Part shown: piece by piece, positions 1-64,000 of the stretch
Layout: the number at the start of each line of letters is the position of its first letter
Numbering within the stretch: the first letter of the stretch is position 1
Assembly: GCA_944392945.1 (NCBI GenBank)
Contig: CALXYJ010000003.1
Span: 29,189 to 93,188 of the forward strand
From: an uncultured Clostridia bacterium
GTDB taxonomy: Bacteria > Bacillota > Clostridia > TANB77 > CAG-508
DNA length: 64,000 bases
Direction of reading: 5' to 3'
The notes under the pieces: generated by a model
Database searches by the model: none
Told to the model about the DNA's origin: nothing
What the model saw: the letters and a program-made list of their open reading frames with translations, nothing else
Translations under genes and position numbers: made by a program

Positions 1-547
1 AATTAGAACAATTGCTAGGAAGAATAATCTAGATATTGTTGCGAATAAGCCAGATAGTGAAGATATATGTTTTATACCTGATGGAAACTATAAAAGCTTT
101 TTAGAAAAGAACTCTAATCTTAAACCAAAGATTGGAAACATAGTGTTAAAAAATGGATATGTTTTAGGCAAACATAATGGACTATATAATTATACAATAG
201 GACAAAGAAAGGGAATGGGCATTTCGTATAAAGAGCCATTATTTGTTATTGGTTTTAATGTATTAAAAAATGAGCTAATAGTTGGAACTAAAGAAGAACT
301 TTATTCTAAGGAAGCAATAGTTGGTAAATTGAATATTTTTGTTAATGATGAAGAATTATTTAACAAAGATATATGTGTAAAAACAAGATATACAAAAAAA
401 GAATCTAAGGCAAGATTAGAGAAAATTGAAGATAACAAAATAAAGATTATTTTTAATGAACCAGAAAGAGCAATAACCCCTGGACAGTCAGCAGTATTTT
501 ATAATCAAGATATTGTTTTAGGAGGAGGAATTATTGTAAAAAATTAA
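1..547 (+). CDS. mnmA: tRNA-specific 2-thiouridylase MnmA, C-terminal part
   Basis: This is the C-terminal half of MnmA, the ATP-dependent enzyme that 2-thiolates U34 of tRNAs for Lys, Glu and Gln. The reading frame is open from base 2 at the window edge, so the start lies outside. The motif PDSEDICFIPDG near the edge carries the second catalytic cysteine typical of MnmA. It is followed by the central segment YTIGQRKGMGIS and a beta-barrel tail ending in ERAITPGQSAVFY, all family signatures. No terminator is visible before the next gene 57 bases downstream, so the two may be co-transcribed. The N-terminal PP-loop domain cannot be checked here. Confidence 0.96.
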   Translation, partial: IRTIARKNNLDIVANKPDSEDICFIPDGNYKSFLEKNSNLKPKIGNIVLKNGYVLGKHNGLYNYTIGQRKGMGISYKEPLFVIGFNVLKNELIVGTKEELYSKEAIVGKLNIFVNDEELFNKDICVKTRYTKKESKARLEKIEDNKIKIIFNEPERAITPGQSAVFYNQDIVLGGGIIVKN

Positions 548-604
548 AAGATTTGTTATATTAATAAAAAAATATTTCAAAAGATAAATAAGGAGATGTT
601 AAAT

Positions 605-1027
605 ATGATAAGAGAAGCTAAAATAAGTGATTTAGAAACACTTTCAGAAATATTATTGGATGATAATACTAAGGAAATGGCCAATTATGAGAATTTTTTA
701 ATAAGGGATGCCTTAACAAGCTATAATAAAATTGTATTTATAGATTATGAAAATGAAGTACCTGTAGCATTTGCACAATGTTCATTAATAGATGAAGAAA
801 AATTGAATCCAATAGCTAGTTTAGATCAAATTTGTATAAAGAAAAATTACCAAAATAAAGGTATTGCTAAGAGACTTTTGGTAAAGTGTGAAGCATGGGC
901 TAAAGAAAAAGAATGTAAAAAGTTCTCTGCAAAATGTAATATAGAAGATATTAATACAATGAATATGTATAGTCATTCTGGATTTTCTGAAGTAAACAAA
1001 GTTGCTTATTTTTCAAAAGATATTTAA
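605..1027 (+). CDS. GNAT-family N-acetyltransferase
   Basis: A 140-residue GNAT protein. The acetyl-CoA binding motif A is seen as QNKGIAKRLL (Q/RxxGxG/A pattern), preceded by the strand LDQICIKKNYQ and followed by the usual NxxMYxxxGF motif as NTMNMYSHSGF. Substrate unknown. I chose ATG 605 over ATG 596 because the AGGAG at 591-595 directly abuts 596 but is well spaced from 605. The gene lies between mnmA and a penicillin-binding protein, 17 bases before the latter, and may share its transcript. Confidence 0.88.
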   Translation: MIREAKISDLETLSEILLDDNTKEMANYENFLIRDALTSYNKIVFIDYENEVPVAFAQCSLIDEEKLNPIASLDQICIKKNYQNKGIAKRLLVKCEAWAKEKECKKFSAKCNIEDINTMNMYSHSGFSEVNKVAYFSKDI

Positions 1028-1044
1028 TTTAAGGAGCTTAATTT

Positions 1045-3630
1045 ATGAGTAGGAGAAAACTAAAGAAAGAAGAAGAGGAAGAATTTGTACCAAAAGCTTT
1101 TAAGAAAACAAAAACAGAGAGTACAAATAGTAAAAATAGAAGATTTAAAAAGAATGGTAAAAAGAGAATGAATAAAAAATTAAAAAAATTCATTATCTTT
1201 TTAATAATTATTATCTTAATTGTATTTGGGATAATATTAGCTGTATCTGCACATAATTTTAGAAGTGTAGCTAAAGATATGCTGATTAATGAAAATTCAA
1301 TAATTGTTGATGATGATGGAAACCAAATAGCAAAACTTGGAAGTGAAAGGAAACAAATAAAAATAAGTATTGCAGATATGCCAGATAATTTAAAAAATGC
1401 ATATGTATCTATAGAAGATGAAAGATTTTATAAGCATTATGGTATAGATATAAAAAGAACTGGTTCTGCTATTTTAAATTATATATTTCATTTTGGAAAT
1501 TCATCATATGGAGGAAGTACAATTACTCAGCAATTAGTAAAAAATATGACAGGTGATTCTACAGACAGTATTTTTAGAAAAGTAAAAGAATGGTGGCAAG
1601 CTTGGAATTTAGAATGTATAACAGATAAAGAAAATATATTAGAAGCATATCTAAATATTATATATGTTGGTCCAAGTATTTATGGTGTTCAAGCAGGAAG
1701 TATTTATTATTTTAATAAAGATTGCAAAGACTTAAGCTTAGAAGAATGCGCTTTTTTAGCAGGATTAAACCATTCGCCAAATTCATATAATCCTTTTGGA
1801 GATAAAGATAATTCAGAAAAAATAAAGAGTAGAACCAAAACAGTATTATCAAAAATGTTAGAGTTGGGATATATAGAAGAGGAAGAATATAATAAAGCTA
1901 TAGAAAATGTAGATGCTGGCTTAAAGTTTAATAAAGGTAATATAGACTCTGGTAATGGAGTATATTCATACCATACTGATGCAGTAATTAATAATATAAT
2001 TAATGATATTTCTGAAAAATATAATATTTCTTCTGATTTTGCCACGAATTATATATATATGGCAGGTTTAACAATAACAAGTACACAGGATTCTAAAATT
2101 CAAAGTCAAATTGAAACAGAAATGGAAAAAAGTAAATACATATTAGATTCTAATGAAGGTGGAGATCATTCACAAGCAGCAATGGTTATAATAGATCATA
2201 AAACTGGTTATGTATTAGGTTGTGTAGGTGGACTTGGAGAAAAAAACAAACCTCGTTCTTTAAATAGAGCTACACAAAGTATTAGACAAACTGGATCGGC
2301 AATTAAACCAATAGCAGTTGTAGGACCTGCAATACAGAAAAAAATAATCACAGCGTCATCAATATATGATGATACAGAAAAAGATTTTCCTGATGGATAT
2401 CATCCTGTAGATTATAGTAAATCTTTAGGAAAAATTACGGTACGTAGAGCGATAGAATCTTCACAGAATATTCCTTTTGTGGAAATTATGCAAGAGCTAA
2501 AGCCTAGTGTGGCAATGGATTATTTAGAAGATTTAGGTATTACAACATTAACAGAAGAGGATAATAATTTAACATTAGCTTTAGGTGGATTGGATAAAGG
2601 TATAAGTCCTCTAGAGATGGCAGGAGCTTATGCAGCTATAGCTAATGATGGTGAATATATAGAACCTGTATTTTATAAAAATATAAAAGATAATGCAGGG
2701 AAGATTATAATAACTCCTAAACAAGATAAGAAAAGAGTATTTTCTAAAGAAACCGCTTTTATTCTTAAAAGCTTACTTACTCAGCCAGTTGTTGGAAGTA
2801 ATGGAACAGCTAAATATTGTAAAATCAATGGAATCGATGTTGCCGCTAAAACAGGTACTACAGATTCAAATTATGATAGATGGCTTTGTGGATTCACACC
2901 ATATTATACAGGTGTTACATGGTATGGATATGATCAGAATGAAACAGTAGATTTTGATAAAAGAAATCCTGCTGGATTAATTTGGGCTAATGTAATGTCT
3001 AGAATACATGCAGGTTTAAAAACAGCATATTTTGAAAAAACTTCTGCAGTGCAAGAGGTTACTGTTTGTGCAGAAACGGGAATGAAAGCAAGAACTGGAT
3101 GTAAAAATACTTATACAGAATATTTTTTAAGATTTACTGTTCCAGATTTATGTAATGAACATAGTGGAAGTGAATTAAAAACTACAGACAATGAAGATGA
3201 GAATAATAATAAATCAGAAGGTATTGTACAAGAGATTAAAGAAGAAATAGATGAAGAGGAACCAGATATGAATACAAATGTTGTAACTACACAGGAAACA
3301 GGTCCTAGTGAAAGTGAATCTGATACAAATAATAATGTAAATACAAATTCTAATAGTAATACAAATACAAATACTAATACTAATTCTAATAGAAATGAAA
3401 ATACTGACAGAAATACTAATATGAATACAAATACTAACAGTAATACAAATACGAATACCAATATGAATAGTAATACAAATACAAATGCAAATACTAATAC
3501 TAATATAAATGCTAATCAAAATACTGATACAAATACCAATAGAAATGAAAATACTAATAGCAATACTAATAGTAATTCAAATAGGGATACAGATACAGTA
3601 GTAGGTAATCAAGCTACAGCAAGTGATTAA
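1045..3630 (+). CDS. Class A penicillin-binding protein (transglycosylase/transpeptidase)
   Basis: Bifunctional peptidoglycan synthase. A basic cytoplasmic tail (1-48) is followed by one membrane segment (about 49-68). The GT51 glycosyltransferase domain shows EDERFYKHYG (catalytic Glu near 124) and GGSTITQQ at 156-163. The transpeptidase domain shows SAIK at 418-421 (nucleophile Ser418), SQN at 473-475 and KTGTT at 602-606. All three penicillin-binding motifs are therefore intact. An acidic linker follows, then about 100 residues of Asn/Thr/Ser repeats (about 760-861). AAGGAG precedes the ATG. A rho-independent hairpin follows the stop. The PBP1a/ponA type is clear, but the tail is unusual. 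Confidence 0.96.
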   Translation: MSRRKLKKEEEEEFVPKAFKKTKTESTNSKNRRFKKNGKKRMNKKLKKFIIFLIIIILIVFGIILAVSAHNFRSVAKDMLINENSIIVDDDGNQIAKLGSERKQIKISIADMPDNLKNAYVSIEDERFYKHYGIDIKRTGSAILNYIFHFGNSSYGGSTITQQLVKNMTGDSTDSIFRKVKEWWQAWNLECITDKENILEAYLNIIYVGPSIYGVQAGSIYYFNKDCKDLSLEECAFLAGLNHSPNSYNPFGDKDNSEKIKSRTKTVLSKMLELGYIEEEEYNKAIENVDAGLKFNKGNIDSGNGVYSYHTDAVINNIINDISEKYNISSDFATNYIYMAGLTITSTQDSKIQSQIETEMEKSKYILDSNEGGDHSQAAMVIIDHKTGYVLGCVGGLGEKNKPRSLNRATQSIRQTGSAIKPIAVVGPAIQKKIITASSIYDDTEKDFPDGYHPVDYSKSLGKITVRRAIESSQNIPFVEIMQELKPSVAMDYLEDLGITTLTEEDNNLTLALGGLDKGISPLEMAGAYAAIANDGEYIEPVFYKNIKDNAGKIIITPKQDKKRVFSKETAFILKSLLTQPVVGSNGTAKYCKINGIDVAAKTGTTDSNYDRWLCGFTPYYTGVTWYGYDQNETVDFDKRNPAGLIWANVMSRIHAGLKTAYFEKTSAVQEVTVCAETGMKARTGCKNTYTEYFLRFTVPDLCNEHSGSELKTTDNEDENNNKSEGIVQEIKEEIDEEEPDMNTNVVTTQETGPSESESDTNNNVNTNSNSNTNTNTNTNSNRNENTDRNTNMNTNTNSNTNTNTNMNSNTNTNANTNTNINANQNTDTNTNRNENTNSNTNSNSNRDTDTVVGNQATASD
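3322..3627 (+). repeat. Low-complexity Asn-Thr-rich coding repeat at PBP C-terminus
   Basis: About 300 bases of degenerate AAT-ACA/ACT triplets encode an irregular NTNTNSNTN tail with occasional Arg, Glu and Asp. Codons alternate between ACA, ACT, ACG and ACC and between AAT and AAC, so the array is not a pure microsatellite; this suggests it is kept at the protein level. Such tails usually lie outside the membrane and span or contact the wall. Antisense ORFs over it are shadows. Confidence 0.85.
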
Positions 3631-3637
3631 AAGATAT

Positions 3638-3675
3638 AATACAGTTTATATGAATAATATAGGCTGTATTTTTTT
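3638..3675 (+). terminator. Rho-independent terminator after the PBP gene
   Basis: AATACAG (3638-3644) pairs with CTGTATT (3664-3670) and is followed by a T run. It lies directly after the PBP stop. Confidence 0.8.
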
Positions 3676-3720
3676 GTGTAGAAACTATTTATATAGCAAA
3701 CAAATTTTTTAAAAAAACTA

Positions 3721-3770
3721 TTGCATAAAAACACATGTTCGTATATAATTTTAATACGAACATTTATTTA
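3721..3770 (+). promoter_or_regulatory. Sigma-A promoter with overlapping LexA-like operator
   Basis: -35 TTGCAT (3721-3726), 17-base spacer, -10 TATAAT (3744-3749). Inside the spacer AAAACACATGTTCG (3728-3741) matches 11 of 14 bases of the Gram-positive SOS box CGAACATATGTTCG. A second half-site CGAACAT (3757-3763) covers the expected start of transcription. A 10-base inverted repeat (3735-3744 and 3754-3763) joins the two. LexA binding is inferred from sequence only. Confidence 0.6.
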
Positions 3771-3793
3771 GTTTTTATGCGAGGAGGATTAAA

Positions 3794-4060
3794 ATGAAAA
3801 AATTAGTAATAATATTTGTATTAATTGTTTTAATAGTTATATTTGCAAAATCAACTTATTCTAAGCAAGAAGTTACATATAAAACTCAGTATATTTATTC
3901 TGGAGATACTTTATGGTCAATAGCGTGTATAGAAAAATCAAATAATGCTTATTATAAGAATAAGGATATAAGATATATAATAAACGATATAAAATATATC
4001 AACAATTTAAAAAATTCAAATTTATCAGAAGGAATGGAACTAAAGATTCCATCATATTAA
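3794..4060 (+). CDS. Small membrane-anchored LysM protein, YneA-like
   Basis: An 88-residue protein with an N-terminal membrane segment or signal anchor (residues 3-20) and one LysM-type domain (YIYSGDTLWSIA through GMELKIPSY). The size and layout match YneA, the SOS-induced division inhibitor of Bacillus. YneA is transcribed next to lexA and controlled by LexA; here no lexA is adjacent, but the promoter carries a LexA-like site. AGGAGG lies 6 bases before the ATG. The function as a cell-division suppressor is inferred from architecture plus promoter, since LysM domains are found in many wall proteins. Confidence 0.72.
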   Translation: MKKLVIIFVLIVLIVIFAKSTYSKQEVTYKTQYIYSGDTLWSIACIEKSNNAYYKNKDIRYIINDIKYINNLKNSNLSEGMELKIPSY

Positions 4061-4165
4061 TTATTTACTAAAAATTACTTGCAAACACAATTCAAGAATT
4101 ATATAATTTTTTTAAAAAGCGAAAGGAATATAAAACTAATTTATAGTTAAAAAAGGTATTAACTT

Positions 4166-5242
4166 ATGAAGAAAAAAAAGAATTTTATGAAAAAATTAAG
4201 CAATATATTAATAAACATGCCACGAAAATTTAAGCTTATTTTAGTAGTAATACTTATAATAGTAATAATATCAGCAATGATTAGTATAATTATTATACAA
4301 AACTCAAAACAAAGACTAGAGCTTTATACTGGTGATAATATAAACGAAAAAAAATATCCAGGGTATAAAGAATTAATAGATAAATTAAAGGAAGAACATC
4401 CTAATTGGAACGTTTCATTATTTTATACAAAATTAGATTGGCAAGATGTTATTAAAAATGAAGGACATTCTGATTCAAGAACATATCCTTTAAATTTGAT
4501 TCCAGATACTTCCACTTATTCTGGTGAGTGGCAATGTGATAAAGATAATGGAAAAACTTATGATAACGGAACCTGGTTGTGTGCTTCTGATAAAGCAATT
4601 GCATATAAAATGGATCCAAGGAATTTATTAAATTCAGAAGATATTTTTCAATTAAAAGAATTAAATTTTATAAATAATGCAAATACAAAAGAGGGAATAA
4701 TGAGTAAGACAGAGGAGAGTTTTTTAGAAGGAGAAAGTATCGCAGATGCAATATTAGAAGCAGGAGAAAAATACAATATAGATCCATATTTTATAGTATC
4801 AAGATTAATTCAAGAGCAAGGTAAAAAGGGTACAAGGTTATCACAAGGATATGAATACAATGGTCAAATAGTGTATAATCCATTTAATATTGCTGCTAGT
4901 GGTAATTCACAAACAAGTATTATAAATAATGCTGCAGAATATGCATACTCACATGAATGGTTCTCATTAGAAAAAGCATTATTAGAAGGAATAAATTTTA
5001 TAAATAGTAAATATATGGATGTAGGTCAAAACACGTTATATTTTCAAAAATTCGATGTTATAGAGGAAAATAAATTGTATGTTAATCAATATATGCAAAA
5101 TTTGTTAGCCCCAACTTCGGAAAGTATTATTTTGTTAGATCAATATAAAAGTTCAAATACAGTAGATTCAGAGTTTAACTTTATAATTCCTCTTTATGAA
5201 AATATGCCACAAAATTTATCAGAAGAGCCAAAAAATGATTAG
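4166..5242 (+). CDS. N-acetylglucosaminidase-like wall hydrolase
   Basis: A 358-residue secreted or membrane-anchored protein: basic N-terminus, membrane segment about 25-46, then an extracellular region. The C-terminal half resembles the glucosaminidase (PF01832-type) fold common in clostridia: EAGEKYNIDPYFIVSRLIQEQG contains the expected catalytic Glu, followed by YNPFNIAASG and the YAYSHEWFSLEKAL helix. The preceding domain (YPGYKELIDKLKEEHPNW) is typical of clostridial wall hydrolases with this layout. It ends at a TAG whose frame stays open into the next segment. The ribosome site is weak. Role: peptidoglycan turnover. Confidence 0.8.
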   Translation: MKKKKNFMKKLSNILINMPRKFKLILVVILIIVIISAMISIIIIQNSKQRLELYTGDNINEKKYPGYKELIDKLKEEHPNWNVSLFYTKLDWQDVIKNEGHSDSRTYPLNLIPDTSTYSGEWQCDKDNGKTYDNGTWLCASDKAIAYKMDPRNLLNSEDIFQLKELNFINNANTKEGIMSKTEESFLEGESIADAILEAGEKYNIDPYFIVSRLIQEQGKKGTRLSQGYEYNGQIVYNPFNIAASGNSQTSIINNAAEYAYSHEWFSLEKALLEGINFINSKYMDVGQNTLYFQKFDVIEENKLYVNQYMQNLLAPTSESIILLDQYKSSNTVDSEFNFIIPLYENMPQNLSEEPKND

Positions 5243-6079
5243 TGGTTAATACAAAAAACACCGATTGATTCACCTAATTATTTGGGAAATGATATAAACT
5301 TAAATGTTACGACAGATTTTACGCAAAATATTGCAGATTCTAAAATAATATATGATACACAATATTTTAATCAAAAAATGGGAATTAAATTGACTATTAC
5401 AGATATTAATGGTAATGTATTACAAAACGATAGTTTATTAGGTATTTATTTTACATTAAATGGTGTAAATTATTATCCTAGAATAGATGGAACTACTAGA
5501 ATAAAAATAGCTGATAAAGTATCAAATGTATTATCTAAGATAACTATTAATACATCGAATAATACAACTTTAGCAACGGGGGAATATACTGTAAAAATAG
5601 AATCATTTGGTTCTTCAGATGGTATATATTATGGATTAAATTCATCAGATAGTACAGAAGTTAAAATGACAATTATTAACTCTAAGTATGGACTAAAAGT
5701 TAATACTGATGATGTATCAAAAATATTAGATAAAAATACTGGTCAAAATAAGAATAATGAAAATATAATAAAAGGAAATCTTGAATATTCTTCTGGTTTG
5801 TCAAATCCAAATATTACAATTTCTTTATATAGAAGGAAATATGATACAATTTATTCACAAGAATATGAATTAGTTAATTTAACAGATTATATATCAAATA
5901 ATTTAGATTTATCTGAACATGAAAATGAATATGTATTTTCTGATAAACCTACAGATAGTATGGAGATTACTTTAAATACAAAAAATAATTTAACTACTGG
6001 TACATATAAGATAGTATTTAAATTATATGATAACTCTGAATATATCGGTGAAGATTATGAATATGTAATTATTAAATAG
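5243..6079 (+). pseudogene. C-terminal remnant of a large surface protein, start missing
   Basis: This 279-codon open stretch is in the same frame as the upstream hydrolase and is separated from it only by TAG 5240-5242. It has no signal peptide, and no ATG with a ribosome site near its 5' end (only TTG 5282 or ATG 5378, neither with a Shine-Dalgarno). The protein is beta-rich with many Asn and Thr, and ends KIVFKLYDNSEYIGEDYEYVI. From memory it resembles the last domains of very large clostridial surface proteins that sit beside SipW peptidases. The simplest reading is a 5'-deleted gene, or a readthrough extension of the hydrolase. I cannot tell which. Confidence 0.6.
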
Positions 6080-6138
6080 TGAGGATACAAATGAAATATG
6101 ATAAAAATTCTATAGAAAAGTGAAAAAGAAAAATAAAT

Positions 6139-6678
6139 ATGTTTTCCAAAATATTATATATAATTGTAATAATTTTAATGTATAATTTAGTATTAGTTGC
6201 AATTTCTTTTATAAGTAAACAGGATTTTAATGGTCTATTTGGTTATAAAGCATATAATATAGTTACAAGCAGTATGGAGCCTAATATTAATATAGGAGAT
6301 ATAATTATTACAAAAAATGTTAAAGATCAAGATGACTTAAATGTTGAAGATGTTATATCTTTTAAACAAAATGGGGAAGTTGTAACACATAGAATTATAG
6401 GTATTGAGGAAGTAAATGGTGAAAAAAGATTTATTACCAAAGGGGATAATAACAATATCCCCGATTTGGAAAAAATAACTTTTTCGCAAATAGAAGGTAA
6501 AAAAATTATAACCATACCATATTTAGGAAAAATAGTTGAATTTTTAGAAAATAGAGTAATATTTTTAATTATTATTTTAATTATCTTAATATTATACTTA
6601 TATAGATTAAATAAAGTAGAAAAAAGTGAACTAAGAAGAGAAAAAAGAAGAAATATAAAGCCTAATAAAATTAATTAA
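6139..6678 (+). CDS. sipW: SipW-type signal peptidase I
   Basis: A 179-residue ER-type signal peptidase. N-terminal membrane segment (about 4-25), catalytic Ser45 in SSMEP, His84 in THRIIG where bacterial type I enzymes carry Lys, KGDNNN near 101-106, and a C-terminal membrane segment (about 139-158). The Ser/His pair marks the SipW/archaeal class that matures TasA-like or large surface proteins, fitting the remnant just upstream. ATG 6139 lacks a ribosome site. A better start, ATG 6091 with GAGG at 6081, is in the same frame but is cut by TGA 6121-6123 after ten codons. Expression may thus be damaged. Confidence 0.85.
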   Translation: MFSKILYIIVIILMYNLVLVAISFISKQDFNGLFGYKAYNIVTSSMEPNINIGDIIITKNVKDQDDLNVEDVISFKQNGEVVTHRIIGIEEVNGEKRFITKGDNNNIPDLEKITFSQIEGKKIITIPYLGKIVEFLENRVIFLIIILIILILYLYRLNKVEKSELRREKRRNIKPNKIN

Positions 6679-6700
6679 AGATTATTTTGGAGGATTCTAT

Positions 6701-7054
6701 ATGAATAAATATGAATTGATAGCAAATCTAACAAAAGAGACAAAAGAAATTTATGAAAAGCACTATTTATCTGAAAAATATGAACTTATAGTAAATGAAG
6801 ATAATATGATTTTGGCTAAAAAAACAGATAATGAAGATATAAATCTAAACCATGAAGAAATTATTATTAAAGTAATTAAAAGTATGATTAAAAAATATAA
6901 TGGTTATGGAATATTATATATAAATTTGACAAAAGAGATTAATTCAATACTTGATAGTATTAAAGAAGACACTAATTTACGAACAACTGATAATAGAATC
7001 TCATGGCCAATAAGGCAAGCAATTGTTAAAGCCATTGCAGATAAGAAAATATAA
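6701..7054 (+). CDS. Hypothetical protein, 117 residues
   Basis: I do not recognise this protein. It is soluble, Lys/Glu/Ile rich and has no signal peptide. It has a helix-rich N-terminus (ANLTKETKEIYEKHYLSEKY) and a C-terminal segment NRISWPIRQAIVKAIADKK that looks like an amphipathic helix. GGAGG lies 7 bases before the ATG. It sits 22 bases after sipW and could be in the same transcript; the hairpin at 7091-7121 lies downstream. Confidence 0.75.
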   Translation: MNKYELIANLTKETKEIYEKHYLSEKYELIVNEDNMILAKKTDNEDINLNHEEIIIKVIKSMIKKYNGYGILYINLTKEINSILDSIKEDTNLRTTDNRISWPIRQAIVKAIADKKI

Positions 7055-7090
7055 GATAAAACAAAATTGAATAGTATATAATTAAAGTAT

Positions 7091-7121
7091 GAAGGAGAAG
7101 ACTTTAGCGGTCTTCTCCTTC
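7091..7121. terminator. 12-bp hairpin overlapping the end of the minus-strand cassette gene
   Basis: GAAGGAGAAGAC (7091-7102) pairs perfectly with GTCTTCTCCTTC (7110-7121). On the minus strand it includes the last codons and stop of the 7104-7481 gene and is followed by a weakly T-rich tract. It can also end plus-strand transcription from the sipW side. Confidence 0.75.
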
Positions 7122-7481
7122 ATATTTGTCGCCAATAAATTTCACTAAAAAGTATAATTCACCTACATTCGATACAGATACGAACGCAGGGTATTCTATC
7201 TGATATGGGTTATTTAACTTCCATAAGCGAAATTCTGACATAAATTTACTGATATAACATTTGGCAGTAGATAAGAGTATCCCTCTGCTTTTGGATAATT
7301 CTTCAGCTACATCTTTTAGTAGATAATCCTCTTCTCCTTTTTTATGAGCAATACACAATATTTCGAGTGAAGATTCATAATACTTTGAACTCTTTTTAAT
7401 ATCGAGTTCTTTAGAGAGAAACTGCATTGATTTCTCCTCGAATTTCTTATCTACACTTTCTGCAACTGTCCGTTTTTTCAT
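7104..7481 (-). CDS. Hypothetical cassette protein, 125 residues
   Basis: Not recognised. A soluble, mostly helical basic protein (KKRTVAESVDKKFEEKSMQF at the N-terminus). A middle segment LLKDVAEELSKSRGILLSTAKCYISKF resembles a helix-turn-helix, so DNA binding is possible but unproven. It is a monocistronic cassette: promoter at 7501-7529, AAAGGAGG before ATG 7481, and a 12-bp hairpin over the stop. Its base composition looks less AT-rich than the neighbouring genes. It is convergent with the sipW-side genes. Confidence 0.75.
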   Translation of the reverse strand: MKKRTVAESVDKKFEEKSMQFLSKELDIKKSSKYYESSLEILCIAHKKGEEDYLLKDVAEELSKSRGILLSTAKCYISKFMSEFRLWKLNNPYQIEYPAFVSVSNVGELYFLVKFIGDKYEGEDR

Positions 7482-7500
7482 TCAAAAAATCCTCCTTTGG

Positions 7501-7529
7501 GTTATAATCTATATAATTATAACTCCAAA
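7501..7529 (-). promoter_or_regulatory. Promoter of the 7104-7481 gene with internal inverted repeat
   Basis: Reading the minus strand: -35 TTTGGA (7529-7524), 17 bases, -10 TATAAC (7506-7501). GTTATAAT and ATTATAAC form an inverted repeat (7501-7523) that spans the spacer and -10, possibly an operator for the gene's own HTH-like product. Confidence 0.5.
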
Positions 7530-7663
7530 AGTGCTAAGAATCAAATTTTATGTATTTTGTGATAGAAAAATTATTCATATTATTGAAAATATACAAAAAA
7601 TATTATATCTTATAAGTAATGTATTTTATTTCATAGAAAAAGAAAAATAGGGGGGAATTAAAC

Positions 7664-7870
7664 ATGTTAAAAAAATTAAAAACAAGTGCTTCATTAATAA
7701 TTATAGGAGAAATTTTATCTTGGGCAGTATCTTATTTTTCAAACAATGATATTAGCAATTTTTCTGAGTTTACTTCTGGTGTTTTACTAGGTATATCAAT
7801 TGGCATAAAATTAATAGGAATTGTATTATTAATAATTTCAATTGTTAAATATTCAGGAAAAGAAATTTGA
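7664..7870 (+). CDS. Small membrane protein, 68 residues
   Basis: Two predicted membrane segments (about 9-25 and 38-62). A purine-rich AGGGGGG tract precedes ATG 7664. The end overlaps the next reading frame by 29 bases. I do not recognise the family. In ordinary anti-sigma loci this position is held by an ECF sigma factor gene; here it is not. Confidence 0.6.
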   Translation: MLKKLKTSASLIIIGEILSWAVSYFSNNDISNFSEFTSGVLLGISIGIKLIGIVLLIISIVKYSGKEI

Positions 7871-9044
7871 AAACAATCTAAGAAAAATATTTACAGAAGA
7901 AATTGAAGTCCCATATTATGTCAAGAATACAATAAGACAAACATTACAACAACAAAATGAAAAAAGTAATAATAGTAAAAAGAAAATTAAAATTATAAAA
8001 TCATTAGCAACAGCCTGTACATGCTGTGTTTTAATTACAGGAGTGGTTTTTGCAAAAGATATTGTCAATATAGTAAAAGACTTTTTTCTAATCAATGAAG
8101 GAATGGATAATGCAATAGAAAATGGATATATAGATAATCCTAATATGGAATATATTAATTCAAATGGAACAGAAATAAAAATAAATAGTATTTTAATGGA
8201 TGATTACAATCTAAGTATGGAAATAGGAATAAAAGGGAACTTTGTTAAAGAAAATAATGTAGATATAACTTTTCCAGATATGATTATAACAGATGAGAAT
8301 AAGAACATCCTATATTGTGAAGATAAGGATACTTTTGAAGAATATTGTAATGACAATAATTTAGGATATAAATGGGCGGAGGATAACGAATATTACATTA
8401 GTTCTGGTAGTAACTCGTATATAAAATCAATTAATGGTGATACACTAAATTTAGTTTATAACTTTTTTGCTGATGATCAATATCCAAAAAGCAAAAAACT
8501 TTTCTTTAATTTGAATAAAGTTTTATATTTTGAAGGCGAAAAAGAAGTAATGATAGAAGGAAATTGGAATATAGAATATGATGTTCCTGAAAAATTTTAT
8601 AATAGAGAAGAGATAATATATAATGTAAAAAATTGTAGCAATGATAAAATAAAATCAATACAAGTAGTAGTTTTGGAAACAACAACAAAAATGCAATTAA
8701 CAACAAATGAAAAGCCGACTTTACCTTATGATTTAAATGATGATGAGAAAACTAAAGAAATAAAAATACAGGAAGAAATAGAAAGAGAACAAAATATGAC
8801 AATACAAGACTTTGAAAATAATAAAAAGTTCAAAGATGAATATATTGAAAATGAAAGAGGAGAAAAATATTATCCAACAAAAAGTACAAGTGAAGATGAA
8901 GGATATTCATTTATCGACATGAGTTATTTATTACATTGGCAAACCTTTAACTTAAATAAATACAATGCAACTAATAGTTTAAAGCTTCATATGAATTATA
9001 ATGGGGAGGATATAATCATTGAATTAGAAAGGAAAATGAATTGA
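7842..9044 (+). CDS. Anti-sigma-factor-like DUF4179-type membrane protein, start unclear
   Basis: A cytoplasmic N-terminus (KKFENNLRKIFTEEIEVPYYVKNTI; about 50 residues), one membrane segment (about 55-72) and a large extracytoplasmic beta-rich domain. This is the layout of RsiV/DUF4179 anti-sigma proteins, normally encoded directly after an ECF sigma gene. No sigma gene is present. The only in-frame candidate starts near the 5' end are TTG 7842 or ATT 7851, inside the preceding small gene and without a ribosome site. The gene may have lost its native start along with its sigma partner, or be translationally coupled. Confidence 0.6.
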   Translation: MLNIQEKKFENNLRKIFTEEIEVPYYVKNTIRQTLQQQNEKSNNSKKKIKIIKSLATACTCCVLITGVVFAKDIVNIVKDFFLINEGMDNAIENGYIDNPNMEYINSNGTEIKINSILMDDYNLSMEIGIKGNFVKENNVDITFPDMIITDENKNILYCEDKDTFEEYCNDNNLGYKWAEDNEYYISSGSNSYIKSINGDTLNLVYNFFADDQYPKSKKLFFNLNKVLYFEGEKEVMIEGNWNIEYDVPEKFYNREEIIYNVKNCSNDKIKSIQVVVLETTTKMQLTTNEKPTLPYDLNDDEKTKEIKIQEEIEREQNMTIQDFENNKKFKDEYIENERGEKYYPTKSTSEDEGYSFIDMSYLLHWQTFNLNKYNATNSLKLHMNYNGEDIIIELERKMN

Positions 9045-9080
9045 TATATCTTTTGTTAAAATTATAGAATTACAAATTAA

Positions 9081-9113
9081 AGAGAGTAGTTATATTGATA
9101 AGTACTCTCTTTT
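9081..9113 (+). terminator. Rho-independent terminator after the anti-sigma-like gene
   Basis: AGAGAGTA (9081-9088) pairs with TACTCTCT (9103-9110), followed by a short T run. Confidence 0.75.
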
Positions 9114-9161
9114 ATGATAATATTAGAAAAATTAGTAATTTGTTTAAATGGAGGAATATAT

Positions 9162-9554
9162 ATGTTTCATTTTAATCATGTAACTATTAGTGTAGATAAT
9201 TTAAAAAACTCATTAGATTTTTATAAAAAATTTGGTTTTAAAATATATAAAGAATATCATGATGAAAATGTTGATATTGTTATGATTAAATTGGAAAGTA
9301 TGATATTAGAGATATTTCATTATCAAGATAAAGAAAAACTGCCTGAGCATTCTAAAAATTTAAATGTAGATTTAAGAACTGTTGGAAATAAACATTTTGG
9401 ATTAGGAGTTAAAGATATAGAAGAGGCAAAAAAATTTATTGAAGATAATAGATTGTATAATGATGAAATTATAATTAATAAAGGTAGACTTGGAAAACCA
9501 TATTTTTTTATAAAAGATCCAAACGGAATATTAATGGAAATAATTGAAGAATAG
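9162..9554 (+). CDS. VOC (glyoxalase/dioxygenase-fold) family protein
   Basis: A 130-residue single VOC unit: FNHVTISVDNLKNSLDFYKKFGF gives the first beta-alpha-beta-beta-beta module with metal-ligand His4-type position, and PYFFIKDPNGILMEIIEE gives the terminal metal-binding Glu strand. The substrate is unknown; members include lactoylglutathione lyases, fosfomycin-resistance enzymes and dioxygenases. I chose ATG 9162, with GGAGG at 9150-9154, rather than the upstream in-frame ATG 9114 which lies in the preceding terminator. Confidence 0.85.
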   Translation: MFHFNHVTISVDNLKNSLDFYKKFGFKIYKEYHDENVDIVMIKLESMILEIFHYQDKEKLPEHSKNLNVDLRTVGNKHFGLGVKDIEEAKKFIEDNRLYNDEIIINKGRLGKPYFFIKDPNGILMEIIEE

Positions 9555-9640
9555 CAAGACAAAAGTTCAAAATGATTTATACCTATTTTGGTCTTTATGC
9601 CACATTTATTTATATATAAGTAATAAAAGATAAATAAGTT

Positions 9641-9847
9641 TTTATTAATGATATAATAACAAATTATGATGTTGATGGATTAGAATGTTATCATAGTGAA
9701 TTTACAAATGATCAGATTAAATATTTACTAGATCTAACTACTGAACGTGGTCTGCTAAGAAGTGGTGGAAATGATTATCATAGGAAAAATAAAAAAGATA
9801 TAAATATGGCAGTAGGAAAGGAAAATCTAAAAATAATGATTCATTAG
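9641..9847 (+). pseudogene. Remnant of a PHP-domain phosphoesterase C-terminus
   Basis: The frame reads YDVDGLECYHSEFTNDQIKY, then LLRSGGNDYH, then MAVGKENL, ending at TAG 9845-9847. This matches the last third of TrpH-type PHP phosphoesterases (GxDGLEVYHSxH...GLLxxGGSDFHG). The upstream metal-binding motifs and start are missing and stops precede it, so it is a truncated relic. It occupies the otherwise gene-free 9555-9979 interval. Confidence 0.65.
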
Positions 9848-9979
9848 TTGAAGATTAGATATAATATGTTAAATGAAGAGTTTAGATAATTAGAAACAGA
9901 TTATTTAATGCGTTCTCATATTTAGTATAAATTTGTGATGTAATGTTTCTAGTAATATAAATTAATAAAAGAGGTCAAT

Positions 9980-10240
9980 ATGAAAAAGATAGATGAAGAA
10001 ATAGAAAAAGTGATAAAAAGTACTAATGAGGAAAACGAATCTAAAATTAATTGGACAAATGCCTGGAGTAAAAAATATCCAGTACTTGCAACATATCAAA
10101 ATAAAGTTGATATATCAAAGTATGCTTGTGAAATTAGAAACATGCTTAATAGTTTATGTAATGAATATGGATTTAGTGATTTAGATAGTATGCTAGTTTT
10201 AAAAGATATACTTTATCATGAATGGAAAGACAATAAATAA
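9980..10240 (+). CDS. Hypothetical protein, 86 residues
   Basis: Not recognised. A soluble, acidic-start protein with a helical N-terminus (KKIDEEIEKVIKSTNEENES) and a conserved-looking core WTNAWSKKYPVLATYQNKVD. AGAGG lies 6 bases before the ATG. It lies within the accessory stretch with no clear partner. Confidence 0.6.
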   Translation: MKKIDEEIEKVIKSTNEENESKINWTNAWSKKYPVLATYQNKVDISKYACEIRNMLNSLCNEYGFSDLDSMLVLKDILYHEWKDNK

Positions 10241-10308
10241 TCATCTATAATTAATTTAAGTCAAAACTGAGCTCGCGAAAGATGAGGCAGAATATTGGTT
10301 TAATTTTA

Positions 10309-10337
10309 TTGAAAATATATAAAGAATGTGATAATAT
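10309..10337 (+). promoter_or_regulatory. Promoter of the 10383-11078 cassette gene
   Basis: -35 TTGAAA (10309-10314), 17-base spacer, -10 TAATAT (10332-10337), 46 bases before the ATG. Confidence 0.6.
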
Positions 10338-10382
10338 ATTATGGTAACATAAATGCTCAAATACCGTTTAGGAGGGATTTTA

Positions 10383-11078
10383 ATGAATATTGAATCTTTA
10401 ACAAGTGAAATTATGGAACGTTTTAATTATTATGAGAAACGGCGCTTTGGATGTATAGAAGCTAGTTGTCTGAATTTGGAAAAAAAATATGATGTTAATG
10501 ATAATACTGCACAGGGTTTTTTAGTAGCCATAAGGAAACAAGAACATTGGGTTGGAGAAAATTTTAATGAAATAGCAAGAAGGTTACTTGCAATTAAGGA
10601 TAGCAAAATCCTAAAATATTTAATTGTTCGTAGTGTTGATTGCAATTTTGAAATGATTGAAGAATTATTTGATCCGAAGCTCTATTCTAATGGGGAACTA
10701 CAAGAGATTGCAAGAGTTGCTAATTCTAACAAGATACTTGAAATAATATTTGATTATATTTATTATAATGTTGGAATAGTAGAAGGATATTTAATTCTAT
10801 GTTGTATTGCTAGCAATAATGTTACAACTCAAGAACTTTTTGATAAGTTGTATGCTTTTGACAAAAGATTATCATCACAAATTTTTGGTAATATTGGTTG
10901 TCAAGCTTCGACCGAACTATTAATGAAAATGTTTTATGAATGCGATGATAATCTTAGAAGATTACATATATTTCATTTAGTGCAGTTTAACAGAATAGAA
11001 ATTGACAAGCAATTAAAAAACTATCTTTTACATCGATTAATCAAAATTTTAAAAAAGGCAAATTATAACCACCGGTAA
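10383..11078 (+). CDS. Hypothetical helical-repeat-like cassette protein, 231 residues
   Basis: Not recognised. A soluble, all-helical protein whose middle and end (KDSKILKYLIVRSVD, NSNKILEIIFDYIYY, ASTELLMKMFYECDDNLRR) look like short helical-repeat units of HEAT type. ATG 10383 is chosen for AGGAGG at 10370-10375; the frame extends 10 codons upstream without a ribosome site. It is a stand-alone cassette with its own promoter and a hairpin over its stop codon, and its composition looks less AT-rich than the flanks. Confidence 0.75.
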   Translation: MNIESLTSEIMERFNYYEKRRFGCIEASCLNLEKKYDVNDNTAQGFLVAIRKQEHWVGENFNEIARRLLAIKDSKILKYLIVRSVDCNFEMIEELFDPKLYSNGELQEIARVANSNKILEIIFDYIYYNVGIVEGYLILCCIASNNVTTQELFDKLYAFDKRLSSQIFGNIGCQASTELLMKMFYECDDNLRRLHIFHLVQFNRIEIDKQLKNYLLHRLIKILKKANYNHR

Positions 11079-11094
11079 AACTGGTGGTTTACTC
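11067..11094 (+). terminator. Hairpin overlapping the stop of the 10383-11078 gene
   Basis: AACCACC (11067-11073) pairs with GGTGGTT (11083-11089), followed by a T-rich tract. The stop codon lies in the loop. Confidence 0.7.
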
Positions 11095-11155
11095 TTTAAT
11101 AAAGAAGGAGAATTAATTGAAAACGAAACAATGACTAAATTCGGAAAATCCGATT

Positions 11156-11265
11156 ATAAGAATATTAATATAATAAGAAAATAGAGATATATAAATGAAT
11201 ATTAGTATGCATAGAAGAGGTAAAAGCCTGGAATCAGTGGAAGTAGAGGTTTATGACTTTTTATA
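11156..11265 (+). repeat. Structured element, copy 1
   Basis: Bases 11170-11262 align without gaps to 14372-14464 (constant offset 3202). The core ATGCAT...AAAAGCC...GAA...GTAGAGG...TTTAT is conserved. The segment 11215-11222 can pair with 11254-11261 and 11223-11227 with 11248-11252, with two mismatches and wobbles. A weak ORF (from ATG 11195 or 11207) reads through it with KSLExVEVExY in both copies, but it lacks a ribosome site. It could be a structured RNA or a relic of a small coding element. Confidence 0.6.
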
Positions 11266-11424
11266 TTATGCTCTCTTTGATAATGGTCGGTTTTTATGTA
11301 TAAAGTTCTTGATTTTCAATATAATATATATATATATTCATTTTTCAAAAATAAAAGAATTTGATTTTGGAAAATCAGATTGTTATATTTTTATAACGAT
11401 TTAAAGATATATTGAAAAAATATT

Positions 11425-11461
11425 AAAAATTATACATGTTTTTAAGATATGTATAATTTTT
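11425..11461 (+). terminator. 13-bp hairpin terminator before the fic gene
   Basis: AAAAATTATACAT (11425-11437) pairs perfectly with ATGTATAATTTTT (11449-11461), followed by a T-rich tail. It would end a transcript coming from the 11156-11265 element. Confidence 0.7.
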
Positions 11462-11531
11462 TTGATTTTTTATACATATTTATTGAAAATGTATAAAAAA
11501 TGTGATATTTTATACATATGGAGGTAAAAGT

Positions 11532-12590
11532 ATGAATTTAGAAATGTTGCCATACAAAAATATTAATTTAAAAACAAATAAAATTTTAGAACAATTAACT
11601 TTATCATCAAGAGCATTAGCAGAATTGAAAGGTTATGCGAATACAATTCCAAACATGCATATTTTAATAAATGCTGTAACAATTAACGAAGCGAAAGACA
11701 GTAGTGCTATTGAGAATATTGTTACAACTCATGATGACATTTATAAAGTGCTAACAGAAAGTGGTTACAAGGAAGAAAATGCAAAAGAAGTTGTAGATTA
11801 TAGAAATGCAATTTGGCTTGGATATGAACAGATTAAAAAAGATGGTTATATTAATACAAATACTATTATTAAAATTCAAGGAACTATTGAACATAATAAT
11901 GCAGGAATTAGAAAATTACCAGGCACAGAATTAAAGAATTCAATTACTGGAGAAACAATATATACTCCACCTCAAAGTGAACAAGAAATAAGAGTTTACT
12001 TAAAAAATTTAGAAGATTTTATAAATAATAATAAAGACAGTATAGATCCACTAATAAAGGTTGGTTTAATACATTATCAATTTGAAAGTATTCACCCTTT
12101 TTATGATGGAAATGGCAGAACAGGAAGAATATTAAATATTCTATATCTTGTATTAAATAATCTAATTGATAGCCCAATTTTATATTTGAGTAAATATATA
12201 AACAAGACAAAACAAGAGTATTATAAATTATTTAATGAAGTTAGAAATAATAATAATTTTGAAGATTGGATTTTATATATTTTAAAAGGTATTGAAATTA
12301 CGTCTAAAGAAACAATAACGTTAATTGAAAAGATTCAAAATGAAATGAAAAATTACAAAGAAGAATTTAGAAACAAACTACCTAAAATATATTCAAAAGA
12401 ATTGTTAGAAAGTTTATTTTATGAAGTTTATACAAAAATATCATATATAGAAAAAGCATGTAATGTTACTAGACTTACTGCATCTTCATATTTAAATCAG
12501 CTAGAAGGAGTAGGACTTTTAGAATCTGAAAAAGTAGGAAGAGAAAGAATATATAAAAATATGCGTTTAATAAAATTATTAAGTAAATAA
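11532..12590 (+). CDS. Fic-family protein adenylyltransferase with N-terminal inhibitory helix
   Basis: A 352-residue Fic enzyme, which typically transfers AMP from ATP to a target protein hydroxyl. The complete active-site motif HPFYDGNGRTGR lies at 188-199 with catalytic His188. An inhibitory motif of the S/TxxxE/G-N type, SSAIEN, lies at about 57-62, so it is a class II self-inhibited Fic protein. The C-terminus carries a winged-helix-like DNA-binding segment (YIEKACNVTRLTASSYLNQL). ATG 11532 is chosen for GGAGG at 11520. A possible promoter TTGAAA (11483) lies upstream. No separate antitoxin gene is adjacent. Confidence 0.92.
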   Translation: MNLEMLPYKNINLKTNKILEQLTLSSRALAELKGYANTIPNMHILINAVTINEAKDSSAIENIVTTHDDIYKVLTESGYKEENAKEVVDYRNAIWLGYEQIKKDGYINTNTIIKIQGTIEHNNAGIRKLPGTELKNSITGETIYTPPQSEQEIRVYLKNLEDFINNNKDSIDPLIKVGLIHYQFESIHPFYDGNGRTGRILNILYLVLNNLIDSPILYLSKYINKTKQEYYKLFNEVRNNNNFEDWILYILKGIEITSKETITLIEKIQNEMKNYKEEFRNKLPKIYSKELLESLFYEVYTKISYIEKACNVTRLTASSYLNQLEGVGLLESEKVGRERIYKNMRLIKLLSK

Positions 12591-12679
12591 TTTTATATAA
12601 TTTACTAATAATTGAAATATGAGGTTAAAAATAAGAAGATGTACAACAATTTATAAATAATAATTGGAATTATTATTTA

Positions 12680-13228
12680 ATGTTAGAAAATGATTTTATA
12701 AATATTACTAGATATATAAAATTAGATAAAAGCAATTTCAAAACTTTTTCTGATGAAATAATAAAACTTTTACAAAGTATAGGTGCTGAATGTGATTTGA
12801 TGTTTAAAAAAATATGTAATATTAATTTAAAACAAAGAGCCAGTATGAATAATTATGTGCAGATTTTAAATGATTATCCTCAAATAATAAGTGAAAAAAT
12901 TATTGTAAAGAGTAGCGATATTGTTCTTCAACCTTTTAAATTTTGGAAAAAAACTTCTCCAGGAAAATTAGAATGGTGGAATGCATATAACTTAATCAAA
13001 CATAATAGAGAAGGAAATTATAAATTAGGCAAATTTGGTAATTTATTATATTCTTTAGCTGCTCTTTATTTTTTTGAAATGTATTTTTGTAGAAGAGTTG
13101 GAAGATTAACAAATAATATTGATACGCCAAATGAAAAATCAAAAATTTTTATTATTAAAAATTGGAAAGTTAATCCAACTGAAAAAACTATATTTATAAA
13201 TCAAAATATCCTGCAAATGATAAAATAG
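12680..13228 (+). CDS. Hypothetical protein of a defence-neighbourhood-like family, probably truncated
   Basis: A 182-residue helical protein with YIKLDKSNFKTFSDEIIKLL, IGAECDLMFKKIC and WWNAYNLIKHNREGNYK. From memory this matches an uncharacterised family of 200-250 residues often found in bacterial accessory islands; its function is not known. The frame continues upstream of ATG 12680 for 15 codons (reading EDVQQFINNNWNYYL), which looks like family sequence without a start codon, so the N-terminus may be lost. There is no good ribosome site. The last residues run into the adjacent phage-tail remnant in another frame, suggesting a fused end as well. Confidence 0.5.
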   Translation: MLENDFINITRYIKLDKSNFKTFSDEIIKLLQSIGAECDLMFKKICNINLKQRASMNNYVQILNDYPQIISEKIIVKSSDIVLQPFKFWKKTSPGKLEWWNAYNLIKHNREGNYKLGKFGNLLYSLAALYFFEMYFCRRVGRLTNNIDTPNEKSKIFIIKNWKVNPTEKTIFINQNILQMIK

Positions 13229-13434
13229 ATATAGAATTACCTTATATTGTAGGGAGTAATGAATTAGAAGTTTACTATGAAAAAGAACTTTTAGTTAAAA
13301 CAACTATGGATAAGAAAAGTATGGAAAATTATATTGAAGTTGGGAAATTTGGAAAGGTATCGCATTATATTAAAACAACTGGTGATTGGTCATTAAATAA
13401 AGGAAAGTATTTATTTGTTAAAATATCAAGATAA
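13204..13434 (+). pseudogene. Phage structural-protein remnant
   Basis: This frame, without a start, reads YPANDKIDIELPYIVGSNEL, then EVYYEKELLVK, then NYIEVGKFGKVSHYIKTT, ending in YLFVKISR at TAA 13432. The pattern resembles a C-terminal domain of phage tail or minor structural proteins (ELPYxVGxNxLxVY...EVGxxG...IKT...W.L). It overlaps the end of the preceding ORF in a different frame. It is the only phage-derived trace I see here. Confidence 0.5.
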
Positions 13435-13471
13435 TAAATACAGGGATAAAGTAAAAAAAATAACAGATTAT

Positions 13472-13504
13472 AGATTAGTTTGAAATATAACTAATCTTTT
13501 TTAT
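13472..13504 (+). terminator. Rho-independent terminator after the phage remnant
   Basis: AGATTAGTT (13472-13480) pairs with AACTAATCT (13489-13497), followed by a long T run. Confidence 0.8.
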
Positions 13505-13806
13505 TTGGCCAAAACGATAGAGTAGAGGGGATAACACATTTTTTAGTATATAAAAATTATGAAAATATATTAAATAAAATTTTGTGCAATGTTCTGTTAG
13601 ACTAATAATAATTTTAAGATTTAAAAATATATTTATAGAAAATTATAAAAAATTTTAAATTATAATTTATAAATATTTAGAATTTTAAAAATTATAATTT
13701 TATAATGCAAATATTGTAATATCAAAAAAAAACGAACATTTGTTATTTAGTGATTTTTTATCGGATTTATATAATTTTTTAATTAAATTATTGTTTAATT
13801 AAGTTC

Positions 13807-13832
13807 AAAATCGTTTTTAAGCAATTTTAATT
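13807..13832 (+). repeat. Interspersed repeat copy R1 (diverged)
   Basis: Reads AAAATCGTTTTTAAGCAATT and continues with AT-rich sequence. It is the most diverged of four copies of the AATCGATTTTAAGCCATTTT repeat. Confidence 0.5.
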
Positions 13833-14007
13833 ATTGAAATGTAAAATTAATCATTTATTATATAAATATTGATTTTAATGAGTTTCGTTTGCAGATTTAT
13901 ATATTATAATTAATACAATTTTATATTTTATAGAATAATCTTACAAATTCTATAGTTATTGCAATAACTGTGTTACAGACTAAGATCATACAAAATAATA
14001 ACCTTCT

Positions 14008-14039
14008 AAAATCGATTTTAAGCCATTTTAATTTTTAGG
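14008..14039 (+). repeat. Interspersed repeat copy R2
   Basis: Contains AATCGATTTTAAGCCATTTT followed by AATTTTTAGG. It shares the whole AT-rich tail with R3. Confidence 0.65.
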
Positions 14040-14163
14040 TTGATAAATTACTTGTTAAGAATTTAAGGTTAAATACGGATTTTAGAGTATAACTATTAAA
14101 AAATAGATTTTTTTGAAGAAACTACTATCATATATTGATATACAAAAAAGTGCCAAAAAAACG

Positions 14164-14203
14164 ACGCACGAGAATCGATTCTAAGCCATTTTTATTTTTT
14201 AGG
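14164..14203 (+). repeat. Interspersed repeat copy R3
   Basis: Begins ACGCACGAGAATCGATT, shared exactly with R4, then CTAAGCCATTTTTA and the tail shared with R2. Confidence 0.7.
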
Positions 14204-14308
14204 CATATAGTTAGAAATAGGCACTTTGGAGAATTAAGTAAAATAATTATAGTAATGAAATTATATAAGTAAAATAAAAAAATGTCTTAAAAATGATTTT
14301 AATGAGTC

Positions 14309-14467
14309 ATAAGAATATTAATATAACAGTAATACCAAAAGCTTTATAATAACAATGAATATAATATAGATATAATAAGAAAATAAAGATATATAAATAA
14401 ATATTAGTATGCATAAAACAGCTAAAAGCCTTGAATTAGTAGAAGTGGAGCTTTATAGCTGTTATAT
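14309..14467 (+). repeat. Structured element, copy 2
   Basis: Same element as at 11156-11265, with about 46 extra bases inserted after the shared AAGAATATTAATATAA. Here the stem is near perfect: AACAGCTA (14417-14424) with TAGCTGTT (14456-14463), and AAAGC (14425-14429) with GCTTT (14450-14454), with one bulged A. Several stem positions differ from copy 1 and pairing is mostly kept. Confidence 0.6.
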
Positions 14468-14486
14468 TATTTTCTCCTATCTCTTT

Positions 14487-14512
14487 TTGCACAAAACTTT
14501 GATTTTGTGCAA
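14487..14512 (+). terminator. 10-bp hairpin downstream of element copy 2
   Basis: TTGCACAAAA (14487-14496) pairs perfectly with TTTTGTGCAA (14503-14512). The T run (14526-14532) lies 13 bases further on, so terminator function is uncertain. Confidence 0.5.
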
Positions 14513-14800
14513 TGTTATATGTAGATTTTTTTATAGTTTACTCTATACTTCTACTCTCCTACTTCTATTTATATTTTATATTGTAATAACTTTTATTTAT
14601 ATTATCTAAGATATAAATTCTTATGGCTATTATACTATACTAAATTTTTAAAACATATAAATTTTACTTTTAGTCCTATATTTTTTATTGTAATTGATTT
14701 CTTTATTAATAATTATTCTTGCAAATTTGCATTATCTCTCCCCCTATTTATATAATATTTTATTAATGTCTGCCAAAATAAAATAAAAATATACGAAATC

Positions 14801-14832
14801 GAGGAGGCAAAACTTTGCAGCTTCGCCCCCTC
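14801..14832 (-). terminator. Terminator hairpin of the 14867-15109 gene
   Basis: GAGGAGGC (14801-14808) pairs with GCCCCCTC (14825-14832) with one mismatch. On the minus strand it is followed by an AT-rich tract. Confidence 0.65.
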
Positions 14833-14866
14833 TTAGTGACAATAGTCACATTGATATCCCCATTTT

Positions 14867-15109
14867 TTACTGGAACGGGTTAGTGATTTCCTCGAGAGTT
14901 GAGTTACCTACACAAATAAACTCTCGTTTGTCCACTTCCTTGAATACATAGGTATCTGAAGAAAATCCCGAACGGTCGGCATCTATCACTCCAACCTTAG
15001 TTGCATATACAGTACAACCTTCAATTCGTGGATTAGTAACCAATGCAATCTTAGTGGTTGTCCCATTTCCGCTTGGATTAACTTGTTGTAACACGTAAAA
15101 TTTTTTCAT
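14867..15109 (-). CDS. Hypothetical cassette protein, 80 residues
   Basis: Not recognised. A small, soluble, beta-rich protein (KKFYVLQQVNPSGNGTTTK, then TVYATKVGVIDADRSGF). AGGAGG sits before the ATG. It has its own promoter (15154-15182) and GC-rich hairpin, and looks less AT-rich than its surroundings. It lies alone in the non-coding interval between repeat copies R3 and R4. Confidence 0.75.
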   Translation of the reverse strand: MKKFYVLQQVNPSGNGTTTKIALVTNPRIEGCTVYATKVGVIDADRSGFSSDTYVFKEVDKREFICVGNSTLEEITNPFQ

Positions 15110-15153
15110 AGAGTTCCTCCTAAATAATAAATGGGTTTACGGTTATCTATTAC

Positions 15154-15182
15154 ATTATAACATAATTTACATAATTATTCAA
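15154..15182 (-). promoter_or_regulatory. Promoter of the 14867-15109 gene
   Basis: Minus strand: -35 TTGAAT (15182-15177), 17 bases, -10 TATAAT (15159-15154) within TATGTTATAAT. Confidence 0.65.
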
Positions 15183-15295
15183 TTGCCTCCTAATGCCCGT
15201 TATTCAAATAAAATTTTTTAGGTCAGACTTTAAATTTATGAAAAACTATATTGTAATCACTCCAAACGCAGTATTTTCAATCATTTTGACACACA

Positions 15296-15325
15296 ACGCA
15301 CGAGAATCGATTTTAAGCCATTTTA
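15296..15325 (+). repeat. Interspersed repeat copy R4
   Basis: ACGCACGAGAATCGATT followed by TTAAGCCATTTT, nearly identical to R3. R3 and R4 are direct repeats bracketing 14164-15325. The rest of 15110-15450 holds only the two promoters. Confidence 0.7.
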
Positions 15326-15388
15326 TTAAAAAAGTAATATAGCTTTATGCCTTAAAATCCATCATTTTTATCAATTTCACTATTTTAA

Positions 15389-15417
15389 TTGAATTTATAT
15401 ATAAAATGTCATATAAT
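15389..15417 (+). promoter_or_regulatory. asnS promoter
   Basis: -35 TTGAAT (15389-15394), 17-base spacer, -10 TATAAT (15412-15417). The leader to the ATG is about 25 bases, too short for a T-box. Confidence 0.65.
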
Positions 15418-15450
15418 ATAAAAGATTTTATATATTTTTAGGAGGACAAT

Positions 15451-16842
15451 ATGGAAAGAGTAATTTTAAAAGATCTATATAGACAAAAAGAAAATTATGT
15501 AGATAAAGATATTTGTATCGAAGGTTGGATTCGTACTATAAGAGATTCAAAAACATTTGGATTTATAGAATTGAACGATGGAAGTTTCTTTAAAAATGTA
15601 CAAGTAGTTTTTAGTAATGAACTTAGCAATTTTAATGACATTTGTAAGTTAACAATTAGTTCTACAATAAAAGTTGAAGGTAAATTTGTTATAACAGAAA
15701 ATGCAAAACAACCTTTTGAAATTCAAGCAACCAAAATAGAAATTGAATGTTTGTCTGATAATACCTATCCTTTGCAAAAGAAAAGACATACATTTGAATA
15801 TTTAAGAACTATTGCCCATTTACGTGCAAGAAGTAATACCTTTAATGCTGTATTTCGTGTTAGAAGTGCATTAGCATATGCAATACACAAATTCTTCCAA
15901 GAAAAAGGATTTGTATATGTAAATACACCTTTAATAACAGCTAGTGACGCAGAAGGTGCTGGAGAAATGTTTAATGTAAATTCTTTTGATTTAAACAATA
16001 TACCAAAAGATGATAAAGGAAATGTAGATTTTTCACAAGACTTCTTTGGAAAACCTGCTCATCTAACAGTTAGTGGTCAATTAAATGCTGAAACATTTGC
16101 AGAAGCTTTTGGAAATGTTTATACATTTGGACCTACTTTTCGTGCAGAAGATTCTAATACTGTAAAACATGCTGCTGAGTTTTGGATGGTAGAACCAGAA
16201 ATATGTTTTGCTGATTTAAAAGATGATATGGATTTAGCAGAAGAAATGATAAAATATATATTTAAATATGTAATAGATAATTATCCAGAAGAAATGAATT
16301 TCTTCAATAATTTTGTTGATAAAGGTTTATTAGATAGATTAAATAATGTTATTAATTCCGATTTTGCTAGAATTACTTATACTGATGCTATTGCCGAATT
16401 AGAAAAGCATAACGATGAATTTGAATATAAAGTTAGTTGGGGAGTTGATCTTCAAACAGAACACGAAAGATATTTATGTGAAAAAATATTCCAAAGACCA
16501 GTATTTGTAACTGATTATCCTAAAGATATAAAAGCTTTTTATATGAAATTAAATGATGATGGAAAGACAGTTGCAGCAGCTGATTTATTAGCACCAGGTA
16601 TAGGAGAAATTATTGGTGGAAGTCAAAGAGAAGATGATTATAATAAATTATTAAATAGGATGCAAGAATTAAAGATGCCTATAGCGAATTATGATTGGTA
16701 TCTAGATTTAAGAAAATATGGAAGTTGTAAACATGCAGGTTTTGGACTAGGATTTGAAAGAGCTATTATGTATCTAACAGGAATGCAAAACATTCGTGAT
16801 GTTATACCATTTCCTAGAACTCCAAATAATTGTGAATTTTAA
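15451..16842 (+). CDS. asnS: Asparaginyl-tRNA synthetase
   Basis: A 463-residue class IIb synthetase that charges tRNA-Asn. An N-terminal OB-fold anticodon-binding domain ([20 protein letters not shown]) is followed by the class II core: motif 2 [12 protein letters not shown] and motif 3 [20 protein letters not shown], ending [12 protein letters not shown] as in AsnRS (AspRS differs). AGGAGG lies 7 bases before the ATG. It is monocistronic, with a strong terminator after the stop. Confidence 0.98.
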
Positions 16843-16854
16843 TCTTATATTAAC

Positions 16855-16884
16855 AAAGCAGAGTTATAGAAAACTCTGCTTTTT
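16855..16884 (+). terminator. asnS terminator
   Basis: AAAGCAGAGTT (16855-16865) pairs with AACTCTGCTTT (16872-16882), then Ts. Confidence 0.85.
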
Positions 16885-16897
16885 ATATGTGCTAATA

Positions 16898-18862
16898 TTA
16901 TATAATATATTTGAAATATGTGGGGAAAGCCTTAAATTTTAAAAAGCTCCTGCTCCCCCACCTCCGGCCTCCTCCGCCTCCGGAACCAGTTCCAGAATAT
17001 CCGGTAGATGTATTTATAGAATTTGAAAATGAAGTATAAAAGCTTGAGACACATAATATTGGATAATGTACATAAATTTGATCTTCTGAATATCCATTAT
17101 TTATTAATTCTTCTCTAAATTCTTTTGCAACTTTTTCAGCTATACCAAATAATGTAGCAAAAACCAAATATTCATTCCAAATATTTACTTCTATAGGATA
17201 CCTATCTTTTATTAAGCTATAATCTAATAAATACCTAAATAGTCCATATAATTCCTTAGCATCTTGTCTATATTCATCTTTTATTACTTTAAAAATTTCA
17301 TTAAGACATAATATCAGTAATCCAAAAGCCACTATCATGCAAAACATACCTATTCCAATATTGATATATTTGTTTGTTGTTGGATCATTAACAATAGTAT
17401 TTATTATTATTGCAAAAATTCCTATAATACCTAAAATAATAACGGTTCTTGAAAGGGATTTATGATCAAGATTCCTGTAGTAATCATTTTTACTAATTAA
17501 CTTATTGGTTCTAGCTTTATTTATCTGTTTTATTAATTTATTTGATTTAGAAATTTGTTTAAATCTAGAATTTAATTCTACGATTTTACTAAAATATTGC
17601 TTATAGTTAAATATAGTACTAATATTTTCAGAAAATATTAGCGATAGAATTTGATTTTCATATGGTTGTAATGTAGAAAAATCAAATTTTTCATTTAAAG
17701 TTAAATTATAATCGTATTTACTTCTTCCTTTTTTCTTGCTATTAACTTTAGTCTCCATATTTAATGCTTTTTTATTTACTAAATCTAATATCGTTGCAAT
17801 AATTAAGTTTGAACTTAAAGAATCTTCAAGTTTTGCAGGCAATAATATTTGATATTCTAACAGATTTAATCTTTTAGGGATTTCTCTATAATAATCAGCT
17901 CTTTTTTTACTAAATTTAAATGGTTTTGCAATTAATATGGCATAAATTATAATTATTATAAAGATAATTATGTATACTAGCAATATTATAGAATTTATAC
18001 TTTGATATATAAAATATTTCTTATTTCCCTCTGTCATTTTTTCTTCAATTTTATATAAAGAATCAAAATCATAATTTGCATTATATTTTTTAGTACAATT
18101 CATTAGTAATGTATTGGGAAAAACTATTCTTGCATCCATTGATGTTCTAGATGGCATGTCATTAATAATAAATGATATGCCATTTTTATCCTTGTCAAAA
18201 TCAATTTTAATGTTCTCTAATTTAATAGCATATGTATGAGGATAATATTTTACTTCATCTAAATTAACACTACTTGGAAAATAAATATTTAATTCAAGTA
18301 AATCAATGTCTTTTTCTATTCCATTCCCAATAAAATTATAATAAATTTCGCTCATGTCATTATATTGAACTATTACATCTTCTATATCATAAGAATAATA
18401 TACAATTTGCGTTTCATCAGTTTTTGCAGGAGAATATACTTTTAAGTCATAACCCTTTGTATCTTTAGTCTCTACATTTGAAATTGTATATATACCAGAA
18501 TCCCCATTTTCAGCCGATAATGATTTTTGGTATAATTCCTTATTTTCTCCTTCTTTTTTTACATATATTTGTAAATTAGTAATATCACTTGCTTGGTATC
18601 GTGAGGAATTTGGTTCCATGGAATCTGAATCTTCTTTATAATAATAACGTAAACTTCTAGTTAAACCATTGGCTGAACTATTAAATTTGTATGTAAAAGA
18701 TTCATCTATATGTAAATTACCATTTTCAAGGATTGTAGCATTTATTGAATGATTTGTAATATTATATGACGGTCCATCTGCTTGTACTATAGTAGGAACA
18801 AAAAATAATATAAAAGTCACTAAAATAATAAAAACAATACTTATTCGTTTTATATTTTTCAT
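16898..18862 (-). CDS. DUF2207 membrane protein, C-terminus frameshifted
   Basis: A 654-residue protein with a signal peptide (VFIILVTFILFFVPTIVQA), an extracytoplasmic beta-rich domain (30-260), a membrane segment near 292-315, a cytoplasmic region and two further membrane segments around 475-520. This is the DUF2207 layout; function unknown. Members end with a Gly-rich tail of the GGGGGAGAF type. Here the tail leaves that frame at a doubled C (plus-strand GG 16966-16967) and gains about 23 foreign residues. Removing one base restores GGGGAGAF and a stop at 16939-16941. The remainder is intact. Confidence 0.85.
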   Translation of the reverse strand: MKNIKRISIVFIILVTFILFFVPTIVQADGPSYNITNHSINATILENGNLHIDESFTYKFNSSANGLTRSLRYYYKEDSDSMEPNSSRYQASDITNLQIYVKKEGENKELYQKSLSAENGDSGIYTISNVETKDTKGYDLKVYSPAKTDETQIVYYSYDIEDVIVQYNDMSEIYYNFIGNGIEKDIDLLELNIYFPSSVNLDEVKYYPHTYAIKLENIKIDFDKDKNGISFIINDMPSRTSMDARIVFPNTLLMNCTKKYNANYDFDSLYKIEEKMTEGNKKYFIYQSINSIILLVYIIIFIIIIIYAILIAKPFKFSKKRADYYREIPKRLNLLEYQILLPAKLEDSLSSNLIIATILDLVNKKALNMETKVNSKKKGRSKYDYNLTLNEKFDFSTLQPYENQILSLIFSENISTIFNYKQYFSKIVELNSRFKQISKSNKLIKQINKARTNKLISKNDYYRNLDHKSLSRTVIILGIIGIFAIIINTIVNDPTTNKYINIGIGMFCMIVAFGLLILCLNEIFKVIKDEYRQDAKELYGLFRYLLDYSLIKDRYPIEVNIWNEYLVFATLFGIAEKVAKEFREELINNGYSEDQIYVHYPILCVSSFYTSFSNSINTSTGYSGTGSGGGGGRRWGSRSFLKFKAFPTYFKYII

Positions 18863-18888
18863 ACAACATTCTCCATTCTTTGACTTAA

Positions 18889-20226
18889 TTATTTAAATCT
18901 TCTTAAGTAAGAATCTATTTTATCTAAAAATTCATTATTATTTTTTGTAAGAACCATTTGTGAAATTATATGTTCAGTTACATCTGCTACTGGTAAATTA
19001 TTTAGAGCTTTACGCAAGGCAAAAACTGTTTCATATTCCTTTGGTGTAAGTAATAAATCTTCTCTTCTTGTACCAGATTTATTAATATCTATTGCAGGGA
19101 AAATACGTTTTTCAGATAATTTTCTATCAAGATGTACTTCCATATTACCAGTACCTTTAAACTCTTCAAATATAACGTCATCCATTCTACTTCCAGTTTC
19201 TATTAAGGCTGATGCAAGTATTGTTAAACTTCCGCCATTTTCTATGTTTCTTGCAGCACCAAAAAATTTCTTTGGTTTATGTAGAGCATTAGGATCAAGA
19301 CCTCCAGATAAAGTTCTTCCAGAAGATGGAATAACTAAATTATAAGCTCTAGCTAATCTTGTAATACTATCTAATAAAATTACTACATCTTTTCCTTGCT
19401 CAACCAATCTCTTTGATCTTTCTATAACCATTTCTGCAACTTTTACATGGTGCTCTGGTAATTCATCAAATGTAGAATATATTACCTCTCCATTAATAGA
19501 ACGTTTCATATCTGTAACTTCTTCTGGTCTTTCATCTATTAACAAAACTATTAATTCTATTTCAGGATTATTTTTAGTAATACTATTAGCAAATTTTTTT
19601 ATTAATGTAGTTTTTCCTACCTTAGGTGGTGCTACAATCATTCCTCTTTGTCCTTTTCCTATTGGACTTACTAAATCTATTATTCTCATAGCATATTCTT
19701 TTGATTCAGTTTCTAATTTAATTCTTTCTGTTGGATATATCGGTGTTAAATCATCGAATTTTTTCCTTTTATATGCTTTTTCTGGAGCTTCTCCATTTAC
19801 TTCTCCAACAAAAATTAGAGAAGGAAATCTTTCACCCTCCTTTGCCATTCTAGATATACCCTTTATTTGGTCACCTGTATCTAATTTAAATCTTCTAATT
19901 TGTACTGGTGAAATATATACATCATTGGGAGTAGATAAATAATTTTCTCCTCTTAAAAATCCATAGCCATCTGGCAATACTTCTAGTATTCCTTCCGCAA
20001 TTTTATCATCATTATTTGTAATTTTATATGATGTATTTCCATCAGTTATAATATTTTCATGTTGTTCACTATTTGTAAACTTTTCTTCTTTATTGTCCAC
20101 AATAGTTACACTATCATCATTTAATAAGTCAATTAATTCACTTTTCTTATATTTAGAATATCCTTTAATATTTTTGTTTTTTGCAAGCTCTCTTAATTCA
20201 CTTAGACTAAAATCTTCTAAGTTCAT
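18889..20226 (-). CDS. rho: Transcription termination factor Rho
   Basis: A 445-residue hexameric RNA helicase. N-terminal SAP-like Rho_N domain ([20 protein letters not shown]), a cold-shock-like RNA-binding domain ([14 protein letters not shown]), then a RecA-type ATPase with Walker [13 protein letters not shown], Walker [18 protein letters not shown] and the Q/R-loop region [15 protein letters not shown] 20226 is chosen because AGGAGG precedes it. The gene follows divIC, with a long hairpin (20335-20397) between them. A second look at the leader is warranted because rho is often autoregulated. Confidence 0.98.
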
Positions 20227-20334
20227 AAAACCCCTCCTAATATTAAATTCCAATAATTATGTGAGAAACCATATTATAGATTAAAGTTAGAACGAAAGAA
20301 ATAGAAAAATAAACGGATAAAAGATTAATTTGTG

Positions 20335-20397
20335 ATTATATATCTGTTATTAAAAAAGAAAATAGAAAATAAAATGTTTTAACAACAGATATATAAT
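20335..20397 (-). other. 21-bp inverted repeat between divIC and rho
   Basis: 20335-20355 pairs with 20377-20397 over 21 positions with one G-U wobble on the minus-strand RNA (an A-C mismatch on the plus strand). The loop is about 21 bases and purine-rich on the plus strand. No T run follows on the minus strand, so it is not a standard terminator. Confidence 0.7.
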
Positions 20398-20456
20398 TAT
20401 TTAAATTTTTTAATATAATAAAATTCTTTGGATTCCAATTATTAATATTTTAAAGA

Positions 20457-20741
20457 TTATTTATTTGCATCAACATAAACTCTTTCATTTGGTAAATACA
20501 TATCTAATTTATCTCTTGCAATTTGCTCGATATATTCGTCAGAATTAATATTTGCTTCCATATCTGATAATTCATTTTTATATTCTTGCTGTTCTTGTAT
20601 TTGTGAAGATACATAATCTTGTTCTGATTTATAAGAATTTATTGTTTTTTGTTGATTTATAAGAATATAAATAAAATAAGATAATACAATTAAAATTATA
20701 ATAACTTTAAATATTTTTTTATTTCTAAAAACATTTTTCAT
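20457..20741 (-). CDS. divIC: Septum formation initiator DivIC/FtsB-type
   Basis: A 94-residue bitopic division protein: short basic cytoplasmic tail, membrane segment (about 11-28), extracytoplasmic coiled coil (QQKTINSYKSEQDYVSSQIQ) and the conserved tail YIEQIARDKLDMYLPNERVY. DivIC works with FtsL and DivIB in the divisome. Its position after yabP and yabQ is the usual Bacillus/Clostridium order. Confidence 0.92.
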   Translation of the reverse strand: MKNVFRNKKIFKVIIILIVLSYFIYILINQQKTINSYKSEQDYVSSQIQEQQEYKNELSDMEANINSDEYIEQIARDKLDMYLPNERVYVDANK

Positions 20742-20777
20742 AAATATATTTTCTCTCCTATAATCAATTCTAAATCA

Positions 20778-21206
20778 TTATACATTATAATTACTTTTTT
20801 GTATAGATTTTTTTGATTTATTTTTACATTTTTTTAAATAATTATTAATAAAATTATAAAATCTTTTGAATATCGATATAATTATATTTAAAACTCCTTT
20901 TATTGGTTTCATTAGAATTTCTAGTATTTTATTTATCAATTTTGTTAGCAAAATAATATATATAAAAATTCCTAATAATAACCCAACAAATAAGTAAAAA
21001 CGTATTTCTCCATCATTAAATTTAAAAATGCTAGACATGATTAAAAATCCACTAATTATCCAAAATAATATATCTTCTATATATGTAATTACATCATTTG
21101 TTTTAAAAGTTTTTCTTAATGCTCTAAAGAAATCAAATATAAAAGATACTAACATTCCTAAAATAATGAATATAAAAAAGTTGTAAAGTTGTAACATATC
21201 TATCAC
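20778..21206 (-). CDS. yabQ: Spore cortex biosynthesis protein YabQ
   Basis: A 142-residue membrane protein with about four hydrophobic segments in the first 95 residues and a basic C-terminal tail. The motif FIFDFFRALRKTF after the first segment is characteristic. YabQ is needed for cortex formation in B. subtilis. It starts 6 bases after yabP, in an operon yabP-yabQ-divIC. Confidence 0.9.
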   Translation of the reverse strand: MIDMLQLYNFFIFIILGMLVSFIFDFFRALRKTFKTNDVITYIEDILFWIISGFLIMSSIFKFNDGEIRFYLFVGLLLGIFIYIILLTKLINKILEILMKPIKGVLNIIISIFKRFYNFINNYLKKCKNKSKKSIQKSNYNV

Positions 21207-21212
21207 CTAAAC

Positions 21213-21506
21213 TTATTTAAATATTTTGCTAAATATACTTTCCCCTTTTCTTTCTTCAGGATCTTGGCTATAATTTATACTTGTTATATTTCCTTCTATT
21301 TTTACTTCACTTTCATCTATATTTAATTTATTTATTTTCAATTCATTTCCTTTTATTGTTAGCATTCCAAGATCTGTAGAAAGAATAACAACTTGATCGT
21401 CAAAGCTTAAAATATCATTAATTCCAGTAACATTTAATTTCTCCCTATTTTCTAAAACAATGTTTTGCATTACATTAATATTAGCTTGCCTTTTTTCTTC
21501 TATCAT
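21213..21506 (-). CDS. yabP: Sporulation protein YabP
   Basis: A 97-residue protein of the YabP/YqfC family: VMQNIVLENREKLNVTGI, then ILSFDDQVVILSTDLGMLTI, then GNELKINKLNIDESEVKIEG. It is needed for spore formation in Bacillus. It is the first gene of the yabP-yabQ-divIC unit, with AGGAGG before its ATG. Confidence 0.94.
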   Translation of the reverse strand: MIEEKRQANINVMQNIVLENREKLNVTGINDILSFDDQVVILSTDLGMLTIKGNELKINKLNIDESEVKIEGNITSINYSQDPEERKGESIFSKIFK

Positions 21507-21555
21507 AACTCGTACCTCCTAAAATATATATATTCATTTTTTAGTAAAATATACC

Positions 21556-21587
21556 AAAAAAGAAATAGCAAAAGCTATTTCTTTTTT
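21556..21587 (-). terminator. Terminator of the 21595-23409 gene
   Basis: AAAAAGAAATAGC and GCTATTTCTTTTT form a 13-bp stem with a 4-base loop and a T run on the minus strand. Confidence 0.85.
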
Positions 21588-21594
21588 GAAAATT

Positions 21595-23409
21595 CTATCT
21601 ATTTTTATTTTCATCTTGTTGTTTTAATCTTAAATATCCTATCTCTTCCCAACTATTATATGCTAAATTTAATTTAAATAGTAGTTTTGGTTTTGCACCT
21701 GCTCTATTCTTATCTACAACACAGGCATAATATCTTACATCTGGATCATCATATGCTATAAGATCATAGCATTTCTTATCCATTTCTTCTATAGAATACT
21801 CATAATCTTTATAATTTTCACGATTAATTTGTTTTACTAAACATAATGTATCTAATACTTCTTTTACTGTCCTACTTGCCTGTAAATCATTAATAGTCAA
21901 ATTTATAGGCCATGTAGGCGTCTCAGTTAATTGCAAAGTAGAAAAAATAAACATATTAAAGTTTTGTGCTAAATTAGAAAGAATTGTAGCTGTTTTCTTA
22001 ACTTCTTCCCCATTTCCAATATGTTCTGTATCTGTTTTTAATGTATCATAAAAAACATATTCTATATGCTTCATATAGTAATAATTCATTATAACTTTTA
22101 ATAATTCATCATTAGTATGGTCTGTAATATTAATAAAATAAATAGAATTATTTATCTCTTTATCTATCCAATCAGTTACATAAATTGTATCTCTAAATTC
22201 TTTTGAAATTTTTGCTAATCTTTTTACAAATTCAGACCTAGTTTCTCCTTCTTCTTGTAGTATAAATCCCTTTTCATCTGTTTTTACATTTGATCCTTCA
22301 TCAGCTCTAAATTTAAATTCTAATAATTCTCCTTCTGTTTTATGTAATTGTTTTCCATGAATCTTCTGAATTTCTGGATCATTTAATATAGTAGTAATTA
22401 AACATAACTTCATTTTTTCTTCTGACATCTCGTTTGAAATTACCAAAGCTCTTTTTTTATGAACTAACGCTAAATTAGCAACCATTTTTATTGTAAATCT
22501 ACTTTTACCAGAGTTTGATGGCATTGCAACTGCCATTGTCTCTCCTTTTCTTAGCCCTTTAAATTCTCTAGATAAACGCTTAAAAGGTAATGGTATACCT
22601 GTAGTTAAATTATTTTCACCTGTCTCTAAAAATTTTGTAAGGTCATGGTTTAAAATAGATCTTTTGAATTTCTCTGTTGCAGTAACTTGTTCAACTGCAC
22701 TCTCTACTTCTTCTATGGACATTTTATCATATAGTTCATAATTTTTAATTTCTACAACTTTATCTTGAACATTTTTAATGGGAATTTTTAAATACCATTT
22801 TCTAAGTATAAATAATTTCTTTAAATCAACATATACATTTTCCATTTTTACATTTCTTTGCAATTTTATACGTGTTACTAGTTGTTTTTTTAATTCATAC
22901 ACTTCTTTAGATGTTTTTGCAAAATTAAATTTTCTTTTTACAGATTCTGGAGCATATTTTTCTCCTTCCATAAAAAGAACACTTTTATATAAATTTAACA
23001 TTCTATCATCTTGAAAATATACTTCATCATACAAAAAGTTATAACTTACTATATATCTTGGATCATACAATAATAAACCAATATAATCTTCTTCAAGCTC
23101 TAAATCTCGTAATTCTAAAGGATATCTTTCTGCCTCATCTTCATTAATTTGTTCAGCTTCAAATTGCTTTTTTTCTTCTTCTAACGCTTCTTGTTCTTCG
23201 TTTTTCTTTTTTAACTCTCTTTTTTTATTTTCTTTCTTTTTATTTTTTAAAGCTTCATTCAGCTCTTTTATTCCATCCAATGCTTTATTTAAATCATTAT
23301 TCATAATAGCTTCTTTTATTTCTTGTATTTGGCTAGCATTTTGCTTTGTTACAGGAATATGGTTTAATAAATCATATAATTGTGATACATTACTATCATT
23401 TGTTTCCAT
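21595..23409 (-). CDS. DnaB/RecA-fold ATPase, replicative-helicase-like
   Basis: A 604-residue protein. Residues 1-100 are charged and contain a coiled coil (KNKKKENKKRELKKKNEEQE). A middle helical domain resembles the DnaB N-terminal and linker region. The C-terminal ATPase has Walker A MPSNSGKSRF, a Walker B-like strand YVFYDTLK with Asp, and a late DKNRAGAKPKLLF resembling DnaB motif H4. It is clearly of the DnaB family but diverges from a housekeeping DnaB; the long coiled-coil extension is unusual. It is monocistronic with its own terminator. Specific role unknown. Confidence 0.7.
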   Translation of the reverse strand: METNDSNVSQLYDLLNHIPVTKQNASQIQEIKEAIMNNDLNKALDGIKELNEALKNKKKENKKRELKKKNEEQEALEEEKKQFEAEQINEDEAERYPLELRDLELEEDYIGLLLYDPRYIVSYNFLYDEVYFQDDRMLNLYKSVLFMEGEKYAPESVKRKFNFAKTSKEVYELKKQLVTRIKLQRNVKMENVYVDLKKLFILRKWYLKIPIKNVQDKVVEIKNYELYDKMSIEEVESAVEQVTATEKFKRSILNHDLTKFLETGENNLTTGIPLPFKRLSREFKGLRKGETMAVAMPSNSGKSRFTIKMVANLALVHKKRALVISNEMSEEKMKLCLITTILNDPEIQKIHGKQLHKTEGELLEFKFRADEGSNVKTDEKGFILQEEGETRSEFVKRLAKISKEFRDTIYVTDWIDKEINNSIYFINITDHTNDELLKVIMNYYYMKHIEYVFYDTLKTDTEHIGNGEEVKKTATILSNLAQNFNMFIFSTLQLTETPTWPINLTINDLQASRTVKEVLDTLCLVKQINRENYKDYEYSIEEMDKKCYDLIAYDDPDVRYYACVVDKNRAGAKPKLLFKLNLAYNSWEEIGYLRLKQQDENKNR

Positions 23410-23510
23410 CTTTATTCTCCTTTTTGTTTTTGTTAATTATATCATAATATATATTTTTTAAAAGCTTTTTTCTCAATAAATTAGCATATTGTATTTTAGA
23501 TCAATACAAA

Positions 23511-23546
23511 GAAGAAGATGCGAGGTATTATTCCCGCATCTTCTTC
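23511..23546 (-). terminator. 12-bp hairpin overlapping the end of the 23528-23995 gene
   Basis: GAAGAAGATGCG (23511-23522) pairs perfectly with CGCATCTTCTTC (23535-23546). The stop codon lies in the loop region. Confidence 0.8.
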
Positions 23547-23995
23547 TGGTAAAACGTAATTCTTCTTAGCACTTCATTATCTTCTTCGGAAACTTTTAAT
23601 TGTAAATTAAGTTCCTGTTTAGATTTATTAAGTGCTTCCATTTCGCACACCGCCATATATAATATTGGCGAAATCCGTGCAATTTTTTCTTTGCTCGATT
23701 TAGATTCTTTTAAAAAAAGTCTTGAGATTTTGACTAATTCACGATCTGTGAACGTTTTTCCTTGCGCTAATAGCAGAGCTTCTTCTTGTAATTCACGTTT
23801 TATTAAAAGCATAAAGTTCTTTTTATTTTCATAGCTTGCAGCCATTGTCCTAAAATCAGCTGAATATCGGATATCATCTAATATATGGCTTTCTTTGATT
23901 TGCTTTTCCGTGGCATATATTGCTTCAGTGCATAGAGCTTCAATCCCTGCTAAATCATTAAATAAATCCCGACAAATGTCTTTTAGAATCTTCAT
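23528..23995 (-). CDS. Hypothetical cassette protein, 155 residues
   Basis: Not recognised. An all-helical soluble protein with many Glu and Lys residues (LFNDLAGIEALCTEAIYATE near the N-terminus; ELNLQLKVSEEDNEVLRRIT near the C-terminus). It looks like a helical bundle without known motifs. ATG 23995 is chosen because GGAGGA is 5 bases upstream; the longer frame to 24019 has no ribosome site. It is a single-gene cassette with its own promoter and a 12-bp terminator over the stop, less AT-rich than the flanks. Confidence 0.75.
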   Translation of the reverse strand: MKILKDICRDLFNDLAGIEALCTEAIYATEKQIKESHILDDIRYSADFRTMAASYENKKNFMLLIKRELQEEALLLAQGKTFTDRELVKISRLFLKESKSSKEKIARISPILYMAVCEMEALNKSKQELNLQLKVSEEDNEVLRRITFYQKKMRE

Positions 23996-24037
23996 ATACG
24001 TCCTCCCTATTTTATGCAACTTCTTGTAATCTTATTT

Positions 24038-24066
24038 ATTATAACACAATTACATGATTTTTTAAA
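24038..24066 (-). promoter_or_regulatory. Promoter of the 23528-23995 gene
   Basis: Minus strand: -35 TTTAAA (24066-24061), 17 bases, -10 TATAAT (24043-24038). The -35 overlaps the T tract of the lemA terminator. Confidence 0.6.
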
Positions 24067-24102
24067 GAAAAATCCATGTAAGTATTATTTACTTACATGG
24101 AT
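24064..24102 (-). terminator. lemA terminator
   Basis: ATCCATGTAAGTA (24072-24084) pairs perfectly with TACTTACATGGAT (24090-24102), followed by Ts on the minus strand. Confidence 0.85.
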
Positions 24103-24137
24103 AGAACTGTTAATTATTACTAGTCTATATTTACTTT

Positions 24138-24677
24138 TTACATACTTATTTTTATATTATTTCCCTCTATTTGTCTATCTTGTAGTTCAAATAATTCGCC
24201 TTCTTTAAACTTAAATAATTTGGCAATTATATTGCAAGGAAATACACTTAATTTTGTATTATACTTAGTAGTATCATTATTATAAATTCTTCTTGCAGCC
24301 TGTAATTCATTTTCTACTTTTATAAGAGTTTTTTGTAATTTTAAAAATTGTTCACTAGCTTTTAATTCTGGATAATTTTCGACTACTAACATTAAATTAT
24401 TATATTCGTCATTTAATTTATCCAATGATTCTTTGTCCCTATTTTTTGCATAAGATGTTCTATATTCTGTTATTTTATTTAATAAATCACTTTCATAATT
24501 AGCATATCCTTTTGTAACTTCTACTAAATTAGGGATTAAGTCAAATCTCTTTTTTAAATATACATCTATTACACTAAAAGAATTATCCATTTGTCTTTTT
24601 AATGTAACTAATTTATTGTATGTAAGAATCACGAACAAAACTAATAAAATCAGTATAATTAATATAGCTGGTATCAT
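24138..24677 (-). CDS. lemA: LemA-family protein
   Basis: A 179-residue protein: one N-terminal membrane segment (3-19), then the conserved LemA helix pattern NKLVTLKRQMDNSFSVIDVY, LKKRFDLIPNLVEVTKGYA and the later ENELQAARRIYN. The end FKEGELFELQDRQ is typical. Function is unknown, though LemA proteins often pair with DUF3137 or DUF2207-like membrane proteins. The DUF3137 gene is divergent from it across 122 bases, and a DUF2207 gene is 5 kb away. Confidence 0.94.
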   Translation of the reverse strand: MIPAILIILILLVLFVILTYNKLVTLKRQMDNSFSVIDVYLKKRFDLIPNLVEVTKGYANYESDLLNKITEYRTSYAKNRDKESLDKLNDEYNNLMLVVENYPELKASEQFLKLQKTLIKVENELQAARRIYNNDTTKYNTKLSVFPCNIIAKLFKFKEGELFELQDRQIEGNNIKISM

Positions 24678-24799
24678 AAAATCATCCCCTTATTCTTTTG
24701 CTTAACTATATATTAAGTATAAAACTTTTTATAAAAAATGTCAAAAAATTTACATGATGATAAACTTATGATAAAATAAATCAAATGGAGGATTTTAAT

Positions 24800-25807
24800 A
24801 TGATTTTTTTAGAAATTATCGTTGTATTAATAGTGGGATTTTTAGTTTATAAATTTATATTAATGCCAAGCTTTTCTACTAAAAAATTCGATTTTAATAA
24901 TATTCCAAAGGAATTTGAAGAACTATTTATTAAATTTAATGAATTCGATTTTTCTAAAATAAATAGTAGTAAGAAAAGCTTAATAACTTATAGTATAGTG
25001 GCAATAATATGCTTAATAGCATTCTTATTTACATTTATATTTACTTACTTAAATTCTTATGCAATGTCATTTTCATTAATACCTCTTATTATACTTATCA
25101 TTGCTGTAGTAATGTTTTTATTTGAATATAAAAAATTCAAATTATTATATAATGATGTAATTAGCAAATTTATAAAATTAATTGATACAAATTTAAATTA
25201 TAATAATACTTCTTTTAATAGAGAAAAAGAATTTTATGAAAAGGCTGAATTTGATAATCAAAAATTAAATACTTTTTTGGCAAAAGATACCATAAATGGA
25301 ATAAGTAAAGATAATTATAAATTTTATATTTCTAATATTTCTACAACAACTACTTCTGATAATGGTTTTAATGGTTTATTTTCTACTGTTATTTTGGATA
25401 AAACCATACAATCATATACAAAAATAAATACAGAAAATATAGAATATAGTACTTCATATACTTTAGGTAAAACTAATTCACATTTAGAATATATAGAAAT
25501 GGATAATAGCAATTTTAATAAAGTATTACATGTATATTCTTCTAACAGGTTAAAATCAACAGAAATATTAACATCAGATATTTTAGATTATTTATATAAT
25601 TTTTATGATAAATATCATGTTAATTTTCAGATTGTATTTACAGGTAAATATGTATATTCTAGATTTTTTATAACACAATTATTTACCCCATCATTTATAG
25701 GAAATTTATTTAATAAAAATAATTTTGCATTATGTTATGTTATAATAAATTTTATGCTAGATATAATCTCAAAATTATCTAACAATATGTCAAATTTTGA
25801 AGAATAA
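24800..25807 (+). CDS. DUF3137 membrane protein
   Basis: A 335-residue protein with hydrophobic segments at the N-terminus (about 1-20) and a pair around 62-110, then a soluble domain containing FISNISTTTTSDNGFNGLF and KYHVNFQIVFTGKYVYSRFF. This is the DUF3137 layout, which commonly pairs with LemA. ATG 24800 is chosen because GGAGG lies 8 bases upstream; the longer frame starts inside that ribosome site. Function unknown. Confidence 0.78.
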   Translation: MIFLEIIVVLIVGFLVYKFILMPSFSTKKFDFNNIPKEFEELFIKFNEFDFSKINSSKKSLITYSIVAIICLIAFLFTFIFTYLNSYAMSFSLIPLIILIIAVVMFLFEYKKFKLLYNDVISKFIKLIDTNLNYNNTSFNREKEFYEKAEFDNQKLNTFLAKDTINGISKDNYKFYISNISTTTTSDNGFNGLFSTVILDKTIQSYTKINTENIEYSTSYTLGKTNSHLEYIEMDNSNFNKVLHVYSSNRLKSTEILTSDILDYLYNFYDKYHVNFQIVFTGKYVYSRFFITQLFTPSFIGNLFNKNNFALCYVIINFMLDIISKLSNNMSNFEE

Positions 25808-25822
25808 ATACAGGAGGAAAAA

Positions 25823-26806
25823 ATGATTTCACGTGATATGAACCCAGAATATTTAAACTCTTTTTTGGACTATTCTATTACAATTTTAAATAAATCGCCA
25901 AACACTATAAAAGAATATAATTATGACCTAGCAATGTTTTTAAAATTTATTATGATCCATTTTCATCTTACAAATGCCAAGGATTTTAAAGATATTGATA
26001 TACATAACTTATCATTAGATGTTATAAAAAAAATTGAATTAAATGATATTCATGCTTTTTTAGCTTATTTAACAACAACTTATCACAGTAAAGCTGCAAC
26101 CCGTGCAAGGAAAGTTAGCAGTATACGTGTTTTCTTTAATTATTTGTCACAAAAAGCAAATCTAATCGAAAAAAACCCTGCTCAAAATTTAGAAACTCCT
26201 AAGATAGAAAAACGTATGCCTAAATATTTAACTCTTGATGATAGTAAAAAATTATTAAATGCAACTAGTGATGAAGAGCGAAATAAAGAAAGAGACTATG
26301 CTATTATTACTTTATTTTTAAATTGTGGACTGCGTTTATCAGAGCTAGTAGGCATAAATATAAATGACATTTCTTTTGATGATGCTAAGATGACTGTAAT
26401 TGGAAAAGGAAATAAAGAACGAACTATATATTTAAATAAGGCTTGTTTAAATTCCATTAATAATTATTTAGCAGTACGACCTAAAATTGGAATAAAACCA
26501 GATTCGATAAAAGCCTTATTTTTGAGTGAAAGAAAAGAACGTATTAGTAAAAGAACTGTACAATATGTTGTAGATAAAGAATTACGACGTGCTGGACTAG
26601 ATACAAAAAAATATTCTACACATAAATTAAGACATACTGCTGCAACACTTATGTATCAATATGGAAACGTTGATATAAGAGCTTTGCAAGAATTATTAGG
26701 ACATGAAAGTATTTCTACAACAGAAATTTATACACATGTTGCTAATGAACAAGTTAGAAATGCTGTTGATGTAAATCCTCTTTCTGATTATTCTGCAGAC
26801 AAATAA
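25823..26806 (+). CDS. Tyrosine recombinase XerC/XerD type
   Basis: A 327-residue site-specific recombinase. N-terminal SAM-like DNA-binding domain (1-120) and catalytic domain with Arg171 (CGLRLSE), Lys195 (GKGNKER), His267 and Arg270 (HKLRH), His294 (LGHESI) and nucleophile Tyr303 (TEIYTH). All catalytic residues are present. Length and motifs fit a chromosome-dimer Xer enzyme rather than a phage integrase; no dif or att site is identified nearby. AGGAGG precedes the ATG; it follows the DUF3137 gene by 15 bases. Confidence 0.93.
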   Translation: MISRDMNPEYLNSFLDYSITILNKSPNTIKEYNYDLAMFLKFIMIHFHLTNAKDFKDIDIHNLSLDVIKKIELNDIHAFLAYLTTTYHSKAATRARKVSSIRVFFNYLSQKANLIEKNPAQNLETPKIEKRMPKYLTLDDSKKLLNATSDEERNKERDYAIITLFLNCGLRLSELVGININDISFDDAKMTVIGKGNKERTIYLNKACLNSINNYLAVRPKIGIKPDSIKALFLSERKERISKRTVQYVVDKELRRAGLDTKKYSTHKLRHTAATLMYQYGNVDIRALQELLGHESISTTEIYTHVANEQVRNAVDVNPLSDYSADK

Positions 26807-26822
26807 TGAATATAATTTTAAA

Positions 26823-26855
26823 AACACCAATATTTTGTTATTGGTGTTCTTTTTT
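26823..26855 (+). terminator. Terminator after the Xer gene
   Basis: AACACCAATA (26823-26832) pairs with TATTGGTGTT (26839-26848), followed by Ts. Confidence 0.85.
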
Positions 26856-26881
26856 AATAAGCACTTAATATCTAAAATTCC

Positions 26882-27460
26882 TTATCCTATGATTGGTTGG
26901 ATTTGTTTATTATCTAAAGCTTCTTTTATTGTAGGTATTAAATAATCAAATTTAAATACTAATGATGTTGGTTTTGTTATTGGATTATCTTGTGTGAATG
27001 GTACAAAATAATAATTTTTTCTATTTAGTAATTTTCCTATATTTTCCGCTGATCCAGATAATCCATCATTTGTAGAAATTCCTATAACTAGAGGCTTTTG
27101 ATTCCTTAAATGTGATTTTATTGCCATTACAGCTGGCGTATCTATTATACTATTTGCAAGTTTTGCAATAGTATTTCCAGAACAAGGTGCAACAACCATA
27201 ATATCAGTTAGTCCTTTTGGTCCTATAGGTTCAGCACCTTGTATTGTATGAATAATTTTATTTTCTGTAATACCTTCAATTTCTTCTATAAAATCTTTTG
27301 CATTTCCAAATTTAGTATCCAAATTATAACTATTGTATGACATAATTGGTATTATATTTGCTCCTAACGCTTTAAGTTCTCTTATTTTTGGTATTACTTT
27401 TTTAAATGTACAAAAGGATCCTGTCATAGTAAAACCTATATTTATATTAGCTACTTCCAT
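26882..27460 (-). CDS. spoVFB: Dipicolinate synthase subunit B
   Basis: A 192-residue flavoprotein-fold protein (NINIGFTMTGSFCTFKKVIP; later DIMVVAPCSGNTIAKLANSI). This matches SpoVFB/DpaB, which with SpoVFA makes dipicolinic acid in the mother cell. The usual partner spoVFA is not next to it in this window (a single-gene unit here), so it must be encoded elsewhere or be absent. GGAGG precedes the ATG. Some clostridia use an EtfA-type protein instead, but this one is clearly DpaB-like. Confidence 0.92.
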   Translation of the reverse strand: MEVANINIGFTMTGSFCTFKKVIPKIRELKALGANIIPIMSYNSYNLDTKFGNAKDFIEEIEGITENKIIHTIQGAEPIGPKGLTDIMVVAPCSGNTIAKLANSIIDTPAVMAIKSHLRNQKPLVIGISTNDGLSGSAENIGKLLNRKNYYFVPFTQDNPITKPTSLVFKFDYLIPTIKEALDNKQIQPIIG

Positions 27461-27551
27461 ACCCTTCCTCCTTTCATATTCTCTTTATATATAATATGAA
27501 ATTATGTTAATTATGCCACCTAGTATTAACTAAAGTATAATAACAAATATA

Positions 27552-27592
27552 GAGGAAATTATTACTATATAATATACAATAACAATTTCCTC
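27552..27592 (-). terminator. Hairpin after the 27643-28557 gene
   Basis: GAGGAAATT (27552-27560) pairs with AATTTCCTC (27584-27592), with a partly paired inner stem. The T run is weak. Confidence 0.5.
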
Positions 27593-27642
27593 CATATATT
27601 TAACTTACAAAACTCTGTTTGGCTTTTGAAATTGATAGGCGT

Positions 27643-28557
27643 TTACATTATTCCGTCATATTTTATTTCCTTATCTTTGTAATACTCTCGAAGCTCTGAG
27701 AGAATATGCTGATAAGGTTTCCAATCTTCTGCAGCCTTTCTTAGACTGTATCCTCCGATGCAGGGTCCTGTTGGATTCGGTTTTAATGCTTTACCACCAT
27801 AAGGTCTATCGTCGTCAGCAAATTCACATCCTGATGATGATAATAGAATGCAAGGTGAATCATTTAAAAGATCATCATCTATAATACCGGCATTTACATT
27901 TCTTGTTTTTAATACAAGAATATCCTCGCCCAAGCCTGTAATTATATCCGGATATTTTGTAATAGATATAAATCCCCTGTTAATGATTTTCTTTAAAAAT
28001 GGTACTGTAATCTCTTTAAAATCATCAGGTGCAAAATTGCATCCAGATTTTTTGCAACATGCTCCTTCACATATCTTACATACTGAATGATTGAAGTATA
28101 CTTTTTTATCATCACTTGTACGAATATATGAAATCACAGCATTTATTAACCACTGAAAAACTTTCCAGTCTTCTAATGCTCTTTTTGCATCATATAAAGA
28201 GATACAGTCTTCATTATCAAGTGGAATAAGCAATCTCCCTCCTCTAGGTCTATGATAATAATCCTCTTTACATCCTTCGGCATTCAGAAAACTACACTGA
28301 GAATTTCCCTGAAATATATTTTCTTGAACCCGTGGAGTATTAAGCATTGGTGGCATTAATATCCATCCAGCACTGTCCCCCTCGTCTAAGGCAGGGACAA
28401 AACTAAATGCTATCTTCCCTTCATTGTAAAGTTCTAATAGTTCGTTAAAATCAATCTTCCGAAAATCTTCTGGAGCATATGCACAACTACTTCTTTTGCA
28501 ACATTTTCCTCCGCATTTCTTGCATACATCTAAATTTTCAAATTCCAAAACTTTCAT
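27643..28557 (-). CDS. Tandem Cys-rich metal-binding-like protein, 304 residues
   Basis: Not recognised by name. It holds two similar halves of about 145 residues. Each starts VCKxCxGxCCKxSxCxxAPxDF, then has a hydrophobic middle, a C-x6-7-GC motif, RPxGGxxLxP, and an AxxDWKxxQ end. The repeated cysteines suggest a zinc or iron-sulfur cluster per half, in the manner of YkgJ-type proteins. ATG 28557 is chosen for GGAGG at 28564-28568; the longer frame lacks a ribosome site. It is a stand-alone cassette. Hand counts of two 60-base lines inside it give 38 and 52 percent GC, well above neighbours. Confidence 0.75.
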   Translation of the reverse strand: MKVLEFENLDVCKKCGGKCCKRSSCAYAPEDFRKIDFNELLELYNEGKIAFSFVPALDEGDSAGWILMPPMLNTPRVQENIFQGNSQCSFLNAEGCKEDYYHRPRGGRLLIPLDNEDCISLYDAKRALEDWKVFQWLINAVISYIRTSDDKKVYFNHSVCKICEGACCKKSGCNFAPDDFKEITVPFLKKIINRGFISITKYPDIITGLGEDILVLKTRNVNAGIIDDDLLNDSPCILLSSSGCEFADDDRPYGGKALKPNPTGPCIGGYSLRKAAEDWKPYQHILSELREYYKDKEIKYDGIM

Positions 28558-28611
28558 TTTTTTCCTCCATTTCTCCATTCTTTGAAATTTAAAAACAACA
28601 GTATCCAAAAT

Positions 28612-28640
28612 ATTATATCATATTCTACTAATTATGTAAA
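28612..28640 (-). promoter_or_regulatory. Promoter of the 27643-28557 gene
   Basis: Minus strand: -35 TTTACA (28640-28635), 17 bases, -10 TATAAT (28617-28612). Confidence 0.65.
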
Positions 28641-28646
28641 TTAGAA

Positions 28647-28678
28647 AAGCATACTAAATGATGTAATTTAGTATGCTT
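28647..28678 (-). terminator. ackA terminator
   Basis: AAGCATACTAAAT (28647-28659) pairs perfectly with ATTTAGTATGCTT (28666-28678), followed by TT and a T-rich stretch on the minus strand. Confidence 0.85.
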
Positions 28679-28684
28679 GGCATT

Positions 28685-29875
28685 CTATTTTATTAAATCT
28701 AATGTTTGTTTTGCAATCATTAATTCTTCATCAGTTGGAACTACATATACTTTTATCTTAGAATCATCAGAAGAAATTAATCTTTCTTCTCCTTTAACAT
28801 CATTTCTTTTATCATCTATTTTTACTCCTAAGAATTCAAGATTTTCGCAAATTCCTTTTCTTATATTTTTTTGGTTTTCTCCTATTCCTGCTGTAAATAA
28901 CATAACATCAAAACCATTCATTGCTACTGCACATTTTGCTATATGAGAAGCTATTAAATAGTTATGAATTTTTATTGCAAGTGCTGCCTGTTCATTTCCC
29001 TCTGCTGCTGCCGCTTCCATATCTCTGCAATCTTGCGTTACACCAGATAAAGCTAAAATTCCAGATTCTTTATTTAAAATTCTTTCCATTTCATCAGGCG
29101 TTAAGTTTTCCTTTTTCATAATAAAAGTAACTATTGATGGATCTATATCTCCTGAACGTGTACCCATTGGTATTCCAGCAAGAGGTGTAAGTCCCATACT
29201 TGTTTCTACAGATTTTCCACCTTGAATTGCACAAATGCTTCCACCTTGTCCTAGATGACAAGAAATTATTTTTAAATCTTCTATAGGTTTTCCTTCTAAT
29301 TCTGCTACACGATTAGCTACATATTGATGAGATGTACCGTGAAAACCATATTTTCTTACACCATAATTTTCATAATATTTATATGGTATTGGATATATAT
29401 AGTGTTCTTTTGGCATTGTTTGATGAAAAGCTGTATCAAATACAGCTACCATTGGCTTATCTGCCATTAATTTTTGAGCAGCTCTAATTCCCATAACTGC
29501 TGCTGGATTATGAAGTGGTGCTAAACTTGCACAATCTTCTATAGTCTTTACAACTTCTTCAGTAATTATAACAGGTTTATTAAATTTCTCTCCTCCATGA
29601 ACTACTCTATGTCCAGTTGCGTTAATTTCATCTAAAGAATCTATTACTTTATATTCTGGATTTATTAATTGTTCTAAAGAAAATTCTAATGCTTCTTCAT
29701 GATTTTTAACTGGTTTTTCCAATTTATATTTTTCACCATTTACTTTATGGGTTAAAAAAGAATTTGGTTGTCCAATTCTTTCAAAAGTTCCCTTTGCCAT
29801 TACTTTTTCTGAAGCCATATCTATTAATTGATATTTTAAAGATGAGCTTCCACAATTAATTACTAAAATTTTCAT
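28685..29875 (-). CDS. ackA: Acetate kinase
   Basis: A 396-residue enzyme that makes ATP from acetyl phosphate, the last step of acetogenic fermentation. The ASKHA signature is seen as VINCGSSSLKYQLID at the N-terminus, GHRVVHGGEKF, the catalytic region VFDTAFHQTMP and the RSGDIDPSI segment. It follows pta by 15 bases with GGAGG before its ATG, and ends at a strong terminator. The pta-ackA order is the standard arrangement. Confidence 0.98.
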   Translation of the reverse strand: MKILVINCGSSSLKYQLIDMASEKVMAKGTFERIGQPNSFLTHKVNGEKYKLEKPVKNHEEALEFSLEQLINPEYKVIDSLDEINATGHRVVHGGEKFNKPVIITEEVVKTIEDCASLAPLHNPAAVMGIRAAQKLMADKPMVAVFDTAFHQTMPKEHYIYPIPYKYYENYGVRKYGFHGTSHQYVANRVAELEGKPIEDLKIISCHLGQGGSICAIQGGKSVETSMGLTPLAGIPMGTRSGDIDPSIVTFIMKKENLTPDEMERILNKESGILALSGVTQDCRDMEAAAAEGNEQAALAIKIHNYLIASHIAKCAVAMNGFDVMLFTAGIGENQKNIRKGICENLEFLGVKIDDKRNDVKGEERLISSDDSKIKVYVVPTDEELMIAKQTLDLIK

Positions 29876-29890
29876 AAAAATACCTCCAAC

Positions 29891-30898
29891 TTATTTATTA
29901 TGTTCTTGTGCTTGTACAGCAGTAATCGCCACTACACCTTCTATGTCTTTACTACTACATCCTCTTGATAAATCATTAACAGGTTTTGCAATTCCTTGGC
30001 ATAAAGGTCCATATGCTTCTGCTTTAGCAAGTCTTTGTACTAATTTATAGCCTATATTTCCAGCATTTAAATCTGGAAATATTAAAACATTTGCTTTTCC
30101 TTGTAAAGGACTTCCTTTTGCTTTAAATTCTGCAACTTCTGGTATAATTGCTGCATCTAATTGTAATTCTCCATCCACTAATAGATCTGGAGCTTTTTGT
30201 TTAACTAAATTTGTTGCATTTATTACCTTTTCCGTTAATTCAGATTTTGCACTACCATGTGTAGAATAAGAAAGCATTGCAATTTTTGGAGTTTTTCCTG
30301 TTAATAATTCAAAACTTTTACTTGATGATATTGCAATTTCTGATAAAGCATCACTATCAGGATTTTCATTTAATCCACTATCAGAAAATAAGAATACTCC
30401 ATTTTCTCCTAAATCACAATTTGGTACAATCATCATGAAAAAAGCAGACACTAATTTGGTCCCAGGTGCAGTCTTTAAAATTTGTAAAGCTGGTCTTAAA
30501 GTATCTGATGTAGAATGAATTGCACCAGAAACCAATCCATCTGCATAACCTTGTTTTACCATCATCATACCAAAATAAATATTATCAAGCATAAATTCTT
30601 TTGCCTTTTCGATGGTCATATTCTTATGTTTCCTTAGTTCATAAAAAGCTTCTACAAATTCATCATATCTTTCTGAATTTTGTGGATCAACTATCTCTGC
30701 TTCTTCTAAATTATTTAATTTTAAATCTTTTGCTCTTTCTAAAATTTTGCTTTTATTTCCTATTAATATTATTTCTGCAAATTGTTGTTTTAATACTTCT
30801 GATGTGGCAATTAATGTTCTGTCATCATTTGATTCAGGAAGTACAATCTTTTTTATTTCTTTTTTTGCTCTATTTTTTATTTCATCTATAAAAGCCAT
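29891..30898 (-). CDS. pta: Phosphate acetyltransferase
   Basis: A 335-residue Pta that converts acetyl-CoA to acetyl phosphate. Family features: KKIVLPESNDDRTLIATSEV at the start, YADGLVSGAIHSTSDTLRPA in the middle and GSPLQGKANVLIFPDLNAGN near the end. ATG 30898 is chosen for AAGGAGGAAAAC just upstream rather than the longer start at 30913. It is the first gene of the pta-ackA operon. Confidence 0.98.
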   Translation of the reverse strand: MAFIDEIKNRAKKEIKKIVLPESNDDRTLIATSEVLKQQFAEIILIGNKSKILERAKDLKLNNLEEAEIVDPQNSERYDEFVEAFYELRKHKNMTIEKAKEFMLDNIYFGMMMVKQGYADGLVSGAIHSTSDTLRPALQILKTAPGTKLVSAFFMMIVPNCDLGENGVFLFSDSGLNENPDSDALSEIAISSSKSFELLTGKTPKIAMLSYSTHGSAKSELTEKVINATNLVKQKAPDLLVDGELQLDAAIIPEVAEFKAKGSPLQGKANVLIFPDLNAGNIGYKLVQRLAKAEAYGPLCQGIAKPVNDLSRGCSSKDIEGVVAITAVQAQEHNK

Positions 30899-30982
30899 GT
30901 TTTCCTCCTTCATTGAAACTTTTATTATAGTTTATTTATCATTTGTTATTATATATTAGTATTTCTTGCTTGTAAATATAAT

Positions 30983-31645
30983 TTAATTAATAAATTTTAC
31001 ATCATCATCATCTGTTTCAGAAATTACGGATATATTATCATCAAGTATTTTTAAAGCTTGTAAATTTTTTAAACCAACACTTGGTACATCTTTAGTTCTT
31101 TTGGCAATTCTATCTAATTCTTCTTCTCTTCCTTCTAAATTACAATGAGGACATACCAACAAATTTACCAATCCGATTCCCTTAACTTTTGTTAATTTAA
31201 ATTCTTTATATTTTCTTGCATCTGATAATCCATATTTACATATAGCAATAGCACCAGCACTAAGTCCACAAATTACTTTTCCTTTACTATATGCCTCTTC
31301 TATTTGTGAAATCATATTATATTCTTTTAATATTTTCATTAATTCTAAAGTATTGCCTCCACCAATATAAATTATATCAGCATCACTAAATCTATCTAAA
31401 ATCAATTCTTGGTTGCTTAATTCTTTTTTTAAAATAGTTTTACATGTACAACCTAAATTTCTATAATTTCTTTTTATAACTCTAAAATATGATTCAATAT
31501 GATCTACATTTGCAAAACCAAGGAATAAAAAATTAGGTACTTCTTTATTAGCTAATTTTACAATTTCCTTATCGATTTTTATAGTTTCATATTCTGTACC
31601 TTTTCTTCCTATCTCTCCTCCACCTATTATAACAGCTTTTCTCAT
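30983..31645 (-). CDS. Peptidase S51 family protein
   Basis: A 220-residue peptidase E/cyanophycinase-like protein. The nucleophile elbow is GLSAGAI, preceded by IIYIGGGNTLELM, both family landmarks. This class cleaves Asp-X dipeptides or cyanophycin-like polymers; the substrate is not clear here. It ends near the start of pta, and 31662-32588 lies 16 bases upstream, so it may be the last gene of the trmB-ispG unit. Confidence 0.85.
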   Translation of the reverse strand: MRKAVIIGGGEIGRKGTEYETIKIDKEIVKLANKEVPNFLFLGFANVDHIESYFRVIKRNYRNLGCTCKTILKKELSNQELILDRFSDADIIYIGGGNTLELMKILKEYNMISQIEEAYSKGKVICGLSAGAIAICKYGLSDARKYKEFKLTKVKGIGLVNLLVCPHCNLEGREEELDRIAKRTKDVPSVGLKNLQALKILDDNISVISETDDDDVKFIN

Positions 31646-31661
31646 ACTAACACTTCCCTAT

Positions 31662-32588
31662 TCATCTATTTACATTACCACGATTAGTTTTAATATCTCT
31701 TCTTAATAAATTTACACCTTTTTCCTTACCTTTTATTCCAATTCTTAATCCCTGTTCTTCTAGTTTAGGAATCGTAGATAATTTAAGTCCCATATAAACT
31801 TGATTCTTCTGTGAATATATAAAAGCTTCACTTGAATTTTTTTCTTTAACATAAATAATATTTGTATAGTCGTTTTCCGTTCTACAGGGTATAATATAAA
31901 CCTTTTGCCACATATCATCTTCTGCTAATTCTTTAATCATATTATAGTAAAATGCATACTTTTGCATATACCCCGCACTTATTGTCATTTGTAAAATATC
32001 CTCATTTTGTAAAAATAATTTTATTCTATTACCTAATGATAATCCTTTTAAATTCTTTTTTATTTGATCTAATCTCTCATCATTATATTCTCCATTAGTA
32101 TTTGGATATCTAATATCTCTATCAATCTTTATTTGTTCTTCATCAGAAATAATTGACAAAAGATTATTTTTATTCTCTGTTGCTCCAAAGAATCTAGTTC
32201 TTCGTCCTGTTTGTATAAACTCTAAGTCTCTTTGTAAGTCAAGACCAATTAATCTTCCATCTTTTAATCTTAATAAATTATAAACATGTTCATGGTCTTC
32301 TTTTATAACTGTACAATAATATCCTAGTTCTCTAAAAAGATATTCAAATTGCCTTGCTAATGAACAGCAAATAATTGTTTTATTATCAACTCTTTCTGCA
32401 ATTTTACTTTTACTTTCTGCTAATGAATAAATTTTTGCTTTCGTTTTAGAATTTCCAAAATAATATTCTGGACTAAAAGTTCTGTTTAATCCTAATTCTA
32501 TATAAATCTTTTTTATCATACTTATTTCCGGTAAATTTACATAGTTGGGATCCTCACTTGCTTTTTTAATAAGTTCTTTAACTTTCAT
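31662..32588 (-). CDS. Transglutaminase-like cysteine protease-fold protein
   Basis: A 308-residue soluble protein. It contains TIICCSLARQFEYLFRELGY (candidate nucleophile Cys), then DHEHVYNLLRLKDGR (His) and GLDLQRDLE (Asp), which fits the Cys-His-Asp triad of the transglutaminase-like superfamily. The rest is unrecognised. It starts 4 bases after ispG, so it is likely co-transcribed with ispG and trmB. Function unknown. Confidence 0.65.
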   Translation of the reverse strand: MKVKELIKKASEDPNYVNLPEISMIKKIYIELGLNRTFSPEYYFGNSKTKAKIYSLAESKSKIAERVDNKTIICCSLARQFEYLFRELGYYCTVIKEDHEHVYNLLRLKDGRLIGLDLQRDLEFIQTGRRTRFFGATENKNNLLSIISDEEQIKIDRDIRYPNTNGEYNDERLDQIKKNLKGLSLGNRIKLFLQNEDILQMTISAGYMQKYAFYYNMIKELAEDDMWQKVYIIPCRTENDYTNIIYVKEKNSSEAFIYSQKNQVYMGLKLSTIPKLEEQGLRIGIKGKEKGVNLLRRDIKTNRGNVNR

Positions 32589-32592
32589 ATTA

Positions 32593-33657
32593 TTAGCCTT
32601 CTATCATTTTTAATATTTCCTCTTCTAATTCTCTTACAATATTTTTTTGTGGAATTTTTTTAATTATTTTTCCTTTCTTAAAAAGTAAACCTTCTTTAAT
32701 TCCTCCTGCAATTCCTATATCTGCATTACTTGCCTCTCCTGGTCCATTTACTGCACATCCCATTACTGCAACTGTTATATTACTATTAATTGTCTGTAAA
32801 AATTTTTCTACTTCTTTAGCCATCGGAATTAAATCTATTTGTGTTCTACCACAAGTAGGACATGAAACTAATGTAGGTATATTTCTATATAAATTACAAT
32901 CCTTTAAAATTTCTTTAGCAACTTTAATTTCTTCTATAGGATTATCTGATAAAGAAACCCTTATAGTATCACCTATTCCTTCCCTTAATAGAATTCCAAG
33001 ACCTATACTAGATTTAATAGTTCCACTAAAAGCTGTTCCAGCCTCTGTAATTCCTAAATGTAAAGGATAATTAAATTCTCGTGCTGCCTCTTCATAACTT
33101 TTAATACACAAATCTAAATTAGAGGCTTTTAGAGATATTGTAATATTATAAAATTCTAAATCTTCTAAAATATTAACATGTCTTTTGGCACTTTCTACCA
33201 TCGCTTTAGCTGTTGGTTTACCACCATATTTTTCTAATAGATCTTTTTCTAAAGAACCAGCATTAACCCCTATTCTTATTGGCACATTGTATTCTTTACA
33301 TTTATTAACTACCGCTTTTACATTTTCTTTCCTACCTATATTTCCAGGATTAATTCTAACTTTATCTACACCTGATTCTATAGCACATATAGCAATTCTA
33401 TAGTCAAAATGAATATCTGCTACTATCGGAATATGTATTTTTTCTTTAATAAGTTTAATAGCTTTTGCATCTTCCATGTCTAGGCAAGCTACACGAATTA
33501 TTTCACAACCAACTTTCTCTAAATCCAATATTTGTTTTACAGTTGATTCTACATCTTTTGTTTTAGTATTAGTCATTGATTGTATTATTACCTTATTCTG
33601 TCCACCTATTTGTACATTTCCTACTTTTATAGATTTAGTTCCATTTCTTTTATGCAT
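32593..33657 (-). CDS. ispG: 4-hydroxy-3-methylbut-2-enyl diphosphate synthase (flavodoxin/ferredoxin type)
   Basis: A 354-residue MEP-pathway enzyme. N-terminal TIM barrel ([20 protein letters not shown]) and a C-terminal iron-sulfur domain with [10 protein letters not shown] and [11 protein letters not shown] that bind the 4Fe-4S cluster. Length is normal for the short bacterial form. ATG 33657 is chosen for GGAGG, 11 bases after the trmB stop. It shows that isoprenoids are made by the MEP route. Confidence 0.97.
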
Positions 33658-33668
33658 AAATTCCTCCA

Positions 33669-34328
33669 CTATTTTAATTTAGCAATTAATGCTTTAATTT
33701 TTATTCCTTTATCAGAAAACATCTTCTCATGCTCTGTTTGGATATCTTCCCAAGAAGTCTCACTATGTAAATCATAAGTAAGATCTGTAATCTCAAATCC
33801 TGATTCTTTAAAATAGTTAATACTAGATTCAAATAAATCATCATCATCAGTTTTAAAATGAATTTCTCCATTAGGAATCAAGAATTCTTTATATTTTTCT
33901 AATTGTCTTGTATGTGTTAGTCTCTTCTTTCTATGCTTTCCTCTTGGCCATGGATTACAAAAATTAATATATATTCTTTCTACTTTATCATTATTATTCA
34001 TAATTAATAAAATTCTTTCTATATCAAATCTCGTAATAATAACATTGTCTGGTTCTTTATTTGCTTTTGCAAATTCTTGTTCTATATTTCTTTTTGCTAA
34101 GCCAAGCATAGCATCTACTAAATCTATAGCAATATAATTTATATCTGGATTCTGTAATGCTATTTGAGATATAAAATTTCCCTTACCACATCCTAGTTCT
34201 AAGTGTATAGGATTATTTGTATTTTTAAATGCTGTCTTCCATTTTCCTCTATATTCCTCTGGATTGTCTATATAAAATTTACATGATTCTAACTCTGGTC
34301 TCGCCCATGGCTTAAATCTAATTCTCAT
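33669..34328 (-). CDS. trmB: tRNA (guanine-N7-)-methyltransferase
   Basis: A 219-residue SAM-dependent enzyme that methylates G46 of tRNA. The SAM-binding loop is [11 protein letters not shown], followed by [13 protein letters not shown]. The substrate and catalytic region is [18 protein letters not shown], with [10 protein letters not shown] further on. GGAGG precedes the ATG. It is the first gene of a likely operon trmB-ispG-(31662)-(30983). Confidence 0.96.
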
Positions 34329-34370
34329 TGTAATACCTCCAATTCCAGAATTATTATATAGTTAATGCAT

Positions 34371-34402
34371 AAAAAAAGCAACCAAAACTATAGTTTTAGT
34401 TG
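34371..34402 (-). terminator. Terminator of the 34396-34710 gene
   Basis: CAAC and GTTG flank the palindrome AAAACTATAGTTTT (34384-34397), with a run of Ts on the minus strand. Confidence 0.8.
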
Positions 34403-34710
34403 TTTAGCTTAGGGGTAATTTCATATTTCATATCTTCTATAATATCCTGCATTACTATTGGTGTAACATAATTCGCTTTTAATTTACTAATAATAGAAAT
34501 AACCACATTTTCATTTTCCGAAATATTTTCGATATTACCTACTTCCCTTGTTATTTTAGAATCTTCATTAAATTGTATTTTTACAATTTCTATTCCATAT
34601 TTTTTATTTTTATATGTTAAATAATATAGAAGACTAACTGGATGTTCCACTCCTAATTCTAACATAATCTTTGGATCATAAAAAATCCCTCCACAAAATC
34701 TTTTATTCAT
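34396..34710 (-). CDS. DUF6514-like small protein under Spo0A-box promoter
   Basis: A 104-residue soluble protein: SLLYYLTYKNKKYGIEIVKI, ISENENVVISIISKLKANYV, TPIVMQDIIEDM. From memory it resembles DUF6514, a clostridial family without known function. AGGGG lies before the ATG. Three Spo0A boxes lie 72-107 bases upstream and overlap a possible -35 element, so early-sporulation control by Spo0A is likely. The gene is monocistronic. Confidence 0.65.
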   Translation of the reverse strand: MNKRFCGGIFYDPKIMLELGVEHPVSLLYYLTYKNKKYGIEIVKIQFNEDSKITREVGNIENISENENVVISIISKLKANYVTPIVMQDIIEDMKYEITPKLNN

Positions 34711-34759
34711 TTGTGCATTACCCCTTTCTTTTTTGTATCTTTTACTCTATACCTCAATT

Positions 34760-34817
34760 GATATAAAATCAAGCATTTTCGTTCGTCAATTTTTTCAGTA
34801 TTCGACCTGTTTCGACA
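34760..34817 (-). promoter_or_regulatory. Promoter with three Spo0A (0A) boxes
   Basis: On the minus strand TGTCGAA (34817-34811), GGTCGAA (34807-34801) and TGACGAA (34788-34782) match the 0A-box consensus TGNCGAA, the middle one with one change. TGACGAA overlaps a -35 TTGACG (34789-34784), followed by a 17-base spacer and TTATAT as -10, the layout of Spo0A-activated promoters. Confidence 0.65.
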
Positions 34818-34823
34818 AACAAA

Positions 34824-34868
34824 AAACTCATGAATTAATTTTTTAAAATCTTATTAATTCATGAGTTT
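34824..34868 (-). terminator. Terminator after the 34908-35522 gene
   Basis: AAACTCATGAATTAA (34824-34838) pairs perfectly with TTAATTCATGAGTTT (34854-34868), with Ts on the minus strand. Confidence 0.85.
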
Positions 34869-34907
34869 CTATTTTTTTATGATATAATAAAAAAGTAATA
34901 ATTTTAT

Positions 34908-35522
34908 CTATACGGCTTCAGCATAATATTGAATAATTTTGTTATTAATTTCGCTATCTGTTGCATTTAATATTTTATTATAATTTTTAGATTTCTTATA
35001 CAACTTTATAATTTTATTTATACCATAAATATTTATTAAAGATAATGTTATAAAATATGCATCACTAAAACTTTTTACTTTGTGTATGTCTAATTTTTTA
35101 TATGAAAATGTTGTTTTAGCATCATTTAATCCAAAAAGATATGTTGTAATATCTAACCATTTTGGTATATTATCAAAATTATCTGTAAGAATAATATCTG
35201 CCACACACTTTTGTGTAATTTTTAACATATCATTATATGAATGTATTTTTCCTGAATTTAAAGGTGTAACTATTTTTAAATTACCGTCTTTGTCTTTAAA
35301 TGCAACTTCCCATTCTTCTTTTTTTTCTCCATAAATATCATTATGTAATTCTTCTATACTATTGTATAAATAAATTATAATTTTTCTGTCATAATTTTTT
35401 AGTTTAAATAAACTTGTGATAGTTTCGTATGCAATAAGTGCCTGATTCATAAGTTCGAGCACACACGGCTCATTTTCGTCGCTATATTGTATTTGGATAT
35501 TACCATCATCAAATTTTTTCAT
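34908..35522 (-). CDS. Hypothetical protein, 204 residues
   Basis: Not recognised. A soluble alpha/beta protein (IIIYLYNSIEELHNDIYGEK; LDITTYLFGLNDAKTTFSYK). The pattern of a strand-rich start and IPKWLDITTYLFG recalls collagenase-like metallopeptidase folds, but no HExxH motif is present, so any enzymatic role is doubtful. AAGGAG precedes the ATG; it is monocistronic with a strong terminator. Confidence 0.65.
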   Translation of the reverse strand: MKKFDDGNIQIQYSDENEPCVLELMNQALIAYETITSLFKLKNYDRKIIIYLYNSIEELHNDIYGEKKEEWEVAFKDKDGNLKIVTPLNSGKIHSYNDMLKITQKCVADIILTDNFDNIPKWLDITTYLFGLNDAKTTFSYKKLDIHKVKSFSDAYFITLSLINIYGINKIIKLYKKSKNYNKILNATDSEINNKIIQYYAEAV

Positions 35523-35608
35523 TAATTTAAATCACTCCTTAAATTTCTTAATACATTTATATTATATATTATTTTATTTACTGTGTCCACTTTTAATAAA
35601 ATAATATA

Positions 35609-36661
35609 TTAAGAATATATTTGCATTCTATCCAAGTCTATACAATTATATTCACAAGCTCTTAATAATCTATTATTTAAGGCCAATCCTAATCCTGTTG
35701 TTTCCATTCCTTCTATTATAACTAAATCTACATTATATTTATCTACTTTCCTTAATATAGAAAAAATGTTATGAGCAATTTCTTCTAATGTATTGCCCAT
35801 CTTTATTTTATATTGAATATTATATTTATTATAATTTCTATCTCTACAGATAATTAATGTTTTTTGCTTACACGCTATTTTATTTATCTCAAATATCATT
35901 TTTTCCTCATCTTTACTATATACCATCATACATTTTGTATTTGGAGCATAGTGCCTATATTTCATCCCTGGAGATAAGACTTTTTCTTTTCCATCATATT
36001 TTCCTAATATATTCTTGTCAATTTCTACTTCTATTCCTAAGCTTTCTATATTTTCTTTAGTTATTTTTCCAGGTCTTAGTATTCTTACTTTGTCTTTTAT
36101 AACCTGAACTACAGTTGATTCCAAACCGATATCTACCATTCCAGAATCTAAAATAGTTGATACCTTACCATCAAATTCTTTTTTTATATCTGAAATATTA
36201 GTACCACTTGGTCTTCCAGATATATTAGCACTTGGTGCAGCTATAGGAACTTTTGCATATTCTATTAATTTATTTGCAATTTTATTAGATGGCATTCTTA
36301 TTCCTACAGTCTTTAAACCAGCTGTTACAGTTTTAGGAATTACATTTTTTGCTTTTAAAATTATTGTAAATGGACCTGGAAAAAAAGTATTTATTAATTT
36401 TTCCTCCACCTCATTAGGCTCTTCTACAATATAATTTAACATATTTAAATCATTAATATGTACAATTAAAGGATTGTCTACTGCTCTTCCCTTAGCTTTA
36501 AATATATTTTTACATGCTTCTTCATTTAATGCATTTGCACCTATTCCATATACCGTTTCTGTAGGGAAAATTACTAATTTACCATTTATAATATCTTTTG
36601 AAGCTTCTTCTATTTTTTCTTCATTTATTTCATTTTTTAAATCAATGTATCTTGTTTTCAA
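35609..36661 (-). CDS. tsaC: L-threonylcarbamoyladenylate synthase, Sua5/YwlC type
   Basis: A 350-residue enzyme that makes threonylcarbamoyl-AMP for the t6A37 tRNA modification. The YrdC-fold domain has GKLVIFPTETVYGIGANALN and KAKGRAVDNPLIVHI, then PIAAPSANISGRPSGT. An extra Sua5 domain at the C-terminus (SPGMKYRHYAPNTKCMMVYS) marks the long form. The frame allows GTG 36667, which directly abuts AGAAGG; TTG 36661 is better spaced and is chosen. Independent of the cassette that follows upstream. Confidence 0.95.
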   Translation of the reverse strand: MKTRYIDLKNEINEEKIEEASKDIINGKLVIFPTETVYGIGANALNEEACKNIFKAKGRAVDNPLIVHINDLNMLNYIVEEPNEVEEKLINTFFPGPFTIILKAKNVIPKTVTAGLKTVGIRMPSNKIANKLIEYAKVPIAAPSANISGRPSGTNISDIKKEFDGKVSTILDSGMVDIGLESTVVQVIKDKVRILRPGKITKENIESLGIEVEIDKNILGKYDGKEKVLSPGMKYRHYAPNTKCMMVYSKDEEKMIFEINKIACKQKTLIICRDRNYNKYNIQYKIKMGNTLEEIAHNIFSILRKVDKYNVDLVIIEGMETTGLGLALNNRLLRACEYNCIDLDRMQIYS

Positions 36662-36725
36662 ATTCACACCTTCTATTTTTAATTTTATAATATTATAGAC
36701 TGTTTTCTCTCATAAATCAAGCATA

Positions 36726-36759
36726 GCAATCCCCTAGACAAATGAGCCTAGGGGATTGC
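36726..36759 (-). terminator. Terminator of the 36782-37117 gene
   Basis: GCAATCCCCTAG (36726-36737) pairs perfectly with CTAGGGGATTGC (36748-36759). Confidence 0.8.
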
Positions 36760-36781
36760 ATTATGGACTAATGGAATCCTA

Positions 36782-37117
36782 TTACTTACTGTTTCTTATG
36801 AATTGTAATAATAAATCTTTTACGCGGATATTTGGATCTCGTAATCGCTTTTGAAGCTCTTTTTCGTTTACATGCAGATCATCTTTTTTTATTTCTTTTT
36901 CCGCCTTTTTTAGAGCTTCGTCAAATGAAATGCCATCAGTTGCAATTACATGTATAATTGCACAATTATCTCTGATATGGTAAATAAGTAGTAATGCATT
37001 TTGGCTAAAATCTCCTAAGATTTTGTCACACAAGCTTTTAGCATAACCATCATTTACCAAGGCATATGTCCGGACATTTTTGTTAAGATTTACAATCCGC
37101 ATAGGATATTTCTCCAT
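36782..37117 (-). CDS. Hypothetical cassette protein, 111 residues
   Basis: Not recognised. A soluble alpha/beta protein (KYPMRIVNLNKNVRTYALVN, LLIYHIRDNCAIIHVIATDG) with a charged helical end (FDEALKKAEKEIKKDD). AGAAGGAGG precedes the ATG. The promoter is -10 TATAAT (37165-37160) with a weak -35 TTATAA (37188-37183) at 17 bases. A perfect 12-bp hairpin follows the stop. It sits directly after an ABC permease gene that shows no terminator of its own, and looks less AT-rich than its surroundings. Confidence 0.75.
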   Translation of the reverse strand: MEKYPMRIVNLNKNVRTYALVNDGYAKSLCDKILGDFSQNALLLIYHIRDNCAIIHVIATDGISFDEALKKAEKEIKKDDLHVNEKELQKRLRDPNIRVKDLLLQFIRNSK

Positions 37118-37192
37118 AATCCATACCTCCTTCTACTTTATTCCACCGGTTACAATAATATTATACCTCATTTCCCTACTTATTATAAAATT

Positions 37193-38644
37193 CTAAACAT
37201 TTTTTATATTCCTCTTCTTGAAAGAAATAATAGAAGCTACTAGCATTATTGCAAAATATATTGCACAAATTGTAATTGAAAATTCTATACTAATTCCATT
37301 AAACATTGGAGTTCCTCCAAATATATATTGACTTAAATCCCAGTTAGGAGTTACAAAATATTTTATCCAATCCCATTTATAAGAAATAGCAACCATATTT
37401 ATTATATCACTACTCATATAGCCAAGGATAGGTAAAGCAACAGCAAGTGGAGAATTTAAGAAAAGTGTACTAAGTGCAAATGCTAAAGTTCCAATTAATA
37501 TAAAAATTGGTAATTTACATACAAATATTAATCCAAGATATGCAAATATATTTAAAGTAATAATACTATTTGTATTAAAATCAAATTGGACAACATTCAT
37601 CATATAAGTATTAAATCCATAAACAATTCCTCCAACAATAAATTGCAAAACTAATATAGCTATTGTAGTAATTATCATTGTAATAAATACAGATATTAAT
37701 TTAGCAAGAAGAATTTTTGTTCTACTATATGGTCTTACCAATAATAATTTTACAGTTCCTTTATTAAATTCTTCACTAATTTCAACTCCTGCAACAATTA
37801 CTATAACCATTACTATAATCGCAATATATGTTTCTATAGAATTTTGAAAAGTATAATTTGCAGTAACTGTATTTTGGTATTCAACATCATTATATAAATC
37901 ATATTTGTATAAATTTGCTTTTTCTAAATTAAAATTCATTTCAGATTTTTCATCTTCTGTTAAATTTTTATTTTGAGCATATTGATAATAATTTCCCATA
38001 TACATTCTATAGTTTTGTATTGCTGTACTTTTATAATTTTCTGAACCATATTTGATATTTTTATCCAATCTTAATGTTACTACTTCTTTTTGTAATTCCA
38101 AACTTTGTAATTGCAATTTTAAATCTTGATTGTCACTATCTTGTTCTATAAGACTATCTAATTCTTCTATTTGTAAATTTAAATCTTCTAATTCTTTGTT
38201 TGCAAAATATTTCCAATCATCATTTTTTAATGCCTCACACATTTCGTTATATTCTGATTTTACAGTATTAAGTTTTTCATTATCTTTTTCTAAATATTCA
38301 TAATTATTCATTTCTTCTATTATTGGAGAAATAACTGTTCCTATTACTTCCATTTGCCAACTACTTTGTGTATAATTTTTTCCAAGCTCAGCTAAATCTT
38401 TTTCTGATTTTGTTTCAACATATTTATTTATATCTGCAGTATCATTTGGATCTAACAGGCTTAATTCTTCATTTAGATGGTTAATATATCCATCTGAATA
38501 AGCCGGATATGAATTTGACATATTGGAATTTACTTTATTTAACACATTAAATCCTATTATTATAATTAATATAATTATTCCTATAACAATCATACTCTTT
38601 TTTGAAAAGATTTTTATTAATTCATTTTTTATTAAATTACTCAA
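37193..38644 (-). CDS. ABC-2 type transporter permease
   Basis: A 483-residue permease: first membrane segment (about 17-35), a large extracytoplasmic helical region (40-245) with coiled-coil character (KELEDLNLQIEELDSLIEQD), then about five further segments in the C-terminal half. This is the ABC-2/BcrB-like layout with an extended ectodomain. It overlaps the ATPase gene by 8 bases, so it is translated with it. Substrate is unknown; such pairs often export peptides or lipids. Confidence 0.88.
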   Translation of the reverse strand: MSNLIKNELIKIFSKKSMIVIGIIILIIIIGFNVLNKVNSNMSNSYPAYSDGYINHLNEELSLLDPNDTADINKYVETKSEKDLAELGKNYTQSSWQMEVIGTVISPIIEEMNNYEYLEKDNEKLNTVKSEYNEMCEALKNDDWKYFANKELEDLNLQIEELDSLIEQDSDNQDLKLQLQSLELQKEVVTLRLDKNIKYGSENYKSTAIQNYRMYMGNYYQYAQNKNLTEDEKSEMNFNLEKANLYKYDLYNDVEYQNTVTANYTFQNSIETYIAIIVMVIVIVAGVEISEEFNKGTVKLLLVRPYSRTKILLAKLISVFITMIITTIAILVLQFIVGGIVYGFNTYMMNVVQFDFNTNSIITLNIFAYLGLIFVCKLPIFILIGTLAFALSTLFLNSPLAVALPILGYMSSDIINMVAISYKWDWIKYFVTPNWDLSQYIFGGTPMFNGISIEFSITICAIYFAIMLVASIISFKKRNIKNV

Positions 38645-39582
38645 TTACATTACCCCCTGTTTTCTTTAAAAATGCATCTTCTAAGCTTAAATTTTCTTCG
38701 GCAACACTATATACTTTTACATTTCGTAATATTAACTCTTTCAATAGTAATGGCACATTCTCTTTTTCTATGTGTACTCTTACTTCTCTTTCTGTTATTA
38801 GCTCTGTTTTGTAATCTACAATTGAACTAATAACACTTGCATCTTCTACTTCTAATATATAGCAATTATTTTGAATATCTTTTTTGAATGTATCAATATC
38901 ATTTGTTTCTACAATCTCTCCATTTTTTATTATAGATATCTTGTTACAAAAGGTATCCAATTCTGCCAAATTATGACTCGAAATTAATATAGCCATATTT
39001 TCTTGTTCAGCTAGTTTTTTTAGAAGAACTTTTACTTCTTTAATTCCCTCAGGGTCCAAACCATTTGTTGGTTCATCTAAAATTAATAATTTTGGTTTAT
39101 GCAAAATAGCCTGTGCTATTCCTAATCTTTGTCTCATTCCTAAAGAGTATTTAGATACTTTATCTTTAATTCTATTTTCTAAACCTACTAGTTTTACTAT
39201 TTCATCAATTCTTGCTTTATCTACGTTTTTATATAAATTTGCTACCAATTTTAAATTCTCATATCCAGACATATACATATATAGGTCTGGACTTTCTACT
39301 ATTGTTCCAACATTTTTTATGGCTTTTTTAAAATTTTCTTCTATATCATATCCATTTATAAAAACTTTTCCTGAATTTATACTTTGCAATCCAAGGATAA
39401 GTTTTATTGTTGTTGTTTTTCCTGCACCATTTGGTCCAATAAATCCTAAAATATCTCCTTCCAATAATTTTAATGAAACACCTTTTAAAATTTCTTTTTG
39501 TCCGAAAACTCTTTTTTAAATTTTCACAATTTAATACTATTTTCTTCAAGTTTTTCCCCTCCTCATTGTTTTTACTTTCCAT
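38637..39582 (-). pseudogene. ABC transporter ATP-binding protein, single-base frameshift near N-terminus
   Basis: The ATPase carries Walker A GFIGPNGAGKTTTIK, signature YSLGMRQRLGIAQAI, Walker B LLILDEPTNGLDPEG and H-loop LISSHNLAE, and resembles BcrA-type ATPases. Its first 24 residues (MESKNNEEGKNLKK through NCENLKK) lie in another frame. The two frames join at a run of six As on the minus strand (plus Ts 39512-39517); removing one A gives NLKRVFGQKEILKG, the expected start. It is either a real mutation or a homopolymer error. The ATPase core from 39464 could also be translated alone if a start exists. Confidence 0.8.
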
Positions 39583-39658
39583 ATATTAGCACATAAATAT
39601 TAAGGAAAAAGTATAGAATTTATTAAGATTTTATTTACGTTAAAAATTGGAGGTCAAA

Positions 39659-40507
39659 ATGAAAATTAAAGTATTTAAATTAACTCATATTTTAACTTTT
39701 GCAAGTATAGTTTTAGCATTACTTATAACCACCATTTCTTTTGTTATAGCCAATTCTGAAGAATATATTGAAGTACCTATAATAATGTACCATAGTATTT
39801 TAAAAGATAAATCAAAATCTAATAAATATACAGTCACTCCAGATATTTTAGAAGAAGATTTAAAATATATTAAAGAAAATGGATACACAACTATTACCAT
39901 TCAAAATTTAATAGATTACGTATATGATGATATAAATTTGCCAGAAAAGCCAATTATACTAACTTTTGATGATGGATATTATAATAACTATGGTTATTTA
40001 TATCCACTTCTTGAAAAATATGATATGAAAGCAGTTATATCAATTGTGGGTTCATATACAGATAAATTTACAGAAACAGATGAAGCAAATTTAAATTACT
40101 CATATTTAAGATGGAAGGATATTAAAGAATTAATTGATACTGGAAGAATTGAATTTCAAAATCATACTTATAACTTACATAGTAATACTGGTTTACGAAA
40201 TGGAACTAAAAAAATAAAAGGTGAAACAGATGAACATTATAAAAATATTTTAGAAGAGGATATTACAAAATTGCAAAAAGAATTTGAAGAATATACTGGG
40301 TATATTCCTAAATGTTTTACATATCCATTTGGTGGCATTAGTAATTCTTCAATTGATATAATAAAAGAACTAGGATTTAAAGCTAGTTTATCTTGCGAGC
40401 AAGGTATTAATAAAATTGCTAAAAATCCTAATTCTTTATATTTATTAAAAAGATTTAATAGACCAAGTTATATTAGTACTTATAAATTTTTCCAAAAACT
40501 TAATTAA
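39659..40507 (+). CDS. Polysaccharide deacetylase (NodB homology)
   Basis: A 282-residue secreted or membrane-anchored protein: N-terminal membrane segment (about 10-28), then a CE4 domain with VPIIMYHSIL, catalytic ILTFDDGYYNNYG (Asp-Asp), the zinc-binding FQNHTYNLHS and FTYPFGGISN. Likely deacetylates peptidoglycan or another amino-sugar polymer. GGAGG precedes ATG 39659. It is convergent with the next gene; the two stops overlap by 8 bases. Confidence 0.93.
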   Translation: MKIKVFKLTHILTFASIVLALLITTISFVIANSEEYIEVPIIMYHSILKDKSKSNKYTVTPDILEEDLKYIKENGYTTITIQNLIDYVYDDINLPEKPIILTFDDGYYNNYGYLYPLLEKYDMKAVISIVGSYTDKFTETDEANLNYSYLRWKDIKELIDTGRIEFQNHTYNLHSNTGLRNGTKKIKGETDEHYKNILEEDITKLQKEFEEYTGYIPKCFTYPFGGISNSSIDIIKELGFKASLSCEQGINKIAKNPNSLYLLKRFNRPSYISTYKFFQKLN

Positions 40508-41630
40508 TTTTAATTATTTCGTAATTTCTTGTTCCAATTCCAATTTTTTCTGCATGTTCCAAACAAGATTTCCATTCACTTTGTGGAGTAGTGTTTTTAA
40601 AGTGATCATGGTAATCTTTAAAGTCTTTTGCATGCATATTATCATCTAATTTACTTCCAGAAATTGGAGTTTGTGCATTACATGCATCAGCACAAGCCTG
40701 ATCTAATGCTACAGGATCAAAACTTGCAAACATTCCTATGTCTGGCAAAATAGGTACATCATTTTCTGCATGGCAATCACAATATGGTGAAACGTCCATT
40801 ACTAAATTTATATGGAAATTAGGTCTTCCATCTAATACTGCTTTTGAATATTCTGCCATTTTTTTATTTAATAATTCGCTTGCATGAGAATTATTATTAT
40901 ATATAGCATCAAAATTACATGCACCTAAACATCTTCCACAACCAACACATTTATTGTGATCTATATGTGCTTTTCCTTCTTCGTCAAAAGAAATTGCTTC
41001 ATGTGCACAGTTTTTTATACATAAATGACATTTTTTACATTTTTCTAAATTTACAGAAGGCTTTCCAGAACGATGTTGCTCCATCTTTCCAACTCTACTT
41101 CCACATCCCATTCCAATATTTTTTAAGGCTCCTCCGAAACCTGCAGCTTCATGTCCTTTAAAATGATTTAAAGAAATAAATATATCTGCATCCATTATTG
41201 CTCTACCAATTTTGGCATTTTTTACATATTCTCCACCTTCTACAGGAACTTCTACATCATCAGTTCCTTTTAGTCCATCTGCAATGATTACATGACAACC
41301 TGTAGAAAAAGGACTAAATCCATTTTCATAGGCTGCTTCTAAATGATCTAAAGCATTTTTTCTTTGACCTACATATAAAGTATTACAATCTGTTAAAAAA
41401 GGTTTACCTCCTAAACTTTTTACAACATCAACAACTGTTTTTGCATAATTTGGTCTTAAATAAGCTAAATTTCCAGGTTCTCCAAAATGAATTTTTATTG
41501 CTACAAATTTATTTTCAAAATCTATATTTTCTATGCCTGCTTTTTTCATTAACTTTTCTAATTTCTTTTGTAAATTTGTTCCTGGTAATGCTCTAAAATC
41601 TGTAAAATAAACTTTTGCTTTTTCTTCCAT
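40500..41630 (-). CDS. DUF362 protein with two 4Fe-4S ferredoxin clusters
   Basis: A 376-residue protein. DUF362 domain (VAIKIHFGEPGNLAYLRPNY; FLTDCNTLYVGQRKN; FISLNHFKGHEAAGFGGALK) followed by a ferredoxin pair CKKCHLCIKNC and CGRCLGACNF in the middle and a DUF362-type tail. The protein is probably a redox scaffold of unknown role, common in anaerobes. It overlaps the deacetylase end by 8 bases. AGGAGG before the ATG. Confidence 0.9.
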   Translation of the reverse strand: MEEKAKVYFTDFRALPGTNLQKKLEKLMKKAGIENIDFENKFVAIKIHFGEPGNLAYLRPNYAKTVVDVVKSLGGKPFLTDCNTLYVGQRKNALDHLEAAYENGFSPFSTGCHVIIADGLKGTDDVEVPVEGGEYVKNAKIGRAIMDADIFISLNHFKGHEAAGFGGALKNIGMGCGSRVGKMEQHRSGKPSVNLEKCKKCHLCIKNCAHEAISFDEEGKAHIDHNKCVGCGRCLGACNFDAIYNNNSHASELLNKKMAEYSKAVLDGRPNFHINLVMDVSPYCDCHAENDVPILPDIGMFASFDPVALDQACADACNAQTPISGSKLDDNMHAKDFKDYHDHFKNTTPQSEWKSCLEHAEKIGIGTRNYEIIKIN

Positions 41631-41646
41631 ATTTTTCCTCCTAAAT

Positions 41647-42576
41647 TTAATGATTAAATGATAATATTCTTTTTATAAATGCTATTAATTTATTGTTATA
41701 AACAATGCTTATGGAATTTTTACTATTCTTCTTTTTAAATTCTTTTTCCTTATTATCTAGCCTTTCTATAATTTTCTTACTTTCTTCTTCATAAAATTTA
41801 TCCTCTTCTATAATTCCTCTTAGTGTTTGTAATCCATCTAATTGACTTCTTAATTTAGCTACTTCTTCAGCCTCTGTAATATGTATAATTCTATAATAAA
41901 AATAAAACTTCATTATATAATTTTGAATAGAAAAATATAAAAATTTTATATCTTCTTGCACTTTATATAAATCATCTGTAGTATCATACTCAACTTCTAA
42001 ATTATATAATTTTGTAAAATCCTTAATTAATCTATCTATATTTCCATTAGAAATTTCATTAAGCAATAAATAGTAATCATCCTTTGAATTTATAACAGTT
42101 TGTATAAATTCATTGTCTCCAACTAAAAAATTAATTTGCATAATTAAATTAACTAATAAAGCAAATTTTCCTTCCTTTAAAGACATAAAGAAAATCTCGA
42201 ATTTATTCATTCTTTCTTTTAAATCTTGCATTAATATTTTAGCTGTAAGTACATTTAGTGTTTCACTAAAAATTGTATTTTTCTTATCTTTTTGTAAAAA
42301 ATGCAAATATTCTATTATTAATTCTTCATTTATAGAATTAATATACATTTCATTAGATAAATAAATAACTCCATTTAAATAATAATGTGTTATACTTTCA
42401 TTTTCAAATTTGACTATTTTTATTTGACACTCTTCTAATTTCTTAAACAAATTATCTTGCTGAGCTTTTAAATTTGTAAAGACATTTGTAATTCTTATAG
42501 AAATTTCATTTGCAATTTTAGTTATTTTGTATTGTGGTATTTCTTTTATTATATCTTTTATCTTTTGCTCTTCCAT
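41647..42576 (-). CDS. Hypothetical helical protein, 309 residues
   Basis: Not recognised. Soluble, mostly helical, with a C-terminal coiled coil (EEESKKIIERLDNKEKEFKK) and a final hydrophobic segment (IVYNNKLIAFIKRILSF) that might touch the membrane. It lies 30 bases after a small membrane protein gene on the same strand and 16 bases before DUF362, so the three may be co-transcribed. AGGAG before the ATG. Confidence 0.7.
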   Translation of the reverse strand: MEEQKIKDIIKEIPQYKITKIANEISIRITNVFTNLKAQQDNLFKKLEECQIKIVKFENESITHYYLNGVIYLSNEMYINSINEELIIEYLHFLQKDKKNTIFSETLNVLTAKILMQDLKERMNKFEIFFMSLKEGKFALLVNLIMQINFLVGDNEFIQTVINSKDDYYLLLNEISNGNIDRLIKDFTKLYNLEVEYDTTDDLYKVQEDIKFLYFSIQNYIMKFYFYYRIIHITEAEEVAKLRSQLDGLQTLRGIIEEDKFYEEESKKIIERLDNKEKEFKKKNSKNSISIVYNNKLIAFIKRILSFNH

Positions 42577-42606
42577 ATTACACTCCTATAATAGTTATAT
42601 AATAAT

Positions 42607-42963
42607 TTAATTTTTGTTTATTAATAATTTAATTATATAATTTTCTTGTTTTCCTATTATGTATAGACCTTCTCGTTTTTTTATGAACCAAGAGGTTATA
42701 TCATTATACTTTTCTCCGTCTATTATAAGTCCATTAAAATTCGCTGGATTTTTTACTCTATATTGTTCATTTTCTAAATCTATTACAACAGTTTTTATTT
42801 TTCCCTCTTCTTCTAATTTTTCTAATTCTTCCATTCTAGCTTTACTAGTTTTTGCAATTTTATTATATTGCAATGTTCTTATAATATAGATTATTGCTCT
42901 TATACTCACAAGTGTAATCGTTGCAAGTATTGCACTTAATAAAATTATTGCATCATCACTCAT
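42607..42963 (-). CDS. Small membrane protein, 118 residues
   Basis: One N-terminal membrane segment (about 5-28), then a charged linker (KTSKARMEELEKLEEEGKIK) and a small beta-rich domain (VVIDLENEQYRVKNPANF). Not recognised. It may head a unit with the next gene downstream on the same strand. Confidence 0.7.
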   Translation of the reverse strand: MSDDAIILLSAILATITLVSIRAIIYIIRTLQYNKIAKTSKARMEELEKLEEEGKIKTVVIDLENEQYRVKNPANFNGLIIDGEKYNDITSWFIKKREGLYIIGKQENYIIKLLINKN

Positions 42964-43052
42964 ATTTTTACTTCCTTACCTAAATATTTAATCGAATTAT
43001 ATCACAATAAATATAAAAAGAACAGATTTATAAAAAAATCTGTTCCAGTATT

Positions 43053-44702
43053 TTAATAAACTCTTCTATATAACTTTACTTGATTCTTTTTTACATATTT
43101 ATTAATAATTAGATTTATTAGTAATAAAGTTATAAATAAAAAGGCTAATAAAACTGTAGTATTTTTAATTATAAATATAGTTAATACTAATAAAATAATT
43201 ACAATAACAGCATAAAAGAATTCATACATAACATTAACATTTTCCTTCATCATTGTGTATTCACTTGTCCATGTTATTTTAGGCGCTTTTAAATCTATTA
43301 ATACCATTATTTTTTCTTCTATCAAGCATAATTCTAGCATTATTGCAAATAGTGTAAGTACAAACAAAAAATTAAAACTTGGCATAAATAGTGTATAGCA
43401 AATTGCTATTATTATCGCTATTATACCATTTGCAATTAAACCAGGATACAATTTATATGTAAATTGTTTATACAAACTAATTGGAATTGTTTTCATTAAT
43501 TTTGCTGTTTTTCCTTCCCTAGAAATCGCTGTTATAGATGTAAAATTCATTATATATAAAACTTGTGCAATGCATACACATATAACTACTCCTATTGGTT
43601 TTAAAATATTTTGTTGTGCATCTGCAAAAAAGTCTAATCCAATACTTCTAGCAAAAGCAATTAAGGCAAATGCAGGAATTCCAATAAATACCGTTGGATA
43701 TATTACAGGAAAAATAATGCATTGCATACAAAATATAGGTGTTCTTATAATTTGTTTTAATTCTTTAGAAAGGTAAGCTAATTTAGAACTTTTTGGCTTA
43801 AAATCTTCAAATTTTAAATTTACATCATGTACTCTCTCTTTAATAGAAGCATTAATAGTAGCACCTATAGCACCTTTTAAATATACTTTTGATATTATCC
43901 AAGTCATTACATAATAGCAAACTATACTTTCTAAAGCAAATAAAATAATATTAATTAATCCATTAATTTCTTGGTAATATAATAAGCTGTTCATTATTGG
44001 TTTTAATATTACAAAATAGTCTGATATTAATTCTATTAAACCATTTACTTGTAACATTCTTTCGGTAAATATTTCTGTAGAAAAACCATCACCTGTAGCA
44101 AATAAACTTGTTATTATACCTAAAACTACGAATATTATAAATACTGTTAAATATTGTACATGTGTTTTATTTTTTATTACATTTGTAAATCTCATTATAC
44201 AAGCAGTAATTAAGGAAGTTAACACTATAGGAATAATCGGTAATAATAATAGTATTATTGCAGCATAAACATAAAATATAGCACTTACATTCATTACAAT
44301 ACCATATACTATTATTGGTGAGGCCAATAGCATAAGTTCCATCGAGTATTCTGATACTATCATATTTTTTATTTTTGCTTTTACTAATTGTATTGGTTTT
44401 ATAGGCATTCGCAAAAAGATTTTTAAATCTTTTGCAAAATATAAATTATTTAAACTTTCAAAAACGCTTCTTGAAAAAAGGAATAATATCATGATTAATA
44501 AAATTATATTAATAAAAGCTGGTGCTTGGTCAACTTCGATTAATTCATTCGTTAATCTATAACTTGCAAAACCCATTAATGAGGAAATAGTTCCAAAAAT
44601 AATAATAAATACAAAAACAGATAAAAATTTTGCAGTAAGGTCTTTATTTACATTATCTTTTCTATATGCATTTTTAAAAATAACTTTTGTTAATTCATTC
44701 AT
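43053..44702 (-). CDS. ABC-2 type exporter permease
   Basis: A 549-residue integral membrane protein with about ten hydrophobic segments (SVFVFIIIFGTISSLMGF; INIILLIMILFLFSRSVF; YVYAAIILLLLPIIPIVL; ending LAFLFITLLLINLIINKYV). Length and topology fit a large ABC-2 half of a two-gene exporter. It follows the ATPase gene by 10 bases. No substrate is evident. Confidence 0.87.
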   Translation of the reverse strand: MNELTKVIFKNAYRKDNVNKDLTAKFLSVFVFIIIFGTISSLMGFASYRLTNELIEVDQAPAFINIILLIMILFLFSRSVFESLNNLYFAKDLKIFLRMPIKPIQLVKAKIKNMIVSEYSMELMLLASPIIVYGIVMNVSAIFYVYAAIILLLLPIIPIVLTSLITACIMRFTNVIKNKTHVQYLTVFIIFVVLGIITSLFATGDGFSTEIFTERMLQVNGLIELISDYFVILKPIMNSLLYYQEINGLINIILFALESIVCYYVMTWIISKVYLKGAIGATINASIKERVHDVNLKFEDFKPKSSKLAYLSKELKQIIRTPIFCMQCIIFPVIYPTVFIGIPAFALIAFARSIGLDFFADAQQNILKPIGVVICVCIAQVLYIMNFTSITAISREGKTAKLMKTIPISLYKQFTYKLYPGLIANGIIAIIIAICYTLFMPSFNFLFVLTLFAIMLELCLIEEKIMVLIDLKAPKITWTSEYTMMKENVNVMYEFFYAVIVIILLVLTIFIIKNTTVLLAFLFITLLLINLIINKYVKKNQVKLYRRVY

Positions 44703-44712
44703 ATTTTTTACC

Positions 44713-45435
44713 CTATTCTTCTATAATTTTTAGGAATAATTCTTCTAAAGAACTATTAGATTTCCATTTTTCTCTTAGTTCTTCACATGTTCCTACAAAT
44801 TTAATTTTTCCTTTGTCTATTACTGCAATTTTATCACATATCTTTTCTGCAACTTCTAAAACATGAGTTGAGAAAAATACTGTATTTCCTTTATTACTAT
44901 GTTCCCTCATTAATTCTTTTAATTGAAAAGATGCTTTAGGGTCCAATCCTGTCATTGGTTCATCTAAGATCCAATTTTTTGGATTGTGAAGCAATACTCC
45001 TATTATTACAATTTTCTGTTTCATGCCATGTGAATATCCTTGTATTCTTTCTTTTAATGAGTTATATATTCCAAATTCTTTTGCAAGTTTACTTATTCTC
45101 TCGAATCTAGTTTTTTGATCTACTCCATAAACATCCCCAATAAAATTTAAATATTCTACACCTGTCAGTTTCTCGAAAGCATCTGGTGAATCTGGAACAA
45201 ATCCAAACTTACTTTTGGCTTTTATTGGTTCTTTTTCTATATTAATTCCATCTATTAAAATTTCTCCTTCGTCAATATCTAGTATACCTGTAAGCATTTC
45301 CATCGTTGTTGTTTTTCCTGCTCCATTTGGACCAATAAAACCAAAAATTAAACCATCCTCAATTTTTAAATTTATATTTTCTACTACTTTTTTGTCCTTT
45401 AAATATGATTTACTTACATTTTTTATTTCGATCAT
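44713..45435 (-). CDS. ABC transporter ATP-binding protein
   Basis: A 240-residue ATPase: Walker A GFIGPNGAGKTTTMEML, signature YSHGMKQKIVIIGVL, Walker B NWILDEPMTGLDPKA, H-loop VFFSTHVLEVAE. It pairs with the permease downstream. It begins 41 bases from the amidohydrolase stop on the same strand. The Walker B aspartate and signature are intact. Confidence 0.95.
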   Translation of the reverse strand: MIEIKNVSKSYLKDKKVVENINLKIEDGLIFGFIGPNGAGKTTTMEMLTGILDIDEGEILIDGINIEKEPIKAKSKFGFVPDSPDAFEKLTGVEYLNFIGDVYGVDQKTRFERISKLAKEFGIYNSLKERIQGYSHGMKQKIVIIGVLLHNPKNWILDEPMTGLDPKASFQLKELMREHSNKGNTVFFSTHVLEVAEKICDKIAVIDKGKIKFVGTCEELREKWKSNSSLEELFLKIIEE

Positions 45436-45476
45436 TACTATATTTTTCCTTTCGTATAATTATATAATTTTTTATA

Positions 45477-47031
45477 TCACAAAACATTTGAATTGTATAT
45501 ACTTTTTCCATCTTTTATTGTCTCTAAAATTTTGATATTCTTTATGTCATTTTTATCTATTTTTAATGGATTTTTATTAACAATTATTAAATTTGCTTTT
45601 TTTCCTTCTTTTATACTTCCTTTTATGCTATCTTCGCCATATTGGTATGCAGAATTTATTGTAACTGCCTTAATGGCATCCAACACTGGTATTTCTTCTT
45701 CCTTTCCCAGTTCTATTCCATTTCTCGTTCTTCTATTTACAGCACACCAAATCGTTTCAAACATGTTTGGAGCTGTTACAGGAGTATCTTGATGAAAAGT
45801 AAACAAAATATTTTTCTTCAAACTTGAATATGCTGGACTTATATGTTCTGCTCTTTCTAATCCTAAATTCTTTATATGTGTATCTCCCCAATAATATACA
45901 TGTCCTATAAAGAATGATGGAATAATATTATATTTTTTAACATCTTCTAATTGGTCTAAAGCTAAAGTCTGAGCATGTATCATAACAGGTCTTTTTAATT
46001 CTACTACTTGCTTTATCACATTAATATATTGTTCTGATGCTTTATCACCATTACAATGTGCTAATATTTGCAAATTTTCTTCTTTGCACTTCTGAATGAT
46101 TTTTTCTATTTCATTATTTTCCATTATTCCATATCCACAATAATTTTCTTCATTCATATATGGTGTTCTAAGCCATGCTGTTCTTGCTTGTAATGAACCA
46201 TCTAAAAATATTTTTATACCACTTATCTTTAAATTGTTTTTATATCTATTAATGTGCTCTAGTAATATTTTTTTAAATTCTTCTACTTGATTTTTTTCCA
46301 TATATCCAATAAGATCTAAAAATATTTCATTGTTTTCTGCTAACAATTTATAAATCTGTGCAAGTTCTGCTGTAATAACTCCCTCCTGAGCAGTCGTAAT
46401 TCCATATGAAGCATAGATTTTTTGTGCTTTAGAAAATGCTCTTATTATATTTTCTATTTTTGGAAGAGGCACTTTTTTTAATGCATTTATGAAAGCATCT
46501 TCTTCTAGATAACCTATTTCGTATAATATTTTTCCACCTACTGGATCTTTCGTATCTTTTGTTATTTGCAATTTTTCTAAAGCTTTTGAATTTACTATTC
46601 CATTATGTCTTGATTTATTTTCTATAATAACTGGTATATCAGGAAAGAATTTGTCCAATTCCTGCTTTGTTATATTTCTATTTTCTTTTAACACTGTACA
46701 ATCATATCCATTTACTATAAACCAATCTTCAATTTTATTTCCTTTACGATATTCGACCATTTTATTTAATATTTCTTCAATGCTTGTTAAATTATCTATA
46801 GAAAATGATAAGAGCTGTTTTGCTAATGCAAAAATATGACTATGTGCATCTATAAAGGATGGCATTATTGTATTTCCATTTAAATCTATTATCTTAGTAT
46901 TTCCATCCATCTCTTTTAATATTTCATCTTTTAATCCGGCATTTTTTTATTTTATCATTTTCTGTAATTATAGCCTCAATCTCTTTGTTCTCTAATGTAA
47001 TAAAATCTCCATTTATATAAATTTTTTTCAT
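45477..47031 (-). pseudogene. Amidohydrolase family 3 (YtcJ-like), frameshifted near N-terminus
   Basis: The main frame (to 46910) holds the metal-dependent hydrolase core: MPSFIDAHSHIFALAKQLL (first metal site HSH), GIKIFLDGSLQARTAWLR, ILAHCNGDKASEQYI and LFTFHQDTPVTAPNMF. The true start is ATG 47031 with GGAGG at 47037-47041, but the frame breaks after about 30 residues at a run of seven As on the minus strand (plus Ts 46942-46948). Dropping one A restores continuous reading KNAGLKDEILKEMDG. Without the shift it would be a 517-residue N-substituted formamide deformylase-like hydrolase. Confidence 0.85.
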
Positions 47032-47091
47032 AATTACCTCCATAATTTATTTATATAAGTATTTCCTTTTTTAATAAAAGTAAACATGAAT

Positions 47092-47124
47092 AAAGCCGAA
47101 GGAATAAAATCTCCCTTCGGCTTT
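47092..47124 (-). terminator. Terminator of the 47145-48044 gene
   Basis: AAAGCCGAAGG (47092-47102) pairs perfectly with CCTTCGGCTTT (47114-47124). Confidence 0.85.
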
Positions 47125-47144
47125 TGATATATATTATGTTTTCC

Positions 47145-48044
47145 TTATTCTTGTACCTTGCCATTTTTTTCTAATTTTTTCATATCTTTATGCAAATTGA
47201 ATTTAGCTTTCTGTGAATTAGTATAATCTACGTTTTTTGATAAATCTTTAATGTATTCTATTAATTTAATTCTTTTGAATACTGGACTAACATTAATATT
47301 TGCTTCGCTATTTATATATCTTAATCTTCCACTTTCAACTTCTTCTTTTAAAATCATTTCCCATTCTTCTTTGCTGTTAGCAGATAATAATTTTATTGCT
47401 TCTCCTTGCTCATTAGTATCACATAATATCTGGTAATGTTCAACTAAGCTTGTAATATCCAAAATTTCTGGTGTTTCTTCTAATACTTGATCTGGATTAT
47501 TTATATCAATATCATCTTTTGACACCCACTCCTCAGAGAAATCAAAAAATGGAATTTCAGCTTGATCTAACAACAATGTTGCAACAGGCATAAAGTTCTG
47601 AGGATTTATATAATAAACATAATTAGGCTCTTTTAAATATACTTTACTTTTCCCATCCTCATCTTATCGGAGTAGAAGAGGCAAATGCCCATTTATCTCT
47701 TTCAGTACTATAATTATTTGCATTATATCCAGCTTTTATTTTTCCATCAACAATATTTTTACGAGATACTGATGTTATATGAGTAAGATATTCATGATTT
47801 TTTATAAAAATTTGTTTTATACTTTGTTTATATTCATCTAATAGTTCAAAAATTCTTAATGTTTCTTGATCTATCCCACTAAGATCAAATTTAACAATAT
47901 CACTATTTTCACTTTTTAATGTTTTTTCTTTGCTTTTTTCTATTATTTGTAATGCTTTTTTATAGAATCTGGATTTTGAGATTTTAGAATATCTCTATAT
48001 CTATTATTAAGCTTTTCTAACATTAATTTGGTATTAGCCTTCAT
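47145..48044 (-). pseudogene. Hypothetical gene broken by two frameshifts
   Basis: Read from ATG 48044 (MKANTKLMLEKLNNRYRDIL), the frame ends at TAA after about 33 codons. A second frame continues as SKEKTLKSENSDIVKFDLSG and reaches KWAFASSTPIR, then a stop. A third frame continues DEDGKSKVYLKEPNYVYYIN into the open 47145-47591 segment ending LHKDMKKLEKNGKVQE. Adding one A at the run near 47965 and one change near 47667 restores about 300 residues. I do not recognise the protein; it is soluble and helical. Confidence 0.75.
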
Positions 48045-48079
48045 TCTTAGCTCCTATTACAATATTTTTTTTATATAAT

Positions 48080-48116
48080 ATAATGAACTTTAAGGAACGT
48101 CCTTAAAGTTCATTAT
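48080..48116 (-). terminator. pfkA terminator, copy 1 of a repeated hairpin
   Basis: A 17-bp perfect stem 48080-48096 with 48100-48116 around the loop ACG. The core GAACTTTAAGGA recurs, with one compensated base pair, at 61544-61576. T tract follows on the minus strand. Confidence 0.8.
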
Positions 48117-48123
48117 TCATTTT

Positions 48124-49266
48124 TTAATCTCCTAAACAAATTCCTACATCTCTTGCTGTTTTTACCAAATCATCGTCCATTGTAACATATCTTACATTAC
48201 TTTCTGCTGTACCACCTTGTACTGCACCAATTTCTTTATTTTCTCCTACAACAACTTCTAATGGTACACAATCTAATTTACCATTCTTAATAACTGTTAA
48301 TACTCCAAATTTACCTTCCATTGCTAATTCTACAGCTTTAGCTCCATACTTAGTAGATAAAACTCTATCATATGCTGTTGGAGTTCCACCTCTTTGCATA
48401 TATCCTAGAATTGTACATCTTGATTCTAATCCTGTTAATTCTTGCAATTGTTTTGCAACTCTATTACCTTCACCTCCAAATTTAACGCTTATTCCTGCTT
48501 TATTATCAATTCCTTCTGCTGAATGTGTTGTTTGGTCAGCGTTTATTGGGTGAGCTCCTTCTGATACAACAACAATACTAAATCTTTTACCATTTTCTTT
48601 TCTTTTATTAATTGCTGCTGCTGCTTTATTTATATCATATGGAATTTCTGGAATTAATGCAACATCTGCACCACCAGAGATAGCTGACTCTAAAGCTATC
48701 CAGCCAGCAAATCTTCCCATTACCTCTAAAACCATAATTCTATTATGAGTTTCTGCTGTTGTATGTAATCTATCTAAAGCTTCTGTAGCAACATGAACAG
48801 CAGTATTATAACCAAAAGTAATATCTGTACATGCAACATCATTATCTATAGTTTTTGGAACACCTATAGTGTTAATTCCTTTTAAGAATAAGTCCCTTGC
48901 TGATTTTTGAGTACTATCTCCTCCTAAAGTAAATACACAATCAAATCCTGCTTCTTTTACATTTTTTACACATTGGTCTGATAAATCTTCATATGTAACA
49001 GTTCCATCTTCATGTTCTACTTTATAATGGAATACTATAGCATTTGTAGAAGATCCTATAATTGAACCACCTTTTGTTAATATTCCAGATGCCTTTTCGT
49101 TTCCATCCAAACGAATATAATCATTTTTTACAAGACCTCTATATCCATCAATATATCCATAACATTCAATTCCATTTGTTTCACAAGTTTTCTTAATTGC
49201 TCTTATTACTGCATTAAAACCTGATACATCTCCACCATTTGCTAAAATTGCTACTTTTTTAATCAT
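48124..49266 (-). CDS. pfkA: 6-phosphofructokinase
   Basis: A 380-residue PFK of glycolysis. Nucleotide site ANGGDVSGFNAVIRAIKK (a GGD-type loop more like the PPi-dependent or mixed group than E. coli PfkA), LGGDSTQKSARDL, the catalytic PKTIDNDVACTD, MGRFAGWIALES and GYMQRGGTPTAYDRVL. The phosphoryl donor (ATP or PPi) cannot be settled by eye. GGAGG precedes the ATG; the repeated hairpin ends the transcript. Confidence 0.95.
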   Translation of the reverse strand: MIKKVAILANGGDVSGFNAVIRAIKKTCETNGIECYGYIDGYRGLVKNDYIRLDGNEKASGILTKGGSIIGSSTNAIVFHYKVEHEDGTVTYEDLSDQCVKNVKEAGFDCVFTLGGDSTQKSARDLFLKGINTIGVPKTIDNDVACTDITFGYNTAVHVATEALDRLHTTAETHNRIMVLEVMGRFAGWIALESAISGGADVALIPEIPYDINKAAAAINKRKENGKRFSIVVVSEGAHPINADQTTHSAEGIDNKAGISVKFGGEGNRVAKQLQELTGLESRCTILGYMQRGGTPTAYDRVLSTKYGAKAVELAMEGKFGVLTVIKNGKLDCVPLEVVVGENKEIGAVQGGTAESNVRYVTMDDDLVKTARDVGICLGD

Positions 49267-49306
49267 TTAAAAAACCTCCCTAATTACCTAGCCTTTTGGC
49301 TATGTT

Positions 49307-49810
49307 CTAATTTTCCAATAATCTTTCACTTGTCTCTTTTAAGTGATCAAAATTAGTATGTCTTAGAACCTCATATGCTAAAATAGAAACAGCATTTGAT
49401 AAATTTAAACATCTAATTCCATCTACCATTGGAATCCTCATAGTTTTATCAATATATTTTTTCATTATATCTTCTGGTAAACCTTTTGTTTCCTTACCAA
49501 ATAATAAAAAGACTTCTTCCATGTTTTCGTATTTTGGTTCATCATATCTATGTGTCCCTTTAGATGTAATAAAAAACATATTATTTTGTTCAGGATCATA
49601 TTTTTTTAGAAATTCTGTAAAAGAAATATGTTTTTCAATTTCTAATTTGTCCCAGTAGTCTAATCCAGCTCTCTTTAAATATCTGTCCGAAATCTGGAAA
49701 CCTAGCGGTTCAACTAAATGTAATTTTGCTCCTGTTGCAGCACATGTTCTTACTATATTTCCAGTATTTTGTGGTATTTCTGGTTCTACTAGCACAATAT
49801 TTAATTTCAT
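49307..49810 (-). CDS. trmL: tRNA (cytidine/uridine-2'-O-)-methyltransferase TrmL
   Basis: A 167-residue SPOUT enzyme that 2'-O-methylates the wobble base of tRNA-Leu. Motif 1 IVLVEPEIPQNTGNIVRTCA, motif 2 VFLLFGKETKGLPEDIM and motif 3 RCLNLSNAVSILAYEVLR give the trefoil-knot SAM site. AGGAGG before the ATG; it lies upstream of pfkA, 40 bases apart, on the same strand. Confidence 0.96.
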   Translation of the reverse strand: MKLNIVLVEPEIPQNTGNIVRTCAATGAKLHLVEPLGFQISDRYLKRAGLDYWDKLEIEKHISFTEFLKKYDPEQNNMFFITSKGTHRYDEPKYENMEEVFLLFGKETKGLPEDIMKKYIDKTMRIPMVDGIRCLNLSNAVSILAYEVLRHTNFDHLKETSERLLEN

Positions 49811-49897
49811 TTATATGCCTCCTTTTGCAAATTATATAATATCAATTATATTATTTTATTTCAAGAGTTTTATTTGAATTTATAGAAAAATTTATAT

Positions 49898-49949
49898 TAA
49901 GCCAAATTATAGAACTATTAATTGATTAATAGCTCTATAATTTGGCTTA
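49898..49949. other. 25-bp near-perfect inverted repeat
   Basis: TAAGCCAAATTATAGA (49898-49913) pairs with TCTATAATTTGGCTTA (49934-49949); then one A/C mismatch and an inner pair CTATTAAT/ATTAATAG with a 2-base loop. On the minus strand it is followed by a T-rich tract. It may be the original terminator of the spoIIIA operon, now separated from it by the 50010-50300 cassette. Confidence 0.7.
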
Positions 49950-49962
49950 CATAATAGAAAAA

Positions 49963-49982
49963 GCGGGGTATAGATTCCCCGC
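49963..49982 (-). terminator. Terminator of the 50010-50300 gene
   Basis: GCGGGG (49963-49968) pairs with CCCCGC (49977-49982), followed by TTTTT on the minus strand. Confidence 0.85.
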
Positions 49983-50009
49983 CGCTTCCCCTTTTGTTTA
50001 CAGTTACTT

Positions 50010-50300
50010 TTACTTATACTCTCTCTCCACGTAATATACTATATCTTCATAGAGAGATCTGCTTATTATCCATGATAAAAGCATACAGATTACAAAAATC
50101 TGTGAAGTCCAGTTTTTTACTTCTGGGACTAAACTTGTTAACATCGCCGTACACACAGCTCCTACAGCTACACAATCTACAGCTTTATTCAGCTCAAGAT
50201 AAATATTGCTCTGGATTGTTTTTGTTCTCTTGACTTCCTGTTCAACAAGATAGCCAATTAAAACCATTGTTACAATAGCTACAATTAAAAGTTTTATCAT
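50010..50300 (-). CDS. Small membrane cassette protein, 96 residues
   Basis: A small integral membrane protein with about three hydrophobic segments (LLIVAIVTMVLIGYL, AVDCVAVGAVCTAMLTSLVP, QIFVICMLLSWIIS) and a charged tail. The size and topology recall holin-like proteins, but no family is assigned. ATG 50300 is chosen for AGAGG just upstream rather than the longer frame to 50357. It is a single-gene cassette between spoIIIAH and the 49898-49949 inverted repeat, with its own promoter and terminator. Confidence 0.7.
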   Translation of the reverse strand: MIKLLIVAIVTMVLIGYLVEQEVKRTKTIQSNIYLELNKAVDCVAVGAVCTAMLTSLVPEVKNWTSQIFVICMLLSWIISRSLYEDIVYYVEREYK

Positions 50301-50361
50301 TTTATTTACCTCTTTTTTCTTTTGGATAAAGGGGAAGCTTTTTGATACGTATATCATATAT

Positions 50362-50390
50362 ATTATATCACTTTATGTAAATTTTTTCAA
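50362..50390 (-). promoter_or_regulatory. Promoter of the 50010-50300 gene
   Basis: Minus strand: -35 TTGAAA (50390-50385), 17 bases, -10 TATAAT (50367-50362). Confidence 0.65.
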
Positions 50391-50425
50391 TCTATATGCT
50401 CTTATATTGTCATTTATAAACAATA

Positions 50426-51031
50426 TTATTTACTACTAATATGTATATTTTCTATTTCAGCATTCATTTCTCTTGCAATTATATTTTGTATTTGTGCAAT
50501 TGTGTCTTGCTCTAAGTTCTCTGCCTTTACTATTACATTTATACTTTTATCATTTACAAATATAACAACATCATCTATACCTTTTGTTTTTATTAGATTT
50601 TCACAAATCATAATACTATTTTGAATATTGTTGATTTCTGTTATTTCCTGTGTTGCTACTGTTTTTTGCTCTTCACTTACATTTTGATTATCTAATAAAT
50701 TCTGATAACTTTCTATCATTTGCGAATACATTGTATCTCTACCCAACCTTGAACTTGCAAAATAATCATCTTTTTCAGATGAAGTTTGTGCATTAGTTTC
50801 TTTAGTCATTACATCGATTTCATTTAGTGTGTTAGAATCTATTACATTATTACTAGAAACCAATTTTGCATCACCTATGCTTGATACTTCATTTTCGGAA
50901 ACAATATTACTAGAAACCGGTGTTCCTTTTATTGTATAGCTTAAATAACCTGCTGAGACTAACATTAATGCAATTACAAATAAAATTATTTGATTGCCTT
51001 TAACTCCTTTTAAGTTTTTTAAATCCATCAT
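50426..51031 (-). CDS. spoIIIAH: Stage III sporulation protein AH
   Basis: A 201-residue mother-cell protein: one membrane segment (about 13-30), low-complexity linker, and a C-terminal ring-forming domain with MICENLIKTKGIDDVVIFVN and IIAREMNAEIENIHIS. SpoIIIAH binds forespore SpoIIQ across the septum, forming the feeding-tube channel. ATG 51031 is chosen for GGGAGAG just upstream; the earlier ATG 51046 overlaps the spoIIIAG stop but has no ribosome site. Last gene of the operon; no terminator lies immediately after it. Confidence 0.9.
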   Translation of the reverse strand: MMDLKNLKGVKGNQIILFVIALMLVSAGYLSYTIKGTPVSSNIVSENEVSSIGDAKLVSSNNVIDSNTLNEIDVMTKETNAQTSSEKDDYFASSRLGRDTMYSQMIESYQNLLDNQNVSEEQKTVATQEITEINNIQNSIMICENLIKTKGIDDVVIFVNDKSINVIVKAENLEQDTIAQIQNIIAREMNAEIENIHISSK

Positions 51032-51042
51032 ATTCTCTCCCT

Positions 51043-51645
51043 TCATTTTGACATTTGGAAAACCTGTATTTTATGCGAAGCAAGTCCTGTTGCAGCAGAT
51101 ACAGCTTGAATAATATTTTCTTTTACTTCTATATTTCCTGCTCCTTCTGCTGTTATAATTGTACCTTCTATTTTAGGCATTATTGTTTTTTGCGTTATAG
51201 GTGTTTTTTCACCATTATCCTCCTGAAATATAACATCTCTTTGAATATCATTCTCGGTAATAGTTCTTGTTCCACCTGATTCATCCTGTTCTTCTGTAGA
51301 AGTTTCTTTTATATTTTCATTATACATAGCGACAACCTCACTACTTTCAGAATAACTAATTAATACATCGACTTTTCCCACACCATTAATTTTACTTAAT
51401 ATTCCTTCCAATCTTTCTTCTAAAGTATTATTAGACTGATTAGTTTCTGCGATTACTACATTATTATTATTTTCTTTATCACTACTTTCTTTTTTTGTAT
51501 CATCTGCTAAGATGGTATTTATGGCAATTACTGTTACTATTAATATAAGAATTCCTACTACCAAATTTTCTACTTTCTTTTTATTAGTTTTATTATCACT
51601 CTTTGTGATATTCTCTTTTAGCTTCTGCAATTTTTCTTTTAACAT
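51043..51645 (-). CDS. spoIIIAG: Stage III sporulation protein AG
   Basis: A 200-residue protein with one membrane segment (about 27-45) and an extracytoplasmic domain (LEERLEGILSKINGVGKVDV; PKIEGTIITAEGAGNIEVKE; AVSAATGLASHKIQVFQM) that forms a large ring in the channel complex. AAGGAGG precedes its ATG. It is the seventh of eight genes and its stop overlaps the next frame's early ATG. Confidence 0.95.
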   Translation of the reverse strand: MLKEKLQKLKENITKSDNKTNKKKVENLVVGILILIVTVIAINTILADDTKKESSDKENNNNVVIAETNQSNNTLEERLEGILSKINGVGKVDVLISYSESSEVVAMYNENIKETSTEEQDESGGTRTITENDIQRDVIFQEDNGEKTPITQKTIMPKIEGTIITAEGAGNIEVKENIIQAVSAATGLASHKIQVFQMSK

Positions 51646-51658
51646 TCATACCACCTCC

Positions 51659-52249
51659 TTACTTTCCATTAATATATATTTTTTCTTCTTCAACTTCATA
51701 TTTATCTGAAAGAATCTTTTTTAAATTATTTATTTCTTTACTTGTTAAATTAATATTTTCATCTACTTCTTCTGTTGTATTTCCTATTTCTATTTTGTTA
51801 ACTTTCTTTATCTGATTCTCTTTTTCTTTTTTTAAAACTTCTATATCTATTTTATGTATTTGAGCCTCTTCTTCTTCAACATTAATATCAGCAGTTATTT
51901 TTATGTCTTTTGTTTGATATCCTTCTTTTTCAATCTCACTTTTTATATCTGTTTTTATAGTATTTAAATATAAATTTTCTATACTCTGATTATTAATACT
52001 TTCTATACTATTTGTACTTTCTATAGCATTAGCATTTAAAATATCTTCATATTTACTAATATCAATTTCAAAATCATTCCCTGCCACCTTACTAATTATT
52101 GGTGAGACGATAGTAAATGTAACATATACACCCATTACAATTTTTATGTATTTTTTATTTTTCCCTTCTGGCAAAATCATCTCTAAAATAGTCACAATTA
52201 TTACAGCTAAGATAATACTCTGTGCCCAACCATTAAACCATGAAATCAT
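51659..52249 (-). CDS. spoIIIAF: Stage III sporulation protein AF
   Basis: A 196-residue protein with two N-terminal membrane segments (FNGWAQSIILAVIIVTILEMILP and KYIKIVMGVYVTFTIVSPII) and a soluble C-terminal domain with a ring-building-like fold. It is a channel component of the SpoIIIA-SpoIIQ complex. It lies between spoIIIAE and spoIIIAG with short spacers. Confidence 0.93.
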   Translation of the reverse strand: MISWFNGWAQSIILAVIIVTILEMILPEGKNKKYIKIVMGVYVTFTIVSPIISKVAGNDFEIDISKYEDILNANAIESTNSIESINNQSIENLYLNTIKTDIKSEIEKEGYQTKDIKITADINVEEEEAQIHKIDIEVLKKEKENQIKKVNKIEIGNTTEEVDENINLTSKEINNLKKILSDKYEVEEEKIYINGK

Positions 52250-52256
52250 AAAATAC

Positions 52257-53408
52257 CTACCTATACATTAATCCTGTATTAGAAATATTGATAACTAAAG
52301 TTATTCCAATTATTAACATTACACTAATAGCACATAAAATAGCTAGCAAGATTTTAAAAGTATCAGCCATTTGTGTAATTAATGATACTATCTTTGAATC
52401 TGCTATAGGCTCACATAAAGCTGCTGTAAGATGATAAATTATAGTAATAATTGCAAGCTTTAATATTGGAGTTATACAAATTGCAATTATAACTATAACC
52501 CCAACTATACCAATAGCATTTTTTAGTATTGCAGAACAGCCTATAACCGTATCTACAGCATCCCCAAGCACTTTTCCTACAACAGGTATAAAACTAGAGA
52601 CTGCAGCTTTAGCTGTTTTTGCAGTTATTCCATCAACACTACTTCCTAAGGTTCCTTCTATTGATAAAACTCCTACAAATATTGTAAGTAGAATACCTAT
52701 TACCCAAACTGCACTTGACTTTAAAAATTTTGATAATTTATCTATTTGAATTCTATCCGATATTTTTGAAACAATTGCTAGCGCTGTTCCCACTAAAATT
52801 ATTGGTATGATTATTGATTGAAATATATTAGAAATTAAATTTATTATAAATAGTATTATAGGTTGTACTAAATTTACAGATACTACACTTCCTGAAGCAA
52901 GCATTAAGGTCATTAGAAGAGGAAATAATAATTGAATAAAAGATATCATATTTCCTACTGCATCTTTGGTAAGTGCTATTATATTAGAAAAATTAGACAT
53001 AATTATTGTTGCAATTAATATATATTGTACATAATATGTAATTTGAGCAACACTTTTATTATTTAAATTATCACTTATACTTTTTAATATGCTATGTATT
53101 AAAACAACAATTAATATACTCCCCATTACCTTTAATGCTTCTTTTACTTCTGTACCTAGAAGAGGAAATATATTTTTTAATAATTGGTTCGTATCCAATT
53201 CACCTTTTATTGCGTTATCTAATAATTCTTGTATATCTATATCATTTAAAATCTCATTTGTATACTTATTAGCTTCATCTATAAAATTTGATATATTAAA
53301 CGAATCCATTTGTGAATTTATTACATCATCTTCAGTATCTGCTAAAGAAATATTTGTACTAGAAATGCATGCAAGAATAATAAGTATTATTATTATTATC
53401 TTTTTCAT
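52257..53408 (-). CDS. spoIIIAE: Stage III sporulation protein AE
   Basis: A 383-residue polytopic membrane protein: N-terminal signal-like segment, then about eight transmembrane helices including SFIQLLFPLLMTLMLASGSV and the conserved GSSVDGITAKTAKAAVSSFIPVVG. It forms the membrane pore of the mother-cell to forespore channel. ATG 53408 is chosen because AAGGAG lies 6 bases upstream; the frame also permits TTG 53414. Confidence 0.96.
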   Translation of the reverse strand: MKKIIIIILIILACISSTNISLADTEDDVINSQMDSFNISNFIDEANKYTNEILNDIDIQELLDNAIKGELDTNQLLKNIFPLLGTEVKEALKVMGSILIVVLIHSILKSISDNLNNKSVAQITYYVQYILIATIIMSNFSNIIALTKDAVGNMISFIQLLFPLLMTLMLASGSVVSVNLVQPIILFIINLISNIFQSIIIPIILVGTALAIVSKISDRIQIDKLSKFLKSSAVWVIGILLTIFVGVLSIEGTLGSSVDGITAKTAKAAVSSFIPVVGKVLGDAVDTVIGCSAILKNAIGIVGVIVIIAICITPILKLAIITIIYHLTAALCEPIADSKIVSLITQMADTFKILLAILCAISVMLIIGITLVINISNTGLMYR

Positions 53409-53419
53409 TTGCAACTCCT

Positions 53420-53806
53420 TTATGGTAGAATTTGTACTACAGATTCTACTAATGATGATAATATTGGAATAGATAGAGAAATAATTATTACTTTACCACC
53501 TAGATCCACTTTATTGGCCAACGCTGATTCTCCTAAATCCATACATATTTGTACTGCAAATTCTGCCAAAAAAGCTATTCCTGTAATTTTTAATAATATT
53601 TTTATAAATTCACCGTTTATATTTGCTTTACTAGTTAATTCATTTATTAAATTTATTATCCCAGATAATTGATCAAACACCATAAAAAATATTATTATTC
53701 CCGCTAAAATAGAAACATAAATAGCAAATTCTGGTTTGTATTGTTTAATTATAGTAATTATGATTACTGCCACAATGCCAATTCCCACTATTTTTATAAT
53801 ATCCAT
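53420..53806 (-). CDS. spoIIIAD: Stage III sporulation protein AD
   Basis: A 128-residue membrane protein with about four segments (IIKIVGIGIVAVIIITIIKQ; FAIYVSILAGIIIFFMVF; LKITGIAFLAEFAVQICMD; VIIISLSIPILSSLVESVV). SpoIIIAD and AC are related small membrane subunits of the channel. ATG 53806 is chosen for AAGGAG upstream; the longer frame overlaps spoIIIAC. Confidence 0.93.
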   Translation of the reverse strand: MDIIKIVGIGIVAVIIITIIKQYKPEFAIYVSILAGIIIFFMVFDQLSGIINLINELTSKANINGEFIKILLKITGIAFLAEFAVQICMDLGESALANKVDLGGKVIIISLSIPILSSLVESVVQILP

Positions 53807-53819
53807 TTTATTCTCCTTG

Positions 53820-54014
53820 CTATAAATTAAACATTGTTCTAACACTACTAAATAAAGTACTTATTTCCTTAATTACCATTGTCAATACAATAATTAAACC
53901 TGCAAGTGTTGTCATCATAGCTTGGTCTTCTCTACCTGCTCGTACTAAAACTTGATAGAGTACTGCTACTAAAATTCCTATGGCTGCTATTTTGAACAAT
54001 AAATTTATATCCAT
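53820..54014 (-). CDS. spoIIIAC: Stage III sporulation protein AC
   Basis: A 64-residue membrane protein with two segments (LLFKIAAIGILVAVLYQVLV and MMTTLAGLIIVLTMVI) joined by the conserved RAGREDQA loop. Standard length and sequence for SpoIIIAC. AAGGAGAG precedes its ATG. Confidence 0.95.
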   Translation of the reverse strand: MDINLLFKIAAIGILVAVLYQVLVRAGREDQAMMTTLAGLIIVLTMVIKEISTLFSSVRTMFNL

Positions 54015-54027
54015 ATAACTTCTCTCC

Positions 54028-54537
54028 TTATATAAAAATAATCATAATTGCAAGTCCAATTGTTGCTCCCAAGGTCTTATATAATTTTGTATTTTTGTTT
54101 TGTAAATTAGTAGCTTGTAAAATTTGTTCATCTAGCAATTTATTCGTAAGCTCAATTTGCATTAATTGCCCTTCTAAATCTGTTTTTCCTAATAATTTTC
54201 CTAAACTTTTAATTATATTTATATCCTCATTTGTAAAATTGTACGTGCTTTCATCAACAGCTTTTTCCCAAGCCTGTCCCGCATTTAGTTCGTCCATATA
54301 TATATTAGATTTATTAAAAATATTTGCTATATTTGCATTCAAGTCTTTGGATACTTCTTTAAAAAGATCTGGTAATGGTTCATATGTATATCTCATTTTT
54401 GTTATAATTAAATTTAATGCTTTTTTTATTTCTGATAAATCAATTACTCTTAATTTATATCTATTTGCTTTCATAATTCCTAGAGATGTACACATTATCA
54501 TTACTATAGTTAATATTATTAATTTTAAAATTTCCAT
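54028..54537 (-). CDS. spoIIIAB: Stage III sporulation protein AB
   Basis: A 169-residue protein anchored by N- and C-terminal hydrophobic segments (LKLIILTIVMIMCTSLGIM and KTLGATIGLAIMIIFI) with a helical domain between (ALNLIITKMRYTYEPLPDLF; GKTDLEGQLMQIELT). The layout parallels GspF/type II secretion-like subunits and fits SpoIIIAB. Confidence 0.94.
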   Translation of the reverse strand: MEILKLIILTIVMIMCTSLGIMKANRYKLRVIDLSEIKKALNLIITKMRYTYEPLPDLFKEVSKDLNANIANIFNKSNIYMDELNAGQAWEKAVDESTYNFTNEDINIIKSLGKLLGKTDLEGQLMQIELTNKLLDEQILQATNLQNKNTKLYKTLGATIGLAIMIIFI

Positions 54538-54591
54538 TTTACCTTCCCCTATTATATATATTCACATATACTATTTTTAGAACTAAAATTT

Positions 54592-55521
54592 TTAAATTGT
54601 TACATACTCATTATTTATTTTATCTAAAGCATATACTGTCTCTACTTTTCCCTTAATATTTTTATCTAAAAATATTATTCTTTCAAAAATATGTTTGTCT
54701 ATAATTTTAGATATTGAAGGATTTAGTTTTAACTCTTTTAATGTTCCACCATGTGCTGTAAAAATACCCTTTATTCCTGAGCAAACAGCATAATTTATAG
54801 CTTCTACATCTTCATCTTTTCCTATTTCATCTGCAACAATTATCTCTGGAGACATTGATCTTATTAATAATTTCATGCCAATACTTTTATCTATATTGTC
54901 CATTACATCAGTTCTAATTCCAATATCATTTTGTGGAATTCCTTTATATACGGCTGCAATTTCTCCTCTTTCATCTACTAAACTTATTGTTTTTCCTTTA
55001 AACTTAATCTGTTCAATACCATCACTAAGTCTTCGTACTATATCTCTTAATATAGTAGTTTTACCTGCACCTGGTGGTGAGGCTATTAAAGTATTATAAA
55101 TACTATTTTCTCCCATATTTATAATATATTGTAATATCTCATTACTAGCTCCAATTATTTGTCTTGCTATTCTAAAATTAAGATTAGAAATATAATTTAT
55201 ATTACTTATCTTGCCTTCTGACTGTACAACACTTCCAGAAATTCCTATTCTATGACCACCTTTTATAGTTATAAAACCATTACATATTTGATTTTGATAT
55301 GTATATATTGAATTATCACATATATGTTGAAGTGTCTCTAATATTTCGTTTATAGAAACTGTAATTTTTAATATTTCTTCTCCTTTAGAATGTTTGATTA
55401 TAATTGGTCTTTCTGATCTTAGTCTTATTTCTTCTATAAGATTATTATTCTGTTTTAAATACTCTTCTAAATTAGAAGCTATTCTTCTTGGAAAATATTT
55501 TAATATTTCATTATATGTCAT
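54592..55521 (-). CDS. spoIIIAA: Stage III sporulation protein AA (ATPase)
   Basis: A 309-residue secretion-type ATPase, the motor of the SpoIIIA channel. Walker A ASPPGAGKTTILRDIVRRLS, Walker B EIIVADEIGKDEDVEAI, and the preceding NGFITIKGGHRIGISG region are diagnostic. AAGGA precedes the ATG. It starts an eight-gene operon spoIIIAA-AB-AC-AD-AE-AF-AG-AH, complete and in the usual order. A sigma-E promoter was not confidently seen upstream. Confidence 0.97.
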   Translation of the reverse strand: MTYNEILKYFPRRIASNLEEYLKQNNNLIEEIRLRSERPIIIKHSKGEEILKITVSINEILETLQHICDNSIYTYQNQICNGFITIKGGHRIGISGSVVQSEGKISNINYISNLNFRIARQIIGASNEILQYIINMGENSIYNTLIASPPGAGKTTILRDIVRRLSDGIEQIKFKGKTISLVDERGEIAAVYKGIPQNDIGIRTDVMDNIDKSIGMKLLIRSMSPEIIVADEIGKDEDVEAINYAVCSGIKGIFTAHGGTLKELKLNPSISKIIDKHIFERIIFLDKNIKGKVETVYALDKINNEYVTI

Positions 55522-55585
55522 ATCTTGTCCTTTCTGTGTTCCCTTATATCTTGAATTTTTATCTATAAAAATATTTTAAGCAAAA

Positions 55586-55615
55586 GAAAAAACACATATA
55601 TTAAATATATATGTG
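55586..55615 (-). terminator. yebC terminator
   Basis: CACATATA and TATATGTG (55593-55600, 55608-55615) form the stem, followed by a T run on the minus strand. Confidence 0.75.
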
Positions 55616-55647
55616 CTTAATTTTTATTTTATTACTATTTTATTAAA

Positions 55648-56373
55648 TTATTCTTCCCAATTATGGTAAACATTCATTACATCGTCTAAATCTTCTAGAT
55701 TATCTATTAATCTTTGCATCTTTTCTCCATCTGCTTCATTTAAAGAAACATATGTAGTTGGAACCATTTGTACTTCTGCTTCTATAAATTCCAAGCCAGC
55801 ATCTTCTAATGCATCTCTTACTTTAGAAAAATCTGATGGATCTGTTGTTATTTCATAACAATTTTCGTCTGCTGAAAAATCCTCTGCACCAGCATCTAAT
55901 GCTAGCATCATTATATCATCTTCACCCATGTTAGTGCTTTCTTTATCTATAACTATTATTCCTTTTTTATTAAATAAATATGATACACAACCTGTTGTTC
56001 CTAAGTTTCCACCAGCTTTATCAAATACATGTCTTACATCTGCTGCTGTTCTGTTTCGATTATTTGTGCTAGCTTCTACTATAACAGCAACACCATTTGT
56101 TCCATATCCTTCATATGTAATTTCTTCATAATTTGAAGTATCATTTGCTCCAGAAGCCTTTTTTATTGCATTATTTATTGTATCATTTGGCATATTGTTT
56201 GCCTTACATTTTGAAATTACATCTTTTAATTTAGAATTACCTGCCGGGTCAGGTCCACCTTGTTTTACTGCAATTAATATTTCTCTTCCTAATTTTGTAA
56301 ATATCTTTCCTCTAGCTGCATCTGCTTTACCTTTTTTAGCTTGTATATTATGCCATTTACTGTGTCCTGACAT
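55648..56373 (-). CDS. yebC: YebC/PmpR-family protein
   Basis: A 241-residue protein of the YebC family: [40 protein letters not shown] and [20 protein letters not shown] are near-invariant. Family members act as transcription regulators or, as recent work shows for YebC, as ribosome-associated factors for proline stretches. AAGGAGG before the ATG. The 300 bases upstream (56374-56673) hold no gene or clear signal. Confidence 0.97.
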
Positions 56374-56673
56374 GACTAATTCCTCCTTTTAATTATAATT
56401 AAATAATTTGTATACCTAAAATATTTTATCATACTTTTTTTATTTTGTGTAGTATTTCACAGATATTTTTTGCGTTCTACTTATATCACTATTATATATA
56501 TACTTTTTTTAAACATATTTTTGTATTAGCATCCAAATTGTAATTTATTGATTATTAAACATAATATTCCATCTTCATATTTGCTGTTATTATTTGTATA
56601 TTCATTTATGACATTATTCCAAAAACTATTAGCAGATTTACATCAAAAGAAGGAGATATTTTCCAATTACCTT

Positions 56674-56967
56674 TTACTTTCTTTCTACAAATTGTTCAAC
56701 TTTCATATGAAGATGATATTTATCTCTTAAATCTGCTATTTCTTTCATCATTGGAGATTTATGATGCGCGTCTAATGCTTCTTGACTCACCCATCTATCT
56801 ATTAATAAAACAGTTTCTTCATCATCCATTGGAAAGAAATATTCATATTTTTTATTTCCTTCTTCAGCTCTTACTCTATCTACAACTCCCTTTTCTACCA
56901 TTTCCTCTGCAAATTTTCTTGCTGCTCCATTTTCTCCTGTATAATAAATATTTATTGTTAAACTCAT
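56674..56967 (-). CDS. Antibiotic biosynthesis monooxygenase-like (ABM) protein
   Basis: A 97-residue ABM-fold protein: INIYYTGENGAARKFAEEMV, FFPMDDEETVLLIDRWVSQE, ALDAHHKSPMMKEIADLRDK. This family includes YgiN-type quinol monooxygenases and heme-degrading enzymes; here a quinol-related role would fit the neighbouring flavin genes. It is the last gene of the TetR-controlled unit. Confidence 0.85.
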   Translation of the reverse strand: MSLTINIYYTGENGAARKFAEEMVEKGVVDRVRAEEGNKKYEYFFPMDDEETVLLIDRWVSQEALDAHHKSPMMKEIADLRDKYHLHMKVEQFVERK

Positions 56968-57083
56968 AATAACCCTCTCCTTAAATATTCTTATTTTTTT
57001 ATGTCAAATTAATTCTTAAAATTATTACTATTATAAAAATTACTGGTAATAAAACGATTGTTTCTTTCTTCCTTCTGTTTTTA

Positions 57084-57626
57084 TTATTTATCCAATCTTA
57101 AACAATTTCCAATAGTATTACCAGTTCTTAAATACGTGTAATTTGGAAATTCAAATAGAACTGGACTAAATTTTGTATAATCTATTTTTCCTTTTGCATC
57201 TAGGTTTTCCTCTTGAACATAAGTATTTGCTATCGACATTATAAAATTATCAAAATTATCTGTTTCATAGTCATCTTCCACAATGCATTCCATAACAACT
57301 GGTGCATCATTTATAATTGGTACTCCTGCCTCTCCTATATGGTATTCAAAAACGTTTGACTTATCTTGCTTACTTCCACTTACACTACCTACATAATCTG
57401 CTTTTTTTATCATTTCTTCACTTACAATATTTATAGATAATGTTTTTGTAGCTTTAATTCCTTTATTTGTGTAATGTGTTTTTACTAAACTTACCATTAC
57501 TTTATCATGTCCTATAATTCCACTATGTCCTGCTAAAAGCCAGTTTACTTTACCTTCTACCATTGTCCCTATTACTAATAATGGCATTGGATATAACGCT
57601 AATTTTGAACCTATATTTTTTTGCAT
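57084..57626 (-). CDS. Flavin reductase-like FMN-binding protein
   Basis: A 180-residue split-barrel flavoprotein: PLLVIGTMVEGKVNWLLAGH, MVSLVKTHYTNKGIKATKTL, SINIVSEEMIKKADYVGSVS. It matches the flavin reductase (RutF/FMN-binding) family. It starts 15 bases after the CMD gene and shares its transcript. Confidence 0.88.
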   Translation of the reverse strand: MQKNIGSKLALYPMPLLVIGTMVEGKVNWLLAGHSGIIGHDKVMVSLVKTHYTNKGIKATKTLSINIVSEEMIKKADYVGSVSGSKQDKSNVFEYHIGEAGVPIINDAPVVMECIVEDDYETDNFDNFIMSIANTYVQEENLDAKGKIDYTKFSPVLFEFPNYTYLRTGNTIGNCLRLDK

Positions 57627-57641
57627 TTTTATTCCTCCTTA

Positions 57642-58388
57642 TTAATTTGGTATTACTTCATTAATACAACTAATAGCATTTAAACTTCTTGGATATCCTA
57701 TATAAGGAAGAAGTGCTGTTACTGTATTTAATAATATTTGCTTATCATTTCCTACATTTACATTTCCTACTATATGTCCTTTTACTTGTGGCTCACAACC
57801 CCCTTGTGAAATCAATAGCGAAAATGTAATTAGTTCTCTTGTTTTTACACTTAATCCTTTTCTTGTATAATAATCTCCAAAACAGTTATCAGATAAAAAT
57901 TTTTGAATATGCACCTGATTTTCTGGAGAATTTTCATAATTTTTATCAATGGTCTCTCCAAATATTGATTTTTGTACTTTTAATCCTTTATCAAAACGAT
58001 TTTCTCTATTTGTTGTTCCTTGTTTTTCCAATGGTAATTTAATTCCTCTTTCTAAAAATATTTTATTTGTTGGTTCTAATAAATCTAGTACCTTTAAAAT
58101 TCCTACATAAGGAACTGCTTGATATAAAATTTCTTTAATTTCTACTGGAGTAACACCCACATTTAGTGCTGCTTTTACAAATGTTTCATATCTTTTAGGT
58201 GTTTGTACTGCAATTGTTGCAGCTAGTATTACCATCTGTCTCGTTTTATCATCTAAATAGTCATATTCTTGTGCTTCATCTAGACTAAAATTTACTACAA
58301 TTTCGATTAATTCATCATCCAAACCTTCATTTATTGCTTCTCCAAATATTTTCTTACAATTTTCCATTGCTTTTTCTGTAATATTCAT
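57642..58388 (-). CDS. Carboxymuconolactone decarboxylase family protein, two-domain
   Basis: A 248-residue protein with two CMD/AhpD-like helical modules: LDDKTRQMVILAATIAVQTP with VNVGVTPVEIKEILYQAVPY-type pattern in the first half, and SVKTRELITFSLLISQGGCE with NVGNDKQILLNTVTALLPYI in the second. The CxxC of AhpD is absent; only one Cys lies in the second module. The context suggests quinone or redox chemistry. AGGAGG before the ATG. Confidence 0.88.
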   Translation of the reverse strand: MNITEKAMENCKKIFGEAINEGLDDELIEIVVNFSLDEAQEYDYLDDKTRQMVILAATIAVQTPKRYETFVKAALNVGVTPVEIKEILYQAVPYVGILKVLDLLEPTNKIFLERGIKLPLEKQGTTNRENRFDKGLKVQKSIFGETIDKNYENSPENQVHIQKFLSDNCFGDYYTRKGLSVKTRELITFSLLISQGGCEPQVKGHIVGNVNVGNDKQILLNTVTALLPYIGYPRSLNAISCINEVIPN

Positions 58389-58426
58389 TCCTTTTTCCTC
58401 CTAATTTTTATATTTTATTATTTTAC

Positions 58427-58492
58427 AAGGATAGACCTTATGTTCGTGAAGTACTGCGAAGTAGTCTACACATCTGTGCATCGAAATCTTTA
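58427..58492. other. GC-richer island between two operon genes
   Basis: About 65 bases between the DUF4405 stop and the CMD gene are clearly less AT-rich than the flanks and contain short self-complementary segments such as GTAGACTAC on the minus strand. On the minus strand a frame reads ISMHRCVDYFAVLHEHKVYP without a ribosome site. I cannot assign it; it may be a relic or small repeat. Confidence 0.4.
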
Positions 58493-58498
58493 ATTTTG

Positions 58499-59167
58499 TC
58501 AACTCACATCTTTCTTATTTTTTACTTTTCTTATACAAGAAAAAATAAAGAAAATAATAAGTGCTACTGCAATCAATACTAATAAATATTTTAAATAAAA
58601 TAATATTGGGCTTTGTTCATAATCAAAAAATTTGAAGTCATTTACTAAAAACATGTCTTCACAAACTCTTAAATCTATAAAAGAATATATACCTAATCCT
58701 GCAAAAAGAATTAATACAAAGTAATATACATATTCAAAAGTACTATTTTTCATCTTTACATTTAATTTATTCATAAATGATTTTATATGAAGTCCTACAT
58801 GAATGGCCATTAAAACAAATCCCCAAGAAGTCGATAGCATATGTAATCTTCTTCCAAACATAGTTGTGGGAATATCAAAAAATGCAAATACATCAGATGA
58901 AATCATTATTCCACTTACCATCATTCCTAACATTGCTATAAAAAGTAATGAATTTAATATAATATGAAATGTTCTTTGAAAAGTATGTTTTCCTTTAAAT
59001 ATTCCTTTATACCATTTTATATTTAGGATATTATGAATAATAAATAATATAAATGTAATTGTTCCTAATATTTCATGTACTTTATTATCTGTTGCATAAT
59101 ATCCCATTAGTATAGTAAACAATATGGTCATTACAATATCTAACATTATTCTGAATTTTTTATTCAT
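58499..59167 (-). CDS. DUF4405 cytochrome b-like membrane protein
   Basis: A 222-residue polytopic protein with about five segments. His-containing helices (VHEILGTITFILFIIHNILN; TFQRTFHIILNSLLFIAMLG; HMLSTSWGFVLMAIHVGLHI) supply likely heme ligands. This is the DUF4405 architecture, a putative membrane electron-transfer protein. ATG 59167 is chosen for AAAGGAG upstream; the longer frame to 59212 lacks a site. Confidence 0.85.
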   Translation of the reverse strand: MNKKFRIMLDIVMTILFTILMGYYATDNKVHEILGTITFILFIIHNILNIKWYKGIFKGKHTFQRTFHIILNSLLFIAMLGMMVSGIMISSDVFAFFDIPTTMFGRRLHMLSTSWGFVLMAIHVGLHIKSFMNKLNVKMKNSTFEYVYYFVLILFAGLGIYSFIDLRVCEDMFLVNDFKFFDYEQSPILFYLKYLLVLIAVALIIFFIFSCIRKVKNKKDVS

Positions 59168-59219
59168 AAAAATTCTCCTTTTTATTGACCTTCTATTATA
59201 TGCAGATAACATCTATAAT

Positions 59220-59242
59220 AAAAAGCAACTAATAAAGTTACT
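59220..59242 (-). terminator. Weak internal terminator within the redox operon
   Basis: AGCAAC (59224-59229) pairs with GTTACT (59237-59242) including one wobble, with Ts on the minus strand. It may limit expression of the distal genes. Confidence 0.4.
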
Positions 59243-59278
59243 ATTTTTTATAATAATATCACCATTCATTGAATATAG

Positions 59279-59812
59279 TTATCTAATCTTTCTTCTTAAT
59301 TCATAAGCCTCTTTGTAAAAATGATCTGGCATCATACTTATTGTTCCACAGCCTTTTCCTATAATCATACCCTCATCTTTATAATTCATATAATTGACTA
59401 GTTTTTTATAATGTACTATTAAAGGCTCAACGGTAGAATTGTCTGTATTCCAACAAGTCATGATAAATGCTGTTTTTAATCTTTTACTACTTATTCTTCC
59501 TGTTCTTGAATAAAATCTATCTATTGTAGCTTTTAGTGGAGCTGTCATTGCGAAATAATAAACTGGTGTTGCAAAAACCAACATATCAGCATTTTCCACC
59601 TCATCTAATATCTTAATCATGTCATCATTAAAAACACAATCACCATCCATTCCACAATGGTTACATCCAATACAATGATGTATATCTAAATGTGCTGTAT
59701 CAAATCTTATAATGTCATTATCATTTTCTTTTGCTCCTTTAATAAATTCGTCAACTAATGTATTTGATGTTCCGTGTAAATTATGACTTCCTGTTAATAT
59801 TACTATTTTCAT
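59279..59812 (-). CDS. Flavodoxin-fold NAD(P)H-dependent oxidoreductase
   Basis: A 177-residue FMN reductase-type protein: VILTGSHNLHGTSNTLVDEF (FMN phosphate loop), IHHCIGCNHCGMDGDCVFND (a Cys-rich segment), ATPVYYFAMTAPLKATIDRF (FMN ring loop). The CxxCxxC-type segment is common in iron-sulfur flavoprotein-like enzymes of anaerobes. It follows tetR by 20 bases. Confidence 0.9.
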   Translation of the reverse strand: MKIVILTGSHNLHGTSNTLVDEFIKGAKENDNDIIRFDTAHLDIHHCIGCNHCGMDGDCVFNDDMIKILDEVENADMLVFATPVYYFAMTAPLKATIDRFYSRTGRISSKRLKTAFIMTCWNTDNSTVEPLIVHYKKLVNYMNYKDEGMIIGKGCGTISMMPDHFYKEAYELRRKIR

Positions 59813-59832
59813 AAAAATTCACTCCTTTTATT

Positions 59833-60444
59833 TTAATTTAATAATTTTAAAATTCCTTTACATGTAATTTCGTATATAGATAAATATTTAAATGGTACAT
59901 CTGCTATTTCCATTGCTTGTTGTTGCTTTTCCGTTACTTCTGCATAAGGATAAATTCCATACATTAGTGGAAAGAATAAAAATACAAATTCGTCTCTTTC
60001 ATCATTACTAATTTCTTTAAAAAATTTATCTACACATTTTTTTACCATCTTTATTGCTTCTCCATATGCTTTTTTAAATTCTATTAATTCTTCCATTCTG
60101 CTATTTTCTTCCATGTCATACATATTCATAGAAAGTAATTTTAACAAATTCTTTCTTTTTGCGATAGTTTGTGCTAATTTATCTGCAAATATTTCTTTTG
60201 TCATATCAGAATTTTTTTCATACATTTCATTTAAATCATCCATCCATCTTTCATATTCTCTTTTTAAAAGTGCAAGAAATATTTCTTCTTTTGTTTGAAA
60301 ATAATTGTATATTGAAGTACGAGAAAATGTTGTTTCTTCTCCTATACTTTTAATAGTTATATCTTTAAAATTATTATTTCTATACAGTTTTTCGCAAGCA
60401 TTTATAATTTCTTCTTTCCTAATATCAACTATTTCTTTAGCCAT
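59833..60444 (-). CDS. TetR-family transcriptional regulator
   Basis: A 203-residue regulator: N-terminal HTH (IINACEKLYRNNNFKDITIK; then GEETTFSRTSIYNYFQTKEE) and a helical ligand-binding domain. Two palindromes TGACACcGTGTCA lie in its promoter, so it likely represses itself and the five downstream genes. AAGGAG before the ATG. Confidence 0.94.
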   Translation of the reverse strand: MAKEIVDIRKEEIINACEKLYRNNNFKDITIKSIGEETTFSRTSIYNYFQTKEEIFLALLKREYERWMDDLNEMYEKNSDMTKEIFADKLAQTIAKRKNLLKLLSMNMYDMEENSRMEELIEFKKAYGEAIKMVKKCVDKFFKEISNDERDEFVFLFFPLMYGIYPYAEVTEKQQQAMEIADVPFKYLSIYEITCKGILKLLN

Positions 60445-60493
60445 TTTTTCTCCTTTCCTATTTTATTTTTCTTAAAATACTTCTTTTAATTTT

Positions 60494-60548
60494 TCTGACA
60501 CCGTGTCAATTTAATTATTATATACCACAGTTTTGACACCGTGTCAAT
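60494..60548 (-). promoter_or_regulatory. Twin TetR operators around the tetR promoter
   Basis: Two copies of the palindrome TGACAC-C-GTGTCA (60496-60508 and 60534-60546), centres 38 bases apart. On the minus strand the distal copy supplies -35 TTGACA, followed by 17 bases and -10 TATATA; the proximal copy lies over the transcription start. A repressor bound here would block polymerase. Confidence 0.8.
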
Positions 60549-60645
60549 ATTTTTTATATCTATTTTTAGTAATAGTTATTTATTGCATTACTTGTCCATT
60601 AATTGTGTCAATAAACATTCAATTAATTTTTTATTCAAAAAAATA

Positions 60646-60664
60646 CCCTCGCAAAAAGCGAGGG
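60646..60664 (-). terminator. Terminator of the 60725-61420 gene
   Basis: CCCTCGC (60646-60652) pairs with GCGAGGG (60658-60664), followed by TATTTTTTT on the minus strand. Confidence 0.85.
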
Positions 60665-60724
60665 GTCGGTGAGAGTTTTTGTATTTATACGTCTATAGTT
60701 CCTAACGTCCCGTGTGGGGATAAA

Positions 60725-61420
60725 TCATTTTATGACCAAAAAGTCACCTGCATAAATAAGATCAGGATCCTTAATATTATGGTTGTCTTCCATAAGTTTT
60801 AATACAGTTGTATCATATAGTTCAGCAATTTCACTTAAAGTATCACCCTGCCTAATCTCATACTTTCCTATTGCGACTTCCACTGTCCCGATGCCCAATT
60901 CATTCTCTTCAATATTCCAGTATATCGGAATATTATTTGTGTCTAAGTAATTTGTCAGCTCTTCTGCATTCGCTTCCAGTGGTAAAATATAATCTACCAC
61001 AGCTTTTTTTGCATCGGCTTCAAACGCTTCTTTCGCAGTTTTCAGTACACTGTTAGGCATTATTCCAATAATCTGAACAAAATCAACCCGATTATCAATA
61101 GTATCTATAAGTTCTTTATATGTGCCATCACTATTTCTGAAAAGTTGAAACCTTATTTTTTCATGTTGGTCCAGACTGCTGATAGCAATGGTCACTCTTT
61201 GATTCCTAGCACTATATTCTAGTGCATACTCTTTTACCAATTTTACGAAATTATTAAAGCAGGTATAATCACCATCTAAAGAAATTTCTGTAGAGATTTC
61301 CTCTCCATTCCTTATGCTATCAGCTATGCTAACGGTTGTAGAAAGTTCTTCTCCCCGTGCAGTTATAGAAGATACGCTAAAAAAACATAATGTTAATATT
61401 GTTGCAAAAAATTTTTTCAT
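60725..61420 (-). CDS. Secreted LysM-domain cassette protein
   Basis: A 231-residue protein: signal peptide (FFATILTLCFFSVSSITARG), an unassigned alpha/beta domain (about 25-180; VKEYALEYSARNQRVTIAIS, NRVDFVQIIGIMPNSVLKTA) and a C-terminal LysM domain (IRQGDTLSEIAELYDTTVLK; ending DLIYAGDFLVI). LysM suggests attachment to peptidoglycan. ATG 61420 is chosen for GGAGG upstream. A single-gene cassette with its own promoter and strong terminator, looking less AT-rich than its neighbours. The role of the first domain is unknown. Confidence 0.82.
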   Translation of the reverse strand: MKKFFATILTLCFFSVSSITARGEELSTTVSIADSIRNGEEISTEISLDGDYTCFNNFVKLVKEYALEYSARNQRVTIAISSLDQHEKIRFQLFRNSDGTYKELIDTIDNRVDFVQIIGIMPNSVLKTAKEAFEADAKKAVVDYILPLEANAEELTNYLDTNNIPIYWNIEENELGIGTVEVAIGKYEIRQGDTLSEIAELYDTTVLKLMEDNHNIKDPDLIYAGDFLVIK

Positions 61421-61472
61421 AAAGATTTCCTCCATTTATGTTTCTCTCACCATTTTATGTCAATTACTTATT

Positions 61473-61501
61473 ATTATAACATATATTCTTTGTTTTTTCT
61501 A
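61473..61501 (-). promoter_or_regulatory. Promoter of the 60725-61420 gene
   Basis: Minus strand: -35 TAGAAA (61501-61496), 17 bases, -10 TATAAT (61478-61473) within TATGTTATAAT. Confidence 0.55.
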
Positions 61502-61543
61502 GCTTTTATTAAAGCCGACACTTTTCTTTCAGTGATTTAAAAA

Positions 61544-61576
61544 AATGAACTTTAGGGAACGTCCCTAAAGTTCATT
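61544..61576 (-). terminator. Permease terminator, copy 2 of the repeated hairpin
   Basis: 61544-61558 pairs perfectly with 61562-61576 around the loop ACG; the core GAACTTTAGGGA differs from the pfkA terminator by one compensated pair. The permease stop codon lies inside the stem. Confidence 0.75.
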
Positions 61577-64000
61577 CACTTCTTAAAGCTAAAACTGGAT
61601 CTTCTTTTGCTGCTTTTCTTGAAGGTATGATTCCTCCTATTAATGTTAAAATTATACTTAACACAATTAAAATAATACCTGCCACAAGTGGTAAAGATGC
61701 TTTTACATCTGCACCATTAGAAAGTGAATAAATAATTTTATTTATAGGTATAGTTAATAATAAGGTAATACCCACTCCAAGGACTCCAGCGAGTGTTCCA
61801 ATAATAATAGTTTCAGCATTAAATATTTGTGCTACATTATGTTTAGAAGCTCCCATTGCTCTTAAAATTCCAATTTCCTTTTTGCGCTCCAAAACACTAA
61901 TATAAGTGATAACACCAATCATAATAGAAGAAACGACCAAAGATATAGCAACAAATGCAATTAATACATAACTTATTGTATTAACAATTGTTGTTACAGA
62001 ACTCATTAAAGTTCCTACCATATCTGTATATGAAATAACCTTATCTTCATTACCTTCTTCTTTCATACGAGTATTATATTCATTTAATATATTTGTAATA
62101 GCTTTATTTCCCTCAAAATCTTTTGGATAAATATTAATACCACTTGGTTCATCAAGATTTGCATAATTTAGTTCTTTTAAATTACTATCATAAGTAATAG
62201 TCTCTTTTGACATAAGTGTCTGGAATAATTCTGCTAATTCTTCTTCATCCATCTTCATATGAAATGCTCCTATAAAAGCTTTTTCATCTATACTAATTGC
62301 ACCTGTTATTGATTTGCTTAATGCTTGAATACTTGATTGCATTTCTTTTTGCATACTGTTACTAATTGAACTGATAACATTCTGCATATATTTTTCCATT
62401 ATATTCGTAATTTGTTTATCTAAATTTTGAGATTTTATTATTTGTGATAAATTATTAGTAATAATTGTTTTTACATCATCTGACTCAAGGTATTCTGTAA
62501 GATATACATTCAAATCATCAAACTTTATTAGATTATTATCATCCACATATTGTTCATATCCTTTTAAAACTTCTAGTATAATTTTTTGTATTTGCTCTTG
62601 GGTAAAATTCAAACTTCCATTCTCTTTAATTATTTCTTGAATTTTCTCATTAAGTAGTTCGCCAGCCTCTTTAGATTGTAAGTACTCAGACAATTGTTTA
62701 CTAATTTGATTTATATTAGCTTCTGGGTTGTTTTGTATATATGCCTTATATCCATTTAAAATATCGCTCATTAATTTTTGTATGTCTTCACTTGAAACTG
62801 AAAACTCAATATTGTTTATAACCTCATCTATATCAAGAGTTGGTAATGAGTTTTTAGTTAAAACATTATTTAAGTTTCCAAAATCAACTTTTATTTTAGA
62901 TTGGTCTATCTTAAAAGCTGATTTAATTGCATTTGTATCAACATCAATTAAAGAATTCATATCAAAAGAATTATTAGATTCAGTATCGTCAAACCTTTTC
63001 CCTGTAAATACATTAATTTCTGGACTTGCCAATTGTTCTTGTACTATCTTGCTGTTTTGTGCATTTTCAATAACATGTTTTGTTAAAGACTCTGGATAAC
63101 ATATTCCTGCTAATAAAATTGAACTCGTCGCACCTTCTTTCGGCTGTACAATTCCTACAATTTTTAAATCTTCTCCATTTGTTACAACATTTTTCATATA
63201 TTCAGTATTATCAGTTTTATCACGCCAAATTTTGTATTCTTCATCATATTCATAACAATCACTACTATTTATTAATTTAAAAGTAATTCCAAGTATATCT
63301 TCATATGAGTATGAGCCTAAATCATCTGGAGTTTCTACATCTTCTCCGTTTGAAAATTCAGTAACAAATTTATCTAATTCACTAGAATCTCTTAATCCTA
63401 AAGTATAAAGTAAAAAATCACTAATATTACCTTTTTGAGTTAATACTAAAACACATTCATTATAATTAGTAGGCCATTTTCCTGCTTTTACATCATATTG
63501 ACTTTCATATAAATTCGTGTCTTCTGGCATTTGGAAAAATACATTTGTACTCATCATACTAGACATCATACTATTACTAGATTCTCCTGCACCTATTCCC
63601 AAACTTGAAAATGTAGTATCTGGATTAAGTTGCCTTAAATTTTCTGTATCTGAACTATAAATTCGCGGTGTAACATTATATGTGTATTCAATATCTTTTG
63701 CATATTCGTCTATATTAGAATCACCACTTTCTAAATATTGCTTTAAAGATACTAAATCATTTGAACCTATAGTTGAAAACATACTTGTAAGTCTTTTACT
63801 AACATTAATATCTCCCTTTTCGTCTTCCTCATTATCATTGCTAGAACCTATAAGTAGTGAGCTTATATCAATTCCAGAACTTTGTATTTGTAAAGGATAT
63901 TCTGACAGTGTATCTTCTTCTATAGAATTAATATATCTATTAACTCCATTTGATAAAGATAATATAAGGGCTATACCTATAATACCAATTGAACCAGCAA
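61572..64000 (-). CDS. FtsX-domain ABC permease (MacB-like), N-terminus cut by window end
   Basis: At least 809 residues; the frame is open to base 64000 (ends SIGIIGIALILSLSNGVN at the edge), so the start is outside. A first membrane segment at the edge is followed by a very long extracytoplasmic region (about 500 residues) with coiled-coil segments (QIIKSQNLDKQITNIMEKYM), then three C-terminal membrane segments typical of FtsX (VLIAFVAISLVVSSIMIGVI; IGILRAMGASKHNVAQIFNA; ILIVLSIILTLIGGIIPS) and the end DPVLALRSE. It should pair with an ABC ATPase beyond the window. Confidence 0.92.
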   Translation of the reverse strand, partial: AGSIGIIGIALILSLSNGVNRYINSIEEDTLSEYPLQIQSSGIDISSLLIGSSNDNEEDEKGDINVSKRLTSMFSTIGSNDLVSLKQYLESGDSNIDEYAKDIEYTYNVTPRIYSSDTENLRQLNPDTTFSSLGIGAGESSNSMMSSMMSTNVFFQMPEDTNLYESQYDVKAGKWPTNYNECVLVLTQKGNISDFLLYTLGLRDSSELDKFVTEFSNGEDVETPDDLGSYSYEDILGITFKLINSSDCYEYDEEYKIWRDKTDNTEYMKNVVTNGEDLKIVGIVQPKEGATSSILLAGICYPESLTKHVIENAQNSKIVQEQLASPEINVFTGKRFDDTESNNSFDMNSLIDVDTNAIKSAFKIDQSKIKVDFGNLNNVLTKNSLPTLDIDEVINNIEFSVSSEDIQKLMSDILNGYKAYIQNNPEANINQISKQLSEYLQSKEAGELLNEKIQEIIKENGSLNFTQEQIQKIILEVLKGYEQYVDDNNLIKFDDLNVYLTEYLESDDVKTIITNNLSQIIKSQNLDKQITNIMEKYMQNVISSISNSMQKEMQSSIQALSKSITGAISIDEKAFIGAFHMKMDEEELAELFQTLMSKETITYDSNLKELNYANLDEPSGINIYPKDFEGNKAITNILNEYNTRMKEEGNEDKVISYTDMVGTLMSSVTTIVNTISYVLIAFVAISLVVSSIMIGVITYISVLERKKEIGILRAMGASKHNVAQIFNAETIIIGTLAGVLGVGITLLLTIPINKIIYSLSNGADVKASLPLVAGIILIVLSIILTLIGGIIPSRKAAKEDPVLALRSE

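Follow-up and report, generated by a model that had tools for sequence, protein, structure and literature searches.

A compositionally distinct class of stand-alone genes with the promoter box TTAYRTAA in uncultured Clostridia

Eight genes of the window (the whole 64,000-nucleotide stretch of DNA that was analysed) are drawn from a layer of genes that runs through the whole genus and forms a separate compositional class. New here is a promoter box, TTAYRTAA, that is common to unrelated genes of the class and lies beside the -10 element or at -35. We regard it as probable that the eight genes represent a class of accessory genes that are scattered and self-contained, that often lie in reused gaps between conserved operons, and whose shared box likely answers to one regulator.

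The eight genes and their composition

The genes are listed as cassettes 1-8 and are named elsewhere by their first coordinate. GC3 values were calculated with ribosome-site-corrected starts.

7104..7481, minus strand: cassette 1, orphan of 125 aa, GC3 0.294, no Pfam family over cut-off
7539-7544 and 7516-7521, minus strand: cassette 1 promoter, TTGATT and TATAAT
7089-7123: cassette 1 terminator-like hairpin, spanning the stop codon
10383..11078, plus strand: cassette 2, orphan of 231 aa, GC3 0.19 (borderline), no Pfam family over cut-off
11067-11089: cassette 2 hairpin, spanning the stop codon
14867..15109, minus strand: cassette 3, protein of 80 aa, GC3 0.333
15177-15182 and 15154-15159, minus strand: cassette 3 promoter, TTGAAT and TATAAT
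14801-14832: cassette 3 terminator-like hairpin
23528..23995, minus strand: cassette 4, protein of 155 aa, GC3 0.276
24061-24066 and 24038-24043, minus strand: cassette 4 promoter, TTTAAA and TATAAT, with a decayed box
23511-23546: cassette 4 hairpin, spanning the stop codon
27643..28557, minus strand: cassette 5, protein of 304 aa with two CxxCxxCC stretches, GC3 0.23, PF03692 over cut-off
28635-28640 and 28612-28617, minus strand: cassette 5 promoter, TTTACA and TATAAT
27554-27590: cassette 5 hairpin
36782..37117, minus strand: cassette 6, orphan of 111 aa, GC3 0.259
37160-37165, minus strand: cassette 6 TATAAT
36726-36759: cassette 6 hairpin
50010..50300, minus strand: cassette 7, small membrane protein of 96 aa, GC3 0.299
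50385-50390 and 50362-50367, minus strand: cassette 7 promoter, TTGAAA and TATAAT
49956-49989: cassette 7 hairpin
60725..61420, minus strand: cassette 8, protein of 231 aa, GC3 0.259, likely signal peptide, C-terminal LysM domain (PF01476, E 2e-12)
61473-61478, minus strand: cassette 8 TATAAT
60646-60664: cassette 8 terminator-like hairpin

The first-pass annotation had described these genes as less AT-rich than their neighbours, with seven on the minus strand and a double Cys-rich protein and a small membrane protein (27643 and 50010) among them. All of this was borne out. GC3 is 0.19-0.33 in the eight genes, with 10383 as the borderline case, and 0.074-0.181 in the 60 other listed window genes; seven of the eight are on the minus strand and 10383 is on the plus strand. 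Over 464 kb of the same genome, gene GC3 is mostly 0.07-0.19 with a tail above 0.20. Two short open reading frames at 11195 and 14409 (66-69 aa) also have a GC3 of 0.20-0.24 and are probably not genes.

The annotation had further given each gene its own promoter with exactly 17-base spacing and a hairpin terminator, often spanning the stop codon. A promoter was found for all eight genes, and the best-scoring sigma-A-like reading had 17-base spacing in six (10383 scored best at 15 and 36782 at 18; by eye both permit 17), an exact TATAAT in seven and an extended -10 in six. Hairpins that look like intrinsic terminators were present in 8/8 under a lenient rule, and three of them (7104, 10383, 23528) span the stop codon. 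In a comparison of 82 high-GC3 with 427 core leader genes, exact TATAAT occurred in 62% versus 38%, the extended -10 in 54% versus 27% and 17-base spacing in 76% versus 63%; because the method takes the best match, these percentages are comparisons and not absolute rates, and the high-GC3 set, built from simple ORF calls, includes some spurious ORFs.

Most of the proteins had been reported as unrecognisable, and this description held: besides the two without a Pfam family, the orphan 36782 matched itself alone among 191 genomes of the order, with no match in the other 190, and three genes searched against a database of 5.8 billion proteins had few or no homologues. A homologue search had been proposed for all eight genes; the protein-database search took in two of them, 27643 (11 matches, own cluster included) and 60725 (12 matches, own included), plus one relative's gene with a GC3 of 0.49, which matched itself alone. 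The product of 27643 scores 28.6 bits against PF03692 (curated cut-off 23), but differs from other CxxCxxCC proteins of that family in its tandem form, to which the 11 matches belong. It has matches in 7/14 genus genomes and none in a search of genome contigs. A structure model of 60725 (mean pLDDT 74.5) gave high-probability matches to LysM domains and no match in the PDB at E <=0.001, so that LysM alone was recognised with confidence. Defence models gave three weak matches to 23528 and none to the other seven genes, and Rfam gave nothing at gathering thresholds over the whole window.

The promoter box TTAYRTAA

The box reads as a degenerate palindrome and occurs in both orientations, at -35 or in the spacer. 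Exact copies are present in the promoters of 3/8 window genes, and 23528 has the decayed form.

15167..15174, minus strand: box TTATGTAA in the spacer of the cassette 3 promoter
28632..28639, minus strand: box TTACATAA overlapping the -35 of cassette 5
50373..50380, minus strand: box TTACATAA in the spacer of the cassette 7 promoter

The box predicts stand-alone high-GC3 genes. A GC3 of >=0.20 was found for 28/37 leader genes with the box versus 66/607 without it, in an early set that includes some spurious ORFs. With a ribosome-site filter applied, the box test gave 6/46 versus 1/265 on held-out DNA, and one count per protein family gave 25/93 versus 3/417 (6/417 if any member counts), genes with GC3 0.17-0.20 being omitted from the family count. 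Under the same filter, the box separated high- from low-GC3 genes among equally strong TGnTATAAT promoters (24/44 versus 1/64; the held-out part, 2/9 versus 0/22 with p 0.08, has small counts). High-GC3 genes also stand behind box-less TGnTATAAT promoters (25/97). By arrangement, again filtered, the high-GC3 share was 13/17 for the box at -35 and 5/7 for the spacer in the TTACATAA orientation. The box was rare in four other genera (4/171 leaders, one of them high-GC3) and showed no link to GC3 there.

Retrieval by the promoter pattern alone yielded at least 50 loci; 43 have an ORF, and the 7 that lack one behind the promoter were omitted. Among the matches listed for the genus, 25/26 had a GC3 of >=0.20 and 25/26 were stand-alone; without the four loci from the DNA in which the box was discovered, 21/22 of those listed had a GC3 of >=0.20. 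For the order, the matches listed gave 8/17 and 16/17, respectively, and all 20 order loci come from one genus of another family. The box promoter pattern itself was found in 173/191 genomes of the order. Only seven homologous pairs exist among the 43 retrieved proteins, which matched the defence models MzaA (2), PDC-S33 (1) and MTase_II (1) and a few PHROGs. Some box genes encode proteins that combine sigma region 4 with RNA polymerase alpha-CTD domains.

From the recurrence of the box in unrelated promoters we infer that it likely marks a common regulator. The box would then be the operator, and it would put unrelated genes under one regulator on arrival. A literature search for a common promoter of orphan cassettes, or for a comparable system, returned nothing matching, most subscription papers lying outside its scope.

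Reused gaps in relatives and complementary mRNA ends at the 50 kb site

Relatives were compared between species, with one genome per species; the closest are 92-94% identical at best, and exact insertion junctions are therefore unreadable. At the four testable sites, high-GC3 genes fill 12/18 spans in seven relatives (a set without G005, G008 and G009) versus 5/53 spans at other operon-sized gaps (p 5e-6), a count in which the gap at 47 kb, filled in 3/4 spans, is treated as a non-port and in which spans are not independent, as sister species share inherited inserts. The 36.8 kb site holds other high-GC3 genes in 5/5 relatives spanning it, with different families in G001/G004, G011, G012 and G013. 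Small hydrophobic genes occupy the site of 50010 in G001, G003 (two), G011 and G012. For three genes the same protein family is back at the same gap: 14867 has two homologues in G003 and one in G012 (44-48% aa identity), 23528 a remote homologue in G003 (32% over 77 aa) with an exact box in its promoter, and 27643 family members in G003, G004 (broken pieces) and G006.

Loss was seen as well. Two G012 gaps keep gene remnants as deletion scars, among them a remnant of 27643. The genes 7104 and 10383 share a 4.2 kb block that is missing at that place from G001, and 60725 lies in a 4.9 kb block missing at that place from G003 and G012. The synteny comparison that had been proposed as a search for empty sites thus found some sites empty and others refilled. 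It had also been held that the idea would fail if relatives carried these genes at the same loci with normal codon use; the outcome is mixed, in that homologues do occur at some of these loci and their codon use is unusual in the same way. What stands of the proposed repeated capture is a separate class of self-contained genes, with loss and replacement from one species to another. A series of eight separate captures, each at an unrelated place, is not supported, as relatives reuse the same gaps.

For same-site pairs, dS was clearly above core in 5/9 chosen pairs, which we read as replacement at the gap. It was 1.84 versus 0.17 in the G001-G004 comparison of the second small family at the 50 kb site and 0.80 versus 0.29 at the 14.9 kb site (G003-G012), and it was saturated in three further pairs, including 27643 versus G003 (pS 0.81, core 0.49). 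Near-vertical pairs had values of 0.17 versus 0.17, 0.31 versus 0.28, 0.42 versus 0.28 and 0.85 versus 0.78. Part of the raised dS may come from weaker codon constraint. In the six unsaturated pairs dN/dS was 0.08-0.26, and in the pairs tested the cassette genes are under purifying selection.

At the 50 kb site the 5' leader is complementary to the 3' end of the same message. A second such case was seen in cassette 8.

50328..50338, minus strand: 5' leader segment GCTTCCCCTTT of cassette 7, perfect 11-nt complement of 49984-49994
49984..49994, minus strand: 3' segment AAAGGGGAAGC just past the cassette 7 stop (partner-swap p 0.012)
61444..61451, minus strand: 5' leader segment GGTGAGAG of cassette 8, complement of CTCTCACC at 60668-60675

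The cassette 7 leader scored 17 with its own 3' end versus 7-8 when matched with the 3' ends of the seven further genes of the set. Own scores of the 50 kb-site genes were 17, 17, 16, 18 and 10, and an additional G003 gene there, close to the G012 gene, scored 19. The pairing segments end 20-42 nt upstream of the start codon and do not cover the Shine-Dalgarno sequence. Species newly looked at had no membrane gene at this port. For cassette 8 (partner-swap p 0.006) the complementarity is that of a single gene without comparative support, and own pairing was not significant in 6/8 window genes. The pair CCCATTT/AAATGGG of 14867, which is CCATATT/AATATGG in its homologues, is suggestive only (p 0.11). 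A general 5'/3' pairing, noticed by eye, had scored 8.36 versus 7.47 (sd 0.12, partner swap) in the discovery set, with z 7.4 under the ribosome-site filter and 5.1 without the 50 kb family; held-out DNA gave z 0.9, 0.5 and -0.5, and the idea was rejected except for the 50 kb site. There the predicted pairing of leader and 3' end would limit translation or protect the message. Typical type I toxins are shorter than the 50 kb-site proteins (~100 aa). The icaR mRNA of Staphylococcus aureus (PMC3868564) has a 5' leader complementary to its own 3' UTR, a feature that the 50 kb-site messages share with it and with type I toxin mRNAs. At the 50 kb site, in contrast, the paired segment does not cover the ribosome site but is located upstream of it, and its sequence varies between species.

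Origin, exchange and significance

Composition was also meant to decide the matter, a normal range counting against capture. The eight genes exceed the other listed window genes in GC3, but GC at fourfold sites is 0.233 in the cassettes, equal to the intergenic GC of 0.221, and 0.075 in core genes; foreign origin is therefore unproven by composition alone. The genes might instead not be foreign, being old, genus-private and weakly expressed genes at mutational equilibrium, with the core pulled to A/T-ending codons. The fourfold values agree with this, as does one family that keeps a steady 3.5-4.9x core protein distance over six pairs. We nevertheless consider it rather improbable. A higher-GC source is required for the genes that reach GC3 0.46-0.49 at the 36.8 kb site of three relatives, and the value is as high as 0.64 in one leader-sharing gene. 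The Arg codon CGG makes up 19% of 62 in the cassettes versus 0.00 in core (four tRNAs turned up when 400 kb were scanned, not enough for a verdict on CGG decoding), dS is about tenfold above core in one pair, and four other genera of similar GC have fewer such genes (5/261 versus 32/554, genes with GC3 0.17-0.20 omitted). No donor for the high-GC3 genes was found in the protein, contig and order-genome searches run, and viral contigs offered no convincing source. A scan of IMG/VR with two families produced LysM-end matches and, at 26-58% in the best segment, ten CxxCxxCC loci. PHROGs matched 60725, mostly via LysM; one match (E 0.0012) covers residues 78-162. The sole other gene they matched was 7104 (E 0.039). 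A 20-base promoter pattern had 0 hits in viral contigs, as had one permuted control, and the count is hence uninformative.

Integron gene cassettes are single-gene units ending in a hairpin. Scattered units of that type, or others moved by an integrase, would share this build, but are very improbable here: each gene has its own promoter, the hairpins resemble intrinsic terminators, there is no array, and the same family is back at the same gap. The first-pass annotation had seen no transposase, shared flanking repeat or target duplication. No integron integrase exceeded the TIGR02249 cut-off in any of 14 genomes, weaker matches being present in all 14 control genomes as well. Ordinary hotspot islets, that is, lineage-specific genes in tolerated spots with turnover by flank recombination and the box as their arrival promoter style without a common regulator, are unlikely. 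Shared gaps without integron integrase are what they would leave. Oliveira et al. 2017 (PMC5635113) describe accessory genes in few gaps with high turnover, often without an integrase or mobile elements, and propose flank recombination. As in those hotspots, the accessory genes found in a given gap differ from genome to genome (the 12/18 spans, four ports). The present gaps differ in mostly holding one to three self-contained genes, which are tied by a shared promoter box and composition class, and species, not strains, were compared. Against islets without a common regulator stand the two positions and both orientations of the box, and its separation of high from low GC3 at equally strong extended -10 promoters.

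Under the favoured reading of a dispersed accessory class with a common regulator, related species would exchange versions of a gene, probably following DNA uptake, through homologous recombination within the conserved flanks; ComEC is present in 12/14 genomes. Removal would occur by ordinary deletion, and an integrase would not be needed. A more far-reaching version is doubtful: a promoter-tagged cassette system across the order, in which unrelated orphans carry the same TTAYRTAA address beside an extended -10, sit in fixed ports and obey one dedicated regulator, perhaps the sigma region 4/alpha-CTD proteins. If true, this would amount to a counterpart of the integron that works without an integrase, with the cassette defined by a shared promoter and not by a recombination site.

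The usual practice with orphan genes from uncultured bacteria is to catalogue them singly. Here a short promoter sequence alone finds genes that stand alone and are mostly unknown, both within the genus and in a single genus from another family. A large gene class that has been hidden so far could therefore be catalogued, its function tested for all members together, and a search made for its regulator. The results suggest how small gene units may persist and be swapped at fixed positions with no integrase involved, and they provide, from uncultured Clostridia, a set of genes that have been replaced and yet are under selection.

Composition and build of the eight window genes

The source genome comprises 1.75 Mb in 48 contigs, and the window has ~26% GC. 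Eight of its genes, named here by start coordinate (7104, 10383, 14867, 23528, 27643, 36782, 50010 and 60725), had been described in the first-pass annotation as less AT-rich than their neighbours, each with its own promoter and terminator hairpin, and both points were borne out. GC at codon position 3 (GC3) was 0.19-0.33 in the eight genes compared with 0.074-0.181 in the other 60 listed window genes; across 464 kb of this genome most genes had GC3 of 0.07-0.19, with a tail above 0.20. Each of the eight has a sigma-A-like promoter together with a terminator-like hairpin, and in three the hairpin spans the stop codon. Recognised domains were present in two:

27643: two CxxCxxCC stretches (PF03692)
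60725: C-terminal LysM

GC at fourfold sites in the eight genes was 0.233, equal to the intergenic level (0.221) and far above that of the conserved backbone, or core, genes (0.075). CGG made up 19% of 62 Arg codons (0.00 in core) and CAG 46% of 35 Gln codons (13% in core). An unselected codon equilibrium accounts for much of this composition. It does not account for GC3 values of 0.46-0.49 in three same-genus relatives (G011, G012 and G013) at the 36.8 kb port, a port being a gap between conserved operons reused for high-GC3 genes, or of 0.64 in another G013 gene. In held-out DNA, not used to find the promoter box described below, 32/554 genes of this genus had GC3 of at least 0.22 compared with 5/261 in four other genera. 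Because of this excess and of GC3 values too high for equilibrium, the class is likely fed from a higher-GC source; searches with 27643, 36782, 60725 and one gene of a relative found no donor.

A promoter box common to unrelated high-GC3 genes

Words enriched upstream of high-GC3 genes condensed to TTACATAA/TTATGTAA, present in 21/84 high-GC3 and 10/400 other leader genes. The box, TTAYRTAA, has two locations: at the -35, where it reads TTTACATAAT or TTGACATAAT and the spacer is 17 bases long, or within the spacer, a short way ahead of the -10. Both orientations occur. GC3 was at least 0.20 in 28 of 37 leader genes with the box compared with 66 of 607 without it; among 94 high-GC3 genes 20 were observed, against an average of 0.75 and at most 12 when the letters of the box were permuted in 60 ways. 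Held-out DNA gave 6/46 versus 1/265, and one count per protein family gave 25/93 versus 3/417 (6/417 if any member counts). For TGnTATAAT promoters the figures were 24/44 versus 1/64 overall but only 2/9 versus 0/22 in the held-out part. In genus DNA, box promoters in four arrangements led to 35 genes, 29 with GC3 of at least 0.20 and 31 stand-alone, a count that includes the box-derivation DNA and in which a gene with two boxes is possibly counted twice; box-less TGnTATAAT promoters in the same DNA led to 97 genes (25 and 58, respectively). Within the window, the exact box is present in the promoters of 14867, 27643 and 50010. It is decayed in 23528, where the G003 homologue has an exact copy; 60725 has TGACATAA only downstream of the -10, and the promoters of 7104, 10383 and 36782 lack the box.

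Retrieving genes from their promoter pattern alone gave the strongest test. TTATGTAAA-N2-4-TGnTATAAT was found in 173/191 order genomes and 14/14 genus genomes, and in 5/191 order genomes when read backwards, a weak control without the -10 box. A gene followed the promoter in 43 of the 50 loci listed. Among these loci, genus retrieval yielded 26 genes with a median GC3 of 0.33 (0.154 for the remaining genes at these loci); 25 had GC3 of at least 0.20 and 25 were stand-alone, and with the four box-derivation loci removed 21/22 had GC3 of at least 0.20. Order retrieval yielded 17 genes among the loci listed, all belonging to a single genus in a different family, with a median of 0.185 (0.141 in other genes of the same loci), 8 at 0.20 or more and 16 stand-alone. 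In 328 kb of readable DNA from four other genera, including that genus, the box was rare (4/171 leaders) and without a GC3 link. The 43 retrieved proteins listed contained only seven homologous pairs and few known families.

Promoter and leader together are common to some unrelated or barely related genes. One such set comprised two G009 genes, one from G011 and one from G013, the better pairs being 72-80% identical over 77-148 nt; two G011 genes at the 36.8 kb port share 74% over 133 nt. At the 50 kb site, small hydrophobic proteins (96-110 aa) were found in five species (n = 5), and in 5/5 genes a stretch of the 5' leader is perfectly complementary to the gene's own 3' end, over 11, 12, 13, 13 and 7 nt. 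The pairing letters vary by species, and between the 13-nt stretches of G003 and G012 only two positions differ, both compensated. Own 3' ends scored 17, 17, 16, 18 and 10 compared with 6-12 for those of other set members. In G003 a further gene, similar to that of G012, has a 14-nt complement. No membrane gene was found at this port in G006, G009, G002, G010, G005, G007 or G013. As a property of high-GC3 genes in general, 5'/3' pairing failed on held-out DNA. In the leader of a second small family at the port (L258:406-741 and counterparts in G001, G004 and G006), a hairpin reads GTGCTC..GAGCAC in the G003 member and GTACTC..GAGTAC in the other three; the two forms make a compensatory pair.

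Occupancy and turnover of the ports

Flanks keep the same order in same-genus relatives, mostly at 75-89% DNA identity. CxxCxxCC genes occupy the 27.5 kb gap in G003 and G006, as do broken pieces of them in G004; the gap is short in G012, G013 and G009. Four different sets of high-GC3 genes occupy the 36.8 kb gap among five relatives, one set being common to the sister species G001 and G004, and the 50 kb gap is occupied by the small hydrophobic genes or the second small family. Backbone gaps from 14 kb on were scored in seven relatives as filled if they held a gene with GC3 of at least 0.19, a count excluding 14867, 7104, 10383 and 60725. The four window ports were filled in 12/18 relative-spans, the 13 other gaps spanning 80 bp or more in 5/53 and all 28 other gaps in 7/117; the p value of 5e-6 for port enrichment is optimistic because sister species are not independent. 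Gene 14867 is unbounded in the backbone set, and its homologues adjoin the same asparagine-tRNA ligase gene in G003 and G012. The block holding 7104 and 10383 is absent from G001, and the 4.9 kb block holding 60725 from G003 and G012. Core-like modules were also gained or lost between species (window 41646-41647, 43045-43052), namely a sir2-type gene, which G001 and G012 carry, and a 4.5 kb block of four genes found in G004 and G011.

The short G012 gap at 27.5 kb retains the gene's last codons and terminator, and the G012 gene at 26.8 kb is what remains of a gene that is longer in G003; both cases are losses. Same-site divergence was compared in nine gene pairs. dS was near core in four (0.17 vs 0.17, 0.31 vs 0.28, 0.42 vs 0.28 and 0.85 vs 0.78) and well above it in two (1.84 vs 0.17 and 0.80 vs 0.29); three were saturated, with pS exceeding core. 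Weaker codon constraint could lift dS somewhat but would hardly account for a tenfold increase. A gene at 47 kb shows core-level similarity between G001 and G012, although the gene at that site in G004, the sister species of G001, is 51% identical. In the six unsaturated pairs dN/dS was 0.08-0.26 (core medians 0.05-0.09), which shows that the proteins are under selection.

Other elements were observed in the window. A 32-base element around AATCGATT occurs in three copies (13998-14029, 14161-14192 and 15293-15324) near the position where both GC skew and the prevailing gene orientation change, which may be the replication terminus. In L363, a genome from a different family, a box gene is followed downstream by a similar string. 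Positions 14235-14621 (~380 bases) contain a single short ORF of doubtful status, match nothing in Rfam and are kept at 80-87% in five relatives, with two copies in G003. The 861-aa gene at 1045-3630 ends in a degenerate repeat (3269-3634).

Proposed exchange and regulation of the class

Gene versions at ports may be exchanged by recombination in the flanks, as suggested by the conservation of those flanks, by replacement within the same family and by ComEC, found in 12/14 genomes. No integron integrase scored over the cut-off in the 14 genomes; other, weaker tyrosine-recombinase matches occurred in all of them. Because the box is palindromic and orientation-free, it may be read by a regulator. 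Three of the 43 retrieved proteins, all encoded behind box promoters, carry sigma-70 region 4 and/or RNA polymerase alpha-CTD domains:

L382:1032-1520, in G006
L387:1648-2418, in G003
L390:1649-2269, in G012

By their domain content, these proteins are candidate regulators of the class.
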